Assembly: GCF_000519045.1 (NCBI RefSeq)
Contig: NZ_KI912532.1
Location: 2,418,001 to 2,482,000, forward strand
Direction of reading: 5' to 3'
DNA: 64,000 nt
From: Dechloromonas agitata is5
Lineage (GTDB): Bacteria > Pseudomonadota > Gammaproteobacteria > Burkholderiales > Rhodocyclaceae
Of the stretch, positions 1-64,000 are shown one piece after another. The notes under the pieces are model-generated. The model had not been told where the DNA came from, searched no databases, and saw only the letters and a program-made list of their open reading frames with translations. Within the stretch, counting starts at the first letter, position 1. The number at the start of each line of letters is the position of its first letter. The position numbers and the translations under genes are program-made.

Positions 1-100
1 GCGCCTGGTTTCGCAGCGTCGTAAGCTGCTCGACTACCTGAAGGGCAAGGATATCGAGCGTTATCGTACCCTGATTACCAAGCTTGGCCTGCGCAAGTAA
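1..100 (+). CDS. rpsO: 30S ribosomal protein S15, 3' end only
   Basis: The last 32 codons of rpsO are present, ending in TAA at 98-100. The fragment reads [20 protein letters not shown] and ends TKLGLRK, the conserved S15 C-terminus. S15 binds 16S rRNA early in assembly of the 30S platform. The 5' part lies outside the window. An intrinsic terminator and then pnp follow; the rpsO-pnp order is widely conserved in proteobacteria. Confidence 0.95.
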
Positions 101-115
101 TTCAGCCGAGATTGG

Positions 116-152
116 AAAAAAAGCGGCCCGGAGTCTCCCGGCCGCTTTTTTC
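116..152 (+). terminator. Intrinsic terminator after rpsO
   Basis: An 8-bp stem AAGCGGCC/GGCCGCTT (121-128 with 140-147) continues into GGAG/CTCC around a single-base loop and is followed by a run of T. It lies 20 bases after the rpsO stop. Partial readthrough into pnp is usual for this gene pair. Confidence 0.9.
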
Positions 153-229
153 GTTTTTGCAGCACCGTTGTTTGATTGTTGTAAGTTGTTGTTATTGTTG
201 ATTAATGTGATGAGAGTGAAAGGAAGTGC

Positions 230-2368
230 ATGTTTAATGTCGTGAAAAAAACCTTCGCCTACGGCGACCACCAGGTGACGATTGAAACCGGTGAAGTCGC
301 TCGTCAGGCAGGCGGCGCCGTGGTGGTGTCGATGGAAGAGACGGTCGTTCTGGTGACCGTCGTCGGCGCCAAGAGCGCCAAGCCCGGTCAGGACTTCTTC
401 CCGCTGACCGTCGATTACCAGGAAAAGGTTTACGCCGCCGGCCGTATCCCCGGTGGCTTCTTCAAGCGCGAAGGTCGCCCATCCGAAAAGGAAACCCTGA
501 CCTCCCGCCTGATCGACCGTCCGATCCGCCCGCTGTTCCCGGAAGGTTTCTACAATGAAGTCCAGGTCGTCGCCACCGTCGTCTCGCTGAATCCGGAAGT
601 CGATTCCGACATCCCGGCGATGATCGGTGCCTCCGCCGCCTTGGCGATCTCCGGCATTCCGTTTGCCGGCCCGATCGGTGCCGCCCGCGTCGGTTACATC
701 AACGGCCAATACGTGCTGTGCCCGACCCTGAGCCAGTTGAAGGACAGCCAGCTGGACCTCGTCGTTGCCGGTACCGAAGCTGCTGTGCTGATGGTCGAAT
801 CCGAAGCCGATCAGTTGTCGGAAGAGGTCATGCTGGGCGCCGTGGTGTTCGGTCACACCGAAATGCAGAAGGCGATCAACGCCATCAACGAACTGGTCGA
901 GGAAGCCGGCAAGCCGGAGTGGGAATGGCAAGCCCCGGCCAAGGACGAGGCCCTGGTTGCCCGCCTGAAGGATCTGGTTGGCGCCAAGCTGGAAGAGGCC
1001 TACAGCATTACCTCCAAGCAGACCCGCAGCCAGACCGTCAAGGCAATCGCTGCTGAAGCCGTCGCCGCCCTGTGCACGGGCGAAGAAGGCGCGCCGGATG
1101 CCAACACCGTCGGCAACCTGTTCTTCGAAATGGAAGCCGCCATCGTGCGCGGCCGCATCCTGTCCGGCCAGCCGCGTATCGACGGCCGCGACACCCGCAC
1201 CGTTCGCCCGATCACCATGCGTTCCGGCGTGTTGCCGCGCACCCACGGTTCGGCGCTGTTCACCCGTGGCGAAACCCAGGCGCTGGCTGTTGCCACGCTG
1301 GGCACCAACCGCGACGAGCAGATCATCGACGCGCTGGCCGGTGAATACCGCGACCGCTTCATGCTGCACTACAACATGCCGCCGTACGCCACCGGCGAAT
1401 GCGGCCGCGTCGGCACCCCGAAGCGTCGCGAAATCGGTCACGGCCGTCTGGCCAAGCGCGCCCTGCTGGCCGTGCTGCCGGCACCGGAGGATTTCTCCTA
1501 CTCGATGCGTGTCGTCTCCGAGATCACCGAGTCCAATGGCTCCTCGTCGATGGCTTCCGTCTGCGGCGGCTGTCTGGCACTGCTCGACGCCGGTGTGCCG
1601 CTCAAGGCGCACGTTGCCGGTATCGCCATGGGCCTGATCAAGGATGGCAACCGCTTTGCCGTGCTGACCGACATCCTGGGTGATGAAGATCACCTCGGCG
1701 ACATGGACTTCAAGGTGGCTGGCTCGACCGCCGGTATCACCGCGCTGCAGATGGATATCAAGATCCAGGGCATCACCAAGGAAATCATGCAGGTTGCGCT
1801 GGCTCAGGCCAAGGAAGCCCGCCTGCACATCCTCGGCCTGATGCAGGAATCGGCAGCCGGCCCGCGTGAAGAAATGTCCGCCTACGCACCGCGCCTCTAC
1901 ACCTTCAAGATCAATCCGGAAAAGATCCGCGACGTGATCGGCAAGGGTGGCGCCGTGATCCGTGCCATCACCGAGGAAACCGGCACCACCATCGACATCC
2001 AGGATGACGGTACGATCACGATCGCCGCCACCTCCGGTGACGCCGCTGCCGCTGCCCGTGCCCGCATCGATGCCATCACGGCGGAAGTCGAGATCGGCAA
2101 GATTTACGAAGGTACCGTCCTTAAGATCCTCGACTTCGGTGCCATCGTCCAGGTGCTGCCGGGCAAGGATGGTCTGCTGCACATTTCGCAGATCGCCAAG
2201 GAGCGCGTCAACAAGGTAGAGGACTACGTCAAGGAAGGCCAGGTCGTGCGCGTCAAGGTTCTCGAAACCGACGACCGTGGCCGCGTCAAGCTGTCGATGA
2301 AGGCCGTGGCCGAGGAAGAGGGCGCTGCTGCCGCACCGGAGGCTGCTGTTCAGCAACAACAGCAATAA
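230..2368 (+). CDS. pnp: Polyribonucleotide nucleotidyltransferase (PNPase)
   Basis: 712 aa, full length. PNPase degrades RNA 3' to 5' by phosphorolysis, releasing nucleoside diphosphates; it works as a trimer and in the degradosome. Two RNase PH-like domains are visible: an N-terminal one (with [14 protein letters not shown]) and a second with [14 protein letters not shown] and the [14 protein letters not shown] core. A KH domain follows ([14 protein letters not shown], near residue 557) and then an S1 domain ([20 protein letters not shown], about residues 623-692). The short Gln-rich tail is not conserved. The ATG at 230 follows the purine-rich AAAGGAAG. Confidence 0.98.
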
Positions 2369-2387
2369 ATCGCTTCTCTCCGAATGC

Positions 2388-2414
2388 AAAAAGGGCACCG
2401 CGAGGTGCCCTTTT
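2388..2414 (+). terminator. Intrinsic terminator between pnp and dksA
   Basis: The inverted repeat AAAAGGGCACC / GGTGCCCTTTT has a GCGA tetraloop and A/T tracts on both sides. It can therefore terminate pnp on the plus strand and the convergent dksA on the minus strand. Confidence 0.9.
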
Positions 2415-2463
2415 CATTGGATGGCTTGCTTGATCAGCAAGCCGACCCTGGCCGGCAATCGCC

Positions 2464-2889
2464 TTACTTGGCCATCTGTTTTTCCTTGAGCTCGTCGAGC
2501 GTCTTGCAATCGATGCACAGGGTAGCCGTTGGGCGGGCTTCCAGGCGCTTGATGCCGATCTCGACGCCGCACTTGTCGCAGAAACCATAATCGCCGCTTT
2601 CGATACGGCCCAGGGTTTCGTCGATTTTCTTGATCAGCTTGCGCTCGCGGTCACGGTTGCGCAGTTCGATGGCCATGTCGGTTTCCTGGCTGGCCCGGTC
2701 GTTCGGGTCGGCAAAAACCGTCGCTTCGTCCTGCATGGTGTGAACGGTGCGGTCGATATCCTCGCTCAATTCCTTCTTGATTGCTTCGAGAATCTTGCGG
2801 AAGTGAGCCAGTTGCTTGTTGCTCATGTACTCCTCGCCTGCCTTGGGCTGGTAGGGAGTGAAGTGCTTGTGGAGCAGTTCTTCTGCCAT
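2464..2889 (-). CDS. dksA: RNA polymerase-binding transcription factor DksA
   Basis: 141 aa. DksA enters the RNA polymerase secondary channel and, with ppGpp, tunes rRNA and amino-acid promoters. The coiled-coil tip shows DPNDRASQE (Asp61 and Asp64). A four-cysteine zinc finger follows (CDKC at 104-107, CIDC at 125-128). The ATG at 2889 gives MAEELLHKHF and a family-typical length. The frame stays open further upstream into the tRNA region, which is not credible coding sequence. Convergent with pnp, sharing a bidirectional terminator. Confidence 0.96.
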   Translation of the reverse strand: MAEELLHKHFTPYQPKAGEEYMSNKQLAHFRKILEAIKKELSEDIDRTVHTMQDEATVFADPNDRASQETDMAIELRNRDRERKLIKKIDETLGRIESGDYGFCDKCGVEIGIKRLEARPTATLCIDCKTLDELKEKQMAK

Positions 2890-2990
2890 GTTCTTGTGCC
2901 TTGTGCGCCTGATGACGAAAAACCGATTAAATATCATGAAGGCGAAATCGAGGCAAGGTTTGTTTCTTCGGTAAAGACAGTTGCCTGATC

Positions 2991-3019
2991 TGGCACGCCT
3001 TTCCCGGTGATGGTAGAAT
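2991..3019 (+). promoter_or_regulatory. Probable sigma70 promoter of the tRNA-Pro/tRNA-Arg unit
   Basis: TGGCAC at 2991-2996, a 17-base spacer and TAGAAT at 3014-3019, 15 bases before the tRNA-Pro gene. The -10 is good and the -35 is weak. Confidence 0.5.
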
Positions 3020-3033
3020 GCGCCTTCTCGTGT

Positions 3034-3110
3034 CGGGGCGTAGCGCAGTCTGGTAGCGCATCTGCTTTGGGAGCAGAGGGTCGTGAGTTCGAATCCCACC
3101 GCCCCGACCA
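3034..3110 (+). tRNA. tRNA-Pro (TGG)
   Basis: 77 nt with the encoded CCA. Acceptor CGGGGCG pairs with CGCCCCG. The anticodon loop is TTTGGGA with anticodon TGG, and GTTCGAATC forms the T loop. It is followed 23 bases later by tRNA-Arg, so both probably share one transcript. Confidence 0.97.
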
Positions 3111-3133
3111 ATTCCTCTTCGCATCACCCTCAA

Positions 3134-3210
3134 GTGCCCGTAGCTCAACTGGATAGAGCAGCTGCCTTCTAAGCAGCAGGTCGGGGGTTCGAGTCCCTCC
3201 GGGCACGCCA
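3134..3210 (+). tRNA. tRNA-Arg (TCT)
   Basis: 77 nt with the encoded CCA. Acceptor GTGCCCG pairs with CGGGCAC. The anticodon loop is CTTCTAA, giving TCT, which reads AGA/AGG codons. The next 230 bases (3211-3441) hold no gene or clear terminator that I can support. Confidence 0.97.
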
Positions 3211-3441
3211 ATCAAGCGAGGGCTTGCTGCTGATTTCGCGTTTCGGCCGGATCGGGTGTCCAGCTTCTCCAGTGTCCACAGGCCGACCGCGCCCGACGTT
3301 CCGAACCATCCCAAGGGCCGCCCTGGCAGAGGCCGGTGCTGGTTTCTGCCTCGATCAGCACATGATCCGGGGTGCTGCCTGCTTGCCGGAAACCGCCCCA
3401 GCGTTCGCAGCTGGCGCAGCGTTTGCGGTCAACGGGGTGTC

Positions 3442-3882
3442 TCAGCAGGTTTTCGTTGCCTTGCATGCGGCGATGTTCTGGCTGGCCGGTATGACAGGTC
3501 CGCCGGCGCTAATCCAGCCCTTGATGCCATGCCGGACGTTGTACACGGTGGTGTAACCAGCTTGTCGTGACAGGAACTGGCTGACCGGCTTGGTGCGGTT
3601 GCCGGTTCGGCAAATCACGATGACCGGCTCGCCCGGCTTGGCGATGGGCTTGACCTTTTCCAGCCAAGCGGCGGCATCGTACTTTCCTTGGGCATCGAAG
3701 AAGGTGAGCAACGAACTCCCCGCGACGATCCCGGTTTCTTCCCATTCGGTTTGCAGGCGGATGTCGATGACAGGCACGCCGCTCTGGCGCAGTTTTTCGA
3801 GCTGGGTGTTGTCGATGTCGATGACTTCGGCCTTGGCAAGTTGGGCAAAGGCGAGAAGGCTGGCGATCAATAGCCGGTGCAT
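3442..3882 (-). CDS. Periplasmic single-domain rhodanese-like protein
   Basis: 146 aa. A signal peptide (MHRLLIASLLAFAQLAKA, then AEVIDI) precedes one rhodanese domain. The active-site loop is CRTGNR with the catalytic cysteine that would carry a persulfide; VIDIRLQTEWEETG is the usual first rhodanese motif. Rhodaneses move sulfane sulfur between donors and thiols; the physiological substrate is unknown. The C-terminus has two more cysteines (AACKATKTC). It is transcribed away from yaeQ across a 114-bp shared upstream region. Confidence 0.88.
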   Translation of the reverse strand: MHRLLIASLLAFAQLAKAEVIDIDNTQLEKLRQSGVPVIDIRLQTEWEETGIVAGSSLLTFFDAQGKYDAAAWLEKVKPIAKPGEPVIVICRTGNRTKPVSQFLSRQAGYTTVYNVRHGIKGWISAGGPVIPASQNIAACKATKTC

Positions 3883-3996
3883 TGGTCTTCCTGATTCATG
3901 AGGGGAAATGGCAAGGCCTATTCTCGAACTGAGAGTGTGTTGCAGGCGGCGAGGTTCCCTTGGCGTGGGATAATCGCCGCTTTTTTCGGGGCTGGC

Positions 3997-4548
3997 ATGG
4001 CGCTCAAATCAACCATTTTCAAGGCGGAACTGCAACTGGCCGACCTCGATCGTTCGCACTTTGGCGATTACTCGCTGACGATTGCCCGCCATCCGTCGGA
4101 GACCGATGAGCGGATGATGGTGCGTCTGCTCGCCTTTGCGTTGCACGCCTCGGATAGCCTGGCCTTTGGCCGTGGCCTGTCCACCGAGGACGAGGCGGAT
4201 TTGCTCGATACCGACCTGACTGGTGCCATCGAACGCTGGATCGATGTCGGCCTGCCGGACGAAAAGGATATCCGGCGCGCCTGCAATCGTTCGCGGCATG
4301 TTGTCGTGCTGAGCTACGGTGGCCGCGGGGCGGAAATCTGGTGGCAGCAGACGGCTGGCAAGGTGGCTGGCCAGAAGAACTTACGCGTGCTTTCCCTCAC
4401 CGCCGATGAAGGCCAGGCGTTGGCCAGCTTGGCGCAACGCACCATGCGCCTGCAATGCACGATCCAGGAAGGCCTGATCTGGTTGGGTGACGACGAGCGG
4501 CAGGTCGAGCTCAAACCCGCGGTTCTGTTCGACGAAACGCAGGGATAG
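3997..4548 (+). CDS. yaeQ: YaeQ family protein
   Basis: 183 aa, matching the family length of about 180. The sequence follows YaeQ throughout: MALKSTIFKAELQLADLDR, then RHPSETDERMMVRLLAFALHA, LSTEDEADL and LWLGDDERQVEL-type segments. YaeQ has a PD-(D/E)XK nuclease-like fold in solved structures, but no firm biochemical role is established. The ATG at 3997 is chosen because the family begins at MALKST; the 33 extra codons upstream do not resemble the family. Confidence 0.9.
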   Translation: MALKSTIFKAELQLADLDRSHFGDYSLTIARHPSETDERMMVRLLAFALHASDSLAFGRGLSTEDEADLLDTDLTGAIERWIDVGLPDEKDIRRACNRSRHVVVLSYGGRGAEIWWQQTAGKVAGQKNLRVLSLTADEGQALASLAQRTMRLQCTIQEGLIWLGDDERQVELKPAVLFDETQG

Positions 4549-4593
4549 AATGGCGGTTTCCGATTTCTCAATTTTGCGTAGAGGTAAAGCCCG

Positions 4594-5073
4594 ATGTCCG
4601 ACAACGACGATAACGAAACCCAAGGCGTAGTCTTCGGTGTTCTGGCCGGGGTGATCTTCGGCATCATTGCCCTCGTCGCCGGCCTGGGAATGTGGAAAGC
4701 ATCCCAGCCCACTGCTCCCGTTGCCCCGGTGGCTGCCGAGGCTGAAATCGCCCCGGTTGGCGAGGCGCTGGCCAAGGTTTATTTTGCTGTGGGCAAGGCG
4801 GAACTCGATGAGGCCGACAAGGGGATTGTGGCCCAAACAGTTGAGGCTCTCGCCGCCAAGGAGGGTGGCATTGTCCTGCTCTCCGGCTTCCACGATCCGT
4901 CCGGTGATCCGGCAAGGAATGCCGAACTGGCCAAGCAGCGGGCCATGGCAGTGCACGATGCGCTGGTTGCCGGCGGCGTGGCAGTGGAGCGTGTCAAATT
5001 CCGCAAACCGGAATCGACAATTGGCGAAGGCAGCCCGGAAGAAGGGCGGCGTGTCGAAATTCGCGTCCAGTAA
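4594..5073 (+). CDS. Inner-membrane-anchored OmpA-like peptidoglycan-binding protein
   Basis: 159 aa. One N-terminal membrane segment (VVFGVLAGVIFGIIALVAGL, residues 12-31) is followed by an Ala/Pro linker and an OmpA C-terminal-like domain (VYFAVGKAELDEADKG, SGFHDPSGDPARNAELAKQRA, GRRVEIRV). Such domains bind diaminopimelate in peptidoglycan. The anchor suggests an inner-membrane to wall tether rather than an outer-membrane porin. Motif substitutions (HDPSGDPARN for the usual HTDSTGSxxYN) make it a divergent member. Confidence 0.85.
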   Translation: MSDNDDNETQGVVFGVLAGVIFGIIALVAGLGMWKASQPTAPVAPVAAEAEIAPVGEALAKVYFAVGKAELDEADKGIVAQTVEALAAKEGGIVLLSGFHDPSGDPARNAELAKQRAMAVHDALVAGGVAVERVKFRKPESTIGEGSPEEGRRVEIRVQ

Positions 5074-5091
5074 GCCCAGGGGATTCCCGTC

Positions 5092-5120
5092 AAGGCGAGC
5101 CATGGTGGCTCGCCTTTTTT
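5092..5120 (+). terminator. Bidirectional terminator
   Basis: The 9-bp stem GGCGAGCCA/TGGCTCGCC (5094-5102 with 5106-5114) is followed by TTTTTT on the plus strand. It separates the OmpA-like gene from the convergent zinc-ribbon gene. Confidence 0.85.
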
Positions 5121-5844
5121 ACGACTCGCGGCGAAACACCAGCTTCCAGATCAGTTCGACGCCCGACAAGAGCAGGTCGCCGACTTCGATATCCTCGATC
5201 CGCCCGCGCGACAGTTCGCGGTTGCGACGTGAAATTTCCCGTTCGCGCATCACGATGGCATCGCCAAGGGCGTCGACATTGACCGTGGTGCGCTTGATCT
5301 CGGCGTGCTGGTAGCGCGCCAGGGCCTGTTCGACGGCATCGGCGTCCAGAATGGCGATGGGCGCCCGGCAATGCGTACAGGCGTGGTTGTGCCGGATATC
5401 GACCGGCGCACCGCAGCCGTTGCAGCGGATGGTGCCGACCCGGGCGGCGAGTGTGGTGATTTCAGCCGGGGCCAGTTGCCGGACAAAGCCCTTTTCGATC
5501 ATAAACTGACCGAAAGTGGTGAAGCGGCCGTGTTTCTGCAGGCAGCGGTGATAATTGAACTGGCCGCCATGCTTGGCTCGGTCGATACCGTGCAACAGTT
5601 TCTCGTGGCAGCGCGGGCACTGTAGCGGATCACGCAGCGGCTGGCGCTGGTCGTCTCGGTGTTCATTCAGCAACTTGAACAGTTCGATGATGCCGCCCGG
5701 CGTGATCTGCACGCTCTCGAAATCATCGAACCAGATCCCCTGGCAGGGATAGCACAGGTCGAGAATGACTTCGCCATGATGCAGCCGTTCGAAGCGGTGC
5801 TTGCTCATGGTTTGCTGGCAGGAGGGGCAGGGCGTCGGTTTCAT
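5119..5844 (-). CDS. Zinc-ribbon protein of unknown function
   Basis: 241 aa. Three cysteine pairs resemble TFIIB-type zinc ribbons: CPSC near the start with CYPC, CPRC in the middle, and CNGC with CTHC near residue 150-170. The C-terminal third (ERSRRNRELSRG, DLLLSGVELIWKLVF) is amphipathic, possibly membrane-associated. The start at 5844 puts the first CPSC motif seven residues in; the longer frame adds 21 unlike residues. I do not recognise a function; nucleic-acid or protein binding through the ribbons is the plain inference. Confidence 0.75.
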   Translation of the reverse strand: MKPTPCPSCQQTMSKHRFERLHHGEVILDLCYPCQGIWFDDFESVQITPGGIIELFKLLNEHRDDQRQPLRDPLQCPRCHEKLLHGIDRAKHGGQFNYHRCLQKHGRFTTFGQFMIEKGFVRQLAPAEITTLAARVGTIRCNGCGAPVDIRHNHACTHCRAPIAILDADAVEQALARYQHAEIKRTTVNVDALGDAIVMREREISRRNRELSRGRIEDIEVGDLLLSGVELIWKLVFRRES

Positions 5845-5967
5845 GGTCGATTGAGGCCGAGACAGGCCACGACTATAGCGCAGAGCCATCAACCGGGGCA
5901 GTAGCAAGGCGTGCCGCCTATATCGTCATCCGTTAATATGCGGGTTGTTTTCCTTCCTGGATGCACC

Positions 5968-6678
5968 ATGAAAATCGCCGATCCTACCCAGACCCTGCTG
6001 GTCAATGAAGTCAAACTGATGCTGGAGCAACTGCCCTTCGATGGCGCCCAAGTGCTCGAACTGGGCTGTGGCAAGGCAGAGAAGACGCGCCTGCTGGCTG
6101 AAACCGGCCGGGTCAGCGGTATTCTGGCGCTCGAAGTGGATACCATCCAGCATGAGCGCAACCTGCAGATTGCCGATCTGCCGAATGTGCAATTCCGACA
6201 TGCGGGGGCCGAGGCCATTCCTGCCGAAGACAGCAGCATCGACATCGTGCTGATGTTCAAATCGCTGCACCATGTGCCCATGGCCTTCATGGATCAGGCG
6301 CTCGACGAAATTGCCCGTGTGCTCAAACCGGGCGGCCTGGCCTGGATTTCCGAGCCGGTCTATGCCGGTCATCTGAACGAAGTGTTCAAGCTGTTTCACG
6401 ACGAAAAGGTCGTGCGCGAGGCTGCCTTCGCCGCCATCTGCAAGGCCGTCGAACGGGGGCCGCTGCGCTCCGAGCGGCAGCTGTTCTTCAACACCCGCAG
6501 CTATTTCGAGAACTTCGAACGCTTTGACCAGCGCATGATCCAGGTCACGCACACCAGCCATCAACTGGCGCCTGAACTGTATGCCCGGGTCAAGGCGAAA
6601 TTCGAATCCTTTCTCGGGCCGGAGGGAGCGACCTTCCTCAATCCCCAGCGCGTCGATGTGCTGCGCAAACCGGCCTGA
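5968..6678 (+). CDS. Class I SAM-dependent methyltransferase
   Basis: 236 aa. Motif I VLELGCGKAEKT binds SAM. Motifs GILALEVD, AIPAEDSSIDIVLMFKSLHHV and LKPGGLAWISEPVY complete a methyltransf_11-like fold in about residues 25-145. The C-terminal region (SERQLFFNTRSYFENFERF) may select the substrate, which is unknown. The ATG at 5968 is preferred because it starts close to the fold (MKIADPTQTLLVNEV). Confidence 0.85.
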   Translation: MKIADPTQTLLVNEVKLMLEQLPFDGAQVLELGCGKAEKTRLLAETGRVSGILALEVDTIQHERNLQIADLPNVQFRHAGAEAIPAEDSSIDIVLMFKSLHHVPMAFMDQALDEIARVLKPGGLAWISEPVYAGHLNEVFKLFHDEKVVREAAFAAICKAVERGPLRSERQLFFNTRSYFENFERFDQRMIQVTHTSHQLAPELYARVKAKFESFLGPEGATFLNPQRVDVLRKPA

Positions 6679-6684
6679 GCCGGC

Positions 6685-8583
6685 TTAGCCGCAGGAAGCT
6701 TGACGAATGGTGCCGAGGTTGAGCTTGACGCCTTTTTTCATCTTGCCGATGACGTGCATCTCGCAGGCCTTGCAGTCGAACTTGAGGATCAGCTTCTCGT
6801 TGCCGTTCATCAGCGTCATCGGGTCCGGCTTCAGGTGCTTCACTTCTTTCGGACATAGGTTGAAGCTGTAGCGCAGGCAGTGGCGGGTGATCATCAGCGA
6901 TACCATGCCTTTTTCGTTGCCCGCCTCGTAGGCTTCCTCGATCAGCTTGACGCCGTGCTTCTCGTAAAAGGCGCGGGCCTTGGCGTTGAAGACATTACCC
7001 AGGTAGGTCAGCTCCTCCTGCGGGTAGGGCACCGGATTAACTGCCGGTTCGGCGCGCGGCGGGCGCGGGTGGCTGGCCAGGCGGGCTGCTTCGAGCTTTT
7101 CGGTGGCTTCGCGGCGTAGCGCATTGACGGCGCTGACCGGCAGGAACCACGCCTGGCTCAGTTGCAGTTCAACGGGTTCGGCGACAAACATCGTGTTGCC
7201 GAACTTGCCGAGGTTTTCCTTGAGCTTGGCGAGCGCCTGTTCCGGGTTCTGGGCCAGTTCGCTGCCGATTTGTTCGCTGCGTGGCAGTGCGGCGCTGGCG
7301 GTGACGCCGTCTTCATCGGTCAGGGTCAGCACGAAGGCGTCGTCGGTTTCCGTCAGCACAGGTTTGAGCGAGATGCGGCGTTCAGCCGAATCCTTTTCCA
7401 GCGCCCGCTCGAAAGCCTGGTCGCGGTTGCGGAACAGCGTGGCGCCTTCGGTCAGTTCCTCCGGGATTTCTGCCGGGAACAGCTTGTCGCCCTCGGCGCG
7501 ATTGATGCGCATGCCCATCACATCGCCATTGGCATCATGGAAGCAGACCCCGTCGCCGTTGTGGAAGGCTTGCTCGCTATTGACGATGATCCAGCCGTCG
7601 CCAATTTCAACGACCTCGCCGATCAACTCGCCGACAAAGGCCGGCGTGTCAAAGGCGCCGATGTCGTCCTGGCGGCCACCGGCGAAATAGTCGGTGTAGC
7701 CGCGGTTGAAGGTCTTGTCCGGCTGTGGTTCGAAAGTGTAGGTGCTCTTGCCGCTGGAGGCGCGGGTGTATTGCGGATGGGTGGCGATGATGTCGTCGAG
7801 CAACAGGCGGTAATGCGCCGTGATGTTCTTGACGTAGGACAGGTCCTTCAACCGCCCCTCGATCTTGAACGAGCTGACGCCGGCTTCCACCAGGGCGAGC
7901 AGGTTCTCGGTCTGGTTGTTGTCCTTCATCGACAGCAGGTGCTGGTTCTCGGTGATGACCTTGCCCTTTTCGTCGACCAGGGTGTAGGGCAGGCGGCAGG
8001 CCTGCGAGCATTCGCCACGGTTGGCGCTGCGGCCGGTGTGGGCCTGGCTGATGTAGCACTGGCCGGAATAGGCCACGCACAGCGCGCCATGCACGAAATA
8101 CTCGAGGGACAGTGTGGTCGCCTCGGCCACCTTTTTGATTTCGTCGATACTCATCTCGCGGGCCAGAACGATCTGCGAGAAACCGACGTCTTCGAGGAAC
8201 TTGGCCTTGGCCGGACTGCGGATGTCGGTCTGCGTGCTGGCGTGCAACTGGATGGGCGGCAGGTCGAGTTCGAGCAGGCCCATGTCCTGGATGATCAGCG
8301 CATCGACGCCCGCTTCGTACAGTTGCCAAGCCAGTTGCCGGCTGTCTTCGAGCTCCGAATCGTGCAGGATGGTATTCAGCGCGACAAAGACCCTGGCCCG
8401 GTAGCGGTGGGCGAAATCGCACAGGCGTTGGATATCGGCGACATCGTTGCCGGCGCCATAGCGGGCCCCGAAGGACGGGCCGCCGATGTAGACGGCATCG
8501 GCGCCGTGCTTGATGGCCTCGATGCCGAAATCGGCGTTCTTGGCCGGAGCGAGGAGTTCGAGCGGATGTTGAAGTCGGGTCAT
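6685..8583 (-). CDS. rlhA: U32-family 23S rRNA 5-hydroxycytidine synthase RlhA
   Basis: 632 aa. It follows E. coli RlhA (formerly YdcP) from end to end, including DHGADAVYIGGP-type start, QDMGLLELDLPPIQLHAST, the U32 core EYFVHGALCVAYSGQCYIS and RSANRGECSQACRLPY, and the C-terminal ITRHCLRYSFNLCPK and FDCKACEMHVIGK. RlhA hydroxylates C2501 of 23S rRNA in the peptidyl-transferase centre, with prephenate-dependent and iron-sulfur features known for this family. The shorter relative TrhP/YegQ (about 450 aa) lacks this extended C-terminus. It runs 6 bases after the upstream methyltransferase gene, so the two form one unit. Confidence 0.9.
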   Translation of the reverse strand: MTRLQHPLELLAPAKNADFGIEAIKHGADAVYIGGPSFGARYGAGNDVADIQRLCDFAHRYRARVFVALNTILHDSELEDSRQLAWQLYEAGVDALIIQDMGLLELDLPPIQLHASTQTDIRSPAKAKFLEDVGFSQIVLAREMSIDEIKKVAEATTLSLEYFVHGALCVAYSGQCYISQAHTGRSANRGECSQACRLPYTLVDEKGKVITENQHLLSMKDNNQTENLLALVEAGVSSFKIEGRLKDLSYVKNITAHYRLLLDDIIATHPQYTRASSGKSTYTFEPQPDKTFNRGYTDYFAGGRQDDIGAFDTPAFVGELIGEVVEIGDGWIIVNSEQAFHNGDGVCFHDANGDVMGMRINRAEGDKLFPAEIPEELTEGATLFRNRDQAFERALEKDSAERRISLKPVLTETDDAFVLTLTDEDGVTASAALPRSEQIGSELAQNPEQALAKLKENLGKFGNTMFVAEPVELQLSQAWFLPVSAVNALRREATEKLEAARLASHPRPPRAEPAVNPVPYPQEELTYLGNVFNAKARAFYEKHGVKLIEEAYEAGNEKGMVSLMITRHCLRYSFNLCPKEVKHLKPDPMTLMNGNEKLILKFDCKACEMHVIGKMKKGVKLNLGTIRQASCG

Positions 8584-8589
8584 GGCGCC

Positions 8590-9411
8590 TTAGTACGTGA
8601 AACGCGGCGCAAGTTCTTCAATGTTGAACTCGCGCAGGATGGCTACGGCCCGTTCGCGGGCGTTCTTGCGGGGGTGGTTGCGCTTTGAGGCGATGATCAG
8701 CTCGTTCTTCATCGAATGTTCCCAGCCGACCAGTTCGGTGACCGTGACGTCGTAGCCATGCGACTCGAGCAACAGGCAGCGCAGCACGTTGGTCAGGTGG
8801 CTGCCCTGTTCGCGGGTGTGGATGGGGTGTCGCCAAAGTTCGGAGAGCGGTGTCTTGCCCAGTGATTCGTTCTTTTTGGCGCGCATCGCGGCGGCCACTT
8901 CGGCCTGGCAGCAAGGGACGAGGACGATATGGCGGGCATTGCGGGTCAGGGCGAAACGGATCGCATCGTCGGTGGCCGTGTTGCAGGCGTGTAGCGCGGT
9001 GACGACATCGACGGTGGCCGGCAGCTCGGTGGACGACAGCGAATCCTCGACCGTGCAGGCCATGAAGCGCATGCGCGGGAAGCCCAGTTTATCGGCCAAA
9101 GCCCTTGATTTATCGACCAATTCGGCACGCGTTTCGATACCGACGATCTCGCCGCTGGCACGTTCCTTGAAATAGAGGTCGTACAGGATGAACCCGAGAT
9201 AGGATTTTCCGGCACCGTGATCGACCAGCGTTTCCGCATTTTCGAGCAAGGGCTCGATGAATTGATACAGGTGATAGACCTGCTTCAGCTTGCGGCGCGT
9301 GTCCTGGTTGAGCTTGCCATCGCGCGTCAGGATGTGCAGTTCCTTCAGCAAATCAATGGATTGGCCAGGGCGTATTTCCGGAATGTCGGCGGGTGAATTC
9401 TGTTTTTTCAT
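8590..9411 (-). CDS. SAM-dependent methyltransferase, Methyltransf_32-like
   Basis: 273 aa. The SAM motif is VDHGAGKSYLGFILYDLYF, followed by IVGIETRAELVDKS. A LHACNTATDDAIRFAL motif and a PCCQ motif are typical of the Methyltransf_32 group, which includes GSTCD and METTL25 relatives. The substrate is not known; its location just upstream of rlhA allows an RNA-related role, which is inference. The ATG at 9411 starts with a short Lys/Pro-rich segment. Confidence 0.8.
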   Translation of the reverse strand: MKKQNSPADIPEIRPGQSIDLLKELHILTRDGKLNQDTRRKLKQVYHLYQFIEPLLENAETLVDHGAGKSYLGFILYDLYFKERASGEIVGIETRAELVDKSRALADKLGFPRMRFMACTVEDSLSSTELPATVDVVTALHACNTATDDAIRFALTRNARHIVLVPCCQAEVAAAMRAKKNESLGKTPLSELWRHPIHTREQGSHLTNVLRCLLLESHGYDVTVTELVGWEHSMKNELIIASKRNHPRKNARERAVAILREFNIEELAPRFTY

Positions 9412-9522
9412 GGGCGCGATTATCGCATTTCGAAAGCACTAACTTTTGTGTCAACCGAATCGAAATTGCGTCGTTATTCGGCACATGGTGATCAAACACC
9501 GCATACCTACGGAGATAGTCAA

Positions 9523-9801
9523 ATGGGCAGTCTGAGCAACGAATCCTTCGAACAATTCCTGGATTCCCTGAAGAAAGCCGGTATCACGATTTCCAACGAA
9601 GCCGAGCTGCGCGAGCGCCTGGCTGAAGCACAGCGCTGGCGTTTCGCCTTCCAGACCCTGGCTGCCAACGGCAAGACCATCGGGATCTGCTTCGAAGATC
9701 ATTCCGAAGGCCGCAACGAAGCCGAAATTGACCGCGCTTTCAACGAATTCCAGTTTTCCGAAAAGACCAAGGCGGTTTTCTCTGCCAGCCTGAAGCACTA
9801 A
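9523..9801 (+). CDS. Small conserved-looking acidic protein, function unknown
   Basis: 92 aa. Start ATG at 9523 has GGAG nine bases upstream, whereas the longer frame from 9448 lacks a site. The sequence MGSLSNESFEQFLDSLKKAGI and ELRERLAEAQRWRFAFQTLA predicts two helices, followed by a beta-like TIGICFEDHSEG. No signal peptide or membrane segment is present. I do not recognise the family. A strong terminator follows, so it is probably its own transcription unit. Confidence 0.75.
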   Translation: MGSLSNESFEQFLDSLKKAGITISNEAELRERLAEAQRWRFAFQTLAANGKTIGICFEDHSEGRNEAEIDRAFNEFQFSEKTKAVFSASLKH

Positions 9802-9852
9802 GATCCACCCACTCGATTGTTGCACCTCGCGTTGCGCGGGGCGCATAAAAGG

Positions 9853-9879
9853 AACGGGCGCCGCAACGGCGCCCGTTTT
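9853..9879 (+). terminator. Bidirectional terminator
   Basis: The 11-bp stem AACGGGCGCCG/CGGCGCCCGTT has loop CAA and is followed by T. It lies between the small plus-strand gene and the convergent ettA. Confidence 0.85.
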
Positions 9880-9914
9880 GCATGGCGGGTCGCGGTTTGC
9901 CGCGACCGTCGCAC

Positions 9915-11579
<1,665 letters not shown>

Positions 11580-11672
11580 TTGCACTTGCCTGAAGAAAAC
11601 AAAAGACGAAGTCTACGGGGCTTCAGCGCAAATAACCAGCCTTCGCCGGGCGAAGACTGGTGGCCGGACAGA

Positions 11673-12299
11673 TCAGTAGTGGATGTTACCGAGGGTGCGG
11701 TGCAGCAGCACGGCAGGTGCGTTGACGCGCGGGCAGGTACGCAGATCGCCGATTTGCTGGAAACCCATGCTCCGGCGGTAGTAACCGGCATGGCGGGGAT
11801 TGACTTCGATGACCAGGTCGGTGCCGCCGAAGACGGCGCGAACATACTGGTAGATGGCGAGGAAGAGCGCGTTGAGCAATTCCGGGTCATGGCAGTCGGC
11901 ATCTACTGCCAGCCGGGTCACTTCGCAGAAAACGCGGGCCGGAGCGCGCAGCCGGCTCATTTCTTCCCGGTACAGGCTGTCGGCCAGCAAGCCAGCCGAT
12001 GAATCGCGCGAAGCGGTTGCCGTGGCAACGAGTTCGCCGTTCAGCCAGGCACCGATGGTGACGTGATTGGGGTCATCCGGCAGCAGGCGATTGGGTGCCA
12101 GGCGATAGCCGCGCCAGGCATACATGCGTCGAACCAGGTTGCTGCAGGCACGGATCTGGGAATAGGTGACGGCGGGAGCGACGACCAGTTCCGGTGCGAC
12201 GGTGCAGTCGAAATCGTCGGGGAGAGAATACGTGCCGCCGTGCAGGGTTGCGGGTAGCAACCGGGAAATGTCGGGGGCGAGGGAAGATGCGCTATGCAT
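11673..12299 (-). CDS. FeeM-like GNAT-fold acyltransferase
   Basis: 208 aa. The pattern R.Y.WRGY after an N-terminal 50 residues, then VTIGAWLNGELVATATASRD, EVTRLAVDADC and FGGTDLVIEVNPRHAGYYRRSMGFQQIG, resembles the N-acyl amino acid synthase FeeM type of GNAT fold. Those enzymes transfer acyl chains from acyl-ACP to an amino acid. The acceptor cannot be told here. The gene lies 94 bases upstream of ettA on the same strand and 31 bases downstream of the bactofilin gene. Confidence 0.6.
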   Translation of the reverse strand: MHSASSLAPDISRLLPATLHGGTYSLPDDFDCTVAPELVVAPAVTYSQIRACSNLVRRMYAWRGYRLAPNRLLPDDPNHVTIGAWLNGELVATATASRDSSAGLLADSLYREEMSRLRAPARVFCEVTRLAVDADCHDPELLNALFLAIYQYVRAVFGGTDLVIEVNPRHAGYYRRSMGFQQIGDLRTCPRVNAPAVLLHRTLGNIHY

Positions 12300-12330
12300 G
12301 GCTGGATTCTATGAGTTGCCTAAAAATTAA

Positions 12331-12894
12331 TCAACCGGCGACCGCGCTCAGCGGCAGGACGGTTTCTTCCCGCTGGGGACGCATGCTGCTCTTGTCGGCC
12401 GACAGCGAATTGATGTCGCCGCATAACTCGCCGCCTTCGTTGATTAGCAGCTTGCCGTAGCGAATCTTGCCGCTGACCTTGCCGGTGGCGTGGATGATCA
12501 GTTGCGAGCGGGCCGTCAGTTCGCCATCGAAGCTGCCATGAATTTCCGCGACATCGATGCTGACCTTGCCGGAGAACGCGCCCTTGTCGGCGATGCGGAT
12601 GACGCGGCTGTCCATGGTCGCCTCGACCCGGCCTTCGACGACCAGCGTGTCGCAATCGAGAATCTCGGCTCCTTTGAGCTTGACGTCGGGGCCGACGATC
12701 AGGCGGGCGCCGTTCGGTGTGTCCATTTCCGGCGTGGCGGTGGTTTTATCTTCCACTACCCCGTTGCCTGTTTCGGTGAGTACCTTTGGCTCGGGGACGG
12801 CACCGGCCAGGCTGCTTGGTGAGCCGAGAACGGTTTTCACGTCCTTGCGGGTGATGGTGTCGTTGCGCGGGGTGAGGGTCGGTTTGCTGAACAT
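12331..12894 (-). CDS. Bactofilin family cytoskeletal protein
   Basis: 187 aa. After a disordered N-terminus of about 70 residues comes the bactofilin (DUF583) beta-helix, with stacked repeats such as LKGAEILDCDTLVVEGRVEA, RVIRIADKGAFSGKVSIDVA and GSFDGELTARSQLIIHATGK. Bactofilins polymerise without nucleotides and scaffold cell-wall or motility proteins at the membrane. The ATG at 12894 has GGGAG eight bases upstream. A sigma54-type promoter (12944-12960) and two GlrR-type sites further upstream suggest control by the neighbouring GlrR. Confidence 0.88.
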   Translation of the reverse strand: MFSKPTLTPRNDTITRKDVKTVLGSPSSLAGAVPEPKVLTETGNGVVEDKTTATPEMDTPNGARLIVGPDVKLKGAEILDCDTLVVEGRVEATMDSRVIRIADKGAFSGKVSIDVAEIHGSFDGELTARSQLIIHATGKVSGKIRYGKLLINEGGELCGDINSLSADKSSMRPQREETVLPLSAVAG

Positions 12895-12943
12895 GGGTGC
12901 TCCCGTGAGGTTGATTGCGATAAATGCAGCTCCGGCCTCCCGT

Positions 12944-12960
12944 TGCGATAACTGTGCCAT
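12944..12960 (-). promoter_or_regulatory. Candidate sigma54 promoter of the bactofilin gene
   Basis: On the minus strand TGGCAC-AGTTA-TCGCAA gives GG-N10-GC, one mismatch from TGGCAC-N5-TTGC. Predicted initiation near 12932 leaves a leader of about 38 bases carrying the ribosome-binding site. Confidence 0.6.
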
Positions 12961-13033
12961 CTTGTATTAGTCGCAATAAAACAATGGGTTGATAAATCGA
13001 ATGGGATGGCTGTCGAGGATTTGTTCGTTTGGT

Positions 13034-13051
13034 TGTCGTGAAATGGCGACA
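13034..13051. promoter_or_regulatory. Candidate GlrR-binding site 1
   Basis: TGTCGTGAAATGGCGACA fits TGTC-N10-GACA, the pattern known for GlrR (QseF) upstream of enterobacterial glmY. It is about 75 bp upstream of the sigma54-type -24 element. Confidence 0.6.
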
Positions 13052-13099
13052 GCTTTATTTTCAACACGCCACAATGTCGGCTAGGCGAACGAATCGCCT

Positions 13100-13117
13100 T
13101 GTCGCTAAAATGCGACA
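13100..13117. promoter_or_regulatory. Candidate GlrR-binding site 2
   Basis: TGTCGCTAAAATGCGACA is again TGTC-N10-GACA, with a longer six-base perfect arm. It lies 66 bp from site 1 and about 140 bp from the sigma54-type promoter, a normal enhancer distance. It could also serve the glrK operon on the other side. Confidence 0.6.
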
Positions 13118-13242
13118 TCAGATTAATTGCCTGATTTATTGAGGAAAATTTCCGTCTCGTGGCATTTGTCTCGAAGCTGGAAAGCGACGAGCGGCCGGCC
13201 GGGCCGCGTAAACTGGGCAGGAGTTTCACTATCCGCACCGAA

Positions 13243-14646
13243 ATGAACCGAATTTCCTTCCGCCAGGGCATGTTGCTTGGTTTCTTGCTGGTCGTCCTGC
13301 TGCTCGGCGGCGTGGCCATCCAGAGCTGGCTGGTGGTCGAGCGCGTGGTTGAGCAGAGCCGCCGGAACAGCGAACAGGCCATCCAGCTCACCGCCGCCAT
13401 CCAGGAACTGGGTGAGCGCACCGTCGATATCGAGCGCAGCGCCCGGCAATACCTGGTGCTCGACAACCCGGTATTCCGCCAGCGCTTCGACGAGCATCTC
13501 GCCCAGTCGCTGGCGGTGGTCGACCGGCTGGATGCCATGGCGGCCGAGCCGCTGCCCCCCTTGCTTGGCGGCTGGCGGATGGTGGCCGAAGCCCTGCGCA
13601 GCGGGTTGGAGCAGCGTATTCCGCAGGCCGAGATCATCCCGCTACTGGCCCGCCTGGCTGAATTGAACGGACTACTCAAGCAGGCTGGCCAGCGCTGGGT
13701 CGAGGAACAGAACCGCAAGGGGCTGGAGCAACTCGAGGCGGCCCGCCTCAAGCTCGGTGGGCGGATCGCACTGGCTCTGCTTGGCGCGCTGCTCGTCGCC
13801 CTGGCGATGGGCTGGTGGCTGGTGCGCCCGGTGCGGCATCTGGAACAGGCCATTGTTCGCCTCGGCGCCAGCCGTTTCGACGAGGCGATCACGGTCGGCG
13901 GGCCGGCCGATTTGCGCCAGCTGGGCAAGCGCCTGGACTGGCTGCGCCAGCGCCTGGCCGAACTGGAGGCTGACCGCGAGCGGGCCTTGCGCCATGTCTC
14001 GCATGAATTGAAAACGCCGCTCACGGCCTTGAAGGAAGGTGTCTCGCTGCTGCGCGAGGAGGTACCCGGGCCGCTCGGCGAGGGGCAGCGCGAGGTGGTC
14101 GACATCCTGCAGCACAATGTTCGCGCCCTGCAGGAGCAGATCGAAAGCCTGCTTACCCTGAACGAAGCGGCTTTCGACGCCCGCCGCCTGCAACGCGCGC
14201 CGGTCCGCCTGAAACGCTTGCTGGCCGGCGTCGTTCAGCGGCGCGAGTTGCACAGCCAGGCCCGGCAGTTGAGCGTGCGGATTGAGGCGCCGGACCAGAC
14301 GCTGCTGCTCGATGCCGAAAAAATGTCGGTCGTTCTCGATAACCTGCTGTCCAACGCCATCGATTTCAGCCCCGAGCACGGCGAGGTGCGCCTGTCGGTC
14401 AGCCGGACCGACGGCCTGTGGCGCTTCGAGTGCATCGACCAGGGGCCGGGCGTGGCGGAGGAGGACCGGCAGCGGATTTTCGACCCCTTCGTCCAGGGGC
14501 AGCGCGTCGCGCCGGCGCCGCGTCAGGGGAGCGGGGTTGGCTTGTCCATCGTGCGTGAGCTGGTCAGGGCGATGGGGGGGCGGGTGTATCTGGTGCCGCA
14601 GGAGCGCGGCGCCCATTTTTGTGTGGAATTGCCTGATGAGCAGTAA
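13243..14646 (+). CDS. glrK: GlrK/QseE-type sensor histidine kinase
   Basis: 467 aa. Membrane segment 1 (GMLLGFLLVVLLLGGVAI) is followed by a helical periplasmic region of about 150 residues, membrane segment 2 (RIALALLGALLVALAMGWWLV), a HAMP-like linker, the H-box HVSHELKTPLTALKEG (His254), an N-box LLSNAIDFSPEHG and G-boxes. The ATG at 13243 puts the first membrane segment at the N-terminus as in E. coli GlrK; an upstream GTG at 13159 is possible. It overlaps the following lipoprotein gene by 11 bases. A G7 tract lies near its 3' end. Confidence 0.9.
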   Translation: MNRISFRQGMLLGFLLVVLLLGGVAIQSWLVVERVVEQSRRNSEQAIQLTAAIQELGERTVDIERSARQYLVLDNPVFRQRFDEHLAQSLAVVDRLDAMAAEPLPPLLGGWRMVAEALRSGLEQRIPQAEIIPLLARLAELNGLLKQAGQRWVEEQNRKGLEQLEAARLKLGGRIALALLGALLVALAMGWWLVRPVRHLEQAIVRLGASRFDEAITVGGPADLRQLGKRLDWLRQRLAELEADRERALRHVSHELKTPLTALKEGVSLLREEVPGPLGEGQREVVDILQHNVRALQEQIESLLTLNEAAFDARRLQRAPVRLKRLLAGVVQRRELHSQARQLSVRIEAPDQTLLLDAEKMSVVLDNLLSNAIDFSPEHGEVRLSVSRTDGLWRFECIDQGPGVAEEDRQRIFDPFVQGQRVAPAPRQGSGVGLSIVRELVRAMGGRVYLVPQERGAHFCVELPDEQ

Positions 14647-15162
14647 GAATGAATTGTTCCGTCGTCGGCTGGCTGCTTGCCTGCTGGCGCTTGCCATGGC
14701 CGGCTGCGCCAGTCTGCCGCCCGCGAAGAAATTGGTCCGCGTTGACGAAACGACGCCCGAGTCCGCCCTGCAGTATTACCAGGGGCTGGGCAAGATGACC
14801 GGGGCCGAACTGGGGCGCGAGCGCATGGTGCTGGTCGCCGTGCCGCAGACGCCGTATACCCAGGTCAGGATGGCCATGCTGCTCGGCCACCCGCGGGTGC
14901 AGCACGATCTCAACAAAGCCCTCGGCCTGCTCGATGCCGTGCTGAAATCGAACGACCCGGCTGCCGTACCCTTCCATCCGCTGGCCCGGCAGATCGCCGA
15001 CAATTATCTCGAGCGCCTGAAGCTCGAAGGACAACTGGACAAGCAGGGGCAGCAATTGAAGGAAAGCCAGCGCAAGGTGGCCGAATTGCAGGACAAGCTG
15101 GACAGCCTGGCCGATATCGAACGCACGCTGACGCCGCGGCCCCGTACTGTCGGGGGTAAGCG

Positions 15163-15166
<4 letters not shown>
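14636..15166 (+). CDS. QseG/GlrY-like outer-membrane lipoprotein
   Basis: 176 aa. The lipobox ALAMAGCAS places the lipidated cysteine near residue 23. The body is helical, ending in a coiled-coil-rich segment (KQGQQLKESQRKVAELQDKL). In enterobacteria the gene between glrK and glrR encodes the lipoprotein QseG, which interacts with the kinase. Size, order and overlaps (11 bases with glrK, 4 with glrR) fit that role; sequence likeness is weak, so the call rests mainly on context. Confidence 0.75.
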
Positions 15167-16557
<1,391 letters not shown>

Positions 16558-16566
16558 TCAGCCGGC

Positions 16567-16584
16567 TGTCGCCGCCGGACGACG
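16567..16584. promoter_or_regulatory. Weak GlrR-type site before the BON gene
   Basis: TGTC-GCCGCCGGAC-GACG differs from TGTC-N10-GACA only at the last base. It lies 65 bp upstream of a sigma54-like promoter. Alone it would be unconvincing. Confidence 0.35.
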
Positions 16585-16648
16585 CGGAATCTCGGTTGAT
16601 GCCCGTCGGTACTAAATAAATATATGAAAAACAAGGATAAATCATGCC

Positions 16649-16663
16649 TGGCATGAAGCTCGC
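16649..16663 (+). promoter_or_regulatory. Candidate sigma54 promoter of the BON gene
   Basis: TGGCATGAAGCTCGC has GG-N10-GC and, like the bactofilin promoter, TCGC in place of TTGC. Initiation near 16675 would leave a 26-base leader containing AAGGAGG. Confidence 0.5.
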
Positions 16664-16700
16664 GTTAGCCCTCCGCATTCATCACAAGGAGGGATATGCC

Positions 16701-17042
16701 ATGCTCAAAAAGAAACTGATCGCCACCCTGCTGATCGCCAGTGCCACCTTTGCCGGACTCGGGCTTTCTGCCTTCGCCACTGACGACCCGCAGGTTGTTG
16801 CTGCGGTCGTTGCCAATAACGAAGCACAGGATGCCGCACTCGGCGATCGTGTCGAAACCCTGTTACGCACCGATATCGGCCTGGCCGGCTCGCGGATACG
16901 CGTCGTTTCACGGGCGGCGGTGATTACTGTCGCCGGCACGGTGCCGGATGAACATGCCCTGCGGCGCGCCCTTGATCTGGCGAGCGGCGTGCGGGGCGTG
17001 CGCGAGGTGCGCAATGCGCTGGAGGTCGAACTCCCAAAGTAA
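16701..17042 (+). CDS. Periplasmic BON-domain protein
   Basis: 113 aa. A signal peptide (MLKKKLIATLLIASATFAGLGLSAFA) precedes one BON domain: LGDRVETLLRTDIGLAGSRIRVVSRAAVITVAGTVPDEHALRRALDLASGVRGVREVRNAL. BON domains bind phospholipid and occur in envelope-stress proteins such as OsmY and DolP. The ATG at 16701 has AAGGAGG at 16687. It directly follows glrR, and a sigma54-like promoter lies upstream, so it is a candidate envelope target of GlrR. Confidence 0.88.
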   Translation: MLKKKLIATLLIASATFAGLGLSAFATDDPQVVAAVVANNEAQDAALGDRVETLLRTDIGLAGSRIRVVSRAAVITVAGTVPDEHALRRALDLASGVRGVREVRNALEVELPK

Positions 17043-17078
17043 CGGCGGCGGACGCGACGCGCCCGGCGTGGTGGTTGT

Positions 17079-17345
17079 TCAGACTGTTTCCAGGGTTATC
17101 AGCGGCGCACCTTCTTCGACCGTATCGCCCGCGGTGACATGAATGGCCACGACGCGTCCGGCGTAGGGGGAGGGGATATCCAGCGCCACCTTGCCGGTTT
17201 CCAGGGTCAGGATGTTGTCGTCCCGCTCGATCTGTCCGCCGACATCGACCAGCAGTTCGAGGATGAAGACGTCGCCGCTCGCGCACGAGCCGCAGCTCGA
17301 CCAGCATTCGGGGTACTTGGGCATGTGGACGGAAATCGTGGACAT
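17079..17345 (-). CDS. Stand-alone lipoyl-domain protein with N-terminal Cys cluster
   Basis: 88 aa, consisting almost only of a biotinyl/lipoyl domain. The attachment motif is LETGKVALDIPSPYAG, with Lys52 in place of the lipoylated lysine. The N-terminus has PECWSSCGSCASGD, three cysteines spaced C-x3-C-x2-C (14, 18, 21), which normal E2 lipoyl domains do not have. No E1, E2 or E3 gene is nearby. The start at 17345 gives MSTISVHMPKYPE, a typical lipoyl-domain opening. It may act as a free acyl or redox carrier; no partner can be named. Confidence 0.8.
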   Translation of the reverse strand: MSTISVHMPKYPECWSSCGSCASGDVFILELLVDVGGQIERDDNILTLETGKVALDIPSPYAGRVVAIHVTAGDTVEEGAPLITLETV

Positions 17346-17366
17346 CGGCTTTTTTCCTGAAAACCC

Positions 17367-17394
17367 TTGCATTCTACGCGAGGCCACGTATAAT
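17367..17394 (+). promoter_or_regulatory. sigma70 promoter of the first tRNA-Arg(ACG)
   Basis: TTGCAT at 17367-17372, a 16-base spacer and a perfect TATAAT at 17389-17394, 16 bases before the tRNA gene. Confidence 0.7.
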
Positions 17395-17410
17395 GCGCCG
17401 CTCTGTCAGC

Positions 17411-17487
17411 GCGCCCGTAGCTCAGTTGGATAGAGTATCTGGCTACGAACCAGAGGGTCGGGCGTTCGAATCGCTCCGGGCGCGCCA
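17411..17487 (+). tRNA. tRNA-Arg (ACG), copy 1
   Basis: 77 nt with CCA. Acceptor GCGCCCG pairs with CGGGCGC, and the anticodon loop CTACGAA gives ACG (reads CGN after A34 deamination). Identical over its whole length to the copy at 17530. Confidence 0.97.
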
Positions 17488-17529
17488 CAGAACCTTTCAA
17501 GCCGGTTTTTCGGTTTGATTTTTGGTAGC

Positions 17530-17606
17530 GCGCCCGTAGCTCAGTTGGATAGAGTATCTGGCTACGAACCAGAGGGTCGGGCGTTCGAATCGCTCCGGGC
17601 GCGCCA
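17530..17606 (+). tRNA. tRNA-Arg (ACG), copy 2
   Basis: 77 nt, base-for-base the same as the copy at 17411, and starting 119 bases after it. It has no promoter of its own that I can see, so it is probably processed from the same transcript. Confidence 0.97.
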
Positions 17607-17618
17607 ATCAAATATGAA

Positions 17619-17653
17619 TGTGGGCACTTCCTTTATCGGACGTGCCCATTTTC
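17619..17653 (+). terminator. Possible terminator after the tRNA-Arg pair
   Basis: TGGGCAC (17621-17627) pairs with GTGCCCA (17642-17648) across a 14-base loop, followed by TTTTCATTT. The stem is short and the T-run interrupted, so the call is moderate. Confidence 0.55.
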
Positions 17654-17691
17654 ATTTCTGCCTCCCGGTTTCCGGCAGGACTATCCCGTCC

Positions 17692-18342
17692 TCAAGGCTG
17701 ATTCCACACGATTTCTTGCTGAATCTCGTTCCGGCGCAGGAAGGGCAGCGTCCAGGGCGGGTTGTAGCGGGCCAGTTGCGGCTGACCGATGGGGGCAATA
17801 CCCTGCGCTTGCAACCAGGCGAGCAACTGGTCAGTTCTTTCCTGCACGGTGCTTGCGGTATTGCTGCCCGAGTAGGTCAGGACGGCATAGGTCCGGGCAG
17901 GAATCTCACGTAGACCGATTGCCGGGTTGAGCGGTTTGGGCAGGGTCGCAAGGGTGTATTGGCTGGGCATGACGAAGTGGATGCGCCAGCGCTGCGCCCC
18001 CGCCATGCGAGTGGCTGCCGCCTCCTGTGGCTCGATGCTGACCGGGACGGTCATGGCGATCTTCTCGGCCTTGTCTTGCGGTTCGGCGACGACCGGCACG
18101 GTCATCGCGATGCGCTCGTTGTTGCCGAAAATGTAGTCGGCGATGCGCTGGAAGCCGCGCCGGGTGGCGCTGTCCATGTCGCCATCGACAAAGGTTTCGG
18201 CAACGATCACCGGCACATAGCGGCGGATCTCGATGTTGTCTTCCTGGCGCAGCGATTCGAATTTCGGTTCTTCAGTAGCCATCAGGGTTCCCGTCCAGAG
18301 CAGGCCAGCAAGCAGGGTGGTGAGGGTGAGGTGGTGTTTCAT
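17692..18342 (-). CDS. SOUL-family heme-binding protein, exported
   Basis: 216 aa. A signal peptide (MKHHLTLTTLLAGLLWTGTLMA) precedes a SOUL domain: FESLRQEDNIEIRRYVPVIVAET, two copies of the IAMTVPV motif, RWRIHFVMPSQYTLATLPKP and RTYAVLTYSGS. SOUL/HBP proteins bind heme or porphyrins. Its ATG overlaps the stop of the M1 peptidase gene by 4 bases, making it the last gene of a three-gene operon with a ChaN-like protein. Confidence 0.88.
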   Translation of the reverse strand: MKHHLTLTTLLAGLLWTGTLMATEEPKFESLRQEDNIEIRRYVPVIVAETFVDGDMDSATRRGFQRIADYIFGNNERIAMTVPVVAEPQDKAEKIAMTVPVSIEPQEAAATRMAGAQRWRIHFVMPSQYTLATLPKPLNPAIGLREIPARTYAVLTYSGSNTASTVQERTDQLLAWLQAQGIAPIGQPQLARYNPPWTLPFLRRNEIQQEIVWNQP

Positions 18343-20411
18343 TTTTTGTCCTTTGCCGGGGTGGCGGCCACGGTGATTTCAGGGATGCCGGCCGGCCAGA
18401 TGCCTTTGTCGATGACGCGCCCCTGCTCGAAAACCAGCCAGCTTTGCCCGCCATAATGGGGCAGGCCGCGTTGCAGGGCATTGAGCGCCGCCGCGTCCTG
18501 GGCGGAGATGACGGCCAGCGGGTAGGGCTGGCCCGGCACGGTCCACACCTGGGCGCTGCCTTTCCCGGCCAGGCTGGCCGGGCGAGCCGGCAGCCCGGCG
18601 CCGGCCAGGGCCTGATCGACCTCGGCGTGCGTGCCGGCGAGCAGAACGGGGTTTTTGCTGTTCAGGGCGCTGCTCAGCCGGGCCGGCGCCAGTGATTCGG
18701 GCGGGTTCTCGAACAATCGCCCGGCCAGTTGCCTGACCGCCTGGCTCGCCTCCGGCCCGCGCGCGACATCGACCAGTTGCGGCGAGCGGCCTGCCATCCA
18801 CTGGCGCAGGATGGGCGGCAGCTGGCTGGCCTGAAGGCGCCGCCAGACGCGCATGTCGGGGTCGAGGCGCAGGGTTTGTGGCGCAAAGGCGAGCGGGATC
18901 GTGGCGGTGTTGCGCTCGGCGTCCAGTTCCACCCAGCGGGTTTCGCGCTGGCCGGCGCCGCTGATTTCGACGGGCAGGCGCAAGGGCAGGCGGGCGTCCT
19001 GTTTGCGGAAGCGGATGGTCAGTTGATAGGGCGGGCTGCCAGGCGTACGGACGGCGGTGCTCTCGGCGTGGGCAATGGCGACATCGGGCAGGGCCGGCTG
19101 GTCGAGCCAGGCGGCAAAGAAGGCGCCGAGCTTCTCGCCCGAGGCGCTTTCAAAGGCGGCCTGCAGGTCGTCCCAACCAGCGATCCGGAAACGCTGGGCG
19201 GCCCAGAAGTTGCGGATGCCCTGGTCGAAGGCCGGTTGCCCCAGGCGATCGCGCAGCATGACGAAGAGCATCGCTGCCTTGCCATAGCCGAGCGTGGCGC
19301 CGGCGGCGTTGGCGCGGGAGCGGAAGTCGCGCAGCGTGCCGGTGTTTTCCCCGGCCAAGACGGCGGCGTCGCGCAGCCAGGCGAGGCGCATCTCGCTGGC
19401 GGCGCTGGCCGATTCGTCCTCCTTGTAGGCGTAGTCGGCCATGAAGGTGGTCAGGCCCTCCGACCAGTTGCCGCGCTGGTAATCGACATAAACACCGTTG
19501 CCCCACCAGTTGTGCAGGATTTCGTGGCCGAGCGAGGTCTTGCGGATGAAGGGCAGGCGCAGCACCTCGGCCCCGAGATAGGTCAGCGTCGGCATGCCGA
19601 AGCCGGTGGGCAGCGGGCTGGCGACGATGGAGAACTCGCTGTACGGATAGGCGCCGATGGCCCGGCTGTAGCGCTCGATATAGGCCGCGCTGTCGTCGAG
19701 ATAGCCCTGCGCCAGGCCGGGCTGGGCATCGAGGTCGGCGGGGAAGAAAGTGCGCAGGTAGATGGGCGCTTGCCCGGGACGGGCCACCGTTTTTTCACGC
19801 ACGATCCACGGCCCGGCCATCAGGTCGATACCATCGCTCGGCTGGCTGAATTCAAAGCTTGCCCTGTAGCTTTCGCCGGCCGCTGCCGGCAGGTTTTCGG
19901 ACATCCGCTTGCCGGCCACCAGGGCGCGCTGGCCGTGGGGAACGGCGAGCTTGACCCGATACGTGAACAGCTCGGCCGGGCGGGGATACCAGCCGCTGCC
20001 CGAGGCCAGGAAACTGCCTTCGGGCGCTGCCATCGGCGGCATGCCGCCGAGCACGCCGCGGTGGTCGCGGTTGCGTTCCAGCAGCGGCAACTGGCCCTCG
20101 TAGTGGATGTGCAGTTTTTGCCCGGGCTGGGTGAGGCGAACCGTCCATTGCCGGTAACCCCGCGGGCCGCTGGCCGAGTCGACGCCGGCGTTGTCGTTGC
20201 CGGCCCGGGCGCTGGTCACGCGCAGCGACTCATGGAGCAGGAAGCGGAAGCTGCGGGCGCCCGGCTGCAATTCGGCTTCGGCCTTGAATTGCCGGGACTG
20301 CGGGTCGAGCGAGATATCGAGCAGCAGATCGGGGGCGGCGAAGGCGCTCGCCGCGGCGAGCAGCAGGCCGAACAGGGCCGTGGCGAGATGCCGGAAACGG
20401 CTTGGACTCAT
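18339..20411 (-). CDS. Exported M1-family metallopeptidase
   Basis: 690 aa. A signal peptide (ATALFGLLLAAASAFA) is followed by an M1-like N-terminal domain and the zinc motif HEILH at residues 296-300, with the third ligand Glu 18 residues on (NWSEGLTTFMADY). That spacing is one residue shorter than in most M1 enzymes. The substrate is unknown. The ATG at 20411 overlaps the upstream ChaN-PDZ stop. Codons upstream of it overlap the PDZ coding region and are discarded. The C-terminal 150 residues resemble no domain I recognise. Confidence 0.85.
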   Translation of the reverse strand: MSPSRFRHLATALFGLLLAAASAFAAPDLLLDISLDPQSRQFKAEAELQPGARSFRFLLHESLRVTSARAGNDNAGVDSASGPRGYRQWTVRLTQPGQKLHIHYEGQLPLLERNRDHRGVLGGMPPMAAPEGSFLASGSGWYPRPAELFTYRVKLAVPHGQRALVAGKRMSENLPAAAGESYRASFEFSQPSDGIDLMAGPWIVREKTVARPGQAPIYLRTFFPADLDAQPGLAQGYLDDSAAYIERYSRAIGAYPYSEFSIVASPLPTGFGMPTLTYLGAEVLRLPFIRKTSLGHEILHNWWGNGVYVDYQRGNWSEGLTTFMADYAYKEDESASAASEMRLAWLRDAAVLAGENTGTLRDFRSRANAAGATLGYGKAAMLFVMLRDRLGQPAFDQGIRNFWAAQRFRIAGWDDLQAAFESASGEKLGAFFAAWLDQPALPDVAIAHAESTAVRTPGSPPYQLTIRFRKQDARLPLRLPVEISGAGQRETRWVELDAERNTATIPLAFAPQTLRLDPDMRVWRRLQASQLPPILRQWMAGRSPQLVDVARGPEASQAVRQLAGRLFENPPESLAPARLSSALNSKNPVLLAGTHAEVDQALAGAGLPARPASLAGKGSAQVWTVPGQPYPLAVISAQDAAALNALQRGLPHYGGQSWLVFEQGRVIDKGIWPAGIPEITVAATPAKDKK

Positions 20412-21637
20412 GGCCGCGGGGGAAACTGGACGACCAGGTCGAGCTGGCTGTCGCCCCGAGCGACGCGCAGCGGCAGCCAGGTACCGGGGGGCTGGCGGCG
20501 GATGGTGGCCACCGCCTCGCTGCTGCCGCTGGCCGGGCGGCCGGCCATGTCGATAATGCGGTCGCCGGCGCGCAGCCCGGTTTTCTCGGCCAGGCTGCCG
20601 GGGGTGACGGCGCTGATGGTCAATCCCTGGGCCGTATCCTCCAGCGCCACGCCGAGGCGCGGCGGTTCGCTGGGCGGCATGGCCTTGTTCGGCAGGGTGA
20701 ATACGGCCGTTGCGAGGCTGCTTTCCAGATGGCGGCATTCGCCGTCCAGCGCTACCGGCAGCAGGCTGGCGACTTTCGCCACGCCCAGGTAGCCGAGCTG
20801 GTGAGGTACGCCATGGCCAAAGCGGATGTGGCCGCTGCCCATGATGCCGACCACCAGCGTCGGGTTCTTGCGGTCATCCTGGCTCACTTCCAGGCTCAGG
20901 GCCTCGGCCATGGCGCGGTCCCAGGTCAGCTGGCTGTCGAGAAAGCCCTTGAAACCGGCATCGGGCTTGGCGCCCTTCTTGCCGGCATGGGCGGGCGATT
21001 TCTTTTCGTGCAGCCGATACATCTCGCGCAGGAAATCGACATATTCGGGCAGGGGCGGTGCCGGCCGGCCGACGCCTTCGCGGGCTTCCTCCGGAACGTT
21101 CTCCCAGCCGTTTTCCGCCACCTGGCGGGTCAGTGATTTATCGACGTTGAGCGCCCGCATCGGGATCTTGTTGATGCGGGCGAATTCGAACAGGGGCATG
21201 TAGAGGTGCGGGGGGTAGGACCACACCTTGTCCCATTCCGTCTGCTTCAGGAACTCTTGGGCGGTCAGCGAACCGGCGACCCATTGGTCGAGTACCGGCT
21301 GGGTACGGCGCGGGAACATCTCGAAGCCGATCACCATCTCCGGGCGCTGGGCGTGCAGGGCGGAGAGCATCTGCAGTTGCCAGCGATGGTGATCCTCGGC
21401 GTCGTGCTGCTCGCCGAGCAGGACCACGTCCTGGCGGGCCGCATGGGCGACGATGTCGCGGATGCTGGCCGGCCTGGGCGGCGTCGTGCCGAGCAACAGC
21501 CAGTTCCCACCGGCCTGGCAATAGGCCGGCGTCGGCGGCTCGGCCGGCGGCTTGCGGGTGGCCAGGGCGGCGACGGCAACCCCGGCACCGACCAGCAGAC
21601 AAGCGATGGACAAGGTTTTGAAAGTCATTTTCAGCAT
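20408..21637 (-). CDS. ChaN-like heme/iron protein fused to a PDZ domain
   Basis: 409 aa. An N-terminal signal anchor (TLSIACLLVGAGVAVAALA) precedes a ChaN domain: VVLLGEQHDAEDHHRWQLQML, VIGFEMFPRRTQPVLDQW and VVGIMGSGHIRFGHGVPHQL. ChaN proteins are iron-regulated and bind stacked hemes. A PDZ domain follows in the last 90 residues (LGVALEDTAQGLTISAVTPGSLAEKTGL). The ATG at 21637 has GGGAG upstream. Together with the M1 peptidase and SOUL protein it suggests periplasmic handling of hemoproteins or heme, which is inference. Confidence 0.88.
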   Translation of the reverse strand: MLKMTFKTLSIACLLVGAGVAVAALATRKPPAEPPTPAYCQAGGNWLLLGTTPPRPASIRDIVAHAARQDVVLLGEQHDAEDHHRWQLQMLSALHAQRPEMVIGFEMFPRRTQPVLDQWVAGSLTAQEFLKQTEWDKVWSYPPHLYMPLFEFARINKIPMRALNVDKSLTRQVAENGWENVPEEAREGVGRPAPPLPEYVDFLREMYRLHEKKSPAHAGKKGAKPDAGFKGFLDSQLTWDRAMAEALSLEVSQDDRKNPTLVVGIMGSGHIRFGHGVPHQLGYLGVAKVASLLPVALDGECRHLESSLATAVFTLPNKAMPPSEPPRLGVALEDTAQGLTISAVTPGSLAEKTGLRAGDRIIDMAGRPASGSSEAVATIRRQPPGTWLPLRVARGDSQLDLVVQFPPRP

Positions 21638-21698
21638 GTGCTGCGCTCCCCATGGACTCGTTTCGACAGGCAAATCGGGCGATCTATCCGGCGCTCAT

Positions 21699-22787
21699 TC
21701 AGCCAACCCTGATTCTGTCGCCGTAGCCGGCCAGTTCAAGATAACCCTCGCCGGCTGGCCGGCCGTTCTCGCTGACACGAATGGCACCTTCCCAATACAC
21801 CGTGCCGACCGAGCGGCGACTATCCAGTTCCTGATCGTCAAGCAGCGGACTCAGTTCGAATGTCCGCTCACCGACTTGCAGGCGCCAGGCCACCGGGTAG
21901 TCGATCCCGGTGCGCGGTGAGCGCCAGTGGCGCAGGGGCCGGAAATTCACCCCATCGGGCCGGAAAATCCGGTCGACCTGGCCGGGGGCGCGCCAGGAAG
22001 CCGCCGCCCACAGCGGGTTGCCGCTGGCGTCGCGCAGGCGGAAGGCCATCAGCCCGCCGCCATCGGCCAGATTGATGCCGACCCAATCCCAGCCCTGCGC
22101 GCCGTCGGGCAGCAGTTCGCTCGACCATTCGTGATCGAGCCAGGCATGGCCGCTGACCGCCTCGGTTCGACCGTTCAGGGAGAGCGAGCCGCTGACCGCC
22201 AGCTGCGGCCGGCTGTAGTAGAAACTGGCATGGCGCGGCTCGGCGGCCTTGCGGCTGAAGCCCTGCTGGCCGTTGAGCAGGGGCGGGGTGGTGGCGTCCA
22301 GGGCGAGATCGTAGGCGAAGTCCTCGCCGCGCACGCTGGCCTGATAGCGCTGGCCTTGCGCGTTTTCCTGCTGGGCGAATCGCCAGTTGCCGATCCAGAC
22401 CTCGCTGCGGCCGATGGTGTAGCCGGCATGGCCGAAGCCGGCGCGGGCCGCCCGTTCGCTGTGCCGGAGGTGGCCGAAATCCGGATCGGCGATGGCGGCG
22501 TGGGCGAGCAGCAGTTGGCGCGGCGCGAAGCGGCTGGTGTTGCGCTCGCCGATCCCGGTGCGGACGCGGAAGAAGGTGATCTGGAAGCCGAGCGGCCGGC
22601 CGTCCTGCCGCTTCAGCCAGCCGGTGGCGTACCACCATTCCGTGCGGAAATCCGGGTGGGCGCCGAAGTCGTCGGGAAAGACCAGGCGTCTTCCGGGCAA
22701 CACCGGCGCAAAGTCCACCGCGGCGGCGGGGCGGGGCAGTAGGGCGGGCCAGGCGCTCAGGGCAATGACGAATCGGCGGCGTTGCAT
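21699..22787 (-). CDS. Secreted AttH/CrtC-like lipocalin-fold hydrolase
   Basis: 362 aa. A signal peptide (FVIALSAWPALLPRPAAA) precedes the family pattern PDDFGAHPDFRTEWWYATGWL, GFQITFFRVRTG, FYYSRPQLAVSGSL and the SGHAWLDHEWSS motif. The family (lipocalin-like, AttH or carotenoid hydratase-like) is commonly encoded next to a LolCDE-type ABC exporter, as here: it starts 9 bases after the permease frame and is the last gene of that operon. The substrate is not established. Confidence 0.85.
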   Translation of the reverse strand: MQRRRFVIALSAWPALLPRPAAAVDFAPVLPGRRLVFPDDFGAHPDFRTEWWYATGWLKRQDGRPLGFQITFFRVRTGIGERNTSRFAPRQLLLAHAAIADPDFGHLRHSERAARAGFGHAGYTIGRSEVWIGNWRFAQQENAQGQRYQASVRGEDFAYDLALDATTPPLLNGQQGFSRKAAEPRHASFYYSRPQLAVSGSLSLNGRTEAVSGHAWLDHEWSSELLPDGAQGWDWVGINLADGGGLMAFRLRDASGNPLWAAASWRAPGQVDRIFRPDGVNFRPLRHWRSPRTGIDYPVAWRLQVGERTFELSPLLDDQELDSRRSVGTVYWEGAIRVSENGRPAGEGYLELAGYGDRIRVG

Positions 22788-22796
22788 GATGGGGGC

Positions 22797-24119
22797 TCAC
22801 CAATCCTCGCGCACGGCCAGCACGGCGTCCTGGCGCATCGCCTGGCGCCCGGCAAGCACCGCCGCCAGGGCGGCGAGGGTGATCATCGTGCCGGCAAAGA
22901 GCAGCAGGCCGGCCCACGGGAAATGCAGGTCCATGCTCCAGTGGAAGCTCTGGCGGTTGACCACGTCGATCAGGATCAGGCCGATTCCGGTCCCGGCCAG
23001 CCCGCCACCGAGCACCCCGATACCCGCCACGAGGCCGCCTTCGAGAGCGAGCATGGTGCCGATCTGGGCGCGGCTGACGCCGAGGTGGCGCAGCATGCCG
23101 AACTCCTTGCGCCGGGTGGCCGCCAGCGAAGCGAAGCTGGCCGCCACTCCGGCCAGGCCGATGACGATGGCGACCGCTTCGAGCAGGTAGGTGACGGCGA
23201 AGGTCCGGTCGAAGATGGCCAGGCTGATACGCCGGATTTCCCCCGGCCGGGCGATTTCGAGAGCGTTACCCTCGGCCAGTGCGCTCAGCCGGCTGGCCAC
23301 CTCCTCGCTGGCATCGGGGTTGTCGACGGTTATCGCCGCATCGTTCACCCGCTGATCGCCAGTGAGCTGGCGATAGAGGGCCAGATCGATCATCAACGCG
23401 CCGGTTTGCCGGGAATAGTCGCGCCACACGCCGTTGACCTGAAATGCGCGCCGCACCCCGCCCAGCGGCAGGCTGACGACTTGCCCGGTTTGCCAGTCGA
23501 ACTGATCGGCCATCGCCTCCGATATCCATACCGCCGGCAAGCGGGAAGGCTGCGCCTGGCTGACCAGTGGCAGGCTGCTGCCATCGGCCGGTAGCGGGCG
23601 GGCGATCAGGGCGACCGGCGCCTGGCCGTCGCCCAGACGCAATTGCTCATGGCGGGTGAATTCGAGACGTTTGATCCCGGGCGTATCGGCAATGGCAGCC
23701 TGCAGTTCCTCACCCAGGTAGGCGCTGCTTTGGGCACGCCCGGCGCGCAGATAGAGGTCGGCCGGCAGCAACTGGACCAGCCATTCATCGACCGATTCCC
23801 GGAAGGAGGCGACCATGATCGCCATGGCTACGGCCAACGCAACACTGGTCAGCACGCCGGCAGCAGCGACCACGGCGTAACCGGGGGCACTGACCAGACG
23901 GGCCGCAGCGAGGCGCCAGGGGATTGCCTTGCCGCGTTCGGCAAACGGCTGGGTCAGGTGCTGTGCGACGGCGGGCAGGAGCAGGATGCTGCCCGCCAGC
24001 AGCAAGGCGATGGCGGCATAGCCCCCGACTGGCAGGCCGCCGAGGGGCGGAATGAAGCAGGCGGCCAGGCTGGCAGCCAGGGCCAGCAGGCCGGTCCATG
24101 GGTGGCGATGGTTGTTCAA
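22797..24119 (-). CDS. C-terminal half of the interrupted ABC permease
   Basis: Up to 440 aa from a TTG at 24119, ten codons after the amber codon and in the same frame. It carries a run of membrane segments, an extracytoplasmic MacB/LolC-like domain (VDEWLVQLLPADLYLRAG) and a closing FtsX block (TRRKEFGMLRHLGVSRAQIGTM). I see no ribosome-binding site for independent translation, so this half is probably only made by readthrough. Confidence 0.5.
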   Translation of the reverse strand: MNNHRHPWTGLLALAASLAACFIPPLGGLPVGGYAAIALLLAGSILLLPAVAQHLTQPFAERGKAIPWRLAAARLVSAPGYAVVAAAGVLTSVALAVAMAIMVASFRESVDEWLVQLLPADLYLRAGRAQSSAYLGEELQAAIADTPGIKRLEFTRHEQLRLGDGQAPVALIARPLPADGSSLPLVSQAQPSRLPAVWISEAMADQFDWQTGQVVSLPLGGVRRAFQVNGVWRDYSRQTGALMIDLALYRQLTGDQRVNDAAITVDNPDASEEVASRLSALAEGNALEIARPGEIRRISLAIFDRTFAVTYLLEAVAIVIGLAGVAASFASLAATRRKEFGMLRHLGVSRAQIGTMLALEGGLVAGIGVLGGGLAGTGIGLILIDVVNRQSFHWSMDLHFPWAGLLLFAGTMITLAALAAVLAGRQAMRQDAVLAVREDW

Positions 24120-24149
24120 GGCCAGGGCATCACCACTTGACTTGAGGGC

Positions 24150-25289
24150 CTAGGCCGGCGAAATGTCGGCGGCCTGGCGGGCCGGCAGAGCGGCTCCGGC
24201 CAGCCCGGCGAGCAGCCCGAGCATGATGTAGAAGGCTGTCAGCGCCGGCTTGAATTCAAGCTGCGGTTGCAGTCCGGAAAAATAGCCGGCGCCGAGATCG
24301 CCACCGAGGGCTTGCAGGGCCATCCAGGCCAGGCCGTAGCCGAGCGCGACCCCGAGGACGCCGCCGAGCAGCCCGACCAGGGCGCCTTCAGCGAGCAGCC
24401 AGCGGATCAGCGTCGTGCGCTCCAGGCCGAGGGCGCGCAGGAAGGCGAATTCGCTGCGCCGTTTGACGACCGACAGGGCCTGTGCCGAAAAGACCAGGAA
24501 GGCGCCGGTGAGCAGGGCGATGGCGGCCAGCATGGCGAGATTGATGCGATAGGCGCGGGTCAGGTTGCCCGATTGTTCGCTGGCGGCATCCGGCGCTTCG
24601 AGCTGAACACCGGCCGGCAGCGTGGCTGGCAAACTGCGGCGCAGGCCTTCAGGCGAGCTGTTGTCGGCGACGATCAGGTCGATGCGCGACAGCTTGCCGA
24701 GGCGCCCGAAGGCAAGTTGGGCGCCGGCAATATCCATGATGGCCAACGGCTGGCCATCGCCGACGCCGGGCAGGTCGCCGGCCACGCGCAGGGTGAGCGT
24801 GCGGCTGCCGGCCTGCACCGGCAGTGGGTCCCCCATCTGGACGCCGTAGGCCTGCTGCGCCGCCGCGCTGAGAAAGATCGAGTCTTCGGCCAGCGTCGCA
24901 AAGCGTTCCGTCCGCTCGTGGCTCTGCGGCAGCAAGCGTGGCGCGACGCGGGCCAGCGTGAAAATGTCGACACCGAGCACCTTGAGCAGGGGCTCGTGGC
25001 CGACCAGCTTGGCGTCGATCTCGACGATGGGCGTGGCTTGGGCAATGTCGGGATGGCGCAGGATCTGCTCGAACAGGGTTTCGTCGAAACCGCTGGCCGG
25101 GCCGACCAGGCGCAAATCGGCCTCGCCGGCCAGGGTGCGCACGCCGCGGCCGAATTCGTTGAGGGCGGCCTCGTGGATGGCCTGCACCGCCATGCCCAGC
25201 GCCACGCCGAGGATGATGGCGAGCAAGGAGAACAGGCTGGCCATGCGCCGCCGGCCGAGGGAGCCGAGAAATACCGGGGCGAGGGTCAT
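24150..25289 (-). CDS. N-terminal half of the interrupted ABC permease
   Basis: 379 aa ending at TAG. It has one N-terminal membrane segment (LFSLLAIILGVALGMAVQAI), an extracytoplasmic domain and three C-terminal segments with the FtsX motif KRRSEFAFLRALGLERTTLI. It overlaps the stop of the ATPase gene by 4 bases. Half-size permeases of this class exist as dimers (LolC/LolE), so this half could conceivably work alone. Confidence 0.7.
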   Translation of the reverse strand: MTLAPVFLGSLGRRRMASLFSLLAIILGVALGMAVQAIHEAALNEFGRGVRTLAGEADLRLVGPASGFDETLFEQILRHPDIAQATPIVEIDAKLVGHEPLLKVLGVDIFTLARVAPRLLPQSHERTERFATLAEDSIFLSAAAQQAYGVQMGDPLPVQAGSRTLTLRVAGDLPGVGDGQPLAIMDIAGAQLAFGRLGKLSRIDLIVADNSSPEGLRRSLPATLPAGVQLEAPDAASEQSGNLTRAYRINLAMLAAIALLTGAFLVFSAQALSVVKRRSEFAFLRALGLERTTLIRWLLAEGALVGLLGGVLGVALGYGLAWMALQALGGDLGAGYFSGLQPQLEFKPALTAFYIMLGLLAGLAGAALPARQAADISPA

Positions 25290-25939
25290 TCCTGCAGGCC
25301 GTCGGGCGTCAGTTGCAGGATGCGGTCGGCCGTCGCCGCCGCTTCGCGGGAATGGGTGACCAGAATGCCGATGGCCCCGGCTGCCCGGATGCGCTCGCCG
25401 AGCAGGTCGAGTACGCGTTTGGCATTGGCCGGGTCGAGGTTGCCGGTCGGCTCGTCGGCCAGTACCAGGCGCGGCCGATGCACCAGGGCGCGGGCGATGG
25501 CCACCCGCTGCAACTCGCCGCCCGACAACTCGTGCGGCCAGCTGGCGGCGCGCCCGGCCAAGCCCACGGCGTCGAGCATCTGACGAGCGCTGTCATCAGC
25601 GGCCGCGCCGGCCCCGCCTTGCAACCAGAGCGGCAGGGCGACGTTCTGCTGCAGGGTAAGGTGGGGCAGGATGTGGAAGGCCTGGAAGATGAACCCCAGT
25701 TTGTGCCGCCGCCAGCGGGTCAGCCCGGCTTCGTCGAGCCGGCCAAGGTCTTCGCCATCGAGCACGACCTGGCCGCGATCCGCCCGGTCGAGGCCGGCGA
25801 TGAGGTTGAGCAGCGTGGATTTGCCCACCCCGGACTCGCCGACAATGGCCACGTACTCGCCTTCGGCCAGACGCAGCGAGGTGCTGTGCAGCGCCGGGCG
25901 ACCGTTGAAACTGCGCGACAGGTTGGTGATCTCAAGCAT
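25286..25939 (-). CDS. LolD/MacB-type ABC transporter ATPase
   Basis: 217 aa. Walker A GESGVGKST, Q-loop FIFQAFHILPHLT, signature LSGGELQRVAIARAL, Walker B LVLADEPTGNLD and H-loop VTHS are all intact. It would power the adjacent FtsX-type permease, which moves lipids, lipoproteins or peptides rather than small solutes. ATG at 25939. A 17-bp perfect palindrome lies 48 bp upstream. Confidence 0.92.
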   Translation of the reverse strand: MLEITNLSRSFNGRPALHSTSLRLAEGEYVAIVGESGVGKSTLLNLIAGLDRADRGQVVLDGEDLGRLDEAGLTRWRRHKLGFIFQAFHILPHLTLQQNVALPLWLQGGAGAAADDSARQMLDAVGLAGRAASWPHELSGGELQRVAIARALVHRPRLVLADEPTGNLDPANAKRVLDLLGERIRAAGAIGILVTHSREAAATADRILQLTPDGLQE

Positions 25940-25986
25940 GTCCGGACCGATATTTCACCTGACAGGATTGTGCGGCGCTGATCATT

Positions 25987-26003
25987 ATTTGTCCAGGACA
26001 AAT
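25987..26003. promoter_or_regulatory. Palindromic operator candidate before the ABC operon
   Basis: ATTTGTCCAGGACAAAT is a perfect 17-bp dyad with centre A25995. A half site TTTTGTCCA follows at 26018. Both words recur in front of the formate dehydrogenase operon. Confidence 0.5.
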
Positions 26004-26107
26004 TTGGTTTTCGCCGGTTTTGTCCAATCTGTTGGCCAAGGTGCCGCCTGCTTGGCGCAATGCCCAGTCAAGGCGCCCCCGCCACCGGATAACGCGATCG
26101 GCGTGGC

Positions 26108-26581
26108 TTAAACGGGCAAGGCGCTGGAGGTTTTCACGTCGCGCAGGGAGAGATTCGAGCGAATCGACGCTACCCCCGGCAGTTTACGTAATTGGTCGCG
26201 GACGAAGGTGCCGTAGGCATCCAGATTCTCCGCCACGATTTGCAGCAGGTAGTCGCAGTCGCCGGTGACGTTATGGCAAGACAGTATCTCGGGCATGCTC
26301 GCGACACGGTTTTCGAATTGCAGCGGCTCCTTGCCGGCATGGTCGGCCAGGGTCACCTGCACGAATGCCACGACGCCAAAGCCGAGTTTCGTCCGGTTCA
26401 GCCTGGCCTGGTAAGCCTCGATATAACCTTCTGCCTCGAGGCGTTTGAGTCGGCGCCAGCAGGGCGTTTCGCTCAGCGCCAGTTTTTCGGAAAGCCTGGC
26501 GTTGGACAGCCGGCCATCTGCCTGTAATTCCCGCAGGATGGCCAAGTCCGTCGGGTCGAGGAGGTTATTGAGCCGATTCAT
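26108..26581 (-). CDS. Lrp/AsnC-family transcriptional regulator
   Basis: 157 aa. An N-terminal winged helix (LDPTDLAILRELQADGRLSNARLSEKLALSETPCWRRLKRLE) and a C-terminal RAM ligand domain (VVAFVQVTLAD, GDCDYLLQIVAENLDAY) are complete. It is divergent from a LysE-type exporter gene with a 105-bp region between them, the usual layout where the regulator senses the exported amino acid. The palindrome GAAATTTC at 26606 could be part of its operator. Confidence 0.92.
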   Translation of the reverse strand: MNRLNNLLDPTDLAILRELQADGRLSNARLSEKLALSETPCWRRLKRLEAEGYIEAYQARLNRTKLGFGVVAFVQVTLADHAGKEPLQFENRVASMPEILSCHNVTGDCDYLLQIVAENLDAYGTFVRDQLRKLPGVASIRSNLSLRDVKTSSALPV

Positions 26582-26686
26582 TTCAATTTAGCCTGTAAAA
26601 CGAAATTTCCTTTCTGATTCTACGGGGTTTGATGAAGCGAAAGCAGTAATGTTTCGGGCTGTTCATGGGAGGATGTTTCATCCTTG

Positions 26687-27331
26687 ATGAGCCTGACGGG
26701 TGTCGTGATGATTACCGTGCCTGACCTGCTGGTCTTTGTTGCCGCGCTGACGGCGGTCTACCTTCTGCCGGGGCCCGACATGGCCTTGGTGCTCTCCACC
26801 TCGGCCTTCCGGGGGCCGGGCAGTGGCTTGCTGGCGGCACTGGGCCTGGCGATCTCCCGGAGCGCCCATGTCACGCTATCGGCACTCGGCCTGGCGGCGC
26901 TTTTTCATGCCCATCCGCTGTTGTTCGATGGTGTCCGCTGGCTGGGGGCGGCATACCTGCTGCTCCTCGCCTGGAGGATGCTGCGGGCCGGCGAGACGGA
27001 TCAATCCGCCGGGAGAAACGAGGCGGGTGCGGGGTGGCGGGCGATGCGAAGCGGGGTGATGACCAACTTGCTGAATCCCAAGGCCCTGATGTTTTGCGCT
27101 TTCCTGCTACCGCAGTTCATTGCCACCCAGCGCGACCTTGCCACCCAGTATCTGATCCTGGGGAGCATCCTGGTCGGCCTTGGCTTGCTGTTCGACGTGC
27201 TCTATGCCTTTGCCGCAGCCAGCCTGGCCAGGCGCTTTGCCGGCGCCGGACCGGTCCGGCGGGCCTCAAAACTGCTGTTTTCGGGGGTTTTCGGAGTGGC
27301 GGCGCTTCGCCTGGCTGTCGGCGGCAACTGA
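26687..27331 (+). CDS. LysE/RhtB-family amino-acid exporter
   Basis: 214 aa. Typical family opening VYLLPGPDMALVLSTSAFRG, six predicted membrane segments and the internal motif NLLNPKALMFCAFLLPQFI. It exports amino acids or derivatives by proton antiport. The ATG at 26687 follows GGAGG by 13 bases; the TTG at 26684 or an ATG at 26708 are alternatives. Its divergent neighbour is an Lrp-type regulator. Confidence 0.9.
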   Translation: MSLTGVVMITVPDLLVFVAALTAVYLLPGPDMALVLSTSAFRGPGSGLLAALGLAISRSAHVTLSALGLAALFHAHPLLFDGVRWLGAAYLLLLAWRMLRAGETDQSAGRNEAGAGWRAMRSGVMTNLLNPKALMFCAFLLPQFIATQRDLATQYLILGSILVGLGLLFDVLYAFAAASLARRFAGAGPVRRASKLLFSGVFGVAALRLAVGGN

Positions 27332-27372
27332 TCCGCAAGTTGCCGCCAGACAGTGCCGGCCCGGTGCGGCGC

Positions 27373-28701
27373 TCAGTGTGCGCCCGGGGCGGCCGGCGCG
27401 GCGGCACTGGCCGGTTCGCCGACTTTCTTGTGGCCTTCGTCCGGATGCCAGCCGAGCACGGCAAGCAGCACGAAGAAGCCGGCGACATAGGCGACCGGCA
27501 CATGCCAGCCGTTCCTGACCCATTGCACGGCCGAGCGGGCTTCCGGGTACATGTTGGAAAGCGCGACGCCGGCCGATGAGCCGAACCACAGCATCGATCC
27601 GCCAAAGCCGACGGCGTAGGCCAGCACACCCCAGTCGTAGCCGCCCTGGCGGAGGGCGAGGGCAGTCAGCGGGATGTTGTCGAAGACGGAGGAGATGAAG
27701 CCGAGGGCGAGAGCCGACAGCCAGGAGGCGGGGGGCAACTGGTCGACCGGCATCATCGAGGCGCAAAGGACGAGGGAGAGCAGGAAGACGGAGCCCTTGA
27801 TGGCATCCGGCAGCAGTTCCCAGTCGTGGCGGCGGACGCCGGCCGTGACGACGAGCGCCAGCCAGACAGCGACGCCGATGAAGGGGAAGTGATCGGCCAG
27901 TTGCGGGAAATTCACATTGACGGTGATATTGGTGCCGACCGCGAAGACCAGCATCAGGCCGACGATGAACAGCCGGCCCCAGTCGATGTGCGTGTGTTCG
28001 TGCGAGTGCTTGAGGATCGGCGAGTAGGCGTGCTGCTGCTTGGCAGCAAAATAGGCCACGATGAGCAGCGCAACGACCGCCGCGACGTAGGCATCGAGGA
28101 CGACGATCGGGCTGATGCCGTCGATCCACATCATGGTTGTTGTCGTGTCGCCGACCACGGAGCCGGAACCGCCGGCATTGGAGGCGGCGACGATGGCCGC
28201 CAGGTAGCCGATGTGCACCTTGCCCTTGAACAACTGGTGCGCCATCGCGCCGCCGATCAGCGCTGCGGCGATGTTGTCGAGGAAGCTGGAGAGCACGAAG
28301 ACCATCACCAGCATCAGGAAACCGCCCTTCCAGTCGTTCGGCAGATACTTGGGCAGCACGACCGGGACATGGCTCTTTTCGAAATGCCGGGCGAGGAGGG
28401 CGAAGCCGGTGAGCAGGCAGAACAGATTGGCGATGGTGACCCATTCATGGCCCAGGTGGCCGATGAAACCCGCCATGCCGGCGCCGGTCTTGAAGCCGGT
28501 GAACACGATCTTGTACAGGCTGATCGTCGCCAGTCCGGTCAGCGCCACGTAAAGCGTGGCGTGGTGGAAGAGGGCGACGCCGAGCAGGGTCAGCGCGAAG
28601 AGAATGAAATCGATCGGGATTCCGGCGACCGTGGGCAACTGGTCGGCCGCCATGGCTACAGCGGGCAGTGACAGGAGCAGTGCAGGCAATAGACGGTGCA
28701 T
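27373..28701 (-). CDS. NhaD/ArsB-superfamily Na+/H+ antiporter
   Basis: 442 aa. A signal-like first segment is followed by about eleven membrane segments. Motifs of the ion-transporter superfamily are present: SSFLDNIAAALIGGAMA, AIVAASNAGGSGSVVGDTTTTMMW and, in the second half, SSVFDNIPLTALAL and GFGGSMLWFGSSAGVALSNMYPEA. The repeated DN and the GSGSVVGDTTT/SSAGVA motifs fit NhaD-type sodium-proton antiporters. A His-rich loop (HSHEHTHIDWG) is unusual. ATG at 28701 with AAGGA upstream. The C-terminal tail is Ala/Pro-rich. Confidence 0.82.
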   Translation of the reverse strand: MHRLLPALLLSLPAVAMAADQLPTVAGIPIDFILFALTLLGVALFHHATLYVALTGLATISLYKIVFTGFKTGAGMAGFIGHLGHEWVTIANLFCLLTGFALLARHFEKSHVPVVLPKYLPNDWKGGFLMLVMVFVLSSFLDNIAAALIGGAMAHQLFKGKVHIGYLAAIVAASNAGGSGSVVGDTTTTMMWIDGISPIVVLDAYVAAVVALLIVAYFAAKQQHAYSPILKHSHEHTHIDWGRLFIVGLMLVFAVGTNITVNVNFPQLADHFPFIGVAVWLALVVTAGVRRHDWELLPDAIKGSVFLLSLVLCASMMPVDQLPPASWLSALALGFISSVFDNIPLTALALRQGGYDWGVLAYAVGFGGSMLWFGSSAGVALSNMYPEARSAVQWVRNGWHVPVAYVAGFFVLLAVLGWHPDEGHKKVGEPASAAAPAAPGAH

Positions 28702-28750
28702 GATTTTCCTTATTGGGTGTGGTTTCTCGCGTCTTCCTGCGGACAGGTCA

Positions 28751-28770
28751 GCGGACACCACATTGTCCGC
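28751..28770. promoter_or_regulatory. Inverted repeat upstream of the antiporter gene
   Basis: GCGGACA-N6-TGTCCGC is a perfect dyad 50 bp upstream of the ATG. A further GCGGACA at 28735 gives a direct repeat. Operator or leader hairpin; no T-run follows. Confidence 0.4.
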
Positions 28771-28853
28771 AAACTTCCAGCGCGCGGAAATGCGGATTAT
28801 CCCGTAAAAAACCTGGCCGCTGGACACTCCGCCGGTCTCCTGCAGGGAGGAAC

Positions 28854-29093
28854 TCAGCGGCGAGCCTGGTCCAGCATGTCGAGGTAGAGCGCCTCCACCC
28901 GTTGCCGCGCCCACGGGGTGCGGCGCAGGAATTTCAGGCTGGATGGCAGGCTCGGGTCGACGTTGAAGCAACGGATGTCGATTTCCCGCCCGAGCGCCGC
29001 CCAGCCGTAGTACTCGACCAGTTCGCCGAGCAAGCGTTCGAGCGTGATGCCGTGCAGCGGGTTGTTGGGCTGGGCGGGTTTCGCGGCATTCAT
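28854..29093 (-). CDS. VF530-family (DUF2132) small protein
   Basis: 79 aa. It matches the VF530 pattern closely: [40 protein letters not shown], then [19 protein letters not shown]. The fold is known from a structure, the function is not; DNA binding has been proposed for the family. It begins 9 bases after the ycaO stop and is probably cotranscribed with ycaO. Confidence 0.9.
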
Positions 29094-29101
29094 GGGGGGC
29101 G

Positions 29102-30841
29102 TCAGGCGGCAGCCTGCATGGCGCGGCGCACCTTGGCGTACTCGGCGAGCAGGCTCTGGTGCAAGGTGCAGCCGGCAAAATCCAGCCCCGGTGACGGCAG
29201 GTCGAAGAAGCGGACGACGCCGTCGATCAGGTCGCTGGCGAGATCGAGGGTTTCCTCGCCGAACAGGCTGACCAGGGCTTCTTCGTAAACGTTGGGGTCT
29301 TCCATGTCGAGCAGCGTGGCGATGCAGCGATAGATGCGACGGCGGCCGGCGTCGATCTGCTCGAACTGGCGCACCCACTCGCAGCCTTCGCGGATGGCTT
29401 CGCTGTCGCCAACGGCGAGGGCGAGCATGGCCTTCAGTTCGCCGACGCGCAGGTCGGCCCACAGCGAGCCGGCATCGGGTGCGAGGCCGATCAGTGCGGC
29501 GACCGGTTTTTCGTCGGCGATGTTCAGTTCATTGAGGATCTCGGCCAGCTGGGCGCACTGGTCGTCATCCAGTTCGGCCAGGTTGACGATGGCCGGGCGA
29601 ATGACGGCGCCGTTGCTGTTGTTTTCCCATTCCAGCTCGTCGATCGGGTAGATCTCCGACATGCCCGGTACCAGGATGCGGCAGGCGTAAACGCCGAGGT
29701 GGTCGAAATCGGCGATGTAGATGTCGTGGCCGTCGGCATGGATGCGCTCGGCCAGCCAGGCGTAGTCGTCGGCGGTCTTGCCGCCTTCGAGATCGTTGAA
29801 GTTCCAGTCGACGAATGCGTAATCGGGTGTTTCGTCGAAGAAGCGCCAGTGCACGATACCGCTGGAGTCGACAAAATGGATTTCGATGTTCGGCGCGCTG
29901 GCCACTTCATCAAGATCGAAGCCCGGCGGCGGAAAGCCGTCCAGCGCCTCCAGGGCGCGGCCCTGCAGCAGTTCGGTCAGGGCCCGTTCGAGGGCGATCT
30001 CGAAGCGGGGATGGGCGCCGAAACTGGCGAAAACCCCCTGGTCATGCGGGTTGAGCATGGTCACGCACATCACCGGGTAGTGGCCGCCGAGCGAGGCGTC
30101 CTTGACCTGGATGCCGAAGCCGGCCGCGCGTAGCCCGGCAATGCCGGCGGCGATGCCCGGGTAGCGGGCAATGACTTCTTCCGGCACTTCCGGCAGGCAG
30201 AGGCCCTCGGCGATCACCTTGAACTTGACGTGGCGTTCGAGGATTTCCGACAGTGCCTGGGCACGCGCCTCGGCCGGCGTGTTGCCGGCCGACATGCCGT
30301 TGCTGACGTAGAGGTTGCTGATGATGTTGACCGGGAAGAAGACGGCCGCCCCGTCGCGTTGCCGCACGTAGGGAATGGCGCAGATGCCGCGTGCGTACTG
30401 GCCGGTGTTCATGTCGATCAGCATTTCGGCAGGAATGCTGCCTTCCGGGTTGTAGAAGGCTTGCAGTTCCGGCGTCAGCAGGTCGGCCGGCCAGTCGTCG
30501 CCGGCGACCGGGAACCAGCGTTCACGCGGATAGTGCGCGAAGTCGCTGCTGCCGATGCTATCGCCCAGCGCGTAGTGGTTCCAGAAATAATTGCACGACA
30601 GCCGCTCGAAGAACTCGCCCAGCGCGCTGGCCCGCGCAGCCAGCTGGCTGGCCCCCTTGCCGTTGGTGAACATCAGGTGGCAGGCCTTGTTGCGCACATG
30701 CACCGACCAGACGTTGTCGACCGGGTTGAGCCAGGAGCATTCCTCGACCTCGAAACCGAGCCCCGCCAACTTGGCCTGCATGCCGGCGATGGTGGTTTCC
30801 AGCGAGGCGTCCTTGCCGGGGATGAAGTGTTCGTTTTGCAT
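29102..30841 (-). CDS. ycaO: YcaO protein, full-length RimO-linked type
   Basis: 579 aa (E. coli YcaO is 586). The YcaO ATP-binding core is visible: ATP-binding residues in [40 protein letters not shown] and [24 protein letters not shown], followed by a C-terminal TPR-like region. YcaO proteins activate amide backbones with ATP. This E. coli-like type is linked to beta-methylthiolation of ribosomal protein S12 by RimO; no azole-peptide dehydrogenase or precursor is nearby, which argues against a natural-product role. Confidence 0.93.
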
Positions 30842-30887
30842 GGTGAGCCTGTCAAATGGCCGCGCCGGAAGTCGGCTGGCGAGGGAA

Positions 30888-30911
30888 AAGGCAAGCAGTC
30901 TAAGGCTTGCC
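30888..30911 (-). terminator. Terminator-like hairpin in the ycaO leader
   Basis: On the minus strand GGCAAGC-N8-GCTTGCC is followed by TTTT, only about 45 bases before the ycaO ATG. It ends the upstream transcript or attenuates ycaO. Confidence 0.55.
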
Positions 30912-31136
30912 GCCCGAATTGTCCGGGATTATTGCCGCGCTGACCGGCAGAGCAGCCAGCGGCGAAGGGCCGATTGCCCTTGCGAAGGCCTTGGAAAGGC
31001 GGAGAACCCGCCGCGAGGCGCAAAGGGCTCAGCGAATTGCCGGGAACCGGGCAGGTTCACGCGATGGGGAAACCCACGCAGTGGAGCACCGTGCCGCGCC
31101 GGAATGGTGCGGCGCAGCACGGAAGGTTCGGCCGGC
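30912..31136 (-). other. Non-coding, hairpin-rich stretch upstream of ycaO
   Basis: No credible gene in about 225 bases. Several strong inverted repeats occur, including CCGTGC..GCACGG around GC-rich arms (31090-31122), AAGGGC/GCCCTT (30964-30980) and CCGGGAACCGG. With the terminator-like hairpin that follows, it could be a structured leader or small RNA. It matches no riboswitch class that I know. Confidence 0.3.
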
Positions 31137-31319
31137 TCAGGCCTCGATGCGGGAGATTTCGACGGCGCTCGGCGGAATCTGGTAATCCGCAGCCAACTGC
31201 CGACGGGCGATATCCTCGATGGCCTGCTCTTCGCTGGCTACGAAGCGGCGGGCGCCGGCAAAGTCCTGCGGAATGCCGGCGCGGTCCTGCGTGATGCGAT
31301 AGTGCACCTTGACGTTCAT
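31137..31319 (-). CDS. Small protein of unknown function
   Basis: 60 aa. The ATG at 31319 has AAAGGTG nine bases upstream. The sequence starts MNVKVHYRITQDRAGIPQDF and contains ARRFVASEEQAIEDIARRQLA, a short beta strand followed by helices. No signal peptide or cysteine. I do not recognise it. It lies between mobA and ycaO on the same strand. Confidence 0.6.
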   Translation of the reverse strand: MNVKVHYRITQDRAGIPQDFAGARRFVASEEQAIEDIARRQLAADYQIPPSAVEISRIEA

Positions 31320-31457
31320 TGCTGTTCACCTTTTATGTGGTTTTATGATCCTGCGCGCGGAGTTTAGGCCTTGCCTGCTGCGGCGCAATACGGGATTTCC
31401 ACAGGGTGGAGGCTGGGCAAAACAGGTAATGCCCGGCAAGCCTTGGCCGGTGGCCGG

Positions 31458-32063
31458 TTAAGGGTTTGGGTGGGCCGGGCCGGCGGCGTCGAAGCGGTGC
31501 AATTCGTCGCGGGTGTTGATGTTTTCGAAGGCGGCAGCCTCGTCGTCGAAAGCGACTTCAACCGCCTGCAGGGTAGCGTACCAGCGGTCGAACTTGCGCT
31601 CGCCACTCGCCAGGTAGGCGGTCAGGTGCGGCAGGAGGTCGCGCTTGCACAGGCAGAACACCGGGTGCGGCTGGTCGAAGGTGCGGGCAACCGCGAGGTC
31701 GGCGTTGCGGGTGATGAGCGCATCGCTCAGGCGGGCGACCAGATCGGTGGGCAGGAAAGGCGAATCACAAGGGGCGGTGGCGACCCAAGGGTGGCTGGCA
31801 GCGGAGAGGGCGGCATGCAGGCCGGCCAGTGGCCCGGCAAACCCGGGAACCTGGTCGGCGATGATCCGGTGGCCGAGTGCGGCGTAGCGCTCGGCATTCT
31901 GGTTGGCGTTGATCAGCAGTTCATCCACCTGCGGCGCCAGGCGCTCGGCGACCCAGGCCGCCATCGGCCGGCCGTGCAGGAGCTGCAGCCCCTTGTCGAC
32001 GCCGCCCATGCGCCGACCAAGGCCGCCGGCCAGCACGACACCGGTAATGTCGGGGCGGCTCAT
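31458..32063 (-). CDS. mobA: Molybdenum cofactor guanylyltransferase MobA
   Basis: 201 aa. The nucleotidyl-transfer loop is GVVLAGGLGRRMGGVDKGLQLL; further motifs are PMAAWVAERLAP, PGFAGPLAGLHAAL, VATAPCDSPFLP and FENINTRDEL. MobA joins GMP to molybdopterin, giving the guanine dinucleotide cofactor of DMSO-reductase-family enzymes such as the formate dehydrogenase encoded 9 kb away. The ATG at 32063 overlaps the stop of the DsrE-like gene. Confidence 0.95.
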   Translation of the reverse strand: MSRPDITGVVLAGGLGRRMGGVDKGLQLLHGRPMAAWVAERLAPQVDELLINANQNAERYAALGHRIIADQVPGFAGPLAGLHAALSAASHPWVATAPCDSPFLPTDLVARLSDALITRNADLAVARTFDQPHPVFCLCKRDLLPHLTAYLASGERKFDRWYATLQAVEVAFDDEAAAFENINTRDELHRFDAAGPAHPNP

Positions 32064-32437
32064 CAATAGACCAGGCTGCGCCAGGCCGGGTCGAGCGTCC
32101 GGGCGACGAAGGCGGTGGCACCCGCGGCGCGGGCTTGCGGGATCAGCGCTTCATCGGCGCCGACCCAGCCGGCCCGGGCCATGCCGCAGGCGTAGAGCGG
32201 GATGTCGTGGGCGATTACCTCGCGCAGAAAATCACCAATCGATTTTTCCCGGCTCGGCGTGGCGTAAAGGCTGTCGGCCACCCCCGCGACGAGCAGACGT
32301 ACCGCCGGGCCGGCAAAGTGGATCTCGACTTCGGCATCCAGGGCATGGGCAGCCAGTGCATGCACCAGCGGCGTGGCGCCCAACTCGGGCCGTTCGGCAC
32401 CGGCCGAGGCGATCAGGATGGCCAGCCGGTCAGTCAA
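32063..32437 (-). CDS. DsrE-like protein in the mobA operon
   Basis: 124 aa from a TTG at 32437, which has GGAGG seven bases upstream and overlaps the previous stop by 8 bases; no ATG gives a sensible start. The fold pattern is DRLAILIASAGAERPELGATPLVHALAA, VEIHFAGPAVRLL and HDIPLYACGMARAGW, with a cysteine where DsrE-type sulfur carriers have theirs. It may carry sulfane sulfur. Its overlap with mobA and a GcvH-like gene suggests a shared task, not yet defined. Confidence 0.72.
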   Translation of the reverse strand: MTDRLAILIASAGAERPELGATPLVHALAAHALDAEVEIHFAGPAVRLLVAGVADSLYATPSREKSIGDFLREVIAHDIPLYACGMARAGWVGADEALIPQARAAGATAFVARTLDPAWRSLVY

Positions 32438-32864
32438 AACGCGCCTCCGGTTCGATCTTGAGGATATGCCGGCGGTAGGCTGCAGCATCGAACAGGCCAG
32501 CCTTTTCGGTCGCCCAGTCAGTGGGCCGGACGCGCACCATCCAGCCGGCTGCGTAGGGCTGCTGGTTCACCAGGGCGGGACGCTCCTCCGCTGCCTCGTT
32601 GCTGTCGAGCAAGGTGAAGGAAATCGGGGCATGCACGGCGAGCACCGTCTTGCGGCACTCCACGGTACCCAGCCCCTTGCCGATCCCGACCTCGGCGCCT
32701 TTCGGCTTGGCCGTGAAGGCGATGATTTCCCCGGCCAGGAAGATGCCGAAACTGGTTACCCCGATCAACGCTTCGCCGTTATCGAGTAACTGCACCCACA
32801 TGTCGTGGCGGGGGCAATACAGCCGGTCGTCGGGAACGCTGCCGTGGAAGGGGTGGTGGGCCAT
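32430..32864 (-). CDS. GcvH-like lipoyl carrier protein
   Basis: 144 aa. The GcvH fold is recognisable: HDMWVQLLDNGEALIGVTSFG corresponds to the opening of H-protein, and GTVECRKTVLAVHAP places Lys72 at the lipoylated lysine. The C-terminus (AAGWMVRVRPTD) matches H-protein. No glycine decarboxylase or aminomethyltransferase gene is nearby. Lipoate-binding GcvH-like proteins also act in sulfur oxidation (LbpA of sHdr systems), and the overlapping DsrE-like gene points in that direction. It has a Cys-His pair (YCPRH) near the N-terminus. Confidence 0.75.
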   Translation of the reverse strand: MAHHPFHGSVPDDRLYCPRHDMWVQLLDNGEALIGVTSFGIFLAGEIIAFTAKPKGAEVGIGKGLGTVECRKTVLAVHAPISFTLLDSNEAAEERPALVNQQPYAAGWMVRVRPTDWATEKAGLFDAAAYRRHILKIEPEARFD

Positions 32865-33049
32865 GGGGCGCAGGGAAAAAAGGATGGAGGCAGGAGTTTA
32901 CCCTCCCCGCTCCGGCTGTCCAGCTTTCTGCCGGCAGCGCAGGACAATGCGGAGGAAGCAAACTGTTGACGCAGCGCAATACACCAGGGACAAATGCCTG
33001 CTAGGGTGGAAGCGTCTGTTCCATAACCACAATCGATGAGAGTTAGCCT

Positions 33050-33268
33050 ATGTTTCCTGAGTATCGTGATCTGATTACCCAACTGAAAACAACTGACCGC
33101 CACTTCCTCAACCTGTTTGACCGGCACAACGAGCTTGACCAGAAGATCAAGAATCTGGAGGCGCACATTGAACATGCGACGCCACTGGAAATTGAGGCGC
33201 TGAAAAAGGAAAAGCTGGTGCTGAAGGACGAGTTGTATACGTTGCTGCGACGGGCAGAAACTGTCTGA
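33050..33268 (+). CDS. YdcH family (DUF465) small coiled-coil protein
   Basis: 72 aa. Matches the YdcH pattern: MFPEYRDLITQLKTTDRHFLNLFDRHNELDQKIKN and KKEKLVLKDELYTLL, an all-helical hairpin. Function unknown. It has its own terminator and an upstream region of 185 bases with no other gene. Confidence 0.9.
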   Translation: MFPEYRDLITQLKTTDRHFLNLFDRHNELDQKIKNLEAHIEHATPLEIEALKKEKLVLKDELYTLLRRAETV

Positions 33269-33277
33269 TGCATTCAG

Positions 33278-33299
33278 ACCCCGCTGCGGCGGGGTTTTT
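33278..33299 (+). terminator. Intrinsic terminator
   Basis: ACCCCGC/GCGGGGT with loop TGCG, followed by TTTTT, ten bases after the ydcH-like stop. Confidence 0.9.
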
Positions 33300-33506
33300 G
33301 TTGGCTGGTTATGCCTGAATTGGCGTATTTGATAAGCCAACCCAATGGGGCCAACCCCCTTGGCGCGCAAGGGAGGAAGAAGTGTGACAGATCTGTGCCA
33401 CTCAACGGGCAGAAGCCATGGTTTGCCAACCAAGGTGGGGCAGGGGTAACTCAGTTTGTCCAACTGAAATTCTGCCGGAACCCGTGTGTTATCAGGTAAA
33501 GCAGAC

Positions 33507-33602
33507 TGGCGGAAGAGAGCAGGAGTCGAACCTACCCAAACCTGTTTGACAGGTCCTGCCGGTTTTGAAGACCGGCCGTCCCACCGGGGAACGATCTCTT
33601 CC
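33507..33602 (-). tRNA. selC: tRNA-Sec (TCA), selC
   Basis: 96 nt with encoded CCA, against 95 in E. coli. The 5' end is GGAAGAGATC, pairing with the 3' arm as an 8-bp acceptor stem. The anticodon loop CTTCAAA gives TCA, reading UGA. The long variable arm (AGGACCTGTC..GACAGGTTTGG type) and T arm GGTTCGACTCC are those of bacterial tRNA-Sec. It lies 5 bases downstream of the selB stop and is probably cotranscribed with selB. Confidence 0.97.
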
Positions 33603-33607
33603 GTTGT

Positions 33608-35485
33608 TCATGTGCCGAATTGCTCCGGATTGCCGCGCAAGACGTGGGTATCGCGGACCCGGCGAGTGTAGCCGATACGGTCGAAGAATTCGAGGATATG
33701 GATGGCGACCTTGCGGCCGCCGCCGATCTCGTCACGCAGCGGTGCGGCGCGGGCGTAACCGTCGCGCTGGTTGAGGGCGGCGACGCGGCGGGCGAGGTCG
33801 GCGACGGTGGCGGCCGTGAAATAGTGGTCGTGCGCTACCGGCCACGCGTCGCCGTGGCGGGCGACGCGCTTGAACAGGGCGCGCACGGTGTCCTCCGCCA
33901 GGCCGGTGGCCTTGGCGATGTCACGTACGCGCGGCGGGTTGTAGGGTTGCGCATCGAGCAGCGGCTTCAGGGTTTGCCACAGGTCGCGGTCGGCTGCAGC
34001 GAGTTGGACGCGGTGCTCCGGCAGGTGCAGCCAGGCGTTGGTCTGGGCGATCCGGCCGTCGGCCAGCGGGGCGGCGAGCAGGGCGTCGAAAGCGGGGCGG
34101 GAGAGCGTCGGCAGGGTGAGGCGGCGCAGGCGGTCGCGCTCGACGCCGGTCAGATCGGGGGCGCGCTCATGCTCGGCGGCCAGAGCGGCGAGCAGCTTGC
34201 TTTCGAGTGCCGCCCAGCGGGCCGGGGCGAAGGCGGTATCGCCGATGACCTTGAATTGCAGGCGCTGACAGAGATCGGCTAGGTCGGCACGGGCGAGGTT
34301 GCGGTTCAAGGCGTAGGGCGTCAACTCGACGCCGGCGGGCTGCTGTTCGGCGGCGAGTTGCAGGGCGACGGCCGGGTCGGGGTCGGCTAGCGCGGCGAGC
34401 ATGGCCAGGCGTTCCGGGCTGCGCTTCTTGCGGTGTGGCGGGAAGATGTCGAGCACCTGGCCGCCGCCGATGGTGTGACGGGCACCGGCGTCGCGCAGGA
34501 TGAAGCGGTCGCCGGCCAGGGCGCCGATCTCGCGTTCCAGCGTGAGTTGTGCCCAGGCACTGCCGCCGGGCGGGATTTCGTCGGTGTCGAGCAGGGCGAG
34601 GCGGGCGGGCACGTCTTCGGCGCCAAGGTGCAGGTGCACCGGCGTCCAGTGCTTGAGCGCCGGCTGGCCGGAGAGGACGCGCACCCGGGCGTCGAAGCGG
34701 CGGGCCGGGGCGTGCAGTGGCGGCGCGAGGAGCCACATGCCGCGCGCCACGTCGGCCTTTTCGATGCCGGCCAGGGCCAGGGCGATGCGCTGGCCGGCAC
34801 TGCCGGCTTCGGCTGGGGCGTCCTGGGCGCGCAGGCTGCGCACTCGGACCGGCTTGTCAGCCGGCGAGAGGCGCAACTGATCGCCGACCCGGACGGTGCC
34901 GGCAAAGGCCGTGCCGGTGACGACGGTACCGGCACCGGAGAGGGTGAAGCAGCGGTCGATGGCGAGCCGGAAGCCACCGCTCGCTGGCCGGCCTTGCGCT
35001 GCCATGGCAGCGTTTTCGAGATGAGTCCGGAGTTCGGCGATGCCTTGGCCGGTGGTTGCCGCGACGGGAAAAATCGGCACACCGGCCAGCGCAGTGCCGG
35101 CCAGCAGTTCGGTGATTTCGGCCTTCGCCTGTTGCTGGCGGTCGGCGCTGGCCGCATCGATCTTGGTCAGCGCCACGGCGCCGCGCGTGATGCCGAGCAG
35201 TTCGGCGATTTCCAGGTGTTCGCGGGTTTGCGGCATGGGGCCGTCGTCGGCGGCGATGACGAGCAGCGCGAAGTCGATGCCGGTGGCGCCGGCCAGCATG
35301 TTGTGGATCAGCTTCTCGTGGCCGGGAACGTCGATGAAACCGAGCGTCGGCGTGTAGGCGTAGCCGAGATCGACGGTGATGCCGCGCGCCTTCTCTTCTT
35401 TCAGTCGGTCGCAGTCGACACCGGTCAGCGCCTTGACCAGCGTGGTCTTGCCGTGGTCGATGTGGCCGGCGGTGCCGATGATCAT
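33608..35485 (-). CDS. selB: Selenocysteine-specific elongation factor SelB
   Basis: 625 aa (E. coli 614). EF-Tu-like GTPase with [41 protein letters not shown] and the G3 motif [17 protein letters not shown]; beta-barrel domains follow; the C-terminal third consists of winged helices that bind SECIS RNA. SelB delivers Sec-tRNA to UGA codons marked by a SECIS. The start at 35485 puts the G1 motif immediately at the N-terminus as in all SelB. Flanked by selC downstream and an FMN reductase gene 4 bases upstream. Confidence 0.97.
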
Positions 35486-35489
35486 GGGG

Positions 35490-36041
35490 TCAGGCGGCCT
35501 GGAAAAAAGTGTCGGCGGCGGCGAGCGCAGTGGTGTCGGAGAGCACGGCATCCGGCGCACCGCCTTTGCCCCAGAGCGGCGGCATGTAGGGCATGGCGAG
35601 GAATTCGGCGCACAGACGATAGCTGTCGAGCATCGGTTGCGCCTTTTCCCGGTTACCGCTGGTGGCGATGACCCACAGCCGCTTGCCGGCCATCCGTTCC
35701 TTGAAATCGAGGCCCGGTACGCGCAGCCAGGCACTCCAGTGGTCGAGGTAGGTTTTCAGCGGCGAGGGAATGGAGAACCAGTAGACCGGCGATACGAACA
35801 CGAGATCGGTCGCGGCCAGCGTGACGTCGAGCATCGCCTTGGCATCGGCCATCGGCATCGGGTAGGTGCCAGCGGTGTGGCGCAGGTCCACAAAGGGCGG
35901 CAGTTCGAGATCGGCGAGCTTGATCCAGGTTTGCTTTGTGTCGGCCGGCAGGCCAGCGGCTGCCCGCCGGGCCAGGGTTTCGGTGTTGCCGATATGGCCG
36001 GGTTCACGGGTGCTGGCGTTGAGAAAGAGGAAATGCGACAT
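35490..36041 (-). CDS. NAD(P)H-dependent FMN reductase/flavodoxin-fold protein
   Basis: 183 aa. Flavodoxin-like fold: [26 protein letters not shown] as phosphate loop, then [29 protein letters not shown] and the third flavin loop [12 protein letters not shown]. It belongs to the NAD(P)H:quinone/FMN reductase group and would bind FMN. The ATG at 36041 gives [10 protein letters not shown]. It lies between a sulfide-dehydrogenase-like flavoprotein gene and selB on the same strand, an unusual partner for selB. Confidence 0.85.
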
Positions 36042-36115
36042 GGGGAAACGGGTTTGACGAAAAGCGTATTCTGACACGCCCCCGCGCCGGTCAGCCGGGC
36101 GGGGGCACAAACGCC

Positions 36116-37450
36116 TCAACCGAACATGTCCTCGTACATGCGGCCGGCCCAGGCGAAGTCCTCGGTTACCACTTCCTCGCGGCGCAGGTTGTCGTCGTCC
36201 TGATCCTGGACGATCTGGCCCTTGTCATTGACCCAGTACTTGAAGCGCACGGCGATGTCCTCGCGCGGCTCGGTGTTGACCATCATGAAGCACAGGTTGT
36301 CGGGCAGGGCGTATGTCGGCTCGCGTCCCTTGACCCGCTCGGCAATGTATTTGGCAACGATCCTGGCGTGCGCGTTGGCGACGTGGCCGGCCTTGGGGTA
36401 GAAGCGGAACAGTGGCGAAACGACGCCCACCGAGTCGCCGATCACGTAGGTATCCGGGTCGTCCTTCAGGTTCAGCATGAAGGGATCGACGGCGGCCCAA
36501 CCGGTCGGCTTGCCTTCGTCGTTCCGACCGATGACACCGGCCTTCCAAGCCATGTCGCCGGCCTGGTGGGGGGCCATCAGGATGGAATGGTCGAAGGTGA
36601 AGTCACCGGCCGCGGTCTTGATCTTCTTGTTGAAGGGATCGACTTCGCTGATCGTCGCCTTGGGCACATAGACGATCTGGTCCTTGTACAACTCGCGGAA
36701 GGCGTCCTGGAAACCGCCGGTGATCGGCGCCGGGCTCGGTTTCGGGTCGAGGATGATGACCTTGCCCTTGATCTTGCGCTGCTTGAACAGGCCGGCGATC
36801 AGGCAGGCGCGCTCATAGGGTGAGGGCGGGCAGCGATGCGGCGGGGGCGGCAGGGTCATCACCAGGTCGCCGCCGGTGAAGTTCTGTATGCTCTGCTTGA
36901 GCTTGAAGTGCTCGGCGTTCGGGATGTAGGCGGCGGGGAACATCGCCTTGGTGTAATCGGCCGCCTTGCGGTCGTTGCCGAACCAGGCCTCGTAGTTGTA
37001 ACGGATGCCGCTGCCGAGTATCAGGTAGTCGTAATCGACCCAGCCCTGTGCCGTGATGACGCGCTTTTTCTCGCGCTCGAAGGCGGTGACTTCGGTCTGG
37101 ATATAGTGGTAGTCGTACTTCTGCGCCACGTCGAGGTAGCTGAAGGTGAGGAACTGGGCATCGACCACATCGACCAGCCACTTGTTGCTCATCGGGCAGG
37201 AAAAGAACACCGGGTTGCGTTCGAGCAGCACGACCTCCAGTGTCGGATCGAGCAGGCGCAGGTGCTTGGCGGCCGTGACGCCGCCCCAGCCACCGCCGCA
37301 GATCACCACGCGCTTGCCCTTGGCTTTCGGCAGCAGCGGATCGGACTGCATCTGGATCAGGAAAGGCAGCGGGCTGGTTGGCGCGGCGATGCTGGCCGTT
37401 GCCCCGAGTGCCGCGCCGGCGGCGAGGAATTGTCGTCGGTTGAGGGTCAT
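36116..37450 (-). CDS. FCSD-type flavoprotein (FccB/SoxF-like) within the sel cluster
   Basis: 444 aa. A Tat-type signal (RRQFLAAGAALGATASIA) is followed by the FAD motif VVICGGGWGGVTAAKHL. VFFSCPMSNKWLVD supplies the first redox cysteine of flavocytochrome c sulfide dehydrogenase; a second cysteine lies in PHRCPPSPYERACL. The C-terminal FCSD domain includes TYVIGDSVGVVSPLFRFYPKAGHVAN. The family oxidises sulfide to sulfur in the periplasm and passes electrons to a cytochrome c, but no cytochrome gene is adjacent. Its position between selA and selB hints at a role with selenide or another selenium species, which is inference. Confidence 0.85.
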   Translation of the reverse strand: MTLNRRQFLAAGAALGATASIAAPTSPLPFLIQMQSDPLLPKAKGKRVVICGGGWGGVTAAKHLRLLDPTLEVVLLERNPVFFSCPMSNKWLVDVVDAQFLTFSYLDVAQKYDYHYIQTEVTAFEREKKRVITAQGWVDYDYLILGSGIRYNYEAWFGNDRKAADYTKAMFPAAYIPNAEHFKLKQSIQNFTGGDLVMTLPPPPHRCPPSPYERACLIAGLFKQRKIKGKVIILDPKPSPAPITGGFQDAFRELYKDQIVYVPKATISEVDPFNKKIKTAAGDFTFDHSILMAPHQAGDMAWKAGVIGRNDEGKPTGWAAVDPFMLNLKDDPDTYVIGDSVGVVSPLFRFYPKAGHVANAHARIVAKYIAERVKGREPTYALPDNLCFMMVNTEPREDIAVRFKYWVNDKGQIVQDQDDDNLRREEVVTEDFAWAGRMYEDMFG

Positions 37451-37526
37451 GTCTCAGTCTCCATTCGATGAACCACCCGGACACGGAGATGCCCGGATTT
37501 ACGGGAGCGCCCATACGGACGCGACA

Positions 37527-37570
37527 GAAAGCAGCCGGCGGTACGCAGACCGCCTTACGAGGCTGCTTTC
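37527..37570 (-). terminator. Nested hairpin after selA
   Basis: Outer stem GAAAGCAGCC/GGCTGCTTTC (37527-37536 with 37561-37570) overlaps the selA stop. An inner stem GGCGGT/ACCGCC encloses loop ACGCAG. The T-run is short, so it may attenuate rather than fully terminate. Confidence 0.55.
37538..37553. repeat. Selenium-linked 16-bp palindrome, copy 1
   Basis: GCGGTACGCAGACCGC, identical in stem and loop to 56558-56573. It lies 88 bp before the ATG of the FCSD-like gene. Confidence 0.7.
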
Positions 37571-38969
37571 AAAACTTGAGTTGCGCCAATTGCGCGACGA
37601 AACGGGCTTCGTCCTTCGCCTCCAGGCAACGCAGATCAAGATGGTACGCATCGTCGCGGATATAGCCGATGACGGGCATCGGCAGGCCACGGAAGGCGGC
37701 TTCGATGTTCAGCAGCAATTTCCCGCTCCTCTTGCACGGTGGCCGGACAACCAGCGCGGCCGACGGCAGGCTTTCCACCGGCAGGGCGCCGCTGCCGATC
37801 TGGCTGCGGCAGGGTTCGACCGAGATGCCGAACTGTTCGCCCAAGGCCGCTTGTAGAGCGGGCCTGATGCGTTCGGCACCGGCCGCGATGTCGGCCAGCG
37901 GCCGGGTCAGCAGGCGCAGTGTCGGCAGGCGCTCGGTCAGGCGATCCGGGTCGCGGTACAGGCGCAGCGTTGCCTCCAGTGCGGCGAGGGTGGTCTTGCC
38001 GACACGCAAGGCGCGTTTCAGCGGGTTCTTCTTGATTTTGGCGATCAAATCCTTGCGCCCGACGATCAACCCGGCCTGCGGGCCGCCAAGCAGTTTGTCG
38101 CCGGAGAAGGTGACGATGTCGGCACCAGCCGCCAGTGCCTGTTGCGGCGTCGGTTCGGCCGGCAAGCCGAGGGCAGCGAAGTCGGTCAGCGTGCCGCTCC
38201 CCAGGTCGACAACGAAAGGCAGTCCGGCGGCATGGGCGATGTCGGCGATGGCCTTTTCCTCGACCACCTTGGTAAAGCCGACGACAGCGTAGTTGCTGGT
38301 GTGCACCTTCATCAGCAGCGCCGTCTTCGGCCCGATGGCCTCGGCGTAATCCTTGTCGTGCGTGCGGTTGGTGGTACCGATCTCGACCAGCTTGACCTGT
38401 GCCCGGCGCATGACGTCCGGTACGCGGAAGGCCCCGCCGATTTCGACCAGTTCGCCGCGCGACACCACGGCTTCCTTGCCCTGAGCCAGCGCGTTGAGGG
38501 TGAGCAGTACGGCGGCGGCGTTGTTGTTGACGATGGTGGCGGCGATGTTCGGGTCACCGCCGGCGATCAGTTCGGCCAGCAGTTCGGAAACGAGGTCGTC
38601 GCGATCGCCGCGGCCGCCGGAGGCAAGGTCGTACTCCAGCGCGCAGGGCGAGCGGGCGGCCTCGACCATCAGCGCGATGGCGTCTTCGGCCAGCAAAGCC
38701 CGGCCGAGGTTGGTGTGCAGGACGGTGCCCGTCAGGTTGAATACCGGCCGCAAATTGGCGCGGCCGGTTTCGTCGGCCCGGCGGCGAATGGCGGCGAGCA
38801 GGGCGCCTTCGTCGGGCAGCGGCAGGCCGTGCCTGAGGCCCTCGCGGGCAGCGGCCAGTTCGGCGCGGATGCAGCCGGTGACCGGCTGGCGGCCGTGGCG
38901 GTCGATGGTGTCGGCCAGTTGCTGGAGCAGGCGGTCGACGGACGGAAGGTGGATTCTTGGTGAGGTCAT
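37569..38969 (-). CDS. selA: L-seryl-tRNA(Sec) selenium transferase SelA
   Basis: 466 aa (E. coli 463). SelA converts Ser-tRNA(Sec) to Sec-tRNA(Sec) with selenophosphate. PLP fold type I motifs: [48 protein letters not shown] and [12 protein letters not shown], where the lysine binds PLP. The ATG at 38969 with GGTGA upstream is preferred to a GTG three codons earlier. Downstream of fdhE in the same direction; SelD, which makes selenophosphate, is not in the window. Confidence 0.97.
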
Positions 38970-39104
38970 CGTTTTCACCCGGACCGGGCAGAAAGGATTG
39001 AAGGAAAGGGCTTTTCTCGCTAGCCGCGGCCCGCCTTGCCCGTTCGCGCTGAGCCCGGTTGAAGCGTTCTGCGCGAGCGTTGCGGGGCGTCGGCCGACAT
39101 TGGC

Positions 39105-40016
39105 TTACTCGCCGCCAGCGCCGATGAGGAGCAGGTTAGGCCCGGCCCGTTCGAAGCCGGCTTCGTCCACCAGCATGTCGAGGGCGATCGAGGCCAGGTC
39201 GTCGGCGACCGGGTCGACGTGGGCGTTCTTGCCCTGGTAGATGATCTTGAGATAGCTGTTGCAGCTCTCGCAGGACTCGGCACGGGCAATGCCGTCGTCG
39301 CCATCGATCTCGTGCAGGGCGAGTTTTTCGTCGTCGCCGCACAGGAGGCAGGTGGCACGGGGGGCGTTCCACTCCGTATTGCACAGGGTGCAGTGGGCGT
39401 AGCGCAGGTTTTCCACCGGGCCATCGGCACGAATGATGCTGGCCACCGGCAGGTTGCCGCACACCGGGCAGATGCTGCGGGCTTCCATCGGCGGCAGGCG
39501 CGTCGCGTCGAGCTGGACGGCAAGCCGGGTGAACAGGACTTGCAGGGCGGCAGCAATCAGCGGCAGGCGCGGCAGATCGTTCTTGTCGGGTTCGCCGGAG
39601 AGGAGCTGGTCAGCAAGCTTCTCCAGCCCTTCGCTGCTGGTGACCATGAGCGTGGAGAGGGTTTCGCGCAGGCCCTCGGGGGCATCGTCATTGACCAGCT
39701 CGATGATCCGCCCCAGAGCGTCGCGCCAGGTCGAGGGCCGCGGGAAGGAGGCGGTGGAGAGCGGCGGCATGCGGTGAATGCGGGCGCGTTCGAGGGATTC
39801 GGCGTCCGGCAGTTCGGCATCGGTCATTTCCTGCAGGGCCTGGTGCTGGGCGCGGGACAGGCGGCCCATGAAGGCCAGCCATTCGCCCAGGCTGTGGTCC
39901 TTGGCCAGGGCGTCGAAGCGCTCGGCGCGATCGAGGAAGATGCGCTCCGGATCGGGCAGACGGATGGTTGGAACGTCGGCGGTGGAGGAGGGCGGAGTGA
40001 AAAGTTGGGAAGGCAT
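39105..40016 (-). CDS. fdhE: Formate dehydrogenase accessory protein FdhE
   Basis: 303 aa. FdhE is a rubredoxin-like chaperone needed for activity of respiratory formate dehydrogenases. Four CxxC motifs are present in the C-terminal half (CPVC, CTLC, CLLC, CESC), which bind iron. Start ATG at 40016 gives MPSQLFTPPSSTADV. It follows fdnI by 64 bases and precedes selA by 135. Confidence 0.95.
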   Translation of the reverse strand: MPSQLFTPPSSTADVPTIRLPDPERIFLDRAERFDALAKDHSLGEWLAFMGRLSRAQHQALQEMTDAELPDAESLERARIHRMPPLSTASFPRPSTWRDALGRIIELVNDDAPEGLRETLSTLMVTSSEGLEKLADQLLSGEPDKNDLPRLPLIAAALQVLFTRLAVQLDATRLPPMEARSICPVCGNLPVASIIRADGPVENLRYAHCTLCNTEWNAPRATCLLCGDDEKLALHEIDGDDGIARAESCESCNSYLKIIYQGKNAHVDPVADDLASIALDMLVDEAGFERAGPNLLLIGAGGE

Positions 40017-40080
40017 GGTGTCGTCAAAAAAAGAGAGCGCGGGGATGATCATCCCTGCGCTCCCGAAACACAAGGCAATT

Positions 40081-40701
40081 TTATTTGCCGGTCACCTGGC
40101 GATACCAGGCACGATGATGCTGCTTGGCCCAGGCACGGGTCACCGTGCCATACCACATGGCGCGGATGGTGCCCTTGACCCAGATGGCGGCGTACACATG
40201 CACCATGATCAGCGCGATCATCACGGCGCCGATGGCGGCATGCACAACAGCCCCCAGGCGGACGAGCGTGATATCGAAGCCAAAGTAGGCACGCCAGATC
40301 AGGATGCCGGAAACGGTCATCAGCAGCATGCACAGGGCGGAGCCCCAGAACATGGCTTTCTGGCCGCCGTTGTACTTACCCTGTTCCGGCATGTTGTGGT
40401 CGTCGCCGTTCATCATCTCCTTGGCCCGGCTCAGCCATTCCTTGTCCGCCGGCGTCATCTTGTTCAGATGCTTGAAGCGGAAGAACAGCACGAGGAAGGA
40501 CACCGCCATCAGCACCCCGATGAAGGGGTGCAGAATGCGGGCCCAGACCGGGCCGCCGAACAGCTGGGTGAGCGGGAAGAAAGCCGGATGGAAGAAGGCC
40601 AGGCCGGAGAGCGTGAGCAGGATGAAGCTGATGCCCACTACCCAGTGGTTAGCCCGTTCGGACGCGTTGTAGCGCTTAAGGTCTTTCGGGTCGCGGATCA
40701 T
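40081..40701 (-). CDS. fdnI: Formate dehydrogenase cytochrome b556 subunit (gamma)
   Basis: 206 aa. Four membrane segments and conserved heme-ligand histidines ([56 protein letters not shown]). The subunit anchors the complex in the inner membrane and passes electrons from formate to quinone. Its ATG overlaps the fdnH stop by 4 bases. Confidence 0.95.
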
Positions 40702-41585
40702 TTTGCATCCTCCTTCTCGATCTCGTCCTCGATCTCCTTCGAGACCTCGTTCGGACCCTTGGTGACGTAGTGGAACAGGCTACCGAGCGCCACGCCGGCC
40801 AGCGCCAGGGTTGCGAGCGGCTTGGCCGCTCCCTTCCACAGCGAGACCAGCGGGCTGACCGACGGATTGGCCGGCAGGCCAGCGTACAGGTCGGGCTTGT
40901 CGGCATGGTGCAGCACGTACATGACGTGCGTACCGCCCACCCCTTGCGGGTCGTACAAGCCGGCCTGGTCGTAGCCGCGTTCCTTGAGGTCGGCGACACG
41001 CTTGGCCGCGTAGTCCTTCATGTCCTCCTTCGCCCCAAACTGGATCGCGCCCGTCGGGCAGGCCTTGGCGCAGGCCGGAGCCTGGTTGACGGCCACCCGG
41101 TCGGAACACAGCGAGCACTTGTAGGCCTTGCTGTCTTCCTTCGAGATGCGCGGGACGTTGAACGGACAGCCCGTCACGCAGTAGCCACAACCGATGCAGT
41201 TTTCCTGATGGAAATCGACGATGCCGTTGCTGTACTGGATGATGGCGCCCGGGGACGGACAGGCCTTCAGGCAGCCGGGATCGGCGCAGTGCATGCAGCC
41301 GTCCTTGCGGATCAGCCACTCGAGCTTGTTGTTCTGCTCGACCTCGGTAAAGCGCATGACCGTCCACGACTTGGCCGACAGGTCCATCGGGTTGTCATAC
41401 ACCCCGTGGCAGTTGCCGACTTCGTCGCGGATGTCATTCCACTCCGAGCACGCCACCTGGCAGGCCTTGCAGCCGATACAGGCGGAAACGTCGATCAGCT
41501 TGGCGATCTCCACCGTCTGCCGCACTTGCGTGGACGGCGTGGTGGTGGCGGAGCGCTGTTTGATGTCTAGCGATTGCAGTGCCAT
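40698..41585 (-). CDS. fdnH: Formate dehydrogenase iron-sulfur subunit (beta)
   Basis: 295 aa. Four ferredoxin-type clusters: [35 protein letters not shown] and [15 protein letters not shown] single C-terminal membrane helix ([19 protein letters not shown]) anchors it, as in E. coli FdnH. It wires the catalytic subunit to the cytochrome. Starts 12 bases after the fdnG stop. Confidence 0.96.
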
Positions 41586-41597
41586 ATCAGCTCTCCT

Positions 41598-44500
41598 TTA
41601 CGCCTTCTCGATGTTGACCAGGAACGCCTTGTACTCCGGCGTCTGCGTATTGGCGTCGCCCACAAACGGCGTCAGGGTGTTGGTGATGAAGCCTGGCTTC
41701 GTCGCCCCCTTGAAACCGTAGTGGATCGGAATGCCGATGGTATGCACCTTCTGGCCATCGACATCGAGTGCCTTGATCCGCTTGGTCACCACCGCCACGG
41801 CCTTGATGAAGCCGCGGTTGGAGCGCACCTTCACCTTGTCGCCGATGGCGATCCCCTTTTCCTTGGCCAGCTCCTCGCCAATTTCCACGAACTGTTCCGG
41901 CTGCATGATCGCGTTGATCTGGCTCTGCTTGGTCCAGTAGTGGAAATGCTCGGTCAGGCGGTAGGTGGTGCCGACATACGGGAAGTCCTTGGCCGTGCCG
42001 AACGCTTCCATGTCACCCTTGTACACGCGGGCCGCAGGGTTGGCGCGGGCCTTCGGGTTCTTCGGGTGCATCGGGTTCGTTTCGAGCGGGCTTTCGAACG
42101 GCTCGTAGTGCTCGGGGAAGGGACCTTCGGCCATCAGGCCGACGGCGAACAGGCGGCCAACACCCTCACCGGTCATGATGAAGGGCATGACGTTCTGGTC
42201 GGGCGCGGCATCCGGGCGCATGTCGGGGATATCGTTGCCGCCCCACTTGTCGCCCAGCCACTTGAGCACGGTGCGCTGCGGATCCCACGGCTTGCCGGAG
42301 GGATCGGCCGAGGCACGGTTGTACAGGATGCGGCGGTTGACCGGCCAGGCGAAACCCCAGTTCAGCGTCTGGCCGAGGCCGGACGGATCGCTGTTGTCGC
42401 GGCGCGCCGAGTTGTTGCCGGCCTGCGACCACACACCGCAGTAGATCCAGTTGCCGCAGGTGGTCGAACCGTCGTCCCGCAGCATGGCGAAGCTCGGTAA
42501 CTGATCGCCGGCCTTGACCAGCACCTTGGTCGGGTCCTTCGGGTCCAGCACGTCGGCCAGTGCCTTGCCGTTGTACTCCATCATCAGCTCTTCCGCCGAG
42601 GGCTTGGTCGGAATGCGATAGGCCCAGGTCAGCTTCTGGATCGGCTCGGAATAGGCGCCGCCATCCTTGGCGTACATGTCCTTCAGCTTCAGGAACAGGG
42701 TCGCCATGATTTCGGTGTCGTCCTTGGCATCGCCCGGCGCATCCACCGCCTTCCAGCGCCACTGGATGACGCGGCCGGAGTTGGTGAAACTGCCGGTGGT
42801 TTCGGCGAACAGCGAGGTCGGCAGGCGGAAGACTTCGGTTTGAATCTCGGCCGGCTTGACATCATTGAACTCGCCGTGCGGCTTCCAGAACTCGGAGGTA
42901 TCGGTTGCCAGCGGATCCATCACCACCATGTACTTCAGCTTGGCCAGCGCATCCGACACCTTCTTCTTGTTGGCGACGGAAGCCAGCGGGTTGAAGCCCT
43001 GGCACAGGAAGCCGTTGATCTTGCCCTGGTACATCTGGTCGAAGATCGACAGCACGTCGGAGGCGCCGGCCAGCTTGGGCATGAAATCGTAGGCGAAGCC
43101 GTTTTCCTTGGTCGCGGCGTTGCCCCACCAGGCCTTGTGCAGGCTGACGTACCACTTGGGCAGGTTCTGGCCGAAGTTCATCTGGCCCGGACGCAGCATC
43201 TTCGGCGTCTTCTTCTCGAGGAAGGTCTTCAGGTCCGGCTCGGCGTCAGACGGCACCGCCAGGTAGCCCGGCAGGTTCTGGGCGTAGAGCGCGAAGTCGG
43301 TGATGCCCTGGACGTTGGCGTGACCGCGCAGCGCGTTGATGCCGCCACCCGCCATGCCCATGTTGCCGAGCAGGAGCTGGATGATCGCCATACAGCGGAT
43401 GTTCTGGGAACCGACGGAGTGTTCGGTCCAGCCCAGTGCGTACAGGTTGGTCATCGTCTTGTTCGGCGCAGCCGTCTCGGCGATGTACTCGCAGACCTTC
43501 AGGAAGGCTTCCTTCGGCGTGCCGCAGACCTTGGCCACCATGTCCGGCGTGTAGCGGGCATAGTGCGCCTTGAGCAGCTGGAAGGCACAACGCGGGTTCT
43601 GCAGCGTTTCATCGACCTTGGCGAAGCCGTCCTCACCCATCTGGTATTTCCAGGTGGCCTTGTCGTAGCTGCGCTTCTCGTCGTTGTAGCCGGTGAAGAT
43701 GCCATCCTCGAAGCCGTAGCCATCGTCGATCAGGAAGGACGCGTTGGTATACGCCTTCACGTAATCGTGATGGATCTTGTCGTTCGACAGCAGGTAATTG
43801 ATGACGCCGCCCAGGAAGGCGATGTCGGAGCCCGGACGGATCGGCGCATAGTAATCGGCCACCGAAGCCGTACGGTTGAAGCGCGGGTCGACGACCACGA
43901 GCTTGGCCTTGCGGTTCTTCTTGGCTTCGATCGCCCACTTGAAGCCGCAGGGGTGCGCTTCAGCCGGGTTGCCGCCCATCACGAAAATCAAATCAGCGTT
44001 CTTGATGTCCACCCAGTGGTTGGTCATCGAACCACGCCCAAAACTCGGAGCCAGACTGGCCACCGTGGGAGCGTGTCAAATGCGTGCCTGGGTATCGATC
44101 GAGGTCATGCCCAACGCGCGAATCGTCTTCACGGTCAGGTAGCCGGCCTCATTCGGTGCTGCCGATGATGCGAGGAATGCGGTGCTGGTCCAGCGGTTGA
44201 CGGTCACGCCGTCCTTGTTCTGGGCCACGAAATTGGCGTCGCGATCGGCCTTCATGTGCTTGGCGATGCGGTCGAAGGCTTCCTGCCAGGAAATCTTCTT
44301 CCATTCCGCCGAGCCCGGCTCGCGCACTTCCGGCCACTTCAGACGATTGGCGCTCTGCACCATGTCGCGCAGGCCGGCGCCCTTCGGGCACAGGGTGCCG
44401 CGGTTGACCGGATTGTCCGGATCGCCTTCGATGTGAATGATTTTTCCCGGGGTGTTCTTGGACTTGTCACCGGTCGAATAGATGAGTACCCCGCAGGACA

Positions 44501-44663
44501 CCGAGCAGTACGGACAGATGTTCCGTGTTTCGGTGGCGCGGGCCAGCTTGAAGGTACGTACTTCCGCCAGGGCCGCATTCGGTGAGAAGCCCATCAGCGC
44601 GATGGACGACCCTCCCAGCCCGGCGGAGCAGACCTTGAAGAACTGCCGCCTGTTCATTTTCAT
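41598..44663 (-). CDS. fdnG: Selenocysteine formate dehydrogenase catalytic subunit (alpha)
   Basis: 1021 residues read through an in-frame UGA at 44076-44078, codon 196, exactly the position of Sec in E. coli FdnG/FdoG. Context QARI-Sec-HAPTVASLAPSFGRGSMTNHW matches that site. An N-terminal Tat signal (MNRRQFFKVCSAG) shows export. A [4Fe-4S] site is formed by CPYCSVSCG and CPKGA. The molybdenum or tungsten bis-MGD cofactor domain follows. The enzyme oxidises formate in the periplasm. Conventional annotation would split it into 44076-44663 and 41598-44063. AGGAGG precedes ATG 44663. Confidence 0.97.
44033..44078 (-). promoter_or_regulatory. SECIS element of fdnG
   Basis: Starting at the UGA, CACGC (after TGA) pairs with GCGTG, and an apical GCCA-GTC-TGGC stem-loop sits inside, the size and place expected of a bacterial SECIS recognised by SelB. 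Confidence 0.8.
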
Positions 44664-44682
44664 TTGGATTTTTCCTCCTGTA

Positions 44683-44699
44683 TGCGACTCCGTGTCGCA
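44683..44699. promoter_or_regulatory. Dyad TGCGAC-N5-GTCGCA before fdnG
   Basis: A perfect 6-bp dyad 20-36 bp upstream of the fdnG ATG, just before its ribosome-binding site. The same hexamers and spacing occur at 61239-61255. Confidence 0.55.
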
Positions 44700-44784
44700 G
44701 TGGAAATCAGCAGCAAAGAACAGGCCAGTTTGCGTAAGTCATTGAACGATGGGGAATCGCTTTGGGGCTGGCGTGGCGCGACTG

Positions 44785-44826
44785 GGACATTTTGTCCATT
44801 CGCGTTCATTTCAGGACAAATTGTCC
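44785..44826. promoter_or_regulatory. Paired GGACA-N3-TGTCC operators upstream of fdnG
   Basis: GGACATTTTGTCC (44785-44797) and GGACAAATTGTCC (44814-44826), centres 29 bp apart, about three helical turns. They lie 120-165 bp upstream of fdnG and share CAGGACAAATT and TTTTGTCCA with 25994-26026. Confidence 0.55.
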
Positions 44827-44889
44827 CGTCCTGTGGAGGCCTGCCAAGGTTTTGCCAGCGCCGATTCCCGGCGGTGACCAGGCCCGTTG

Positions 44890-46242
44890 TCAGCGCCCGC
44901 GGGCCTTTCGCCCGTTGCCGGCCGACGAGCGGGTGCCCGGGCCGCTATGGCCGCTGCCGTGCGGGCCGCGGCGCCCGCCGGGCTTGGCTGGGAAATCATC
45001 GAAGCCCTCCCAGTTGCCGGGCACCCCGCGGCCACTTCGCCCAGCCGCGACCTTGGGCTTCTTCGGCTTGGGCGGTGCGGCATGCGGGCCGGTCGGCGGC
45101 ACGCGGTGGGTCGGCTCGAAACCGGGTTCCTCGTCGCGGCTCAAGCTGGTCTTGAGCAGGGTTTCAATGGCGCCAAGCAGCGGCGCCTCATCGGCGCACA
45201 CCAGCGAGATGGCCTCGCCGGACGCGCCGGCCCGGCCGGTACGGCCGATACGGTGGATATAGTCTTCGGCGACCAGTGGCAGGTCAAAATTGACCACCTG
45301 CGGCAAGCCGTCGATATCCAGGCCGCGCGCCGCCACGTCAGTTGCGACGAGAATCTCGATCTCGCCGGCCTTGAAGGCTTCCAGCGCCTTGAGGCGGGAG
45401 GCCTGCGGCCGGTCGCCATGAATGGTGTCAGCAGCGATGCGCTTGGCCTGCAGGCGGCCGACCAGTTCATCGCAACCCTTCTTGGTTTTCACGAAGACCA
45501 GCACCTGGCACCAGCCCCGGTCCTTGCGCATGAACAGGAAGAGATCGGTCTTGCGCTTCTTGTCGCAAGGCACAACCCACTGCTTGACTGTCGTGGCGGC
45601 CGTATTGCGCGGGCTGACCTCGATCGACAGCGGATCGCGCAGGCGGGCCTTGGCCATGCTGCGGATGTCGTCGGAGAAGGTGGCCGAGAAAAGGAGGGTC
45701 TGCCGTTTTTTCGGCAAGGCCTGGAACAGGATGTCGAGATCGTCGGCAAAGCCAAGGTCGAGCATGCGGTCGGCTTCGTCGAGTACCAGGGTCTGCACCT
45801 GGCGCAGCTTGACGGCGTTCTTGGTGAACAGGTCGATCAACCGGCCCGGCGTGGCGACCAGAATGTCGACGCCACGGCGCAGGCGCATCATCTGCGGGTT
45901 GATGCTGACGCCGCCGTAGGCGGCATAGGAACTGACGGCCAGATGTTCTCCGTACTGGCGGAAGCTGGCCATCACCTGTTCGGCCAGTTCGCGCGTCGGC
46001 ACCAGCACCAGGGCGCGGATGCTGTTGCTGGCGACGGCTTCGTCGCGCTCGCTCAAGCGCTGCAGCAGGGGCAGGGCAAAGCCGGCGGTCTTGCCGGTGC
46101 CAGTCTGCGCCGCCGCCATCAGGTCGCGGCCGGCCAGCACGGCCGGAATGGCCTGGGCCTGGACCGGCGTCGGTTCCTGGTAGCCGAGGGTGTCGAGAGC
46201 CTGGAGAAGCGGTGCGGCGAGGCCGAGCTGGGCGAAAGTCAT
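44890..46242 (-). CDS. rhlE: DEAD-box RNA helicase, RhlE type
   Basis: 450 aa. Q motif and FAQLGLAAPLLQALDTLGYQEPTPVQ, Walker A AAQTGTGKTAGFALPLL, PTRELAEQV, DEADRMLDLGF, SATF, HGDRPQASRLKALEAFK and HRIGRTGRAG are all intact. The C-terminal 70 residues are basic and Gly/Pro/Arg-rich, as in RhlE. RhlE remodels ribosome precursors and assists RNA decay. The ATG at 46242 starts directly at MTFAQLGL; the longer frame overlaps the upstream gene. Confidence 0.93.
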   Translation of the reverse strand: MTFAQLGLAAPLLQALDTLGYQEPTPVQAQAIPAVLAGRDLMAAAQTGTGKTAGFALPLLQRLSERDEAVASNSIRALVLVPTRELAEQVMASFRQYGEHLAVSSYAAYGGVSINPQMMRLRRGVDILVATPGRLIDLFTKNAVKLRQVQTLVLDEADRMLDLGFADDLDILFQALPKKRQTLLFSATFSDDIRSMAKARLRDPLSIEVSPRNTAATTVKQWVVPCDKKRKTDLFLFMRKDRGWCQVLVFVKTKKGCDELVGRLQAKRIAADTIHGDRPQASRLKALEAFKAGEIEILVATDVAARGLDIDGLPQVVNFDLPLVAEDYIHRIGRTGRAGASGEAISLVCADEAPLLGAIETLLKTSLSRDEEPGFEPTHRVPPTGPHAAPPKPKKPKVAAGRSGRGVPGNWEGFDDFPAKPGGRRGPHGSGHSGPGTRSSAGNGRKARGR

Positions 46243-46291
46243 GGCGGGAAGGGGTGTTCGAAAGCGCGGATTGTAAACTGCCGGCGTTGGC

Positions 46292-47995
46292 TCAGTGCTC
46301 AAAACGGTAGTCACCTGCGCTCAGCGCGCGCCATGCGCCGCTGCCGTCGAGTTCGAGAATCTGGGTGTGGAACTTGAGGATGGTCGAGCGGTGGCCGACG
46401 CTGATTACCGTGGTATGCGATTCGAGCAGTTGCTGGTAGAGGCTGGTTTCGTTCGGGATGTCGAGGGCGCTGGTCGCCTCGTCAAGGATGGCGAAACGCG
46501 GCCGGCTGAGCAGCAGGCGGGCAAAGGCGAGGCGCTGCTGCTCGCCGACCGAGAGCAATTTCGGCCAGTCTCGTTCGACATCCAGCCCGCCGACGCGATG
46601 TGCGAGATTGGGCAGGTTGACCCGTTCCAGGGCGCGCAGCAGGTCTTCGTCGGAAACCGGCAAATCCTTGTTCGGATAGAGCAACTGGCTGCGCAGGCTG
46701 CCGAGCAGCATGTAGGGTTGCTGCGGCAGGAACAGGATGTCCTTGGCCGGTGGCCGCGAGATGGTGCCGCTGCCGGCGTACCACAGTCCGGCGATGGCGC
46801 GCAGCAACGAGCTCTTGCCGCTGCCGCTCTCGCCGACGATGAGCAGGCTTTCGCCCGGTCGCACGGCGAGCGACAGATCGCGCAACAGGGTGCGTTCGCG
46901 GTCCGGGGTGAGTAGCGTCAGGTCCTTGATTTCGAGATGCGGCGCATCGACCGAGCGGATGCTTGGCCCGGCGTGCCGTTCCGTGCCCGGTTCGGACGGC
47001 AGGCATTTGGCCAGCATGTCGAGGCGGTCGATGCCGGCGGCGAAGCGGCTGAGGCCCTCGAAGTTCTCGATGATCAGCGAAATGGCGCCGAGCACGGCAG
47101 CGAAGGCGCCGGCCGCCTGGACGGCACGGCCGACTTCCAGTTCGCCGGAGAGCACGTCGTTGGCCACGATGGCGCTGGGAATGATCAGGGTGAGCAGGAA
47201 ATAGCCCTGCTGGAAGAGGTTGAGCCAGAACTGGCCACGGATCAGGCGCTTGAAGTTGCTGAAGGCGGCGCCGAAGCGGCGCTTGACCTGGCCGAGTTCG
47301 AGCGCCTCGCCACGGTAGAAGGCGATCGATTCGGCGTTTTCCCGGACACGTACCAGGCCGAAACGGAAATCGGCTTCGCGGCGCAACTGGTTGAAATTGA
47401 GCAGCATCAGCCGCTGGCCGAAGACGAAGATGACGATCAGCGTGCCGGCCGTGGCATAAAAGACCAGGAAATAGACCAGCTCGTGCGAGATTGACCAGAG
47501 TACGGTGCTGAAAGCAACCAGTTGCAGGGTCGAGCTGATGATGACGAGCAGGAAATACAGCGAGCGCTGGGTAAAGGTCGAAATGTCCTCGCTCATCCGC
47601 TGGTCGGGGTTGTCGATGGCGAGGTTGGCATTCAGTTCGTAGAAATGCCGGTTGCTGAAGTAACTGTCGAGAAAGCGCCCGGTCAGCCAGCGTCGCCAGT
47701 AGATGCCCAGCGTGTCGCGTACGAAGTAGTAGAAGGCGTAGATCGGAATGGCAGCAGCGAGCAGGCCGAGGCAAAGCTTGATCGAATTCCAGAAGCGCTC
47801 TTCGTCCTGAGCGGCCAGTGCCGACGTGAATTCCCCGGTCTGTTCATTGAACATCACCGCAAAGCGGGTCTGGCCGAGGAGCAGGATGACGAGCAGAACG
47901 ACCAGGCCCCAGGCGCGCCATTTTTCCTCCTGGCGCCAGTAGGGCGAGGCGAGGGCCCAAAAACGCTTCCATAACTGGAGATCGGAGGGAGTCAT
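46292..47995 (-). CDS. SbmA/BacA-like ABC transporter (YddA type)
   Basis: 567 aa. An SbmA/BacA-like membrane domain with about six segments (WRAWGLVVLLVILLLGQTRFAVMFNEQTGEF, YFVRDTLGIYWRRWLTGRFLDSYF, NPDQRMSEDI) is fused to an ABC ATPase (Walker A GESGSGKSS, signature LSVGEQQRLAFARLL, FAILDEATSALD). Relatives include YddA and ABCD transporters and Mycobacterium Rv1819c, which take up cobalamin or peptides. The Cys-free signature LSVGE replaces LSGGE. Substrate unknown. Start at 47995 with GGAGGGAG upstream. Confidence 0.9.
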   Translation of the reverse strand: MTPSDLQLWKRFWALASPYWRQEEKWRAWGLVVLLVILLLGQTRFAVMFNEQTGEFTSALAAQDEERFWNSIKLCLGLLAAAIPIYAFYYFVRDTLGIYWRRWLTGRFLDSYFSNRHFYELNANLAIDNPDQRMSEDISTFTQRSLYFLLVIISSTLQLVAFSTVLWSISHELVYFLVFYATAGTLIVIFVFGQRLMLLNFNQLRREADFRFGLVRVRENAESIAFYRGEALELGQVKRRFGAAFSNFKRLIRGQFWLNLFQQGYFLLTLIIPSAIVANDVLSGELEVGRAVQAAGAFAAVLGAISLIIENFEGLSRFAAGIDRLDMLAKCLPSEPGTERHAGPSIRSVDAPHLEIKDLTLLTPDRERTLLRDLSLAVRPGESLLIVGESGSGKSSLLRAIAGLWYAGSGTISRPPAKDILFLPQQPYMLLGSLRSQLLYPNKDLPVSDEDLLRALERVNLPNLAHRVGGLDVERDWPKLLSVGEQQRLAFARLLLSRPRFAILDEATSALDIPNETSLYQQLLESHTTVISVGHRSTILKFHTQILELDGSGAWRALSAGDYRFEH

Positions 47996-48116
47996 GGGCT
48001 GCCGGTTGAGGTTGAAACGGGGTGCGGCCCGCGCACCCGGCCGCCGGGGAGCGACACCATGTCGCTTACCGGTGGGTTTTACACCTCGGCCTGCGCAGGC
48101 GCAAGCCGGGCGGAGT

Positions 48117-48470
48117 TCAGAAGGTAATGACCTTGTCGGCCTGGATGGTCGCCTCGGCCAGTTCGACCAGGGTGCCAATCGCCGTGCCCGGAATCAGCGG
48201 CAGTTCAGCCAGGCCACGCGCCAGGGCGCAGGTGCGGCAGAGGCGGATATCGACGCCCTGCGCGACCAGCTGCTCAACCATGCCCTGCAAGCCATTGCCC
48301 GCGCCGTCGATCTGGTTCGGCAGGCCGAGGATGGTCGCGTCGGACATCAGGAAGACCTGCACTTCCGGCTTGTCGTCGCGGCCGGCCAGGGCTGTCGCCA
48401 GGCGTAGGCCGGAGAGGCAGCGTTCGCTGCCGTAGGGAGGGGCATGGATGATGATCAGGATTTTTTGCAT
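48117..48470 (-). CDS. DsrE/YchN-like sulfur-relay protein
   Basis: 117 aa. Fold pattern MQKILIIIHAPPYGSERCLSGLRLATALAG, EVQVFLMSDATILGL and VEQLVAQGVDIRLCRTCALARGL. The CRTC motif holds the conserved cysteine of YchN/DsrE-type proteins. Sulfur transfer is the likely chemistry; the partners are unknown. It stands apart from the second DsrE-like gene near mobA. Confidence 0.85.
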   Translation of the reverse strand: MQKILIIIHAPPYGSERCLSGLRLATALAGRDDKPEVQVFLMSDATILGLPNQIDGAGNGLQGMVEQLVAQGVDIRLCRTCALARGLAELPLIPGTAIGTLVELAEATIQADKVITF

Positions 48471-48554
48471 GGCAAGAGAGAGGAGATACGAATGACCTTG
48501 GCCGGCAGCATCTTCGCCGACCGGGTTGAGTGAGATGGCCTGGGTTGGCCGCGC

Positions 48555-49163
48555 TCAGGAGAACTTTGCCTGGTGGGCAGCGACTGCCTTCTGGCGGGCG
48601 GCCGCCAGGCGCTGGGCGACTGTATCGGGCAAGGCCTCGCCATCGTCCGGTACGTGGGCCAGGGCATAGGTTTCAAGCGCCTTCAGGCGGGCCATCAGCA
48701 GGCGGACGCGGGCGGTGTCGGAGAGGTCGGCAAGCCCTTGGTCGTCGTCGCCATCGTTGTCGACGACGAGGCGCGGGCGGCTGTAGAACTGGTGCAGCAC
48801 CAATTCGTCGTAACCGGCCGGGCCATCCTCGTCATTGAAGAAATTGAATAGCGGCTGGCCGTTGGCTTTCTGGGCGGCTGCAAGCAGGGCGACCTGATGC
48901 CGCTCAGTGCGCGACAACAGGATCTGCGGAAATACCTGCTTCTTGGCCAGCTTGGCCTTCTTGGCCGCGCGCAGCTTGGCGGCCGGGTTGACCGGAGCGA
49001 GCAACTCCGTGACCTGGGCCGGCATCGGCACCGGAGTAATCGTCACATCGGCCGGTGTATTCGCCGCGTCTACGAACGACACCGTCTCGTCAGCCGACGG
49101 GTCGGCTGCATGAACATTCAACGAGAACAGTGCGGCACAAGCCACGACCCACCAGATACGCAC
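48555..49163 (-). CDS. Exported protein of unknown function
   Basis: 202 aa from GTG 49163, which has AAGGAAAGG six bases upstream; a TTG six codons earlier is the alternative. A signal peptide (MRIWWVVACAALFSLNVHA) precedes a Lys-rich segment (KLRAAKKAKLAKKQVFPQILLSRTERHQVALL) and an acidic stretch (VVDNDGDDDQGLADLSD). The end is Ala/Lys-rich helix. I do not recognise the family. Confidence 0.75.
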   Translation of the reverse strand: MRIWWVVACAALFSLNVHAADPSADETVSFVDAANTPADVTITPVPMPAQVTELLAPVNPAAKLRAAKKAKLAKKQVFPQILLSRTERHQVALLAAAQKANGQPLFNFFNDEDGPAGYDELVLHQFYSRPRLVVDNDGDDDQGLADLSDTARVRLLMARLKALETYALAHVPDDGEALPDTVAQRLAAARQKAVAAHQAKFS

Positions 49164-49219
49164 GACGATCCTTTCCTTCAATCAGGACAGTATTTTATCA
49201 ATAGCAGAGGAAGTTTGTT

Positions 49220-49720
49220 TTAGCGAGGATTCATATATCGGATTTCGACCCGGCGCTGCAGGCGCAGGCATTCCTCCGACTGGCAGTTCGCGCTGTTCTC
49301 TTCGACGCCTGCCACGGCACGCCGCATCTGCCGGGCGGGGACGCCCAGTTCCCGCAGATGATTGTGCACGCTCGTGATCCGTTTGTCGGCCAGAGCCAGG
49401 CTGAAGGTGCGGCTGCCCGTGCTGTCGCTGAAACCGGCCAGGGTGACCTGCTGTTTCGGGTTCGCCTTCAGGCGTTCGGCATGCTGGCGGAGCACGGTGC
49501 GGCCGGCGTCGTCCAGACTGGCCGAATTGCGGCTGAAGAAAACACTGCTGCCGGTATCGATGGCGGCCATTGCCTGTTTCTCGCTGCGCTCGGCGGCGGC
49601 CGAGTTGCGGCCCGGGGCATCGGTTGCCGTAGCGGCAGCCGGGTTGGCCGCGGGCGGCGGGGCGCTGGCACAGCCGGCGAGTAGCGCGATGAGGGCCAAG
49701 ACCAAGGGGCGGAAAGGCAT
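49220..49720 (-). CDS. OmpA-family lipoprotein (Pal-like)
   Basis: 166 aa. Lipobox ALIALLAGCAS and an Ala/Pro-rich linker precede an OmpA-like domain (VFFSRNSASLDDAGRTVLRQHAERLK, LAGFSDSTGSRTFSLALADKRITSVHNHLRELGV). A CQSEECLRLQRRVEIRY ending adds two cysteines unusual for the domain. The ATG at 49720 has AGGAGA seven bases upstream inside the trmA stop; an ATG two codons earlier has no usable site. Confidence 0.88.
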   Translation of the reverse strand: MPFRPLVLALIALLAGCASAPPPAANPAAATATDAPGRNSAAAERSEKQAMAAIDTGSSVFFSRNSASLDDAGRTVLRQHAERLKANPKQQVTLAGFSDSTGSRTFSLALADKRITSVHNHLRELGVPARQMRRAVAGVEENSANCQSEECLRLQRRVEIRYMNPR

Positions 49721-49722
49721 GT

Positions 49723-50811
49723 TCATCTCCTGACCAGCAACACGCCGCACTCCAGGTGATGCGTGTAGGGAAACTGGTCGAAAACGGCGGCCGAGGCAAT
49801 ACGATGCGTATCGTGCAGGGCGGCCACGTTGTTCTTCAAGGTCTCCTGGTTGCAGGAGATGTACAGGATGCGATCGAAATCGCGGGCGAGTTCGACGGTT
49901 GCATCGTCCAGGCCGGCGCGCGGCGGGTCGACAAACAGCGTGCCGTGGCGGAAGGCGTCGAGATCAATGTCCTTCAGACGCTGGAACTGCTCGCGGCCGG
50001 CCAGCGCGGCGCTGAATTCTTCGGCTGACATGCGGGCGAGCTGGATGTTGGTGACGCCATTGGCGGCGATGTTGTACTGCGCGGCATGCACCGACGTCTT
50101 GCTGACCTCGGTGGCCAGCACCCGGTCGAACAGCGGGGCCAGCGCGATGGTGAAGTTGCCGTTGCCGCAGTACAACTCGACCAGGTTGCCGCCGATTCCC
50201 GCTGCCTGCTGGCAGGCCCAGCCGAGCATCTGGCGGTTGATGCCGCCGTTCGGCTGCGTGAAGCTGCCCTCGACCTGCTGGTATTTGAGCGGACGACCGT
50301 TCAGTTCGAAAGCTTCGAGCAGCCAGTCGCGCTCCAGCACCACCTTCTGGCCCCGGCTACGGCCGATGATCTGGGCACCGAATTCGGCCGCCAGTTCGCG
50401 GGCTGCCGTCTGCCATGCGTCGTCCAGCTTGCGGTGATAGATCAGCGTGATCATCAGCTCGCCGCTCAGGGTGGCGAGGAAGTCGACACGGAACAGCCGG
50501 CGCCGCAGAACATCGCTACCGGCCAGTCGCTCGCGCAAGCGCGGCATGGCGGCACAGATGACGGCAGCGGCCGGCGGGAAGGTGTCGAGCAGCAGGCGCT
50601 GCTTGGGATTGTCCGGGTCGGACATCGTGAAATCGAGCTTGTCGCCATCGTGCCAGATGCCGAACTCGACGCGCATGCGATAGTGCAGCGGTTCTGAGGC
50701 GTGAACGGTCGGTTTCGTGACACCGAATTCGGCGAAATTCTGTTCGAAGCGGGCAGCCTTGGCGGCCAGCTGCACCGGATAATCGGCGGGGTCGTATGTC
50801 GGAAGCGGCAT
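49723..50811 (-). CDS. trmA: tRNA (uracil-5-)-methyltransferase TrmA
   Basis: 362 aa (E. coli 366). It methylates U54 of tRNA to ribothymidine. Conserved motifs: YRMRVEFGIWHDGD, SFTQPNGGINRQML, the SAM motif LVELYCGNGNFTIAL, VDPPRAGLD and the nucleophile region YISCNQETL. Length and start fit TrmA rather than RlmD/RlmC, which carry a TRAM domain or an iron-sulfur motif at the N-terminus. Confidence 0.96.
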   Translation of the reverse strand: MPLPTYDPADYPVQLAAKAARFEQNFAEFGVTKPTVHASEPLHYRMRVEFGIWHDGDKLDFTMSDPDNPKQRLLLDTFPPAAAVICAAMPRLRERLAGSDVLRRRLFRVDFLATLSGELMITLIYHRKLDDAWQTAARELAAEFGAQIIGRSRGQKVVLERDWLLEAFELNGRPLKYQQVEGSFTQPNGGINRQMLGWACQQAAGIGGNLVELYCGNGNFTIALAPLFDRVLATEVSKTSVHAAQYNIAANGVTNIQLARMSAEEFSAALAGREQFQRLKDIDLDAFRHGTLFVDPPRAGLDDATVELARDFDRILYISCNQETLKNNVAALHDTHRIASAAVFDQFPYTHHLECGVLLVRR

Positions 50812-51672
50812 GGTTCGGTGGTTTGAATGCGTTTTGCAGCCCGTTTGACGTGCGATGGCCGCGTGAAGAGGGCGAAATATACGCCGGTCCGGCAGGCATT
50901 GGGAGCTTTGATTTCGGGATACAGAGGGTGAAATTGCCTCTATCGACCAATCGGCTCGCCATGATTGAATGGCTCGACTCGACCCACAGGCGACGTTGCC
51001 AACGCTCCCGCTATGAAGAGATACAAAAAAATCACCAGCATTTGAAGCTGCCGCTCATTTGCTCAAGACCGTTTATTTGATCAGTACTCGGGAGGCTGGA
51101 TTACGATGGCTGGGAGCTGCACAACTGCACCGCGCTCCTGATACCTGGTCGGTGGATAGTCCCCGGAGTGGCGAGGGCCTTCACACTTGCGTTCCTCCTT
51201 GCACCTTCCGTGCTTCTCCCATTTCCGCTCAATTTTGCAGTTGCCGCCCCTCTATTCTTCTTTGTTGTCGCCCCCCTTGGGCTTTGAGTTGACTGTCGTG
51301 AGAGAGGGTCGGGAAAGCCAATTTTGATGCGTATGACCTTATCGTTACTCGCTGGCTTTGCGCTAGATTCCTACTGTGTTGCTGCCGGCGGTTTGTGGAG
51401 TTTTGTCATCCACGGAAAATGACAATATGATGCTGTGGCCCATTGGAGTGTCAATTCTCATGTGGAACCTTACCGTATCCCAAAGGCAACCAACTCACAG
51501 CAATTCGATGAGCGTGAAGGGAAGGCAACAGTAACGCTTGGCGATGAGCGCAATATGCCGCATGCACTCAGGGGTTTTGTCGTAGCATGCCCCCAAAATG
51601 TTCACTTAAAAATAATTTAGCTTTTCAGCATCCCGGGGCAGCCCAGCCAGCCTCACAACAGAGACGGTTCAA
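50812..51672. other. Gene-poor, lower-GC stretch upstream of the diguanylate cyclase
   Basis: About 860 bases without a gene I can support. Composition is visibly less GC-rich than the flanks. Short open frames (50796-51080, 51435-51620) have no ribosome-binding site or recognisable product. One frame at 51076-51288 encodes a strongly hydrophobic tail (IVPGVARAFTLAFLLAP and on) without a start codon, perhaps a remnant. Confidence 0.5.
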
Positions 51673-52878
51673 ATGAGTCAAAACGTGCACGTCGAGGCGG
51701 CGCTCTTTCGTCACCTGCTCGACCATTCTGTTATTCCCCTGATTGGGAGCGCCATTGGTGGCTCACTAGTGGGCTTGGCCCACATGGATTCTCCTTATCA
51801 ACAGCAAGTTTTGGTTTGGCTCTTCGTTCTTTACGCAACAATCGTCATTCGAGCCCTCCTGACAAAGCGCTGCCGCTCCCGATTTAAGGAAATGGGATAT
51901 TCCCGTCCAGAGGCGATTCGATATGCGCTGACAACGGGATTGTCTGGTTTTGCCTGGGGCATGGGGGGGCTATTTGTGTTGGATGCCTCCCCGCTGGCAA
52001 TGGTTGTCACCATTACAGCAATCCAAGCAATGATAATGGGCGGTGCGCTGACGCTCGGCGCTTATCTCCCTTCGTTTTATGCGTTCTCCCTGCCTGCAAT
52101 CCTCCCACTTGTCGTGGCCTTGGGACTGAAGGGGGGGGGTACAAACATCGTACTTGCCCTTTACAGCGCAATATTCCTCGTATTGATGCTGGATATTGCC
52201 AAACGACTCAATCACTCATTGCGAGATGTATGGAAACTGACCTTTGAGAAAGAATACCTGCTTAGCGAACTGACAAAGGCCAACGACCATCAAAAAACTT
52301 TGGCAAACACTGACGGATTGACTGGCATTGCCAACCGGCGCCGGTTTGACGACGTACTCGCACAGGAATTAGCCCGCTTTTCTCGAACAAACTCCCCGCT
52401 TTCACTCTTGATATTGGATGTCGACCACTTCAAAACGTTTAATGACGCATATGGCCATGTCGCCGGCGACGAGTGTTTGAAGCAGATAGCCGAAATCCTG
52501 AAGAAACAATTTAATCGTGCCTCCGACATGGCCGCCAGGTACGGAGGCGAGGAGTTTGCCATCATCATGCCCGATACAGATGAAAGGGGTGCCATACAAA
52601 AGGCTGAAGTGATTCGCAGTGAGGTTGCGAAATTGAACATACAACATGGACACTCACCTACGGCAGGCTACATCACCGTCAGCATGGGCATTGTCACTCT
52701 ATACAACTCCGATATCCGTGAAGCCAATGATTTGATTGCAATGGCAGATGAGTGTCTCTATCAAGCAAAAGCGGATGGGCGAAATCGGTTTGTGTCGACT
52801 CGCTTGAAGCACGACGTTCTGCAACGACCTAGCTGCGAAGATAATCTGGAGGAAGCGTACTGCGACGTTGGCCCCTGA
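51673..52878 (+). CDS. Membrane-bound diguanylate cyclase (GGDEF)
   Basis: 401 aa. About five to six membrane segments in residues 15-175 form an uncharacterised sensor module. A GGDEF domain follows from about residue 215: TDGLTGIANRRRFD, LLILDVDHFKTFNDAYGHVAGDECL and the signature GGEEF, so the active site is intact. An RxxD-type I-site (RASD) lies four residues before the signature. Product: cyclic di-GMP. Codon use is less GC-rich than neighbours. A G9 tract at 52131-52139 and a G7 tract at 51963-51969 lie upstream of the catalytic domain. Confidence 0.92.
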   Translation: MSQNVHVEAALFRHLLDHSVIPLIGSAIGGSLVGLAHMDSPYQQQVLVWLFVLYATIVIRALLTKRCRSRFKEMGYSRPEAIRYALTTGLSGFAWGMGGLFVLDASPLAMVVTITAIQAMIMGGALTLGAYLPSFYAFSLPAILPLVVALGLKGGGTNIVLALYSAIFLVLMLDIAKRLNHSLRDVWKLTFEKEYLLSELTKANDHQKTLANTDGLTGIANRRRFDDVLAQELARFSRTNSPLSLLILDVDHFKTFNDAYGHVAGDECLKQIAEILKKQFNRASDMAARYGGEEFAIIMPDTDERGAIQKAEVIRSEVAKLNIQHGHSPTAGYITVSMGIVTLYNSDIREANDLIAMADECLYQAKADGRNRFVSTRLKHDVLQRPSCEDNLEEAYCDVGP

Positions 52879-53228
52879 TTTGTCGTGTTGCCCGAGGGGG
52901 CAGAGGATGTACGTAATCGCGTGATATGACGCGCCTAACCTACGTTGTAGGTATCCTGCGTGAAATAAACCGACGCAACAGGGGCGGCGGAACTGGAAAC
53001 CAGCCTTGGCATGGATTCGAACCATGGCGATTGTTAAGTCGCTTGCTATTTGGGCTGAAGTATTGAGGCCCCAGACTCCTATGTGGCTAGGGTAAACCGA
53101 TTCATCGGCTGCCCTGTCGTTCATGCTTGACGTATTCTTCGGCGGGCGGGGTTTCCCCCAAAAAGGTGGGTTGCGACGTTCGTCCATTCCTCAAAACGCC
53201 GCCCCCCCTACTTGAAGATCCTGCCGGC
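52879..53228. other. Intergenic stretch between convergent genes
   Basis: 350 bases with no credible gene. Only small inverted repeats are seen, such as CCTAC-GTT-GTAGG near 52940, and C-rich tracts near 53150 and 53208. No clear terminator for the diguanylate cyclase gene. Confidence 0.4.
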
Positions 53229-54779
53229 TCAGCGCATCCGCTGCCGCAGCCAGGCGCTGGCCTGATCGACGGCAATGGACAACGCCAGCATGGCGATGAT
53301 GACGGTCGAGGCTTGCGCGTAATGGAAGAGCGACAACGCGACATAGAGCAGTTGCCCCAGGCCGCCGGCGCCGACGAAGCCGAGGATGGCGGCCATGCGG
53401 ATGTTCATCTCCCAGCGGTAGAGCGTGTAGGCGATCAGCTGCGGTGCGGCGCCGGGCAAGGTGCCGTAGAGGAAGGCCAGGCCGGGGCCGGCGCCGCTCA
53501 GGCGCAGTGCCTGGCTGGGCTGGGCCGGTGCATTGGCCAGCGCTTCGGCGTAGAGCCGGCCCAGTACGCCGGCAGTGTGCAAGGCCAGCGCCAGCGCCCC
53601 GGCAAACGGGCCGAGGCCGACGGCGAGCGCGGTGAGGGTGGCCCAGACCAGTTCCGGCACTGAACGCAGGGTATTGAGCACGAAACTGAAGGGCGCACGC
53701 GGTTGGGGCAGGGCCAGCAGCAGGCCTAGCAGGGCGGCAAGCAGGGTACCGACGATGGAAATGGCCAGCGTTTCCCATACCCCCTGGCCGACCCGGTCCA
53801 GCCAGTCGGCCGACAGGTCGGGTGGGAAGAACCCGCTGACGAATTCGGCCATGCTGCGGGCGGCTTCGATGCTCAGCAAGTCGCCGATGCCTAGTTCCAG
53901 GAAACGGTAGCTGGCCACGATGCTGCCGGCCAGGGCCGCCGCGACCAGGCCGCTGCGCCAGCCAAAAGGCGACGGGTGGGCCGCCGGTGGCGCATCGAGG
54001 GCCCGGCGCAGCCAGCTGGAGAGCCCGTCAGCAGCAAAGACCAGGACCATGAAGGCGAGCAGGATGCTGGCCGCTTCGCCGCCGTTGAGCATCTTCATCG
54101 CCTGATCCATCAACTGGCCGAGGCCGCCGGCGCCGACGAAGCCCATGACCACCGAGGCGCGGATGGCGCATTCCCAGCGGTAGACGGTGTAGGAGGTGAG
54201 CTCCCGGGCGGCTTGCGGCAGCAGGCCGTAGAGGATGGCCAGCGGCCGCCTGGCGCCGCTCTGGCGCAGGGCCTGGGCGGGCCTGGTATCGACCGATTCG
54301 AGGATTTCGGCATACACCTTGGCCAGCATGCCGCCGTAGGTGAGGCCGAGCGCCAGCACGCCGGCCGCCGGGCCGAGGCCGAAAACGCGAACGAAGAGCA
54401 GCGCCCAGACCAGTTCCGGGATGCCGCGCAGCAGCGTGAGCAGGCTGCGGGTCAGCGGGTTGAGGGCGGGGCGTTCGCGGCCGGCGGCGGTTGCCAGATA
54501 GGCCAGCGGCACGGCCAGCAGGAAGGCGAGTGCGAGGCCGGTGGTGGCGATGGCCAGTGTTTCCAGCGTCGCCTGGCCGAGAAAGCCGAGGAATTCGCGG
54601 CTGTTTTCCGGCGGCAGGAAGCCGGCCAGGAAGTGGCCGATCACCTTCAGGTTGCCGGCATCGAACAATGCCCCGGGTTTGACTTCGGCTGCCTGCAGGA
54701 GTGGCCAGAGGATGACGAGCGCAGCCAAGGTGCCAACGAGGCGGGAGCGGGCGGCAGGGTCGTTCAGGCGGGCTTCCAT
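53229..54779 (-). CDS. phnE: PhnE-type ABC permease, tandem fusion
   Basis: 516 aa, made of two homologous PhnE-like permease units. Each carries LRxxPELVWA (residues about 120 and 375), then an EAA-type loop ILYGLLPQAARELTSYTVYRWECAIR or FLYGTLPGAAPQLIAYTLYRWEMNIR, and GFVGAGGLGQL. So one gene replaces the usual pair phnE1/phnE2. The start at 54779 gives MEARLNDPAARSRL. It is third in the operon after phnD and phnC and would form the channel for the anion bound by PhnD. Confidence 0.9.
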   Translation of the reverse strand: MEARLNDPAARSRLVGTLAALVILWPLLQAAEVKPGALFDAGNLKVIGHFLAGFLPPENSREFLGFLGQATLETLAIATTGLALAFLLAVPLAYLATAAGRERPALNPLTRSLLTLLRGIPELVWALLFVRVFGLGPAAGVLALGLTYGGMLAKVYAEILESVDTRPAQALRQSGARRPLAILYGLLPQAARELTSYTVYRWECAIRASVVMGFVGAGGLGQLMDQAMKMLNGGEAASILLAFMVLVFAADGLSSWLRRALDAPPAAHPSPFGWRSGLVAAALAGSIVASYRFLELGIGDLLSIEAARSMAEFVSGFFPPDLSADWLDRVGQGVWETLAISIVGTLLAALLGLLLALPQPRAPFSFVLNTLRSVPELVWATLTALAVGLGPFAGALALALHTAGVLGRLYAEALANAPAQPSQALRLSGAGPGLAFLYGTLPGAAPQLIAYTLYRWEMNIRMAAILGFVGAGGLGQLLYVALSLFHYAQASTVIIAMLALSIAVDQASAWLRQRMR

Positions 54780-54786
54780 CGCGAGG

Positions 54787-55605
54787 TCAGCAGCAGGCAG
54801 CCCGTGTCGCCGCAGCGTGGGCGGCGATCTCGGGCAACAGATGCGATTCCGTTGCCTGGGTCGGCAGTTCCTGGCCCTCGCTGGCATACAGCTCGTGAAG
54901 CAGGGGGAGCGAGACCTGCTCGTTCGGCAGGTCGAAAACGACGCGGCCAGCCTTGATGCCAACGATGCGTGTGAAGTTGCCGAGGGCCAGGTCGACAGCG
55001 TGCAGGCTGGCGACCAGCGTCGCGCCGCATGCTTCGGCCTCGGCGACGAGCAGCCGGATGGTGGCCAAGGCCAAGGCCGGGTCGAGGGCGGAAACCGGCT
55101 CGTCGGCGAGGATCAGGGTGGGCTGCTGGTAGAGCACGCGGGCGATCCCGACGCGCTGCAACTGGCCGCCCGACAGTTGGTCGCAGCGGGCGAACAGCTT
55201 GTCGGCCAGGTCGACCCGCTCAAGCGCCGCGCGGGCACCGGGCAGGTCGCATGGGTAAAGCAGCGAGGCCAGCGATTTCCAGGTTGGCCATTGCCCCAGC
55301 TTGCCGGCCAGCACGGCGGTGACGACGCGTTGCCGGCCGGGGATGGGCGGCGCCTGGTGCACGGTGCCGATGCGGGTGCGCAGGAGGCGGGGCAGGGCAT
55401 TCTGCAGCGGCTGGCCGAGCACCTCGCCCCGGCCGCTGGTCGGCATCAGCGCGGTGCCGAGCACCGAGAGCAGGCTGGTCTTGCCGGCGCCGGACGGTCC
55501 GACCAGGGCGATGCGTTCGCCCTGGTCGGCGCACAGGCTGATGTCAGCCAGCGCCGTAAAACCGTTGGCGTGGGTCAGCCCCACACCGTCCAGCCGGAAA
55601 CTCAC
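54787..55605 (-). CDS. phnC: PhnC-type ABC transporter ATPase
   Basis: 272 aa. Walker [11 protein letters not shown]-loop [25 protein letters not shown] typical of PhnC, signature [15 protein letters not shown], Walker [14 protein letters not shown] and H-loop SLH. It overlaps the stop of phnD by 4 bases. It energises uptake by the PhnE-like permease. Confidence 0.92.
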
Positions 55606-56477
55606 TTCAGCAGGCCAGCCGACTGGGCAGCCTTCTCGATGCCGTCGTAGTTCTCTTTCCGGGTCGGGATGAACTTCGACGCCCGCTGCAGGGCCATGAT
55701 TTCCTTGTGTTCCGGGTTGGCCGGGTCGAGTTTGAGGAAGGCGTCGGTCAGCTTCTTGACCAGAGCCGGGTCGAGGTCGCCGCGCACCGTCCAGTTGTAG
55801 TCGAAATAGGGCGGCGTGGTGGCGAAGACGCGCACCTTGTCGGTATCGACCTTTTTCTGCTCGACCAGCTTGTCCCAGACGGAAGCGTTCAGCACGCCGG
55901 CCTCGGCCTTGCCAGCGGCGACAAAGGCAACCGTCGCATCATGGGCGCCGGAGAAGGCGACGTTCTTGAAATCCTTTTCCGGATTCAGGCCGGCCTGCTG
56001 CAAGAAGAAACGCGGCATCAGGCTGCCCGAGGTGGAGGACGGCGCGCCGAAGGCGAAAGTCTTCCCCTTCAAGTCGGCGAGGCCCTTGATGGCCGGGTCG
56101 GCGGTGATGAACCGGGAGGTGAATTTGGCATCCTCCTCGCGCTGGACGATGGGGATGGCTGTGCCGGTGGTGCGGATCTTGGCCTGCACGTAGGTGAAGC
56201 CACCCAGCCAGGCGAGGTCGATCTTGCGCGTGGCGAGCGACTCGACGACGGCGGCGTAGTCGGAAACCGGGGTGAACACCACTTTCAGGCCGGTTTGCGC
56301 TTCGAGATACTTGCCGAGCGGCGCGAACTTGCGTTGCAGTTCAGTCGGCGCTTCGTCGGGGATAGCCGAGACGCGCAGCACGTTGTCGGCAGCCAGGGCA
56401 GGGAGGGAAAAGGCGGCAGCGCAGGCACAGGCCAACGCCCCCTTCAGCGCCAGACGGCGCGTGGCGGACAGGGTCAT
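55602..56477 (-). CDS. PhnD-family binding protein, putative selenate/selenite type
   Basis: 291 aa. A signal peptide ([17 protein letters not shown]) precedes a PhnD-type periplasmic fold with [62 protein letters not shown] and [17 protein letters not shown]. From memory, the IPDEAPTEL opening and the WLGGFTYVQ block fit the PhnD clade that NCBI names putative selenate ABC transporter substrate-binding protein. The other choices are phosphonate or phosphite. The sel island in the same window supports selenium. ATG 56477 with GGAG upstream. Confidence 0.7.
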
Positions 56478-56557
56478 TTGATGCTCCGATTTTGACAACA
56501 ACCGCTGCCGTGCGGAAATCGCGGCAGCTTAAAGGCGCCGGGGCGCCACCAGGACGT

Positions 56558-56573
56558 GCGGTACGCAGACCGC
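56558..56573. repeat. Selenium-linked 16-bp palindrome, copy 2
   Basis: GCGGTACGCAGACCGC, identical to 37538-37553. It lies 81 bp before the phnD-like ATG and on the other side 121 bp before the response-regulator gene. Confidence 0.7.
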
Positions 56574-56693
56574 GGGCGGCATTTTAACAGGTCGATCGGC
56601 CGGCCCGGACTTGGGGTTTGCCGCGCTGCCCTTCCGTCCGGCAGGCATGAGAAAATCCGGCCAAACAAACGCATAACGGAATGTGGCGGAGAC

Positions 56694-58036
<1,343 letters not shown>

Positions 58037-58058
<22 letters not shown>

Positions 58059-60049
58059 GCCAGCCGGCGCGGCGCTCGATCCGCACCCGCCTGCTGCTCC
58101 TCGCCCTGTTGCCCCTCGGCGTCGTGCTGCCGCTGATCATGGCGGCGCTCGCCTATTGGGGCGGCGGCTATTTCGACCAGTTGCTCAGCACCAAGGTACG
58201 CAGCGACCTGGCCGTTGCCCACAGCTACTACGAACGGGTGGCCGAGGGGGTCGGCCATTCACTGGCCAGCCAGGCCGTAGCCGACCGTCTGGTACGGGCC
58301 GTGGTTGCCGGCCACGGCCGTCCGAGCCGCGAGCTGTCGGCCATCCTGGAGTCGGCCATGGCCGCCCGCCAGCTGGATTTCCTGCGTTTTGTCGATCGCG
58401 ACACGGCGCGCCGCCTGGCCGGGGAGTGGGAGGTGCTGGCCTCGGCCCTGGCCGGCAGTGCCCGCACCGAGACCGAGATTTTTTCGGCAGCCCAGCTCGC
58501 CGCGCTCGATCCGGCCCTCGCCGGTCGCGCCGCGACACCGTTGATCGCGACAGCCAATGCCGTGCCAACCGGGCGGACGGTGGAGGAGCGCGGACTGGTC
58601 ATCCACTCGGCGGCGCCGGTGGTCGATGCGGCGGGTGTGGTCATCGGCGTGCTCGAAGGTGGTGTCCTGCTCAACAAGAACCTCGATTTCATCGACAACC
58701 TGAATGCCGTCGTTTATCCCGACGGCGCGCTGCCGCTGGGCAGTGCCGGGACCGCGACGTTGTTTCTGGGTGACGTACGGGTGGCCACGAATGTCCGGCT
58801 GTTCGGCGACACACGGGCGATCGGGACACGCGTTTCGGCCGTGGTGCACGACGCGGTGCTTAAGCAGGGCAGAACCTGGCTGGACAGCGCCTTCGTCGTC
58901 AACGACTGGTACGTTTCGGCCTACGAGCCCTTGCTTGATGGCCGGCAGCAGCGCGTGGGCATGCTCTACGTCGGCTTCCTCGAACAGCCGTTTGCCCGGG
59001 CCCGCTGGCATGCCTTCTATGCCGTGGCCGGGTTTTTCCTCATCGCCATGCTGCTCGCCGGCATCTACGCTGCCGTTTCGGCGCGGCGTGTATTCAAGCC
59101 GATCGAACGCATGCACGCGACGATGACGGCGATCGAATACGGCGAGGAGGATGCACGAGTCGGCCCGGTAGCCGGCGAGGACGAACTTGGTGTCATGGCT
59201 GCCCACTTTGACCGCCTGCTCGACCAGCTGCAGTTGCAGGCCGATTCGCTGAAGCGCTGGGGAAGCTCGCTCGACGCCAAGGTGGCGGCGCGCACGGCGG
59301 AGCTGGAGCAGGCGGTGGCCGACCTCAAGGCCGCCCAGTCGCAACTGGTCATGAATGAAAAACTCGCGGCCATCGGCCAGCTGACGGCCGGTGTGGCGCA
59401 TGAGATCAATAATCCGATCGCGGTCATCCAGGGCAATCTCGATGTGCTGCGTGACGTGCTCGGCCCGCGTGCCGAGCCGGTCGAGCACGAAATCCGGCTG
59501 ATCCACGAACAGGTACAGCGCATCCGGCTGATCGTCGCCAAGCTGCTGCAATTCGCCCGGCCACAGGATTACGTCGGTTACCTGGAACCGGTGGAAACCG
59601 GCCAACTGCTGCAGGATTGCCTGCTGCTGGTCCGCCACCTGCTGACCAAGGGCGACATCGCTATCGAGCAGCATATCGACTCCAGTCGCCGCATCACCTG
59701 CAACAAGAACGAATTGCAGCAGGTGATCATCAACCTGTTCGTCAATGCCATCCAGGCCATGCCGAGTGGCGGGGTGCTTAAAATCGGCGTCGAGGACTGG
59801 GATGAGGCCGACATGCCGCTCGGCATCCGGCTGGTTGTCGCCGATTCCGGCCCCGGTATCAGCGAAGCCGACCTCGCTCGCCTCTTCAAGCCTTTCTTCA
59901 CCGCCAAGAAACCGGGCGGCAACGGGCTCGGGCTATGGGTCAGCCAGGCATTGGTCGAACGTTACGGTGGGAAGATTACGGCAGAAAGCGCGCCTGGCAA
60001 GGGCGCGCAATTTACCGTCTGGCTTCGCCTGGAGCCGCAGGGGCTGTAA
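58037..60049 (+). CDS. Cache-domain sensor histidine kinase
   Basis: 670 aa from GTG 58037, which overlaps the regulator gene by 22 bases; the next ATG lies inside the first membrane segment. Membrane segment 1 (LLLLALLPLGVVLPLIMAALAYW), a large periplasmic Cache-type sensor (about 50-330), membrane segment 2 (AFYAVAGFFLIAMLLAGIYAAV), HAMP, a coiled coil, H-box GVAHEINNPIAVIQGNL, N-box NLFVNAIQAMPSGG and G-boxes. The architecture resembles kinases that sense small organic acids or similar ligands. The ligand is unknown. Confidence 0.9.
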
Positions 60050-60072
60050 AAAGAGCGGCCCGCAGGCCGCTC
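60048..60072 (-). terminator. Intrinsic terminator of the nosL-like operon
   Basis: On the minus strand GAGCGGCC-TGCG-GGCCGCTC is followed by TTTTTA. The plus strand has no T-run, so it serves the minus-strand operon. Confidence 0.85.
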
Positions 60073-60092
60073 GGTGACAGCCGGTTCGGCCT

Positions 60093-60575
60093 TCAGTCGA
60101 AACGCCCGTTATCGAGCCCATTGGCCAGGGCCGGGGTGATGCGCTCGAAGGTGTAGAGCTTCTTGCCCTTGTGGTCCTTCAGGAAATCATCGGCATCGGC
60201 CTTGCTGGCCAGCGGCACGAACTCGTGGCCCATCGGGCCGAGTACGTCGGAGCCGGTGACGAAATACGCCTTGCGGGCGTCGATGCGTTCCAGGTTGTAG
60301 AAATCCGTGACGTAGATGCCAGTGATGTCTTCCGGGCGATGGCCCGGTGCGAATTTCGCCAGGTCGCCGAGGAACTTGAACATGTCCTTGGCGCCATCGA
60401 AGAAATGCGCGTGACCATCCTTCCAGGTCACCGCGGCCGCCCAGTTCGGGTACTTGGAGACGAGCATGCCACAAACCGGGCAGAGATCCCTGGCGCCCGG
60501 CTTAGGAGTGGCCTGCGCACTGGCCAGGGGAACCCAGGCGGCGAGCATCAGGCTCAGAAACAGGCGGCGGTGCAT
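60093..60575 (-). CDS. nosL: NosL-family copper protein
   Basis: 160 aa. A signal peptide (MHRRLFLSLMLAAWVPLASA) precedes the copper-site motif DLCPVCGMLV and the family core AAVTWKDGHAHFFDGAKDMFKFL and IYVTDFYNLERIDARKAYFV. NosL delivers Cu(I) to nitrous oxide reductase. Unlike classic NosL, this one has no lipobox. No nosZ lies in the window. Its ATG overlaps the previous stop by one base (TGATG). Confidence 0.88.
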   Translation of the reverse strand: MHRRLFLSLMLAAWVPLASAQATPKPGARDLCPVCGMLVSKYPNWAAAVTWKDGHAHFFDGAKDMFKFLGDLAKFAPGHRPEDITGIYVTDFYNLERIDARKAYFVTGSDVLGPMGHEFVPLASKADADDFLKDHKGKKLYTFERITPALANGLDNGRFD

Positions 60576-61177
60576 CAGCTCTTCTTCGCTTCGGCAGCGC
60601 GCTTGCGACGCTCCTCGCGGTTCTTGCGGATCATCGCCACATCGTCCGCCATGCCGAGATAGCTTTCACGCAGGGCGTCGTTGAAATTGCCCAGCGTGCC
60701 GCCATGCTTGGCCTGGAATTCCTTGGCGACGCTGGCCGAGGCAAACGAATGCTTGCTCTTCTTGGTCATCGCGTGCTTCAGGTCGGCACCGATCAGGTAA
60801 ATCAGGGTATCGACCGGGGCCAGCGGGCGCGGCTCGGTGGCAGCGCCGTAATCCGGGCCCCAGATATTCTTCGGCTCGCGGTCGATATTGACCCCCAGGC
60901 TGAGCGACAGGCAGTGGATGGAGCAAACGCCATCGGTCAGGTCGTCGGAATACTGCACCAGCATGCGGCTGCGATGGTGCTCCTGGCGGTCCATGCCGCA
61001 GTATGGGCACTTCGGGTATTTTTGCAGTTCGTTGTCCAGCGGCTTGGCATCGGCCGGTTTTTTTGGAATGAACTGGGCGGGCGTACCGTCACCGGCGCAG
61101 CTGTCGGCGCTGGCGTGCGTCGTGGTGGCAGCGAGGCCGGCCAGGGCGGAAATCTTCAGCAGATCGCGGCGTTTCAT
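60575..61177 (-). CDS. Second NosL-like protein, extended
   Basis: 200 aa. A signal with twin-Arg-like MKRRDLLKISALAGLAATT precedes a NosL-like core with CPYCGMDRQEHHRSRM and CSIHCLSLSLGVN, giving more Cys/His than ordinary NosL. The C-terminus is long and basic (RKNREERRKRAAEAKK). It would be exported, possibly folded with cofactor. The two NosL-like genes overlap, so their products probably work together on copper transfer. ATG 61177 with AGGGAGAA upstream. Confidence 0.8.
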   Translation of the reverse strand: MKRRDLLKISALAGLAATTTHASADSCAGDGTPAQFIPKKPADAKPLDNELQKYPKCPYCGMDRQEHHRSRMLVQYSDDLTDGVCSIHCLSLSLGVNIDREPKNIWGPDYGAATEPRPLAPVDTLIYLIGADLKHAMTKKSKHSFASASVAKEFQAKHGGTLGNFNDALRESYLGMADDVAMIRKNREERRKRAAEAKKS

Positions 61178-61238
61178 GGTTGTTCTCCCTATTGCGTTGG
61201 TAGTACCCAAATATTAGCCCCGGGTGATGTTCGCTCTC

Positions 61239-61255
61239 TGCGACATAATGTCGCA
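61239..61255. promoter_or_regulatory. Dyad TGCGAC-N5-GTCGCA before the nosL-like genes
   Basis: TGCGAC-ATAAT-GTCGCA, extended to a perfect 19-bp palindrome 61238-61256, 62 bp upstream of the ATG at 61177. It matches the fdnG dyad at 44683. Confidence 0.55.
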
Positions 61256-61256
61256 G

Positions 61257-61958
61257 TCAGACGACCAGGCGATACATCACCAGGTAGTAGCGCAGACCTT
61301 GCCACAGCGTCGACATGCCGAGGGCAATGACGAACAGTGCGGCACCTTTCAGCAACCAGCCGCGCAGGCGCGGGCCGAGCTTGCCGAACAGCACCGAGGC
61401 GGAAAGCATGGAGGGCAGCGTGCCGGCGCCGAAAGCGAGCATCAGAAGGCCGCCCTCGATGACCGACGGGGCCGTCGTCGCCTTGACCGCCATCGCCATG
61501 GTCATTGAACAGGGCATCAGGCCGTTGATCGCGCCGCCGATCAGGGCGCCGACCACCGGTCCCTTCTGCACGGCGAGGCCGAATTGCTTGCGCAGCCACG
61601 CGATGGGAGCGAAACCGACACGATTGCGCACCGGCGACACGCCGAGCAGGTCCAGGCCCAGCAGAATCACGACAGTGCCGGCAACGATCTGCAAAACGCC
61701 CTGCCACAGGCCGATCTGCCCGGTCGAGATGAGCACTGCACCAATCGCCGCGGCCATCACGCCGACTACCGTATAGATGCCGACCCGTGCCGCATGGTAA
61801 GCCAGATAGGGCCATGGCCCCTTGGCGCCGAGTTTCATGAAGAAACCGGAAACCAGTCCACCGCACATCCCCAGACAATGCCCGCTGCCCAGCAGGCCGG
61901 TCATGAAAGCGAGCCAGTAGGAGAATTCGGCAACGGCGTGAGCGTGGGTGTGATCCAT
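61257..61958 (-). CDS. SafE/UreH-type membrane protein (copper or sulfite handling)
   Basis: 233 aa. Six membrane segments. The family signature GLLGSGHCLGMCGGLVSGFF lies in the first segment and NGLMPCSMTMAMAVKATTAP in the fourth; both hold cysteines that could bind a metal. Genes of this type usually accompany the cbb3 oxidase copper-ATPase gene ccoI, where they are thought to aid maturation. Here it sits between an FNR-like regulator and two NosL-like genes, with the ATPase one gene further up. Confidence 0.85.
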   Translation of the reverse strand: MDHTHAHAVAEFSYWLAFMTGLLGSGHCLGMCGGLVSGFFMKLGAKGPWPYLAYHAARVGIYTVVGVMAAAIGAVLISTGQIGLWQGVLQIVAGTVVILLGLDLLGVSPVRNRVGFAPIAWLRKQFGLAVQKGPVVGALIGGAINGLMPCSMTMAMAVKATTAPSVIEGGLLMLAFGAGTLPSMLSASVLFGKLGPRLRGWLLKGAALFVIALGMSTLWQGLRYYLVMYRLVV

Positions 61959-61992
61959 GACTTAGGGCTGGCGGGTTACCGGCCGCTGGCGG

Positions 61993-62745
61993 TCAGTAGG
62001 TCTTCGGCGACTGCCGGGCGCGGCTGGGATCGAGCGAAATGGCTGTCAGCGCCGGGATGTCGGCCTGATAGTTGCGGCCGTTCAGGCCGCGGCCGGTCTT
62101 GACCAGAATGCCCGCGTCACCCAGTTCAGTCAGCAGCCGGCTGACCGTTTCCGGGGTGATGCCGAGAATGCCGCCGAAATCGGCCAGGCTCAGACGGTGC
62201 ACGCGGTCGCTGTCGCCGATGCGGAGTTGCAACAGCAGGCGGGCCAGGCGAACCTTGGCCGGAACCGTGTTGCTGACCAGTTCGGAGAGCCAGGAGTCGG
62301 TTTCGCGCAGGGCTTCCTGGGTTTTTTCGAGCAGGCGGAGTTGCAGTCCCGGGTGCTTGGCGATGAAGTCCTTGAAGTGGCTCATCGGAATCCGGCACAA
62401 CTGGGTAGGCGTCAGGGCAATGGCCGTGTGCTGCTGTTCGTTGGCAAAAACCGAGTCGAGGCCGACGACATCGCCCTTTTTCAGGAAGCGGACGATGCGC
62501 TGGTTGCCGCTGACGTCGTAGCGCAGCAGCTTGATGGCTCCCTGGCGGACGCAATACACCGCATTGGCCTGGTCGGCCATGTTGAATATCGTCGCCCCGG
62601 CCTCGAAGGCCATGTCGTCGATCGGGATATGGAAGGCCGCCAGATCCTCCAGGCTGACATCGGCGCAGACCATGGTGCTGCGCAGGGAACACGTGAAGCA
62701 GTTGCTACGACCGGAGCAGGTGTGGGTGCGATTGATAGTGGCCAT
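61993..62745 (-). CDS. FNR-type Crp-family transcriptional regulator
   Basis: 250 aa. N-terminal cysteines C10, C16, C19 and C27 plus C117 (QLCRIP) match the cluster-binding set of FNR in kind, though the N-terminal spacing (x5, x2, x7) differs from E. coli. A cyclic-nucleotide-like domain and a winged helix with ITPETVSRLLTEL follow. The E-T-V-S-R recognition helix predicts FNR-box (TTGAT-N4-ATCAA) binding; I see no such box in the upstream regions of this window. Probably oxygen-responsive through [4Fe-4S]. Confidence 0.9.
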   Translation of the reverse strand: MATINRTHTCSGRSNCFTCSLRSTMVCADVSLEDLAAFHIPIDDMAFEAGATIFNMADQANAVYCVRQGAIKLLRYDVSGNQRIVRFLKKGDVVGLDSVFANEQQHTAIALTPTQLCRIPMSHFKDFIAKHPGLQLRLLEKTQEALRETDSWLSELVSNTVPAKVRLARLLLQLRIGDSDRVHRLSLADFGGILGITPETVSRLLTELGDAGILVKTGRGLNGRNYQADIPALTAISLDPSRARQSPKTY

Positions 62746-62833
62746 CGATTCTCATTGGGGAATAGTGACGCGGCTGGATACCGCTGTCGTTGTGGCTGCA
62801 TGAAACGGAACTGCCAAGGGGATGATCTTAACC

Positions 62834-64000
62834 TCAACGCTGCAGGCGTAGGGAATTGGCGACGACCGAGACGGAGCTCATCGCCATTGCCGCGGCGGCG
62901 ATCATCGGATTCAGACGGCCGGTGGCAGCGGACGGAATGGCGATGACGTTATAGCCCAGCGCCCAGAACAGGTTCTGGCGAATGATCGCCATCGTCCTGC
63001 GGGAGAGGTCGATACCGGCCGCGACGCGGGCGATGTCCCCGCCGACCAGCGTGATGTCGGCCGATTCGACGGCGATGTCGGCGCCGCCACCGATGGCGAA
63101 GCCGACGTCGGCAGCGGCCAGGGCGGGGGCATCGTTGATGCCGTCGCCGATCATGCCGACCTTCTCGCCGGCGGCCTGCAGTTCGCGCACGGCGGCCAGC
63201 TTGTCGGCCGGCGTGCAGCGGGCCAGCACGCGGTCGATACCGACCTCGCGGGCGACATGGCTGGCCACGGCCTCGACGTCGCCGGTCGCCATGACCGTCT
63301 TCAGGCCCAGGCGATGGAGCAGGGCGATGGCTTCGGCGGCACCCGGTCGTGGCTGGTCGGCGATGGCGAAAATGGCGACCGGCCGCCCGTCGATCGCGGC
63401 GTAGACCGGCGTCTTGCCCTGATCGGCCAGGCGGCCGGCTTCATCGGCGAGCGCTGTCAGGGCGATGCCCCTTTCTTCGAGCAGGGCGGCATTGCCGATG
63501 ATGATGTCGAGGCCGTCCACCCGGGCGGTGACGCCGCGCCCGGGATGGGCGGCGTAAACCTCGGCTGTCAGGCTGTCCTTCAGGCGTGGCTTGCTCCATT
63601 CGCCCAGCGCGCGGGCCAGGAAGTGCTCCGAACCGGCTTCGGCAGCGGCGACCAGCGACGCCAGGCGGTCCTCGCCCATGCCGGGCAGGATGAAGGCATC
63701 GGTCACCACCGGCTTGCCCTCGGTGATCGTGCCGGTCTTGTCGAATACGACGGTGGTCAGCTTGGCGGCCGTTTCCAGTGCCTCGCCATGGCGGATGTAG
63801 ATGCCGCGCTTGGCCGCCTGCCCGGTGCCGACCATGATCGCGGTCGGTGTGGCGAGGCCGAGGGCGCAGGGGCAGGCGATGAGCAGTACGGCGACGGAAT
63901 GGGCCAGCGCAGCCGAAACCGGCGCTCCGGCCAGTGCCCAGCCGCCGAAGGTAAGGGCGGCAACGCCGCCGACTGCCGGTACGAAGCGGGCGGAGATGCG
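62834..64000 (-). CDS. Heavy-metal P-type ATPase, C-terminal part (5' end outside window)
   Basis: 389 codons, open to the window edge. The CPC ion-binding motif ([15 protein letters not shown]) identifies a P1B ATPase, and phosphorylation motif DKTGTITEG, the HP-type segment and [34 protein letters not shown] are intact. The CPC with YN and MSS in the last segments ([26 protein letters not shown]) fits Cu+ transport (CopA or CcoI). Neighbours SafE and FNR favour the CcoI role in copper supply for cbb3 oxidase. The N-terminal metal-binding domain cannot be seen. Confidence 0.9.

Follow-up and report, generated by a model that had tools for sequence, protein, structure and literature searches.

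A candidate selenium-linked leader RNA common to a sel operon and a putative selenate transporter operon of Dechloromonas agitata is5

Genes and leaders at the two loci

The window, the whole stretch of 64,000 nucleotides of Dechloromonas agitata is5 DNA that was analyzed, contains two minus-strand operons preceded or interrupted by a similar leader. At the first locus, selA (37569-38978; TIGR00474, 558 bits with a cut-off of 268) lies immediately upstream of leader 1, which is followed by the gene for an FCSD-like flavoprotein (36116-37450; Pfam FCSD_central and Pyr_redox_2), an FMN reductase/flavodoxin-fold gene (35490-36041, identified with Pfam, the start picked by eye), a selB ORF read from the translation (33608-35734, the true start probably further in) and selC encoding tRNA-Sec (33507-33602, from an RNA model search of the window). 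The N-terminus of the flavoprotein looks TAT-type, although the Pfam TAT_signal score of 19.9 bits is under the cut-off of 22.7. The covariance model described below matched leader 1 at 37470-37556 with an E-value of 1.8e-8. On the minus strand the 5' strand of an enclosing stem P0 (GAAAGCAGCC, 37561-37570) shares 2 nt with the selA stop codon and is followed by hairpin P1 (sense GCGGUCUGCGUACCGC, 37538-37553), assigned from sequence and from covariation in relatives. The 3' strand of P0 (GGCTGCTTTC, 37527-37536) was assigned from the fold, the sequence and the P0 covariation, which is seen across 26 FCSD-type leaders. Sequence and folding place a variable hairpin P2, outside the covariance model, at 37507-37522, and the model match and pair counts place a P3 domain AAA..UGGUU at 37471-37500. 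The apical loop of P3 carries a predicted anti-Shine-Dalgarno sequence UCUCCGU (37483-37489) which would form a 7-bp duplex with the Shine-Dalgarno region AUGGAGA (37458-37464), the computed energy being -8.8 kcal/mol.

The second locus, also on the minus strand, encodes an ABC transporter comprised of a putative selenate substrate-binding protein (55602-56477), a PhnC-like ATPase (54787-55605; TIGR02315, 184 bits, under the cut-off of 266) and a double-length PhnE-type permease (53229-54791; TIGR01097, 429 bits in two stretches, cut-off 217). The binding protein is a member of NCBIfam TIGR04553 (389 bits, cut-off 250), a family that describes the protein and not the leader RNA, and for which the substrate assignment is putative. 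TIGR04553 is classed as a hypothetical equivalog; thus, the selenate substrate is a curator's guess. The solved kin of this protein bind phosphonate, phosphite and arsenic species. Leader 2 matched the covariance model at 56499-56576 with an E-value of 8e-10. A -10-like box TAAAAT (56581-56586), recognized from the sequence and the box pattern of relatives, lies 7 nt before P1 (56558-56573; sequence, covariance model and fold), followed by the variable P2 (GGCGCCCCGGCGCC, 56534-56547; sequence and fold) and the P3 domain AAG..CGGUU identified by the model match (56500-56530). The predicted anti-Shine-Dalgarno loop UUUCCG (56513-56518) would pair with the Shine-Dalgarno sequence CGGAG (56484-56488) in a 5-bp duplex with a computed energy of -5.3 kcal/mol.

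The repeated 16-mer

P1 of both leaders is the same 16-mer, GCGGTACGCAGACCGC. The window has it only at 37538-37553 and 56558-56573, even when 2 mismatches are allowed, and the 3.63 Mb genome has no further copy with 1 mismatch or fewer. Both copies lie between genes and have the same direction relative to their own minus-strand gene, at distances of 88 and 81 from the start codons (37450 and 56477). The window and genome scans thereby confirm the first-pass annotation, which had reported an intergenic 16-bp palindrome at these two sites 81-88 bp before minus-strand starts. The accompanying argument that a chance match of 16 bases is very unlikely did not hold, since repeats were common in third-order Markov versions of the window: these held between 1 and 27 repeated 16-mer words (mean 12.4), and in 6 of 60 versions a repeated word had 5-bp arms. 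The significance of the 16-mer therefore comes from relatives and not from the window itself. A further family of degenerate sites in the D. agitata genome was rejected, a degenerate pattern at up to 1 mismatch on both strands having given 32 matches versus 76 for the reversed control.

Among 297 family genomes the exact 16-mer was found in 23 copies, the window's own counted. Nine of these stand just before a TIGR04553-like gene, all nine in the same orientation. At most 2 exact copies occur per genome, and the many copies expected of a REP-type repeat did not materialize. Although a stretch of 64 kb readily contains repeated 16-mers by chance, the copy number, the family distribution with the same positions before the same genes, and the covariation refute a chance or REP-type repeat, the probability of which is negligible. 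These results uphold the view that the element is not due to chance and is common to a sel operon and a selenate-type ABC operon. The palindrome itself is real, but as a unit it is merely the first hairpin of a structured 5' leader RNA of approximately 75-95 nt; counted from P1 to the start codon, the leader spans roughly 100 nt.

Fold of the leader

The leader is comprised of P1 with the loop consensus CUGNGU, the variable P2, and P3. The foot of P3 holds a conserved AA / GG-Y internal loop, and the P3 apical loop is complementary to the Shine-Dalgarno sequence. An alignment of 101 leaders (99 distinct) was fitted to the covariance model; it holds 99 of 107 family matches plus L155 and L156, the window's own two, L035, L060, L067 and L180-L182 (some of them near-duplicates) having been left aside. 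Two-sided changes were found in 13 of 14 pairs of P1 and P3, amounting to 196 two-sided cells, and 96.3% of pairs were maintained compared with 31-65% when the partner strand was slid. The AA of the P3 foot is conserved in 99 and 98 of the 101 leaders and the GG in 97 of 100 and 101 of 101. With one transporter leader per genus (14 genera), at least two Watson-Crick types were still present in 10 of 14 pairs. The seed alignment contained 40 of 46 leaders (L023, L027, L031, L035, L060 and L067 omitted), and in a MAFFT alignment of 40 leaders pairing was 97.9%, a value for which the structure was read off the same alignment. In 27 of 99 rows the P3 position adjoining the loop is unpaired, and P1 is degenerate or short-looped in a few leaders (L144-L146, L177 and L178). 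A strict pattern finds a doubled P1 in 7 of the 53 non-transporter leaders and in 2 of the 48 that precede transporters.

FCSD leaders carry the extra stem P0 around P1. In 26 such leaders (21 distinct) 6.46 of 8 pairs were formed versus 5.06 with permuted partners, none of 5,000 permutations being as good, and the same pattern in 26 transporter leaders gave 3.23 of 8 pairs; L199 (too short) and L002 (no pattern match) were dropped to leave 26 and 26. Single-sequence folding of leader 2 was unremarkable (z-scores of 0.24, 0.17, 0.30 and -0.16), and its P1, P2 and lower P3 appeared when the folded piece ran from P1 as far as the start codon, but a shorter piece gave another fold for P1. Leader 1 showed P1 only when the P0 strand was included, the z-score then being -3.87. 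Overall, the element is a conserved structured 5' leader RNA with covariation, a criterion for riboswitches, and the predicted fold is supported by comparison.

Predicted pairing of the P3 loop with the Shine-Dalgarno sequence

A Shine-Dalgarno sequence was recognized in 96 of the 101 leaders (the exceptions being L129, L132, L136, L143 and L156), yielding 87 distinct loop/Shine-Dalgarno pairs; the picks were automatic and some look wrong (L055, L105 and L109). The mean duplex energy was -8.03 versus -6.99 (sd 0.19) for permuted partners, with 0 of 20,000 permutations as good, while shuffled and reversed loops gave -5.81 and -5.19. Removal of dubious and non-ATG picks (n = 81) again left 0 of 20,000. 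After thinning by hand to a set of 29, 34 of 20,000 were as good, and with one transporter leader per genus (n = 14) 519 of 20,000, the signal being weaker in the latter because the permutations leave shared ancestry in. Comparison supports the predicted pairing somewhat less strongly than the fold. The covariation is supporting evidence for a pseudoknot that would block ribosomes, suggesting control of translation. An alternative anti-P1 switch between the 3' strand of P1 and the YGGYU end of P3 was rejected (-5.02 versus -5.01 permuted; 2282 of 5000 as good).

The first-pass annotation had left open whether the palindrome is an operator or an RNA hairpin. As a DNA operator for a transcription factor it would be expected to form an inverted repeat, as it does, and in transporter leaders it overlaps the likely transcription start. 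However, a -10 box lies 6-9 nt before P1 in 43 of 48 transporter leaders, and P1, being downstream of the box, therefore acts as RNA and not as an upstream operator. Also contrary to an operator, the site has a single orientation, copies behind selA have no such -10 box by the pattern used, and the covarying second stem, the loop of which covaries with the Shine-Dalgarno sequence, ties the site to downstream RNA structure. The operator is thus very improbable, and the RNA hairpin is the option supported.

Distribution and gene context in relatives

The covariance model (E ≤ 0.01 per genome, the E-values being rough) identified 107 leader copies in 95 of the 297 family genomes, of which approximately 3 are expected to be chance matches at this threshold. 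A pattern search of genome contigs gave 38 matches, 34 scoring 50-72 bits and four (L187, L203, L217 and L222, 22-27 bits) treated as chance. Within 250 nt upstream and on the same strand of TIGR04553-like genes were 53 of the 107 leaders; conversely, 53 of 74 such genes are preceded by a leader and 21 had no covariance model match in front. At least 24 leaders start 5-190 nt after selA, as judged from a list of 26 rows selected by eye among same-contig pairs, 24 of them at no more than 190 nt; one of the leaders behind selA (G108) follows a selA fragment below the cut-off. SelB-like ORFs were found further downstream in at least 15 leader loci behind selA, a survey of at most 4 ORFs per locus making the gene counts lower bounds. 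In 12 of 73 genomes, selA or selD has a TIGR04553-like gene no more than 10 kb away.

By genome, the association of the leader with selA is loose (Fisher p 0.0016, odds ratio 2.4, 297 genomes), with 40 genomes containing both, 55 the leader only, 47 selA only and 155 neither. The 55 of 95 leader genomes without selA above cut-off, 50 of which are at least 90% complete, rule out a strict tie to selenocysteine as a universal rule. selD was above cut-off in 54 of these 55, counted with no completeness filter, and is common regardless, being present in 44 of 54 hand-picked genomes without leader and selA, all at least 95% complete. Some leaders precede genes not obviously linked to selenium, namely acyl-CoA dehydrogenase (2), EgtB (1) and a PhsA-like molybdoenzyme (1). 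The acyl-CoA dehydrogenase resembles Rv1679, below its cut-off. The gene behind L138 scored 539 bits for EgtB, above the cut-off of 360, and 356 for SenA, short of the cut-off of 420, and SenA was rejected, as was a selenate reductase behind L188 and L227, which fell below every NCBIfam cut-off.

Candidate ligand and mechanism

The palindrome is most reasonably viewed, with modest confidence, as hairpin P1 of a structured leader RNA of certain betaproteobacteria that regulates in cis and is a candidate selenium-linked switch acting through the loop and Shine-Dalgarno sequence. The gene context makes it plausible that the leader senses selenium, and the best reading is that of a new class of riboswitch-like RNAs in selenium homeostasis. 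More tentatively, a new riboswitch class in the Rhodocyclales and a few relatives may directly sense a selenium species (e.g. selenide, selenite or selenophosphate) and control the translation of a selenium-capture module that appears to be exported. Formation of the pseudoknot would exclude ribosomes and turn the gene behind it off, and ligand binding at the P1/P3 core would shift the balance, the ligand being a selenium species or close reporter of selenium status as the gene context suggests. In uptake operons high selenium would turn the gene off. Transporter leaders would have their own promoter with the transcription start at P1. Those behind selA have no such box by the pattern used, with P1 enclosed by P0 in the FCSD type; in leaders behind selA the block would act on the first gene, and selB would be affected only through coupling.

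A lesser possibility is that the riboswitch binds no selenium species but a metabolite of sulfur, phosphorus, arsenic or redox chemistry. The TIGR04553 protein is related to binders of phosphite and phosphonate and to the ArrX and Aio-type binding proteins, and the FCSD-like, TlpA-like and PhsA-like genes would suit sulfur chemistry; against it are the recurrent placement behind selA, the downstream SelB-like ORFs in at least 15 loci, and selD nearby. It is also rather doubtful that a protein, either a dedicated RNA-binding or a general regulator, binds the leader with the pseudoknot as its expression platform. The small size of hairpin P1, its conserved loop and its occasional doubling are as in protein-binding leaders, but the compact layout and conserved internal-loop nucleotides at the P3 foot look aptamer-like.

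Repression of translation by SelB with Sec-tRNA, bound to the leader as a SECIS-like element, would account for the placement behind selA in sel operons, and P1 contains GGUCUGC, which is also present in the fdhF SECIS loop. This explanation is quite improbable: the leader is kept in the 55 genomes without selA, and no SECIS model matched a leader, either in the window at the gathering threshold or, with thresholds relaxed, in 20 loci, whereas SECIS_3 was detected at fdhA of the window. SelB as a general sensor is unlikely, given the 55 leader genomes that lack selA, 54 of which nonetheless have selD.

Relation to known systems

To our knowledge, the leader of E. coli selAB is the one RNA precedent for how bacteria gauge selenium. 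Thanbichler and Boeck reportedly proposed in 2002 that translation from this SECIS-like leader is set by selenocysteine status. The candidate selenium-linked leader reported here resembles it as an RNA located within a sel operon, but differs in that it has no SECIS match, occurs without selA and has its own anti-Shine-Dalgarno loop. The preQ1 and SAM-II riboswitches are short and translational with Shine-Dalgarno pseudoknots, and resemble the present element as 5' leaders in which a compact hairpin and pseudoknot sequester the Shine-Dalgarno sequence; unlike them, it had no Rfam 15 match in the loci searched and precedes other genes. Rfam 15 at gathering scores gave no match on either leader in the window. 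With the threshold relaxed to E ≤ 5 for 6 loci and to E ≤ 1 for 14 loci, the sole overlap with a leader was sX2 in L002, on the opposite strand with 20.2 bits versus a gathering score of 40 (E 1.8). In a provisional literature search, with supplements and most subscription journals outside its scope, neither a selenium riboswitch nor the leader motif was among the titles listed. The terms did not occur in PMC11109978 and PMC2864571; in PMC8632094 the match concerns Selenomonadales, and in PMC7266159 no match concerns selenium. The term search also covered PMC8124441 and PMC11097638.

The leader is present in named strains, not metagenome-assembled genomes, of Azoarcus, Aromatoleum, Zoogloea, Niveibacterium and Pseudothauera. 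A putative off-switch RNA common to uptake and selenocysteine operons in such strains makes selenium sensing directly testable, and the leader could supply a selenium biosensor. It may also help to assign roles to the 'selenate' transporter and the FCSD, TlpA and transglutaminase genes. The proposed selenium-capture module is comprised of the ABC binding protein, the FCSD-like flavoprotein, a TlpA-like thioredoxin and a transglutaminase-like protein.

Conservation of the repeated 16-mer

Sequence search confirmed the 16-bp palindrome at both sites reported in the first-pass annotation (37538-37553 and 56558-56573); these are the two copies in the window and in the 3.63 Mb genome. The accompanying claim that a chance 16-base match would be very unlikely was not upheld, as Markov versions of the window averaged 12.4 repeated 16-mer words and 6 of 60 versions produced a palindromic repeated 16-mer. 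Since repeated 16-mers are expected in GC-rich DNA of 64 kb, the window alone is no proof of significance. The exact 16-mer was found at 23 places in 20 of 297 same-family genomes. A protein search with the window's member of TIGR04553, the putative selenate ABC substrate-binding protein, identified 74 genes in 73 of the 297 genomes. Nine of the 23 copies, the window's included, were directly upstream of such a gene, and these nine had the same strand as sense, GCGGUCUGCGUACCGC. The flanks of the copies revealed a longer conserved unit comprised of the 16-mer hairpin (P1), a variable hairpin (P2), UUAAgCC, a long hairpin (P3), YGGYU, a Shine-Dalgarno sequence and the start codon.

Structure of the leader

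With P1 and P3 annotated on a MAFFT seed alignment of 40 leaders, 97.9% of cells were paired, two-sided changes were present in 10 of 14 pairs and sliding the partner strand lowered pairing to 34-67%; the structure was derived from this same alignment and the leaders were partly gathered via exact P1, and for these reasons a covariance model was used to collect further leaders. In an alignment of 101 leaders fitted to the model, 4 of 5 P1 pairs, 8 of 8 main P3 pairs and 13 of 14 pairs of P1 and P3 overall covaried, with a covariation score of 0.453 versus 0.184 in shuffles, none of 500 reaching it. When one transporter leader was taken per genus (14 genera), 187 of 195 cells were paired and 10 of 14 pairs showed at least two Watson-Crick types. 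Unpaired letters were also conserved: C (100/101) and G (96/98) in the P1 loop, A-A preceding P3 (99/101 and 98/101) and G-G following it (97/100 and 101/101).

A TATAAT-like box was located 6-9 nt ahead of P1 in 43 of 48 transporter-type leaders and 0 of 53 non-transporter leaders, several of which by eye show GATAAT or GACAAT there. With the box at this distance, transcription of the transporter operons should start at P1. The 26 FCSD-type leaders (21 distinct) contained an extra stem, P0, formed in fixed register by the bases flanking P1, with a mean of 6.46 of 8 pairs versus 5.06 when permuted (0/5,000 as good); 26 transporter leaders without P0 averaged 3.23 of 8. In leader 1, located behind selA, P0 pairs 37561-37570 with 37527-37536 and overlaps the selA stop codon. 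Including the P0 strand, leader 1 was more stable than shuffles (z -3.87). Leader 2, before the TIGR04553 operon, was no more stable than shuffles when folded singly (z -0.16 to 0.30); P1, P2 and P3 were all seen in its fold from P1 to the start codon. Thermodynamic folding of single leaders adds little.

The P3 loop of leader 1, AUCUCCGU, is complementary to the Shine-Dalgarno sequence AUGGAGA (7 bp, -8.8 kcal/mol) and that of leader 2, UUUCCG, to CGGAG (5 bp, -5.3 kcal/mol). For 87 distinct loop and Shine-Dalgarno pairs, true partners gave -8.03 versus -6.99 (sd 0.19) for permuted partners with 0 of 20,000 permutations as good, a comparison that leaves shared ancestry in place. True loops also bound more strongly than shuffled or reversed loops, and joint changes were found, for example GUUCC with GGGAC in L164 and UCCCC with GGGGA in L120. 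Omission of dubious picks (n = 81) again gave 0/20,000, while 34/20,000 were as good in a hand-thinned set (n = 29) and 519/20,000 with a single transporter leader per genus (n = 14). Because of the retained ancestry and the results with thinned sets, the predicted pairing is considered supported, not proven.

Taken from sequence comparison, the leader is a cis-regulatory RNA predicted to work like a translational riboswitch; it is not put forward as a riboswitch in the full sense. Two other readings, a SECIS/SelB mechanism and a DNA operator, each failed features that were tested. No Rfam 15 family matched the leader at gathering score in the loci searched; sX2 overlapped one leader (L002) on the other strand at chance level (E 1.8). 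No published account of the motif was found in the literature searched.

Genes behind the leader

The covariance model yielded 107 matches in 95 of 297 family genomes, with TIGR04553-like genes, detected by the protein search, directly behind 53. The genes behind the remaining 54 were sorted by ORF clustering and reading: approximately 26 leaders stand before FCSD-like genes, the window's among them, approximately 23 have a TlpA-like and/or transglutaminase-like gene next, two precede an acyl-CoA dehydrogenase whose closest NCBIfam model, Rv1679, was matched below cut-off, two were placed in no class and one precedes EgtB. The EgtB-type gene of this last locus with its leader (L138:1501-2873) passed the EgtB cut-off and failed that of SenA. 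At least 15 loci had ORFs reading as SelB-like further downstream. The genes that most often come first behind the leader look exported, judging from the periplasmic binding protein, signal-like N-termini of others seen by eye and, for the window's FCSD-like protein, a TAT_signal match just below the Pfam cut-off; this appearance suggests a periplasmic capture module.

Proposed link to selenium

At least 24 of the 107 leaders, all co-oriented with selA, start 5-190 nt past it; for one of the 24 the selA copy is a fragment. In 12 of 73 genomes a TIGR04553-like gene was no more than 10 kb away from selA or from selD, with selD covered in 109 genomes; one of the 12 counts through the selA fragment. 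Association of leader and selA across genomes was modest (both 40, leader only 55, selA only 47, neither 155; p 0.0016); therefore, selenocysteine itself is not required. In the 109 genomes covered for selD, the gene was above cut-off in 54 of the 55 that carry a leader but lack selA, versus 44 of 54 controls; the sole exception in the first group was a 76% complete genome. Three loci (G174:C4, G108:C16 and G219:C84) unite both leader contexts: the leader, selA (a fragment in G108:C16) and a TIGR04553-like gene that has diverged (39-42% identity) sit within ~2 kb of one another. In the window, the formate dehydrogenase alpha gene has a SECIS_3 element (44023-44081) at its in-frame TGA, a sign of selenocysteine use in this genome.

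Distribution and unusual loci

The order-level search detected the leader in 8 of 399 genomes, two beyond the family, both before ORFs reading as TIGR04553-type binding proteins. In the family of genome G426 it was present in 3 of 180 genomes, the new one likewise before a binding-protein ORF, and the class-level search found 1 of 114, the window's own. Named genomes gave 34 credible loci among 38 matches. Of these, 27 were titled Rhodocyclales or genera that we take to belong there (Zoogloea, Dechloromonas, Azonexus, Azoarcus, Aromatoleum, Thauera, Pseudothauera, Niveibacterium, Oryzomicrobium, Accumulibacter and Sulfuritalea), six 'beta proteobacterium' or 'Proteobacteria bacterium' only, and one was an Acidovorax MAG. 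Judged by eye, the N-terminus of the window's FCSD-like protein most resembles those from records titled Dechloromonas, which makes this group the probable host.

In some non-transporter leaders (L101, L104, L106, L113, L114, L127 and L148), P1 is preceded by about 10-30 nt by another P1-like hairpin of the CCGAUCUGYGUAUCGG type, which often lies within a CCGGGCA/UGCCCGG stem and is perhaps a tandem receptor module. At L100:1501-1590 a full leader is followed by a reading frame ending within a few codons, in a genome where the protein search found no TIGR04553-like gene; this leader is perhaps a relic. In a Zoogloea oleivorans MAG (L227:99-3446), a leader with a TATAAT box is followed by genes for a 4Fe-4S subunit and for a molybdoenzyme of the PhsA/DMSO-reductase family; the latter, which fell under all NCBIfam cut-offs, may reduce oxyanions of selenium or sulfur. 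In the window, an NtrC-type sigma-54 response regulator and a histidine kinase are encoded at 56694-60049 on the plus strand, divergent from the transporter operon.
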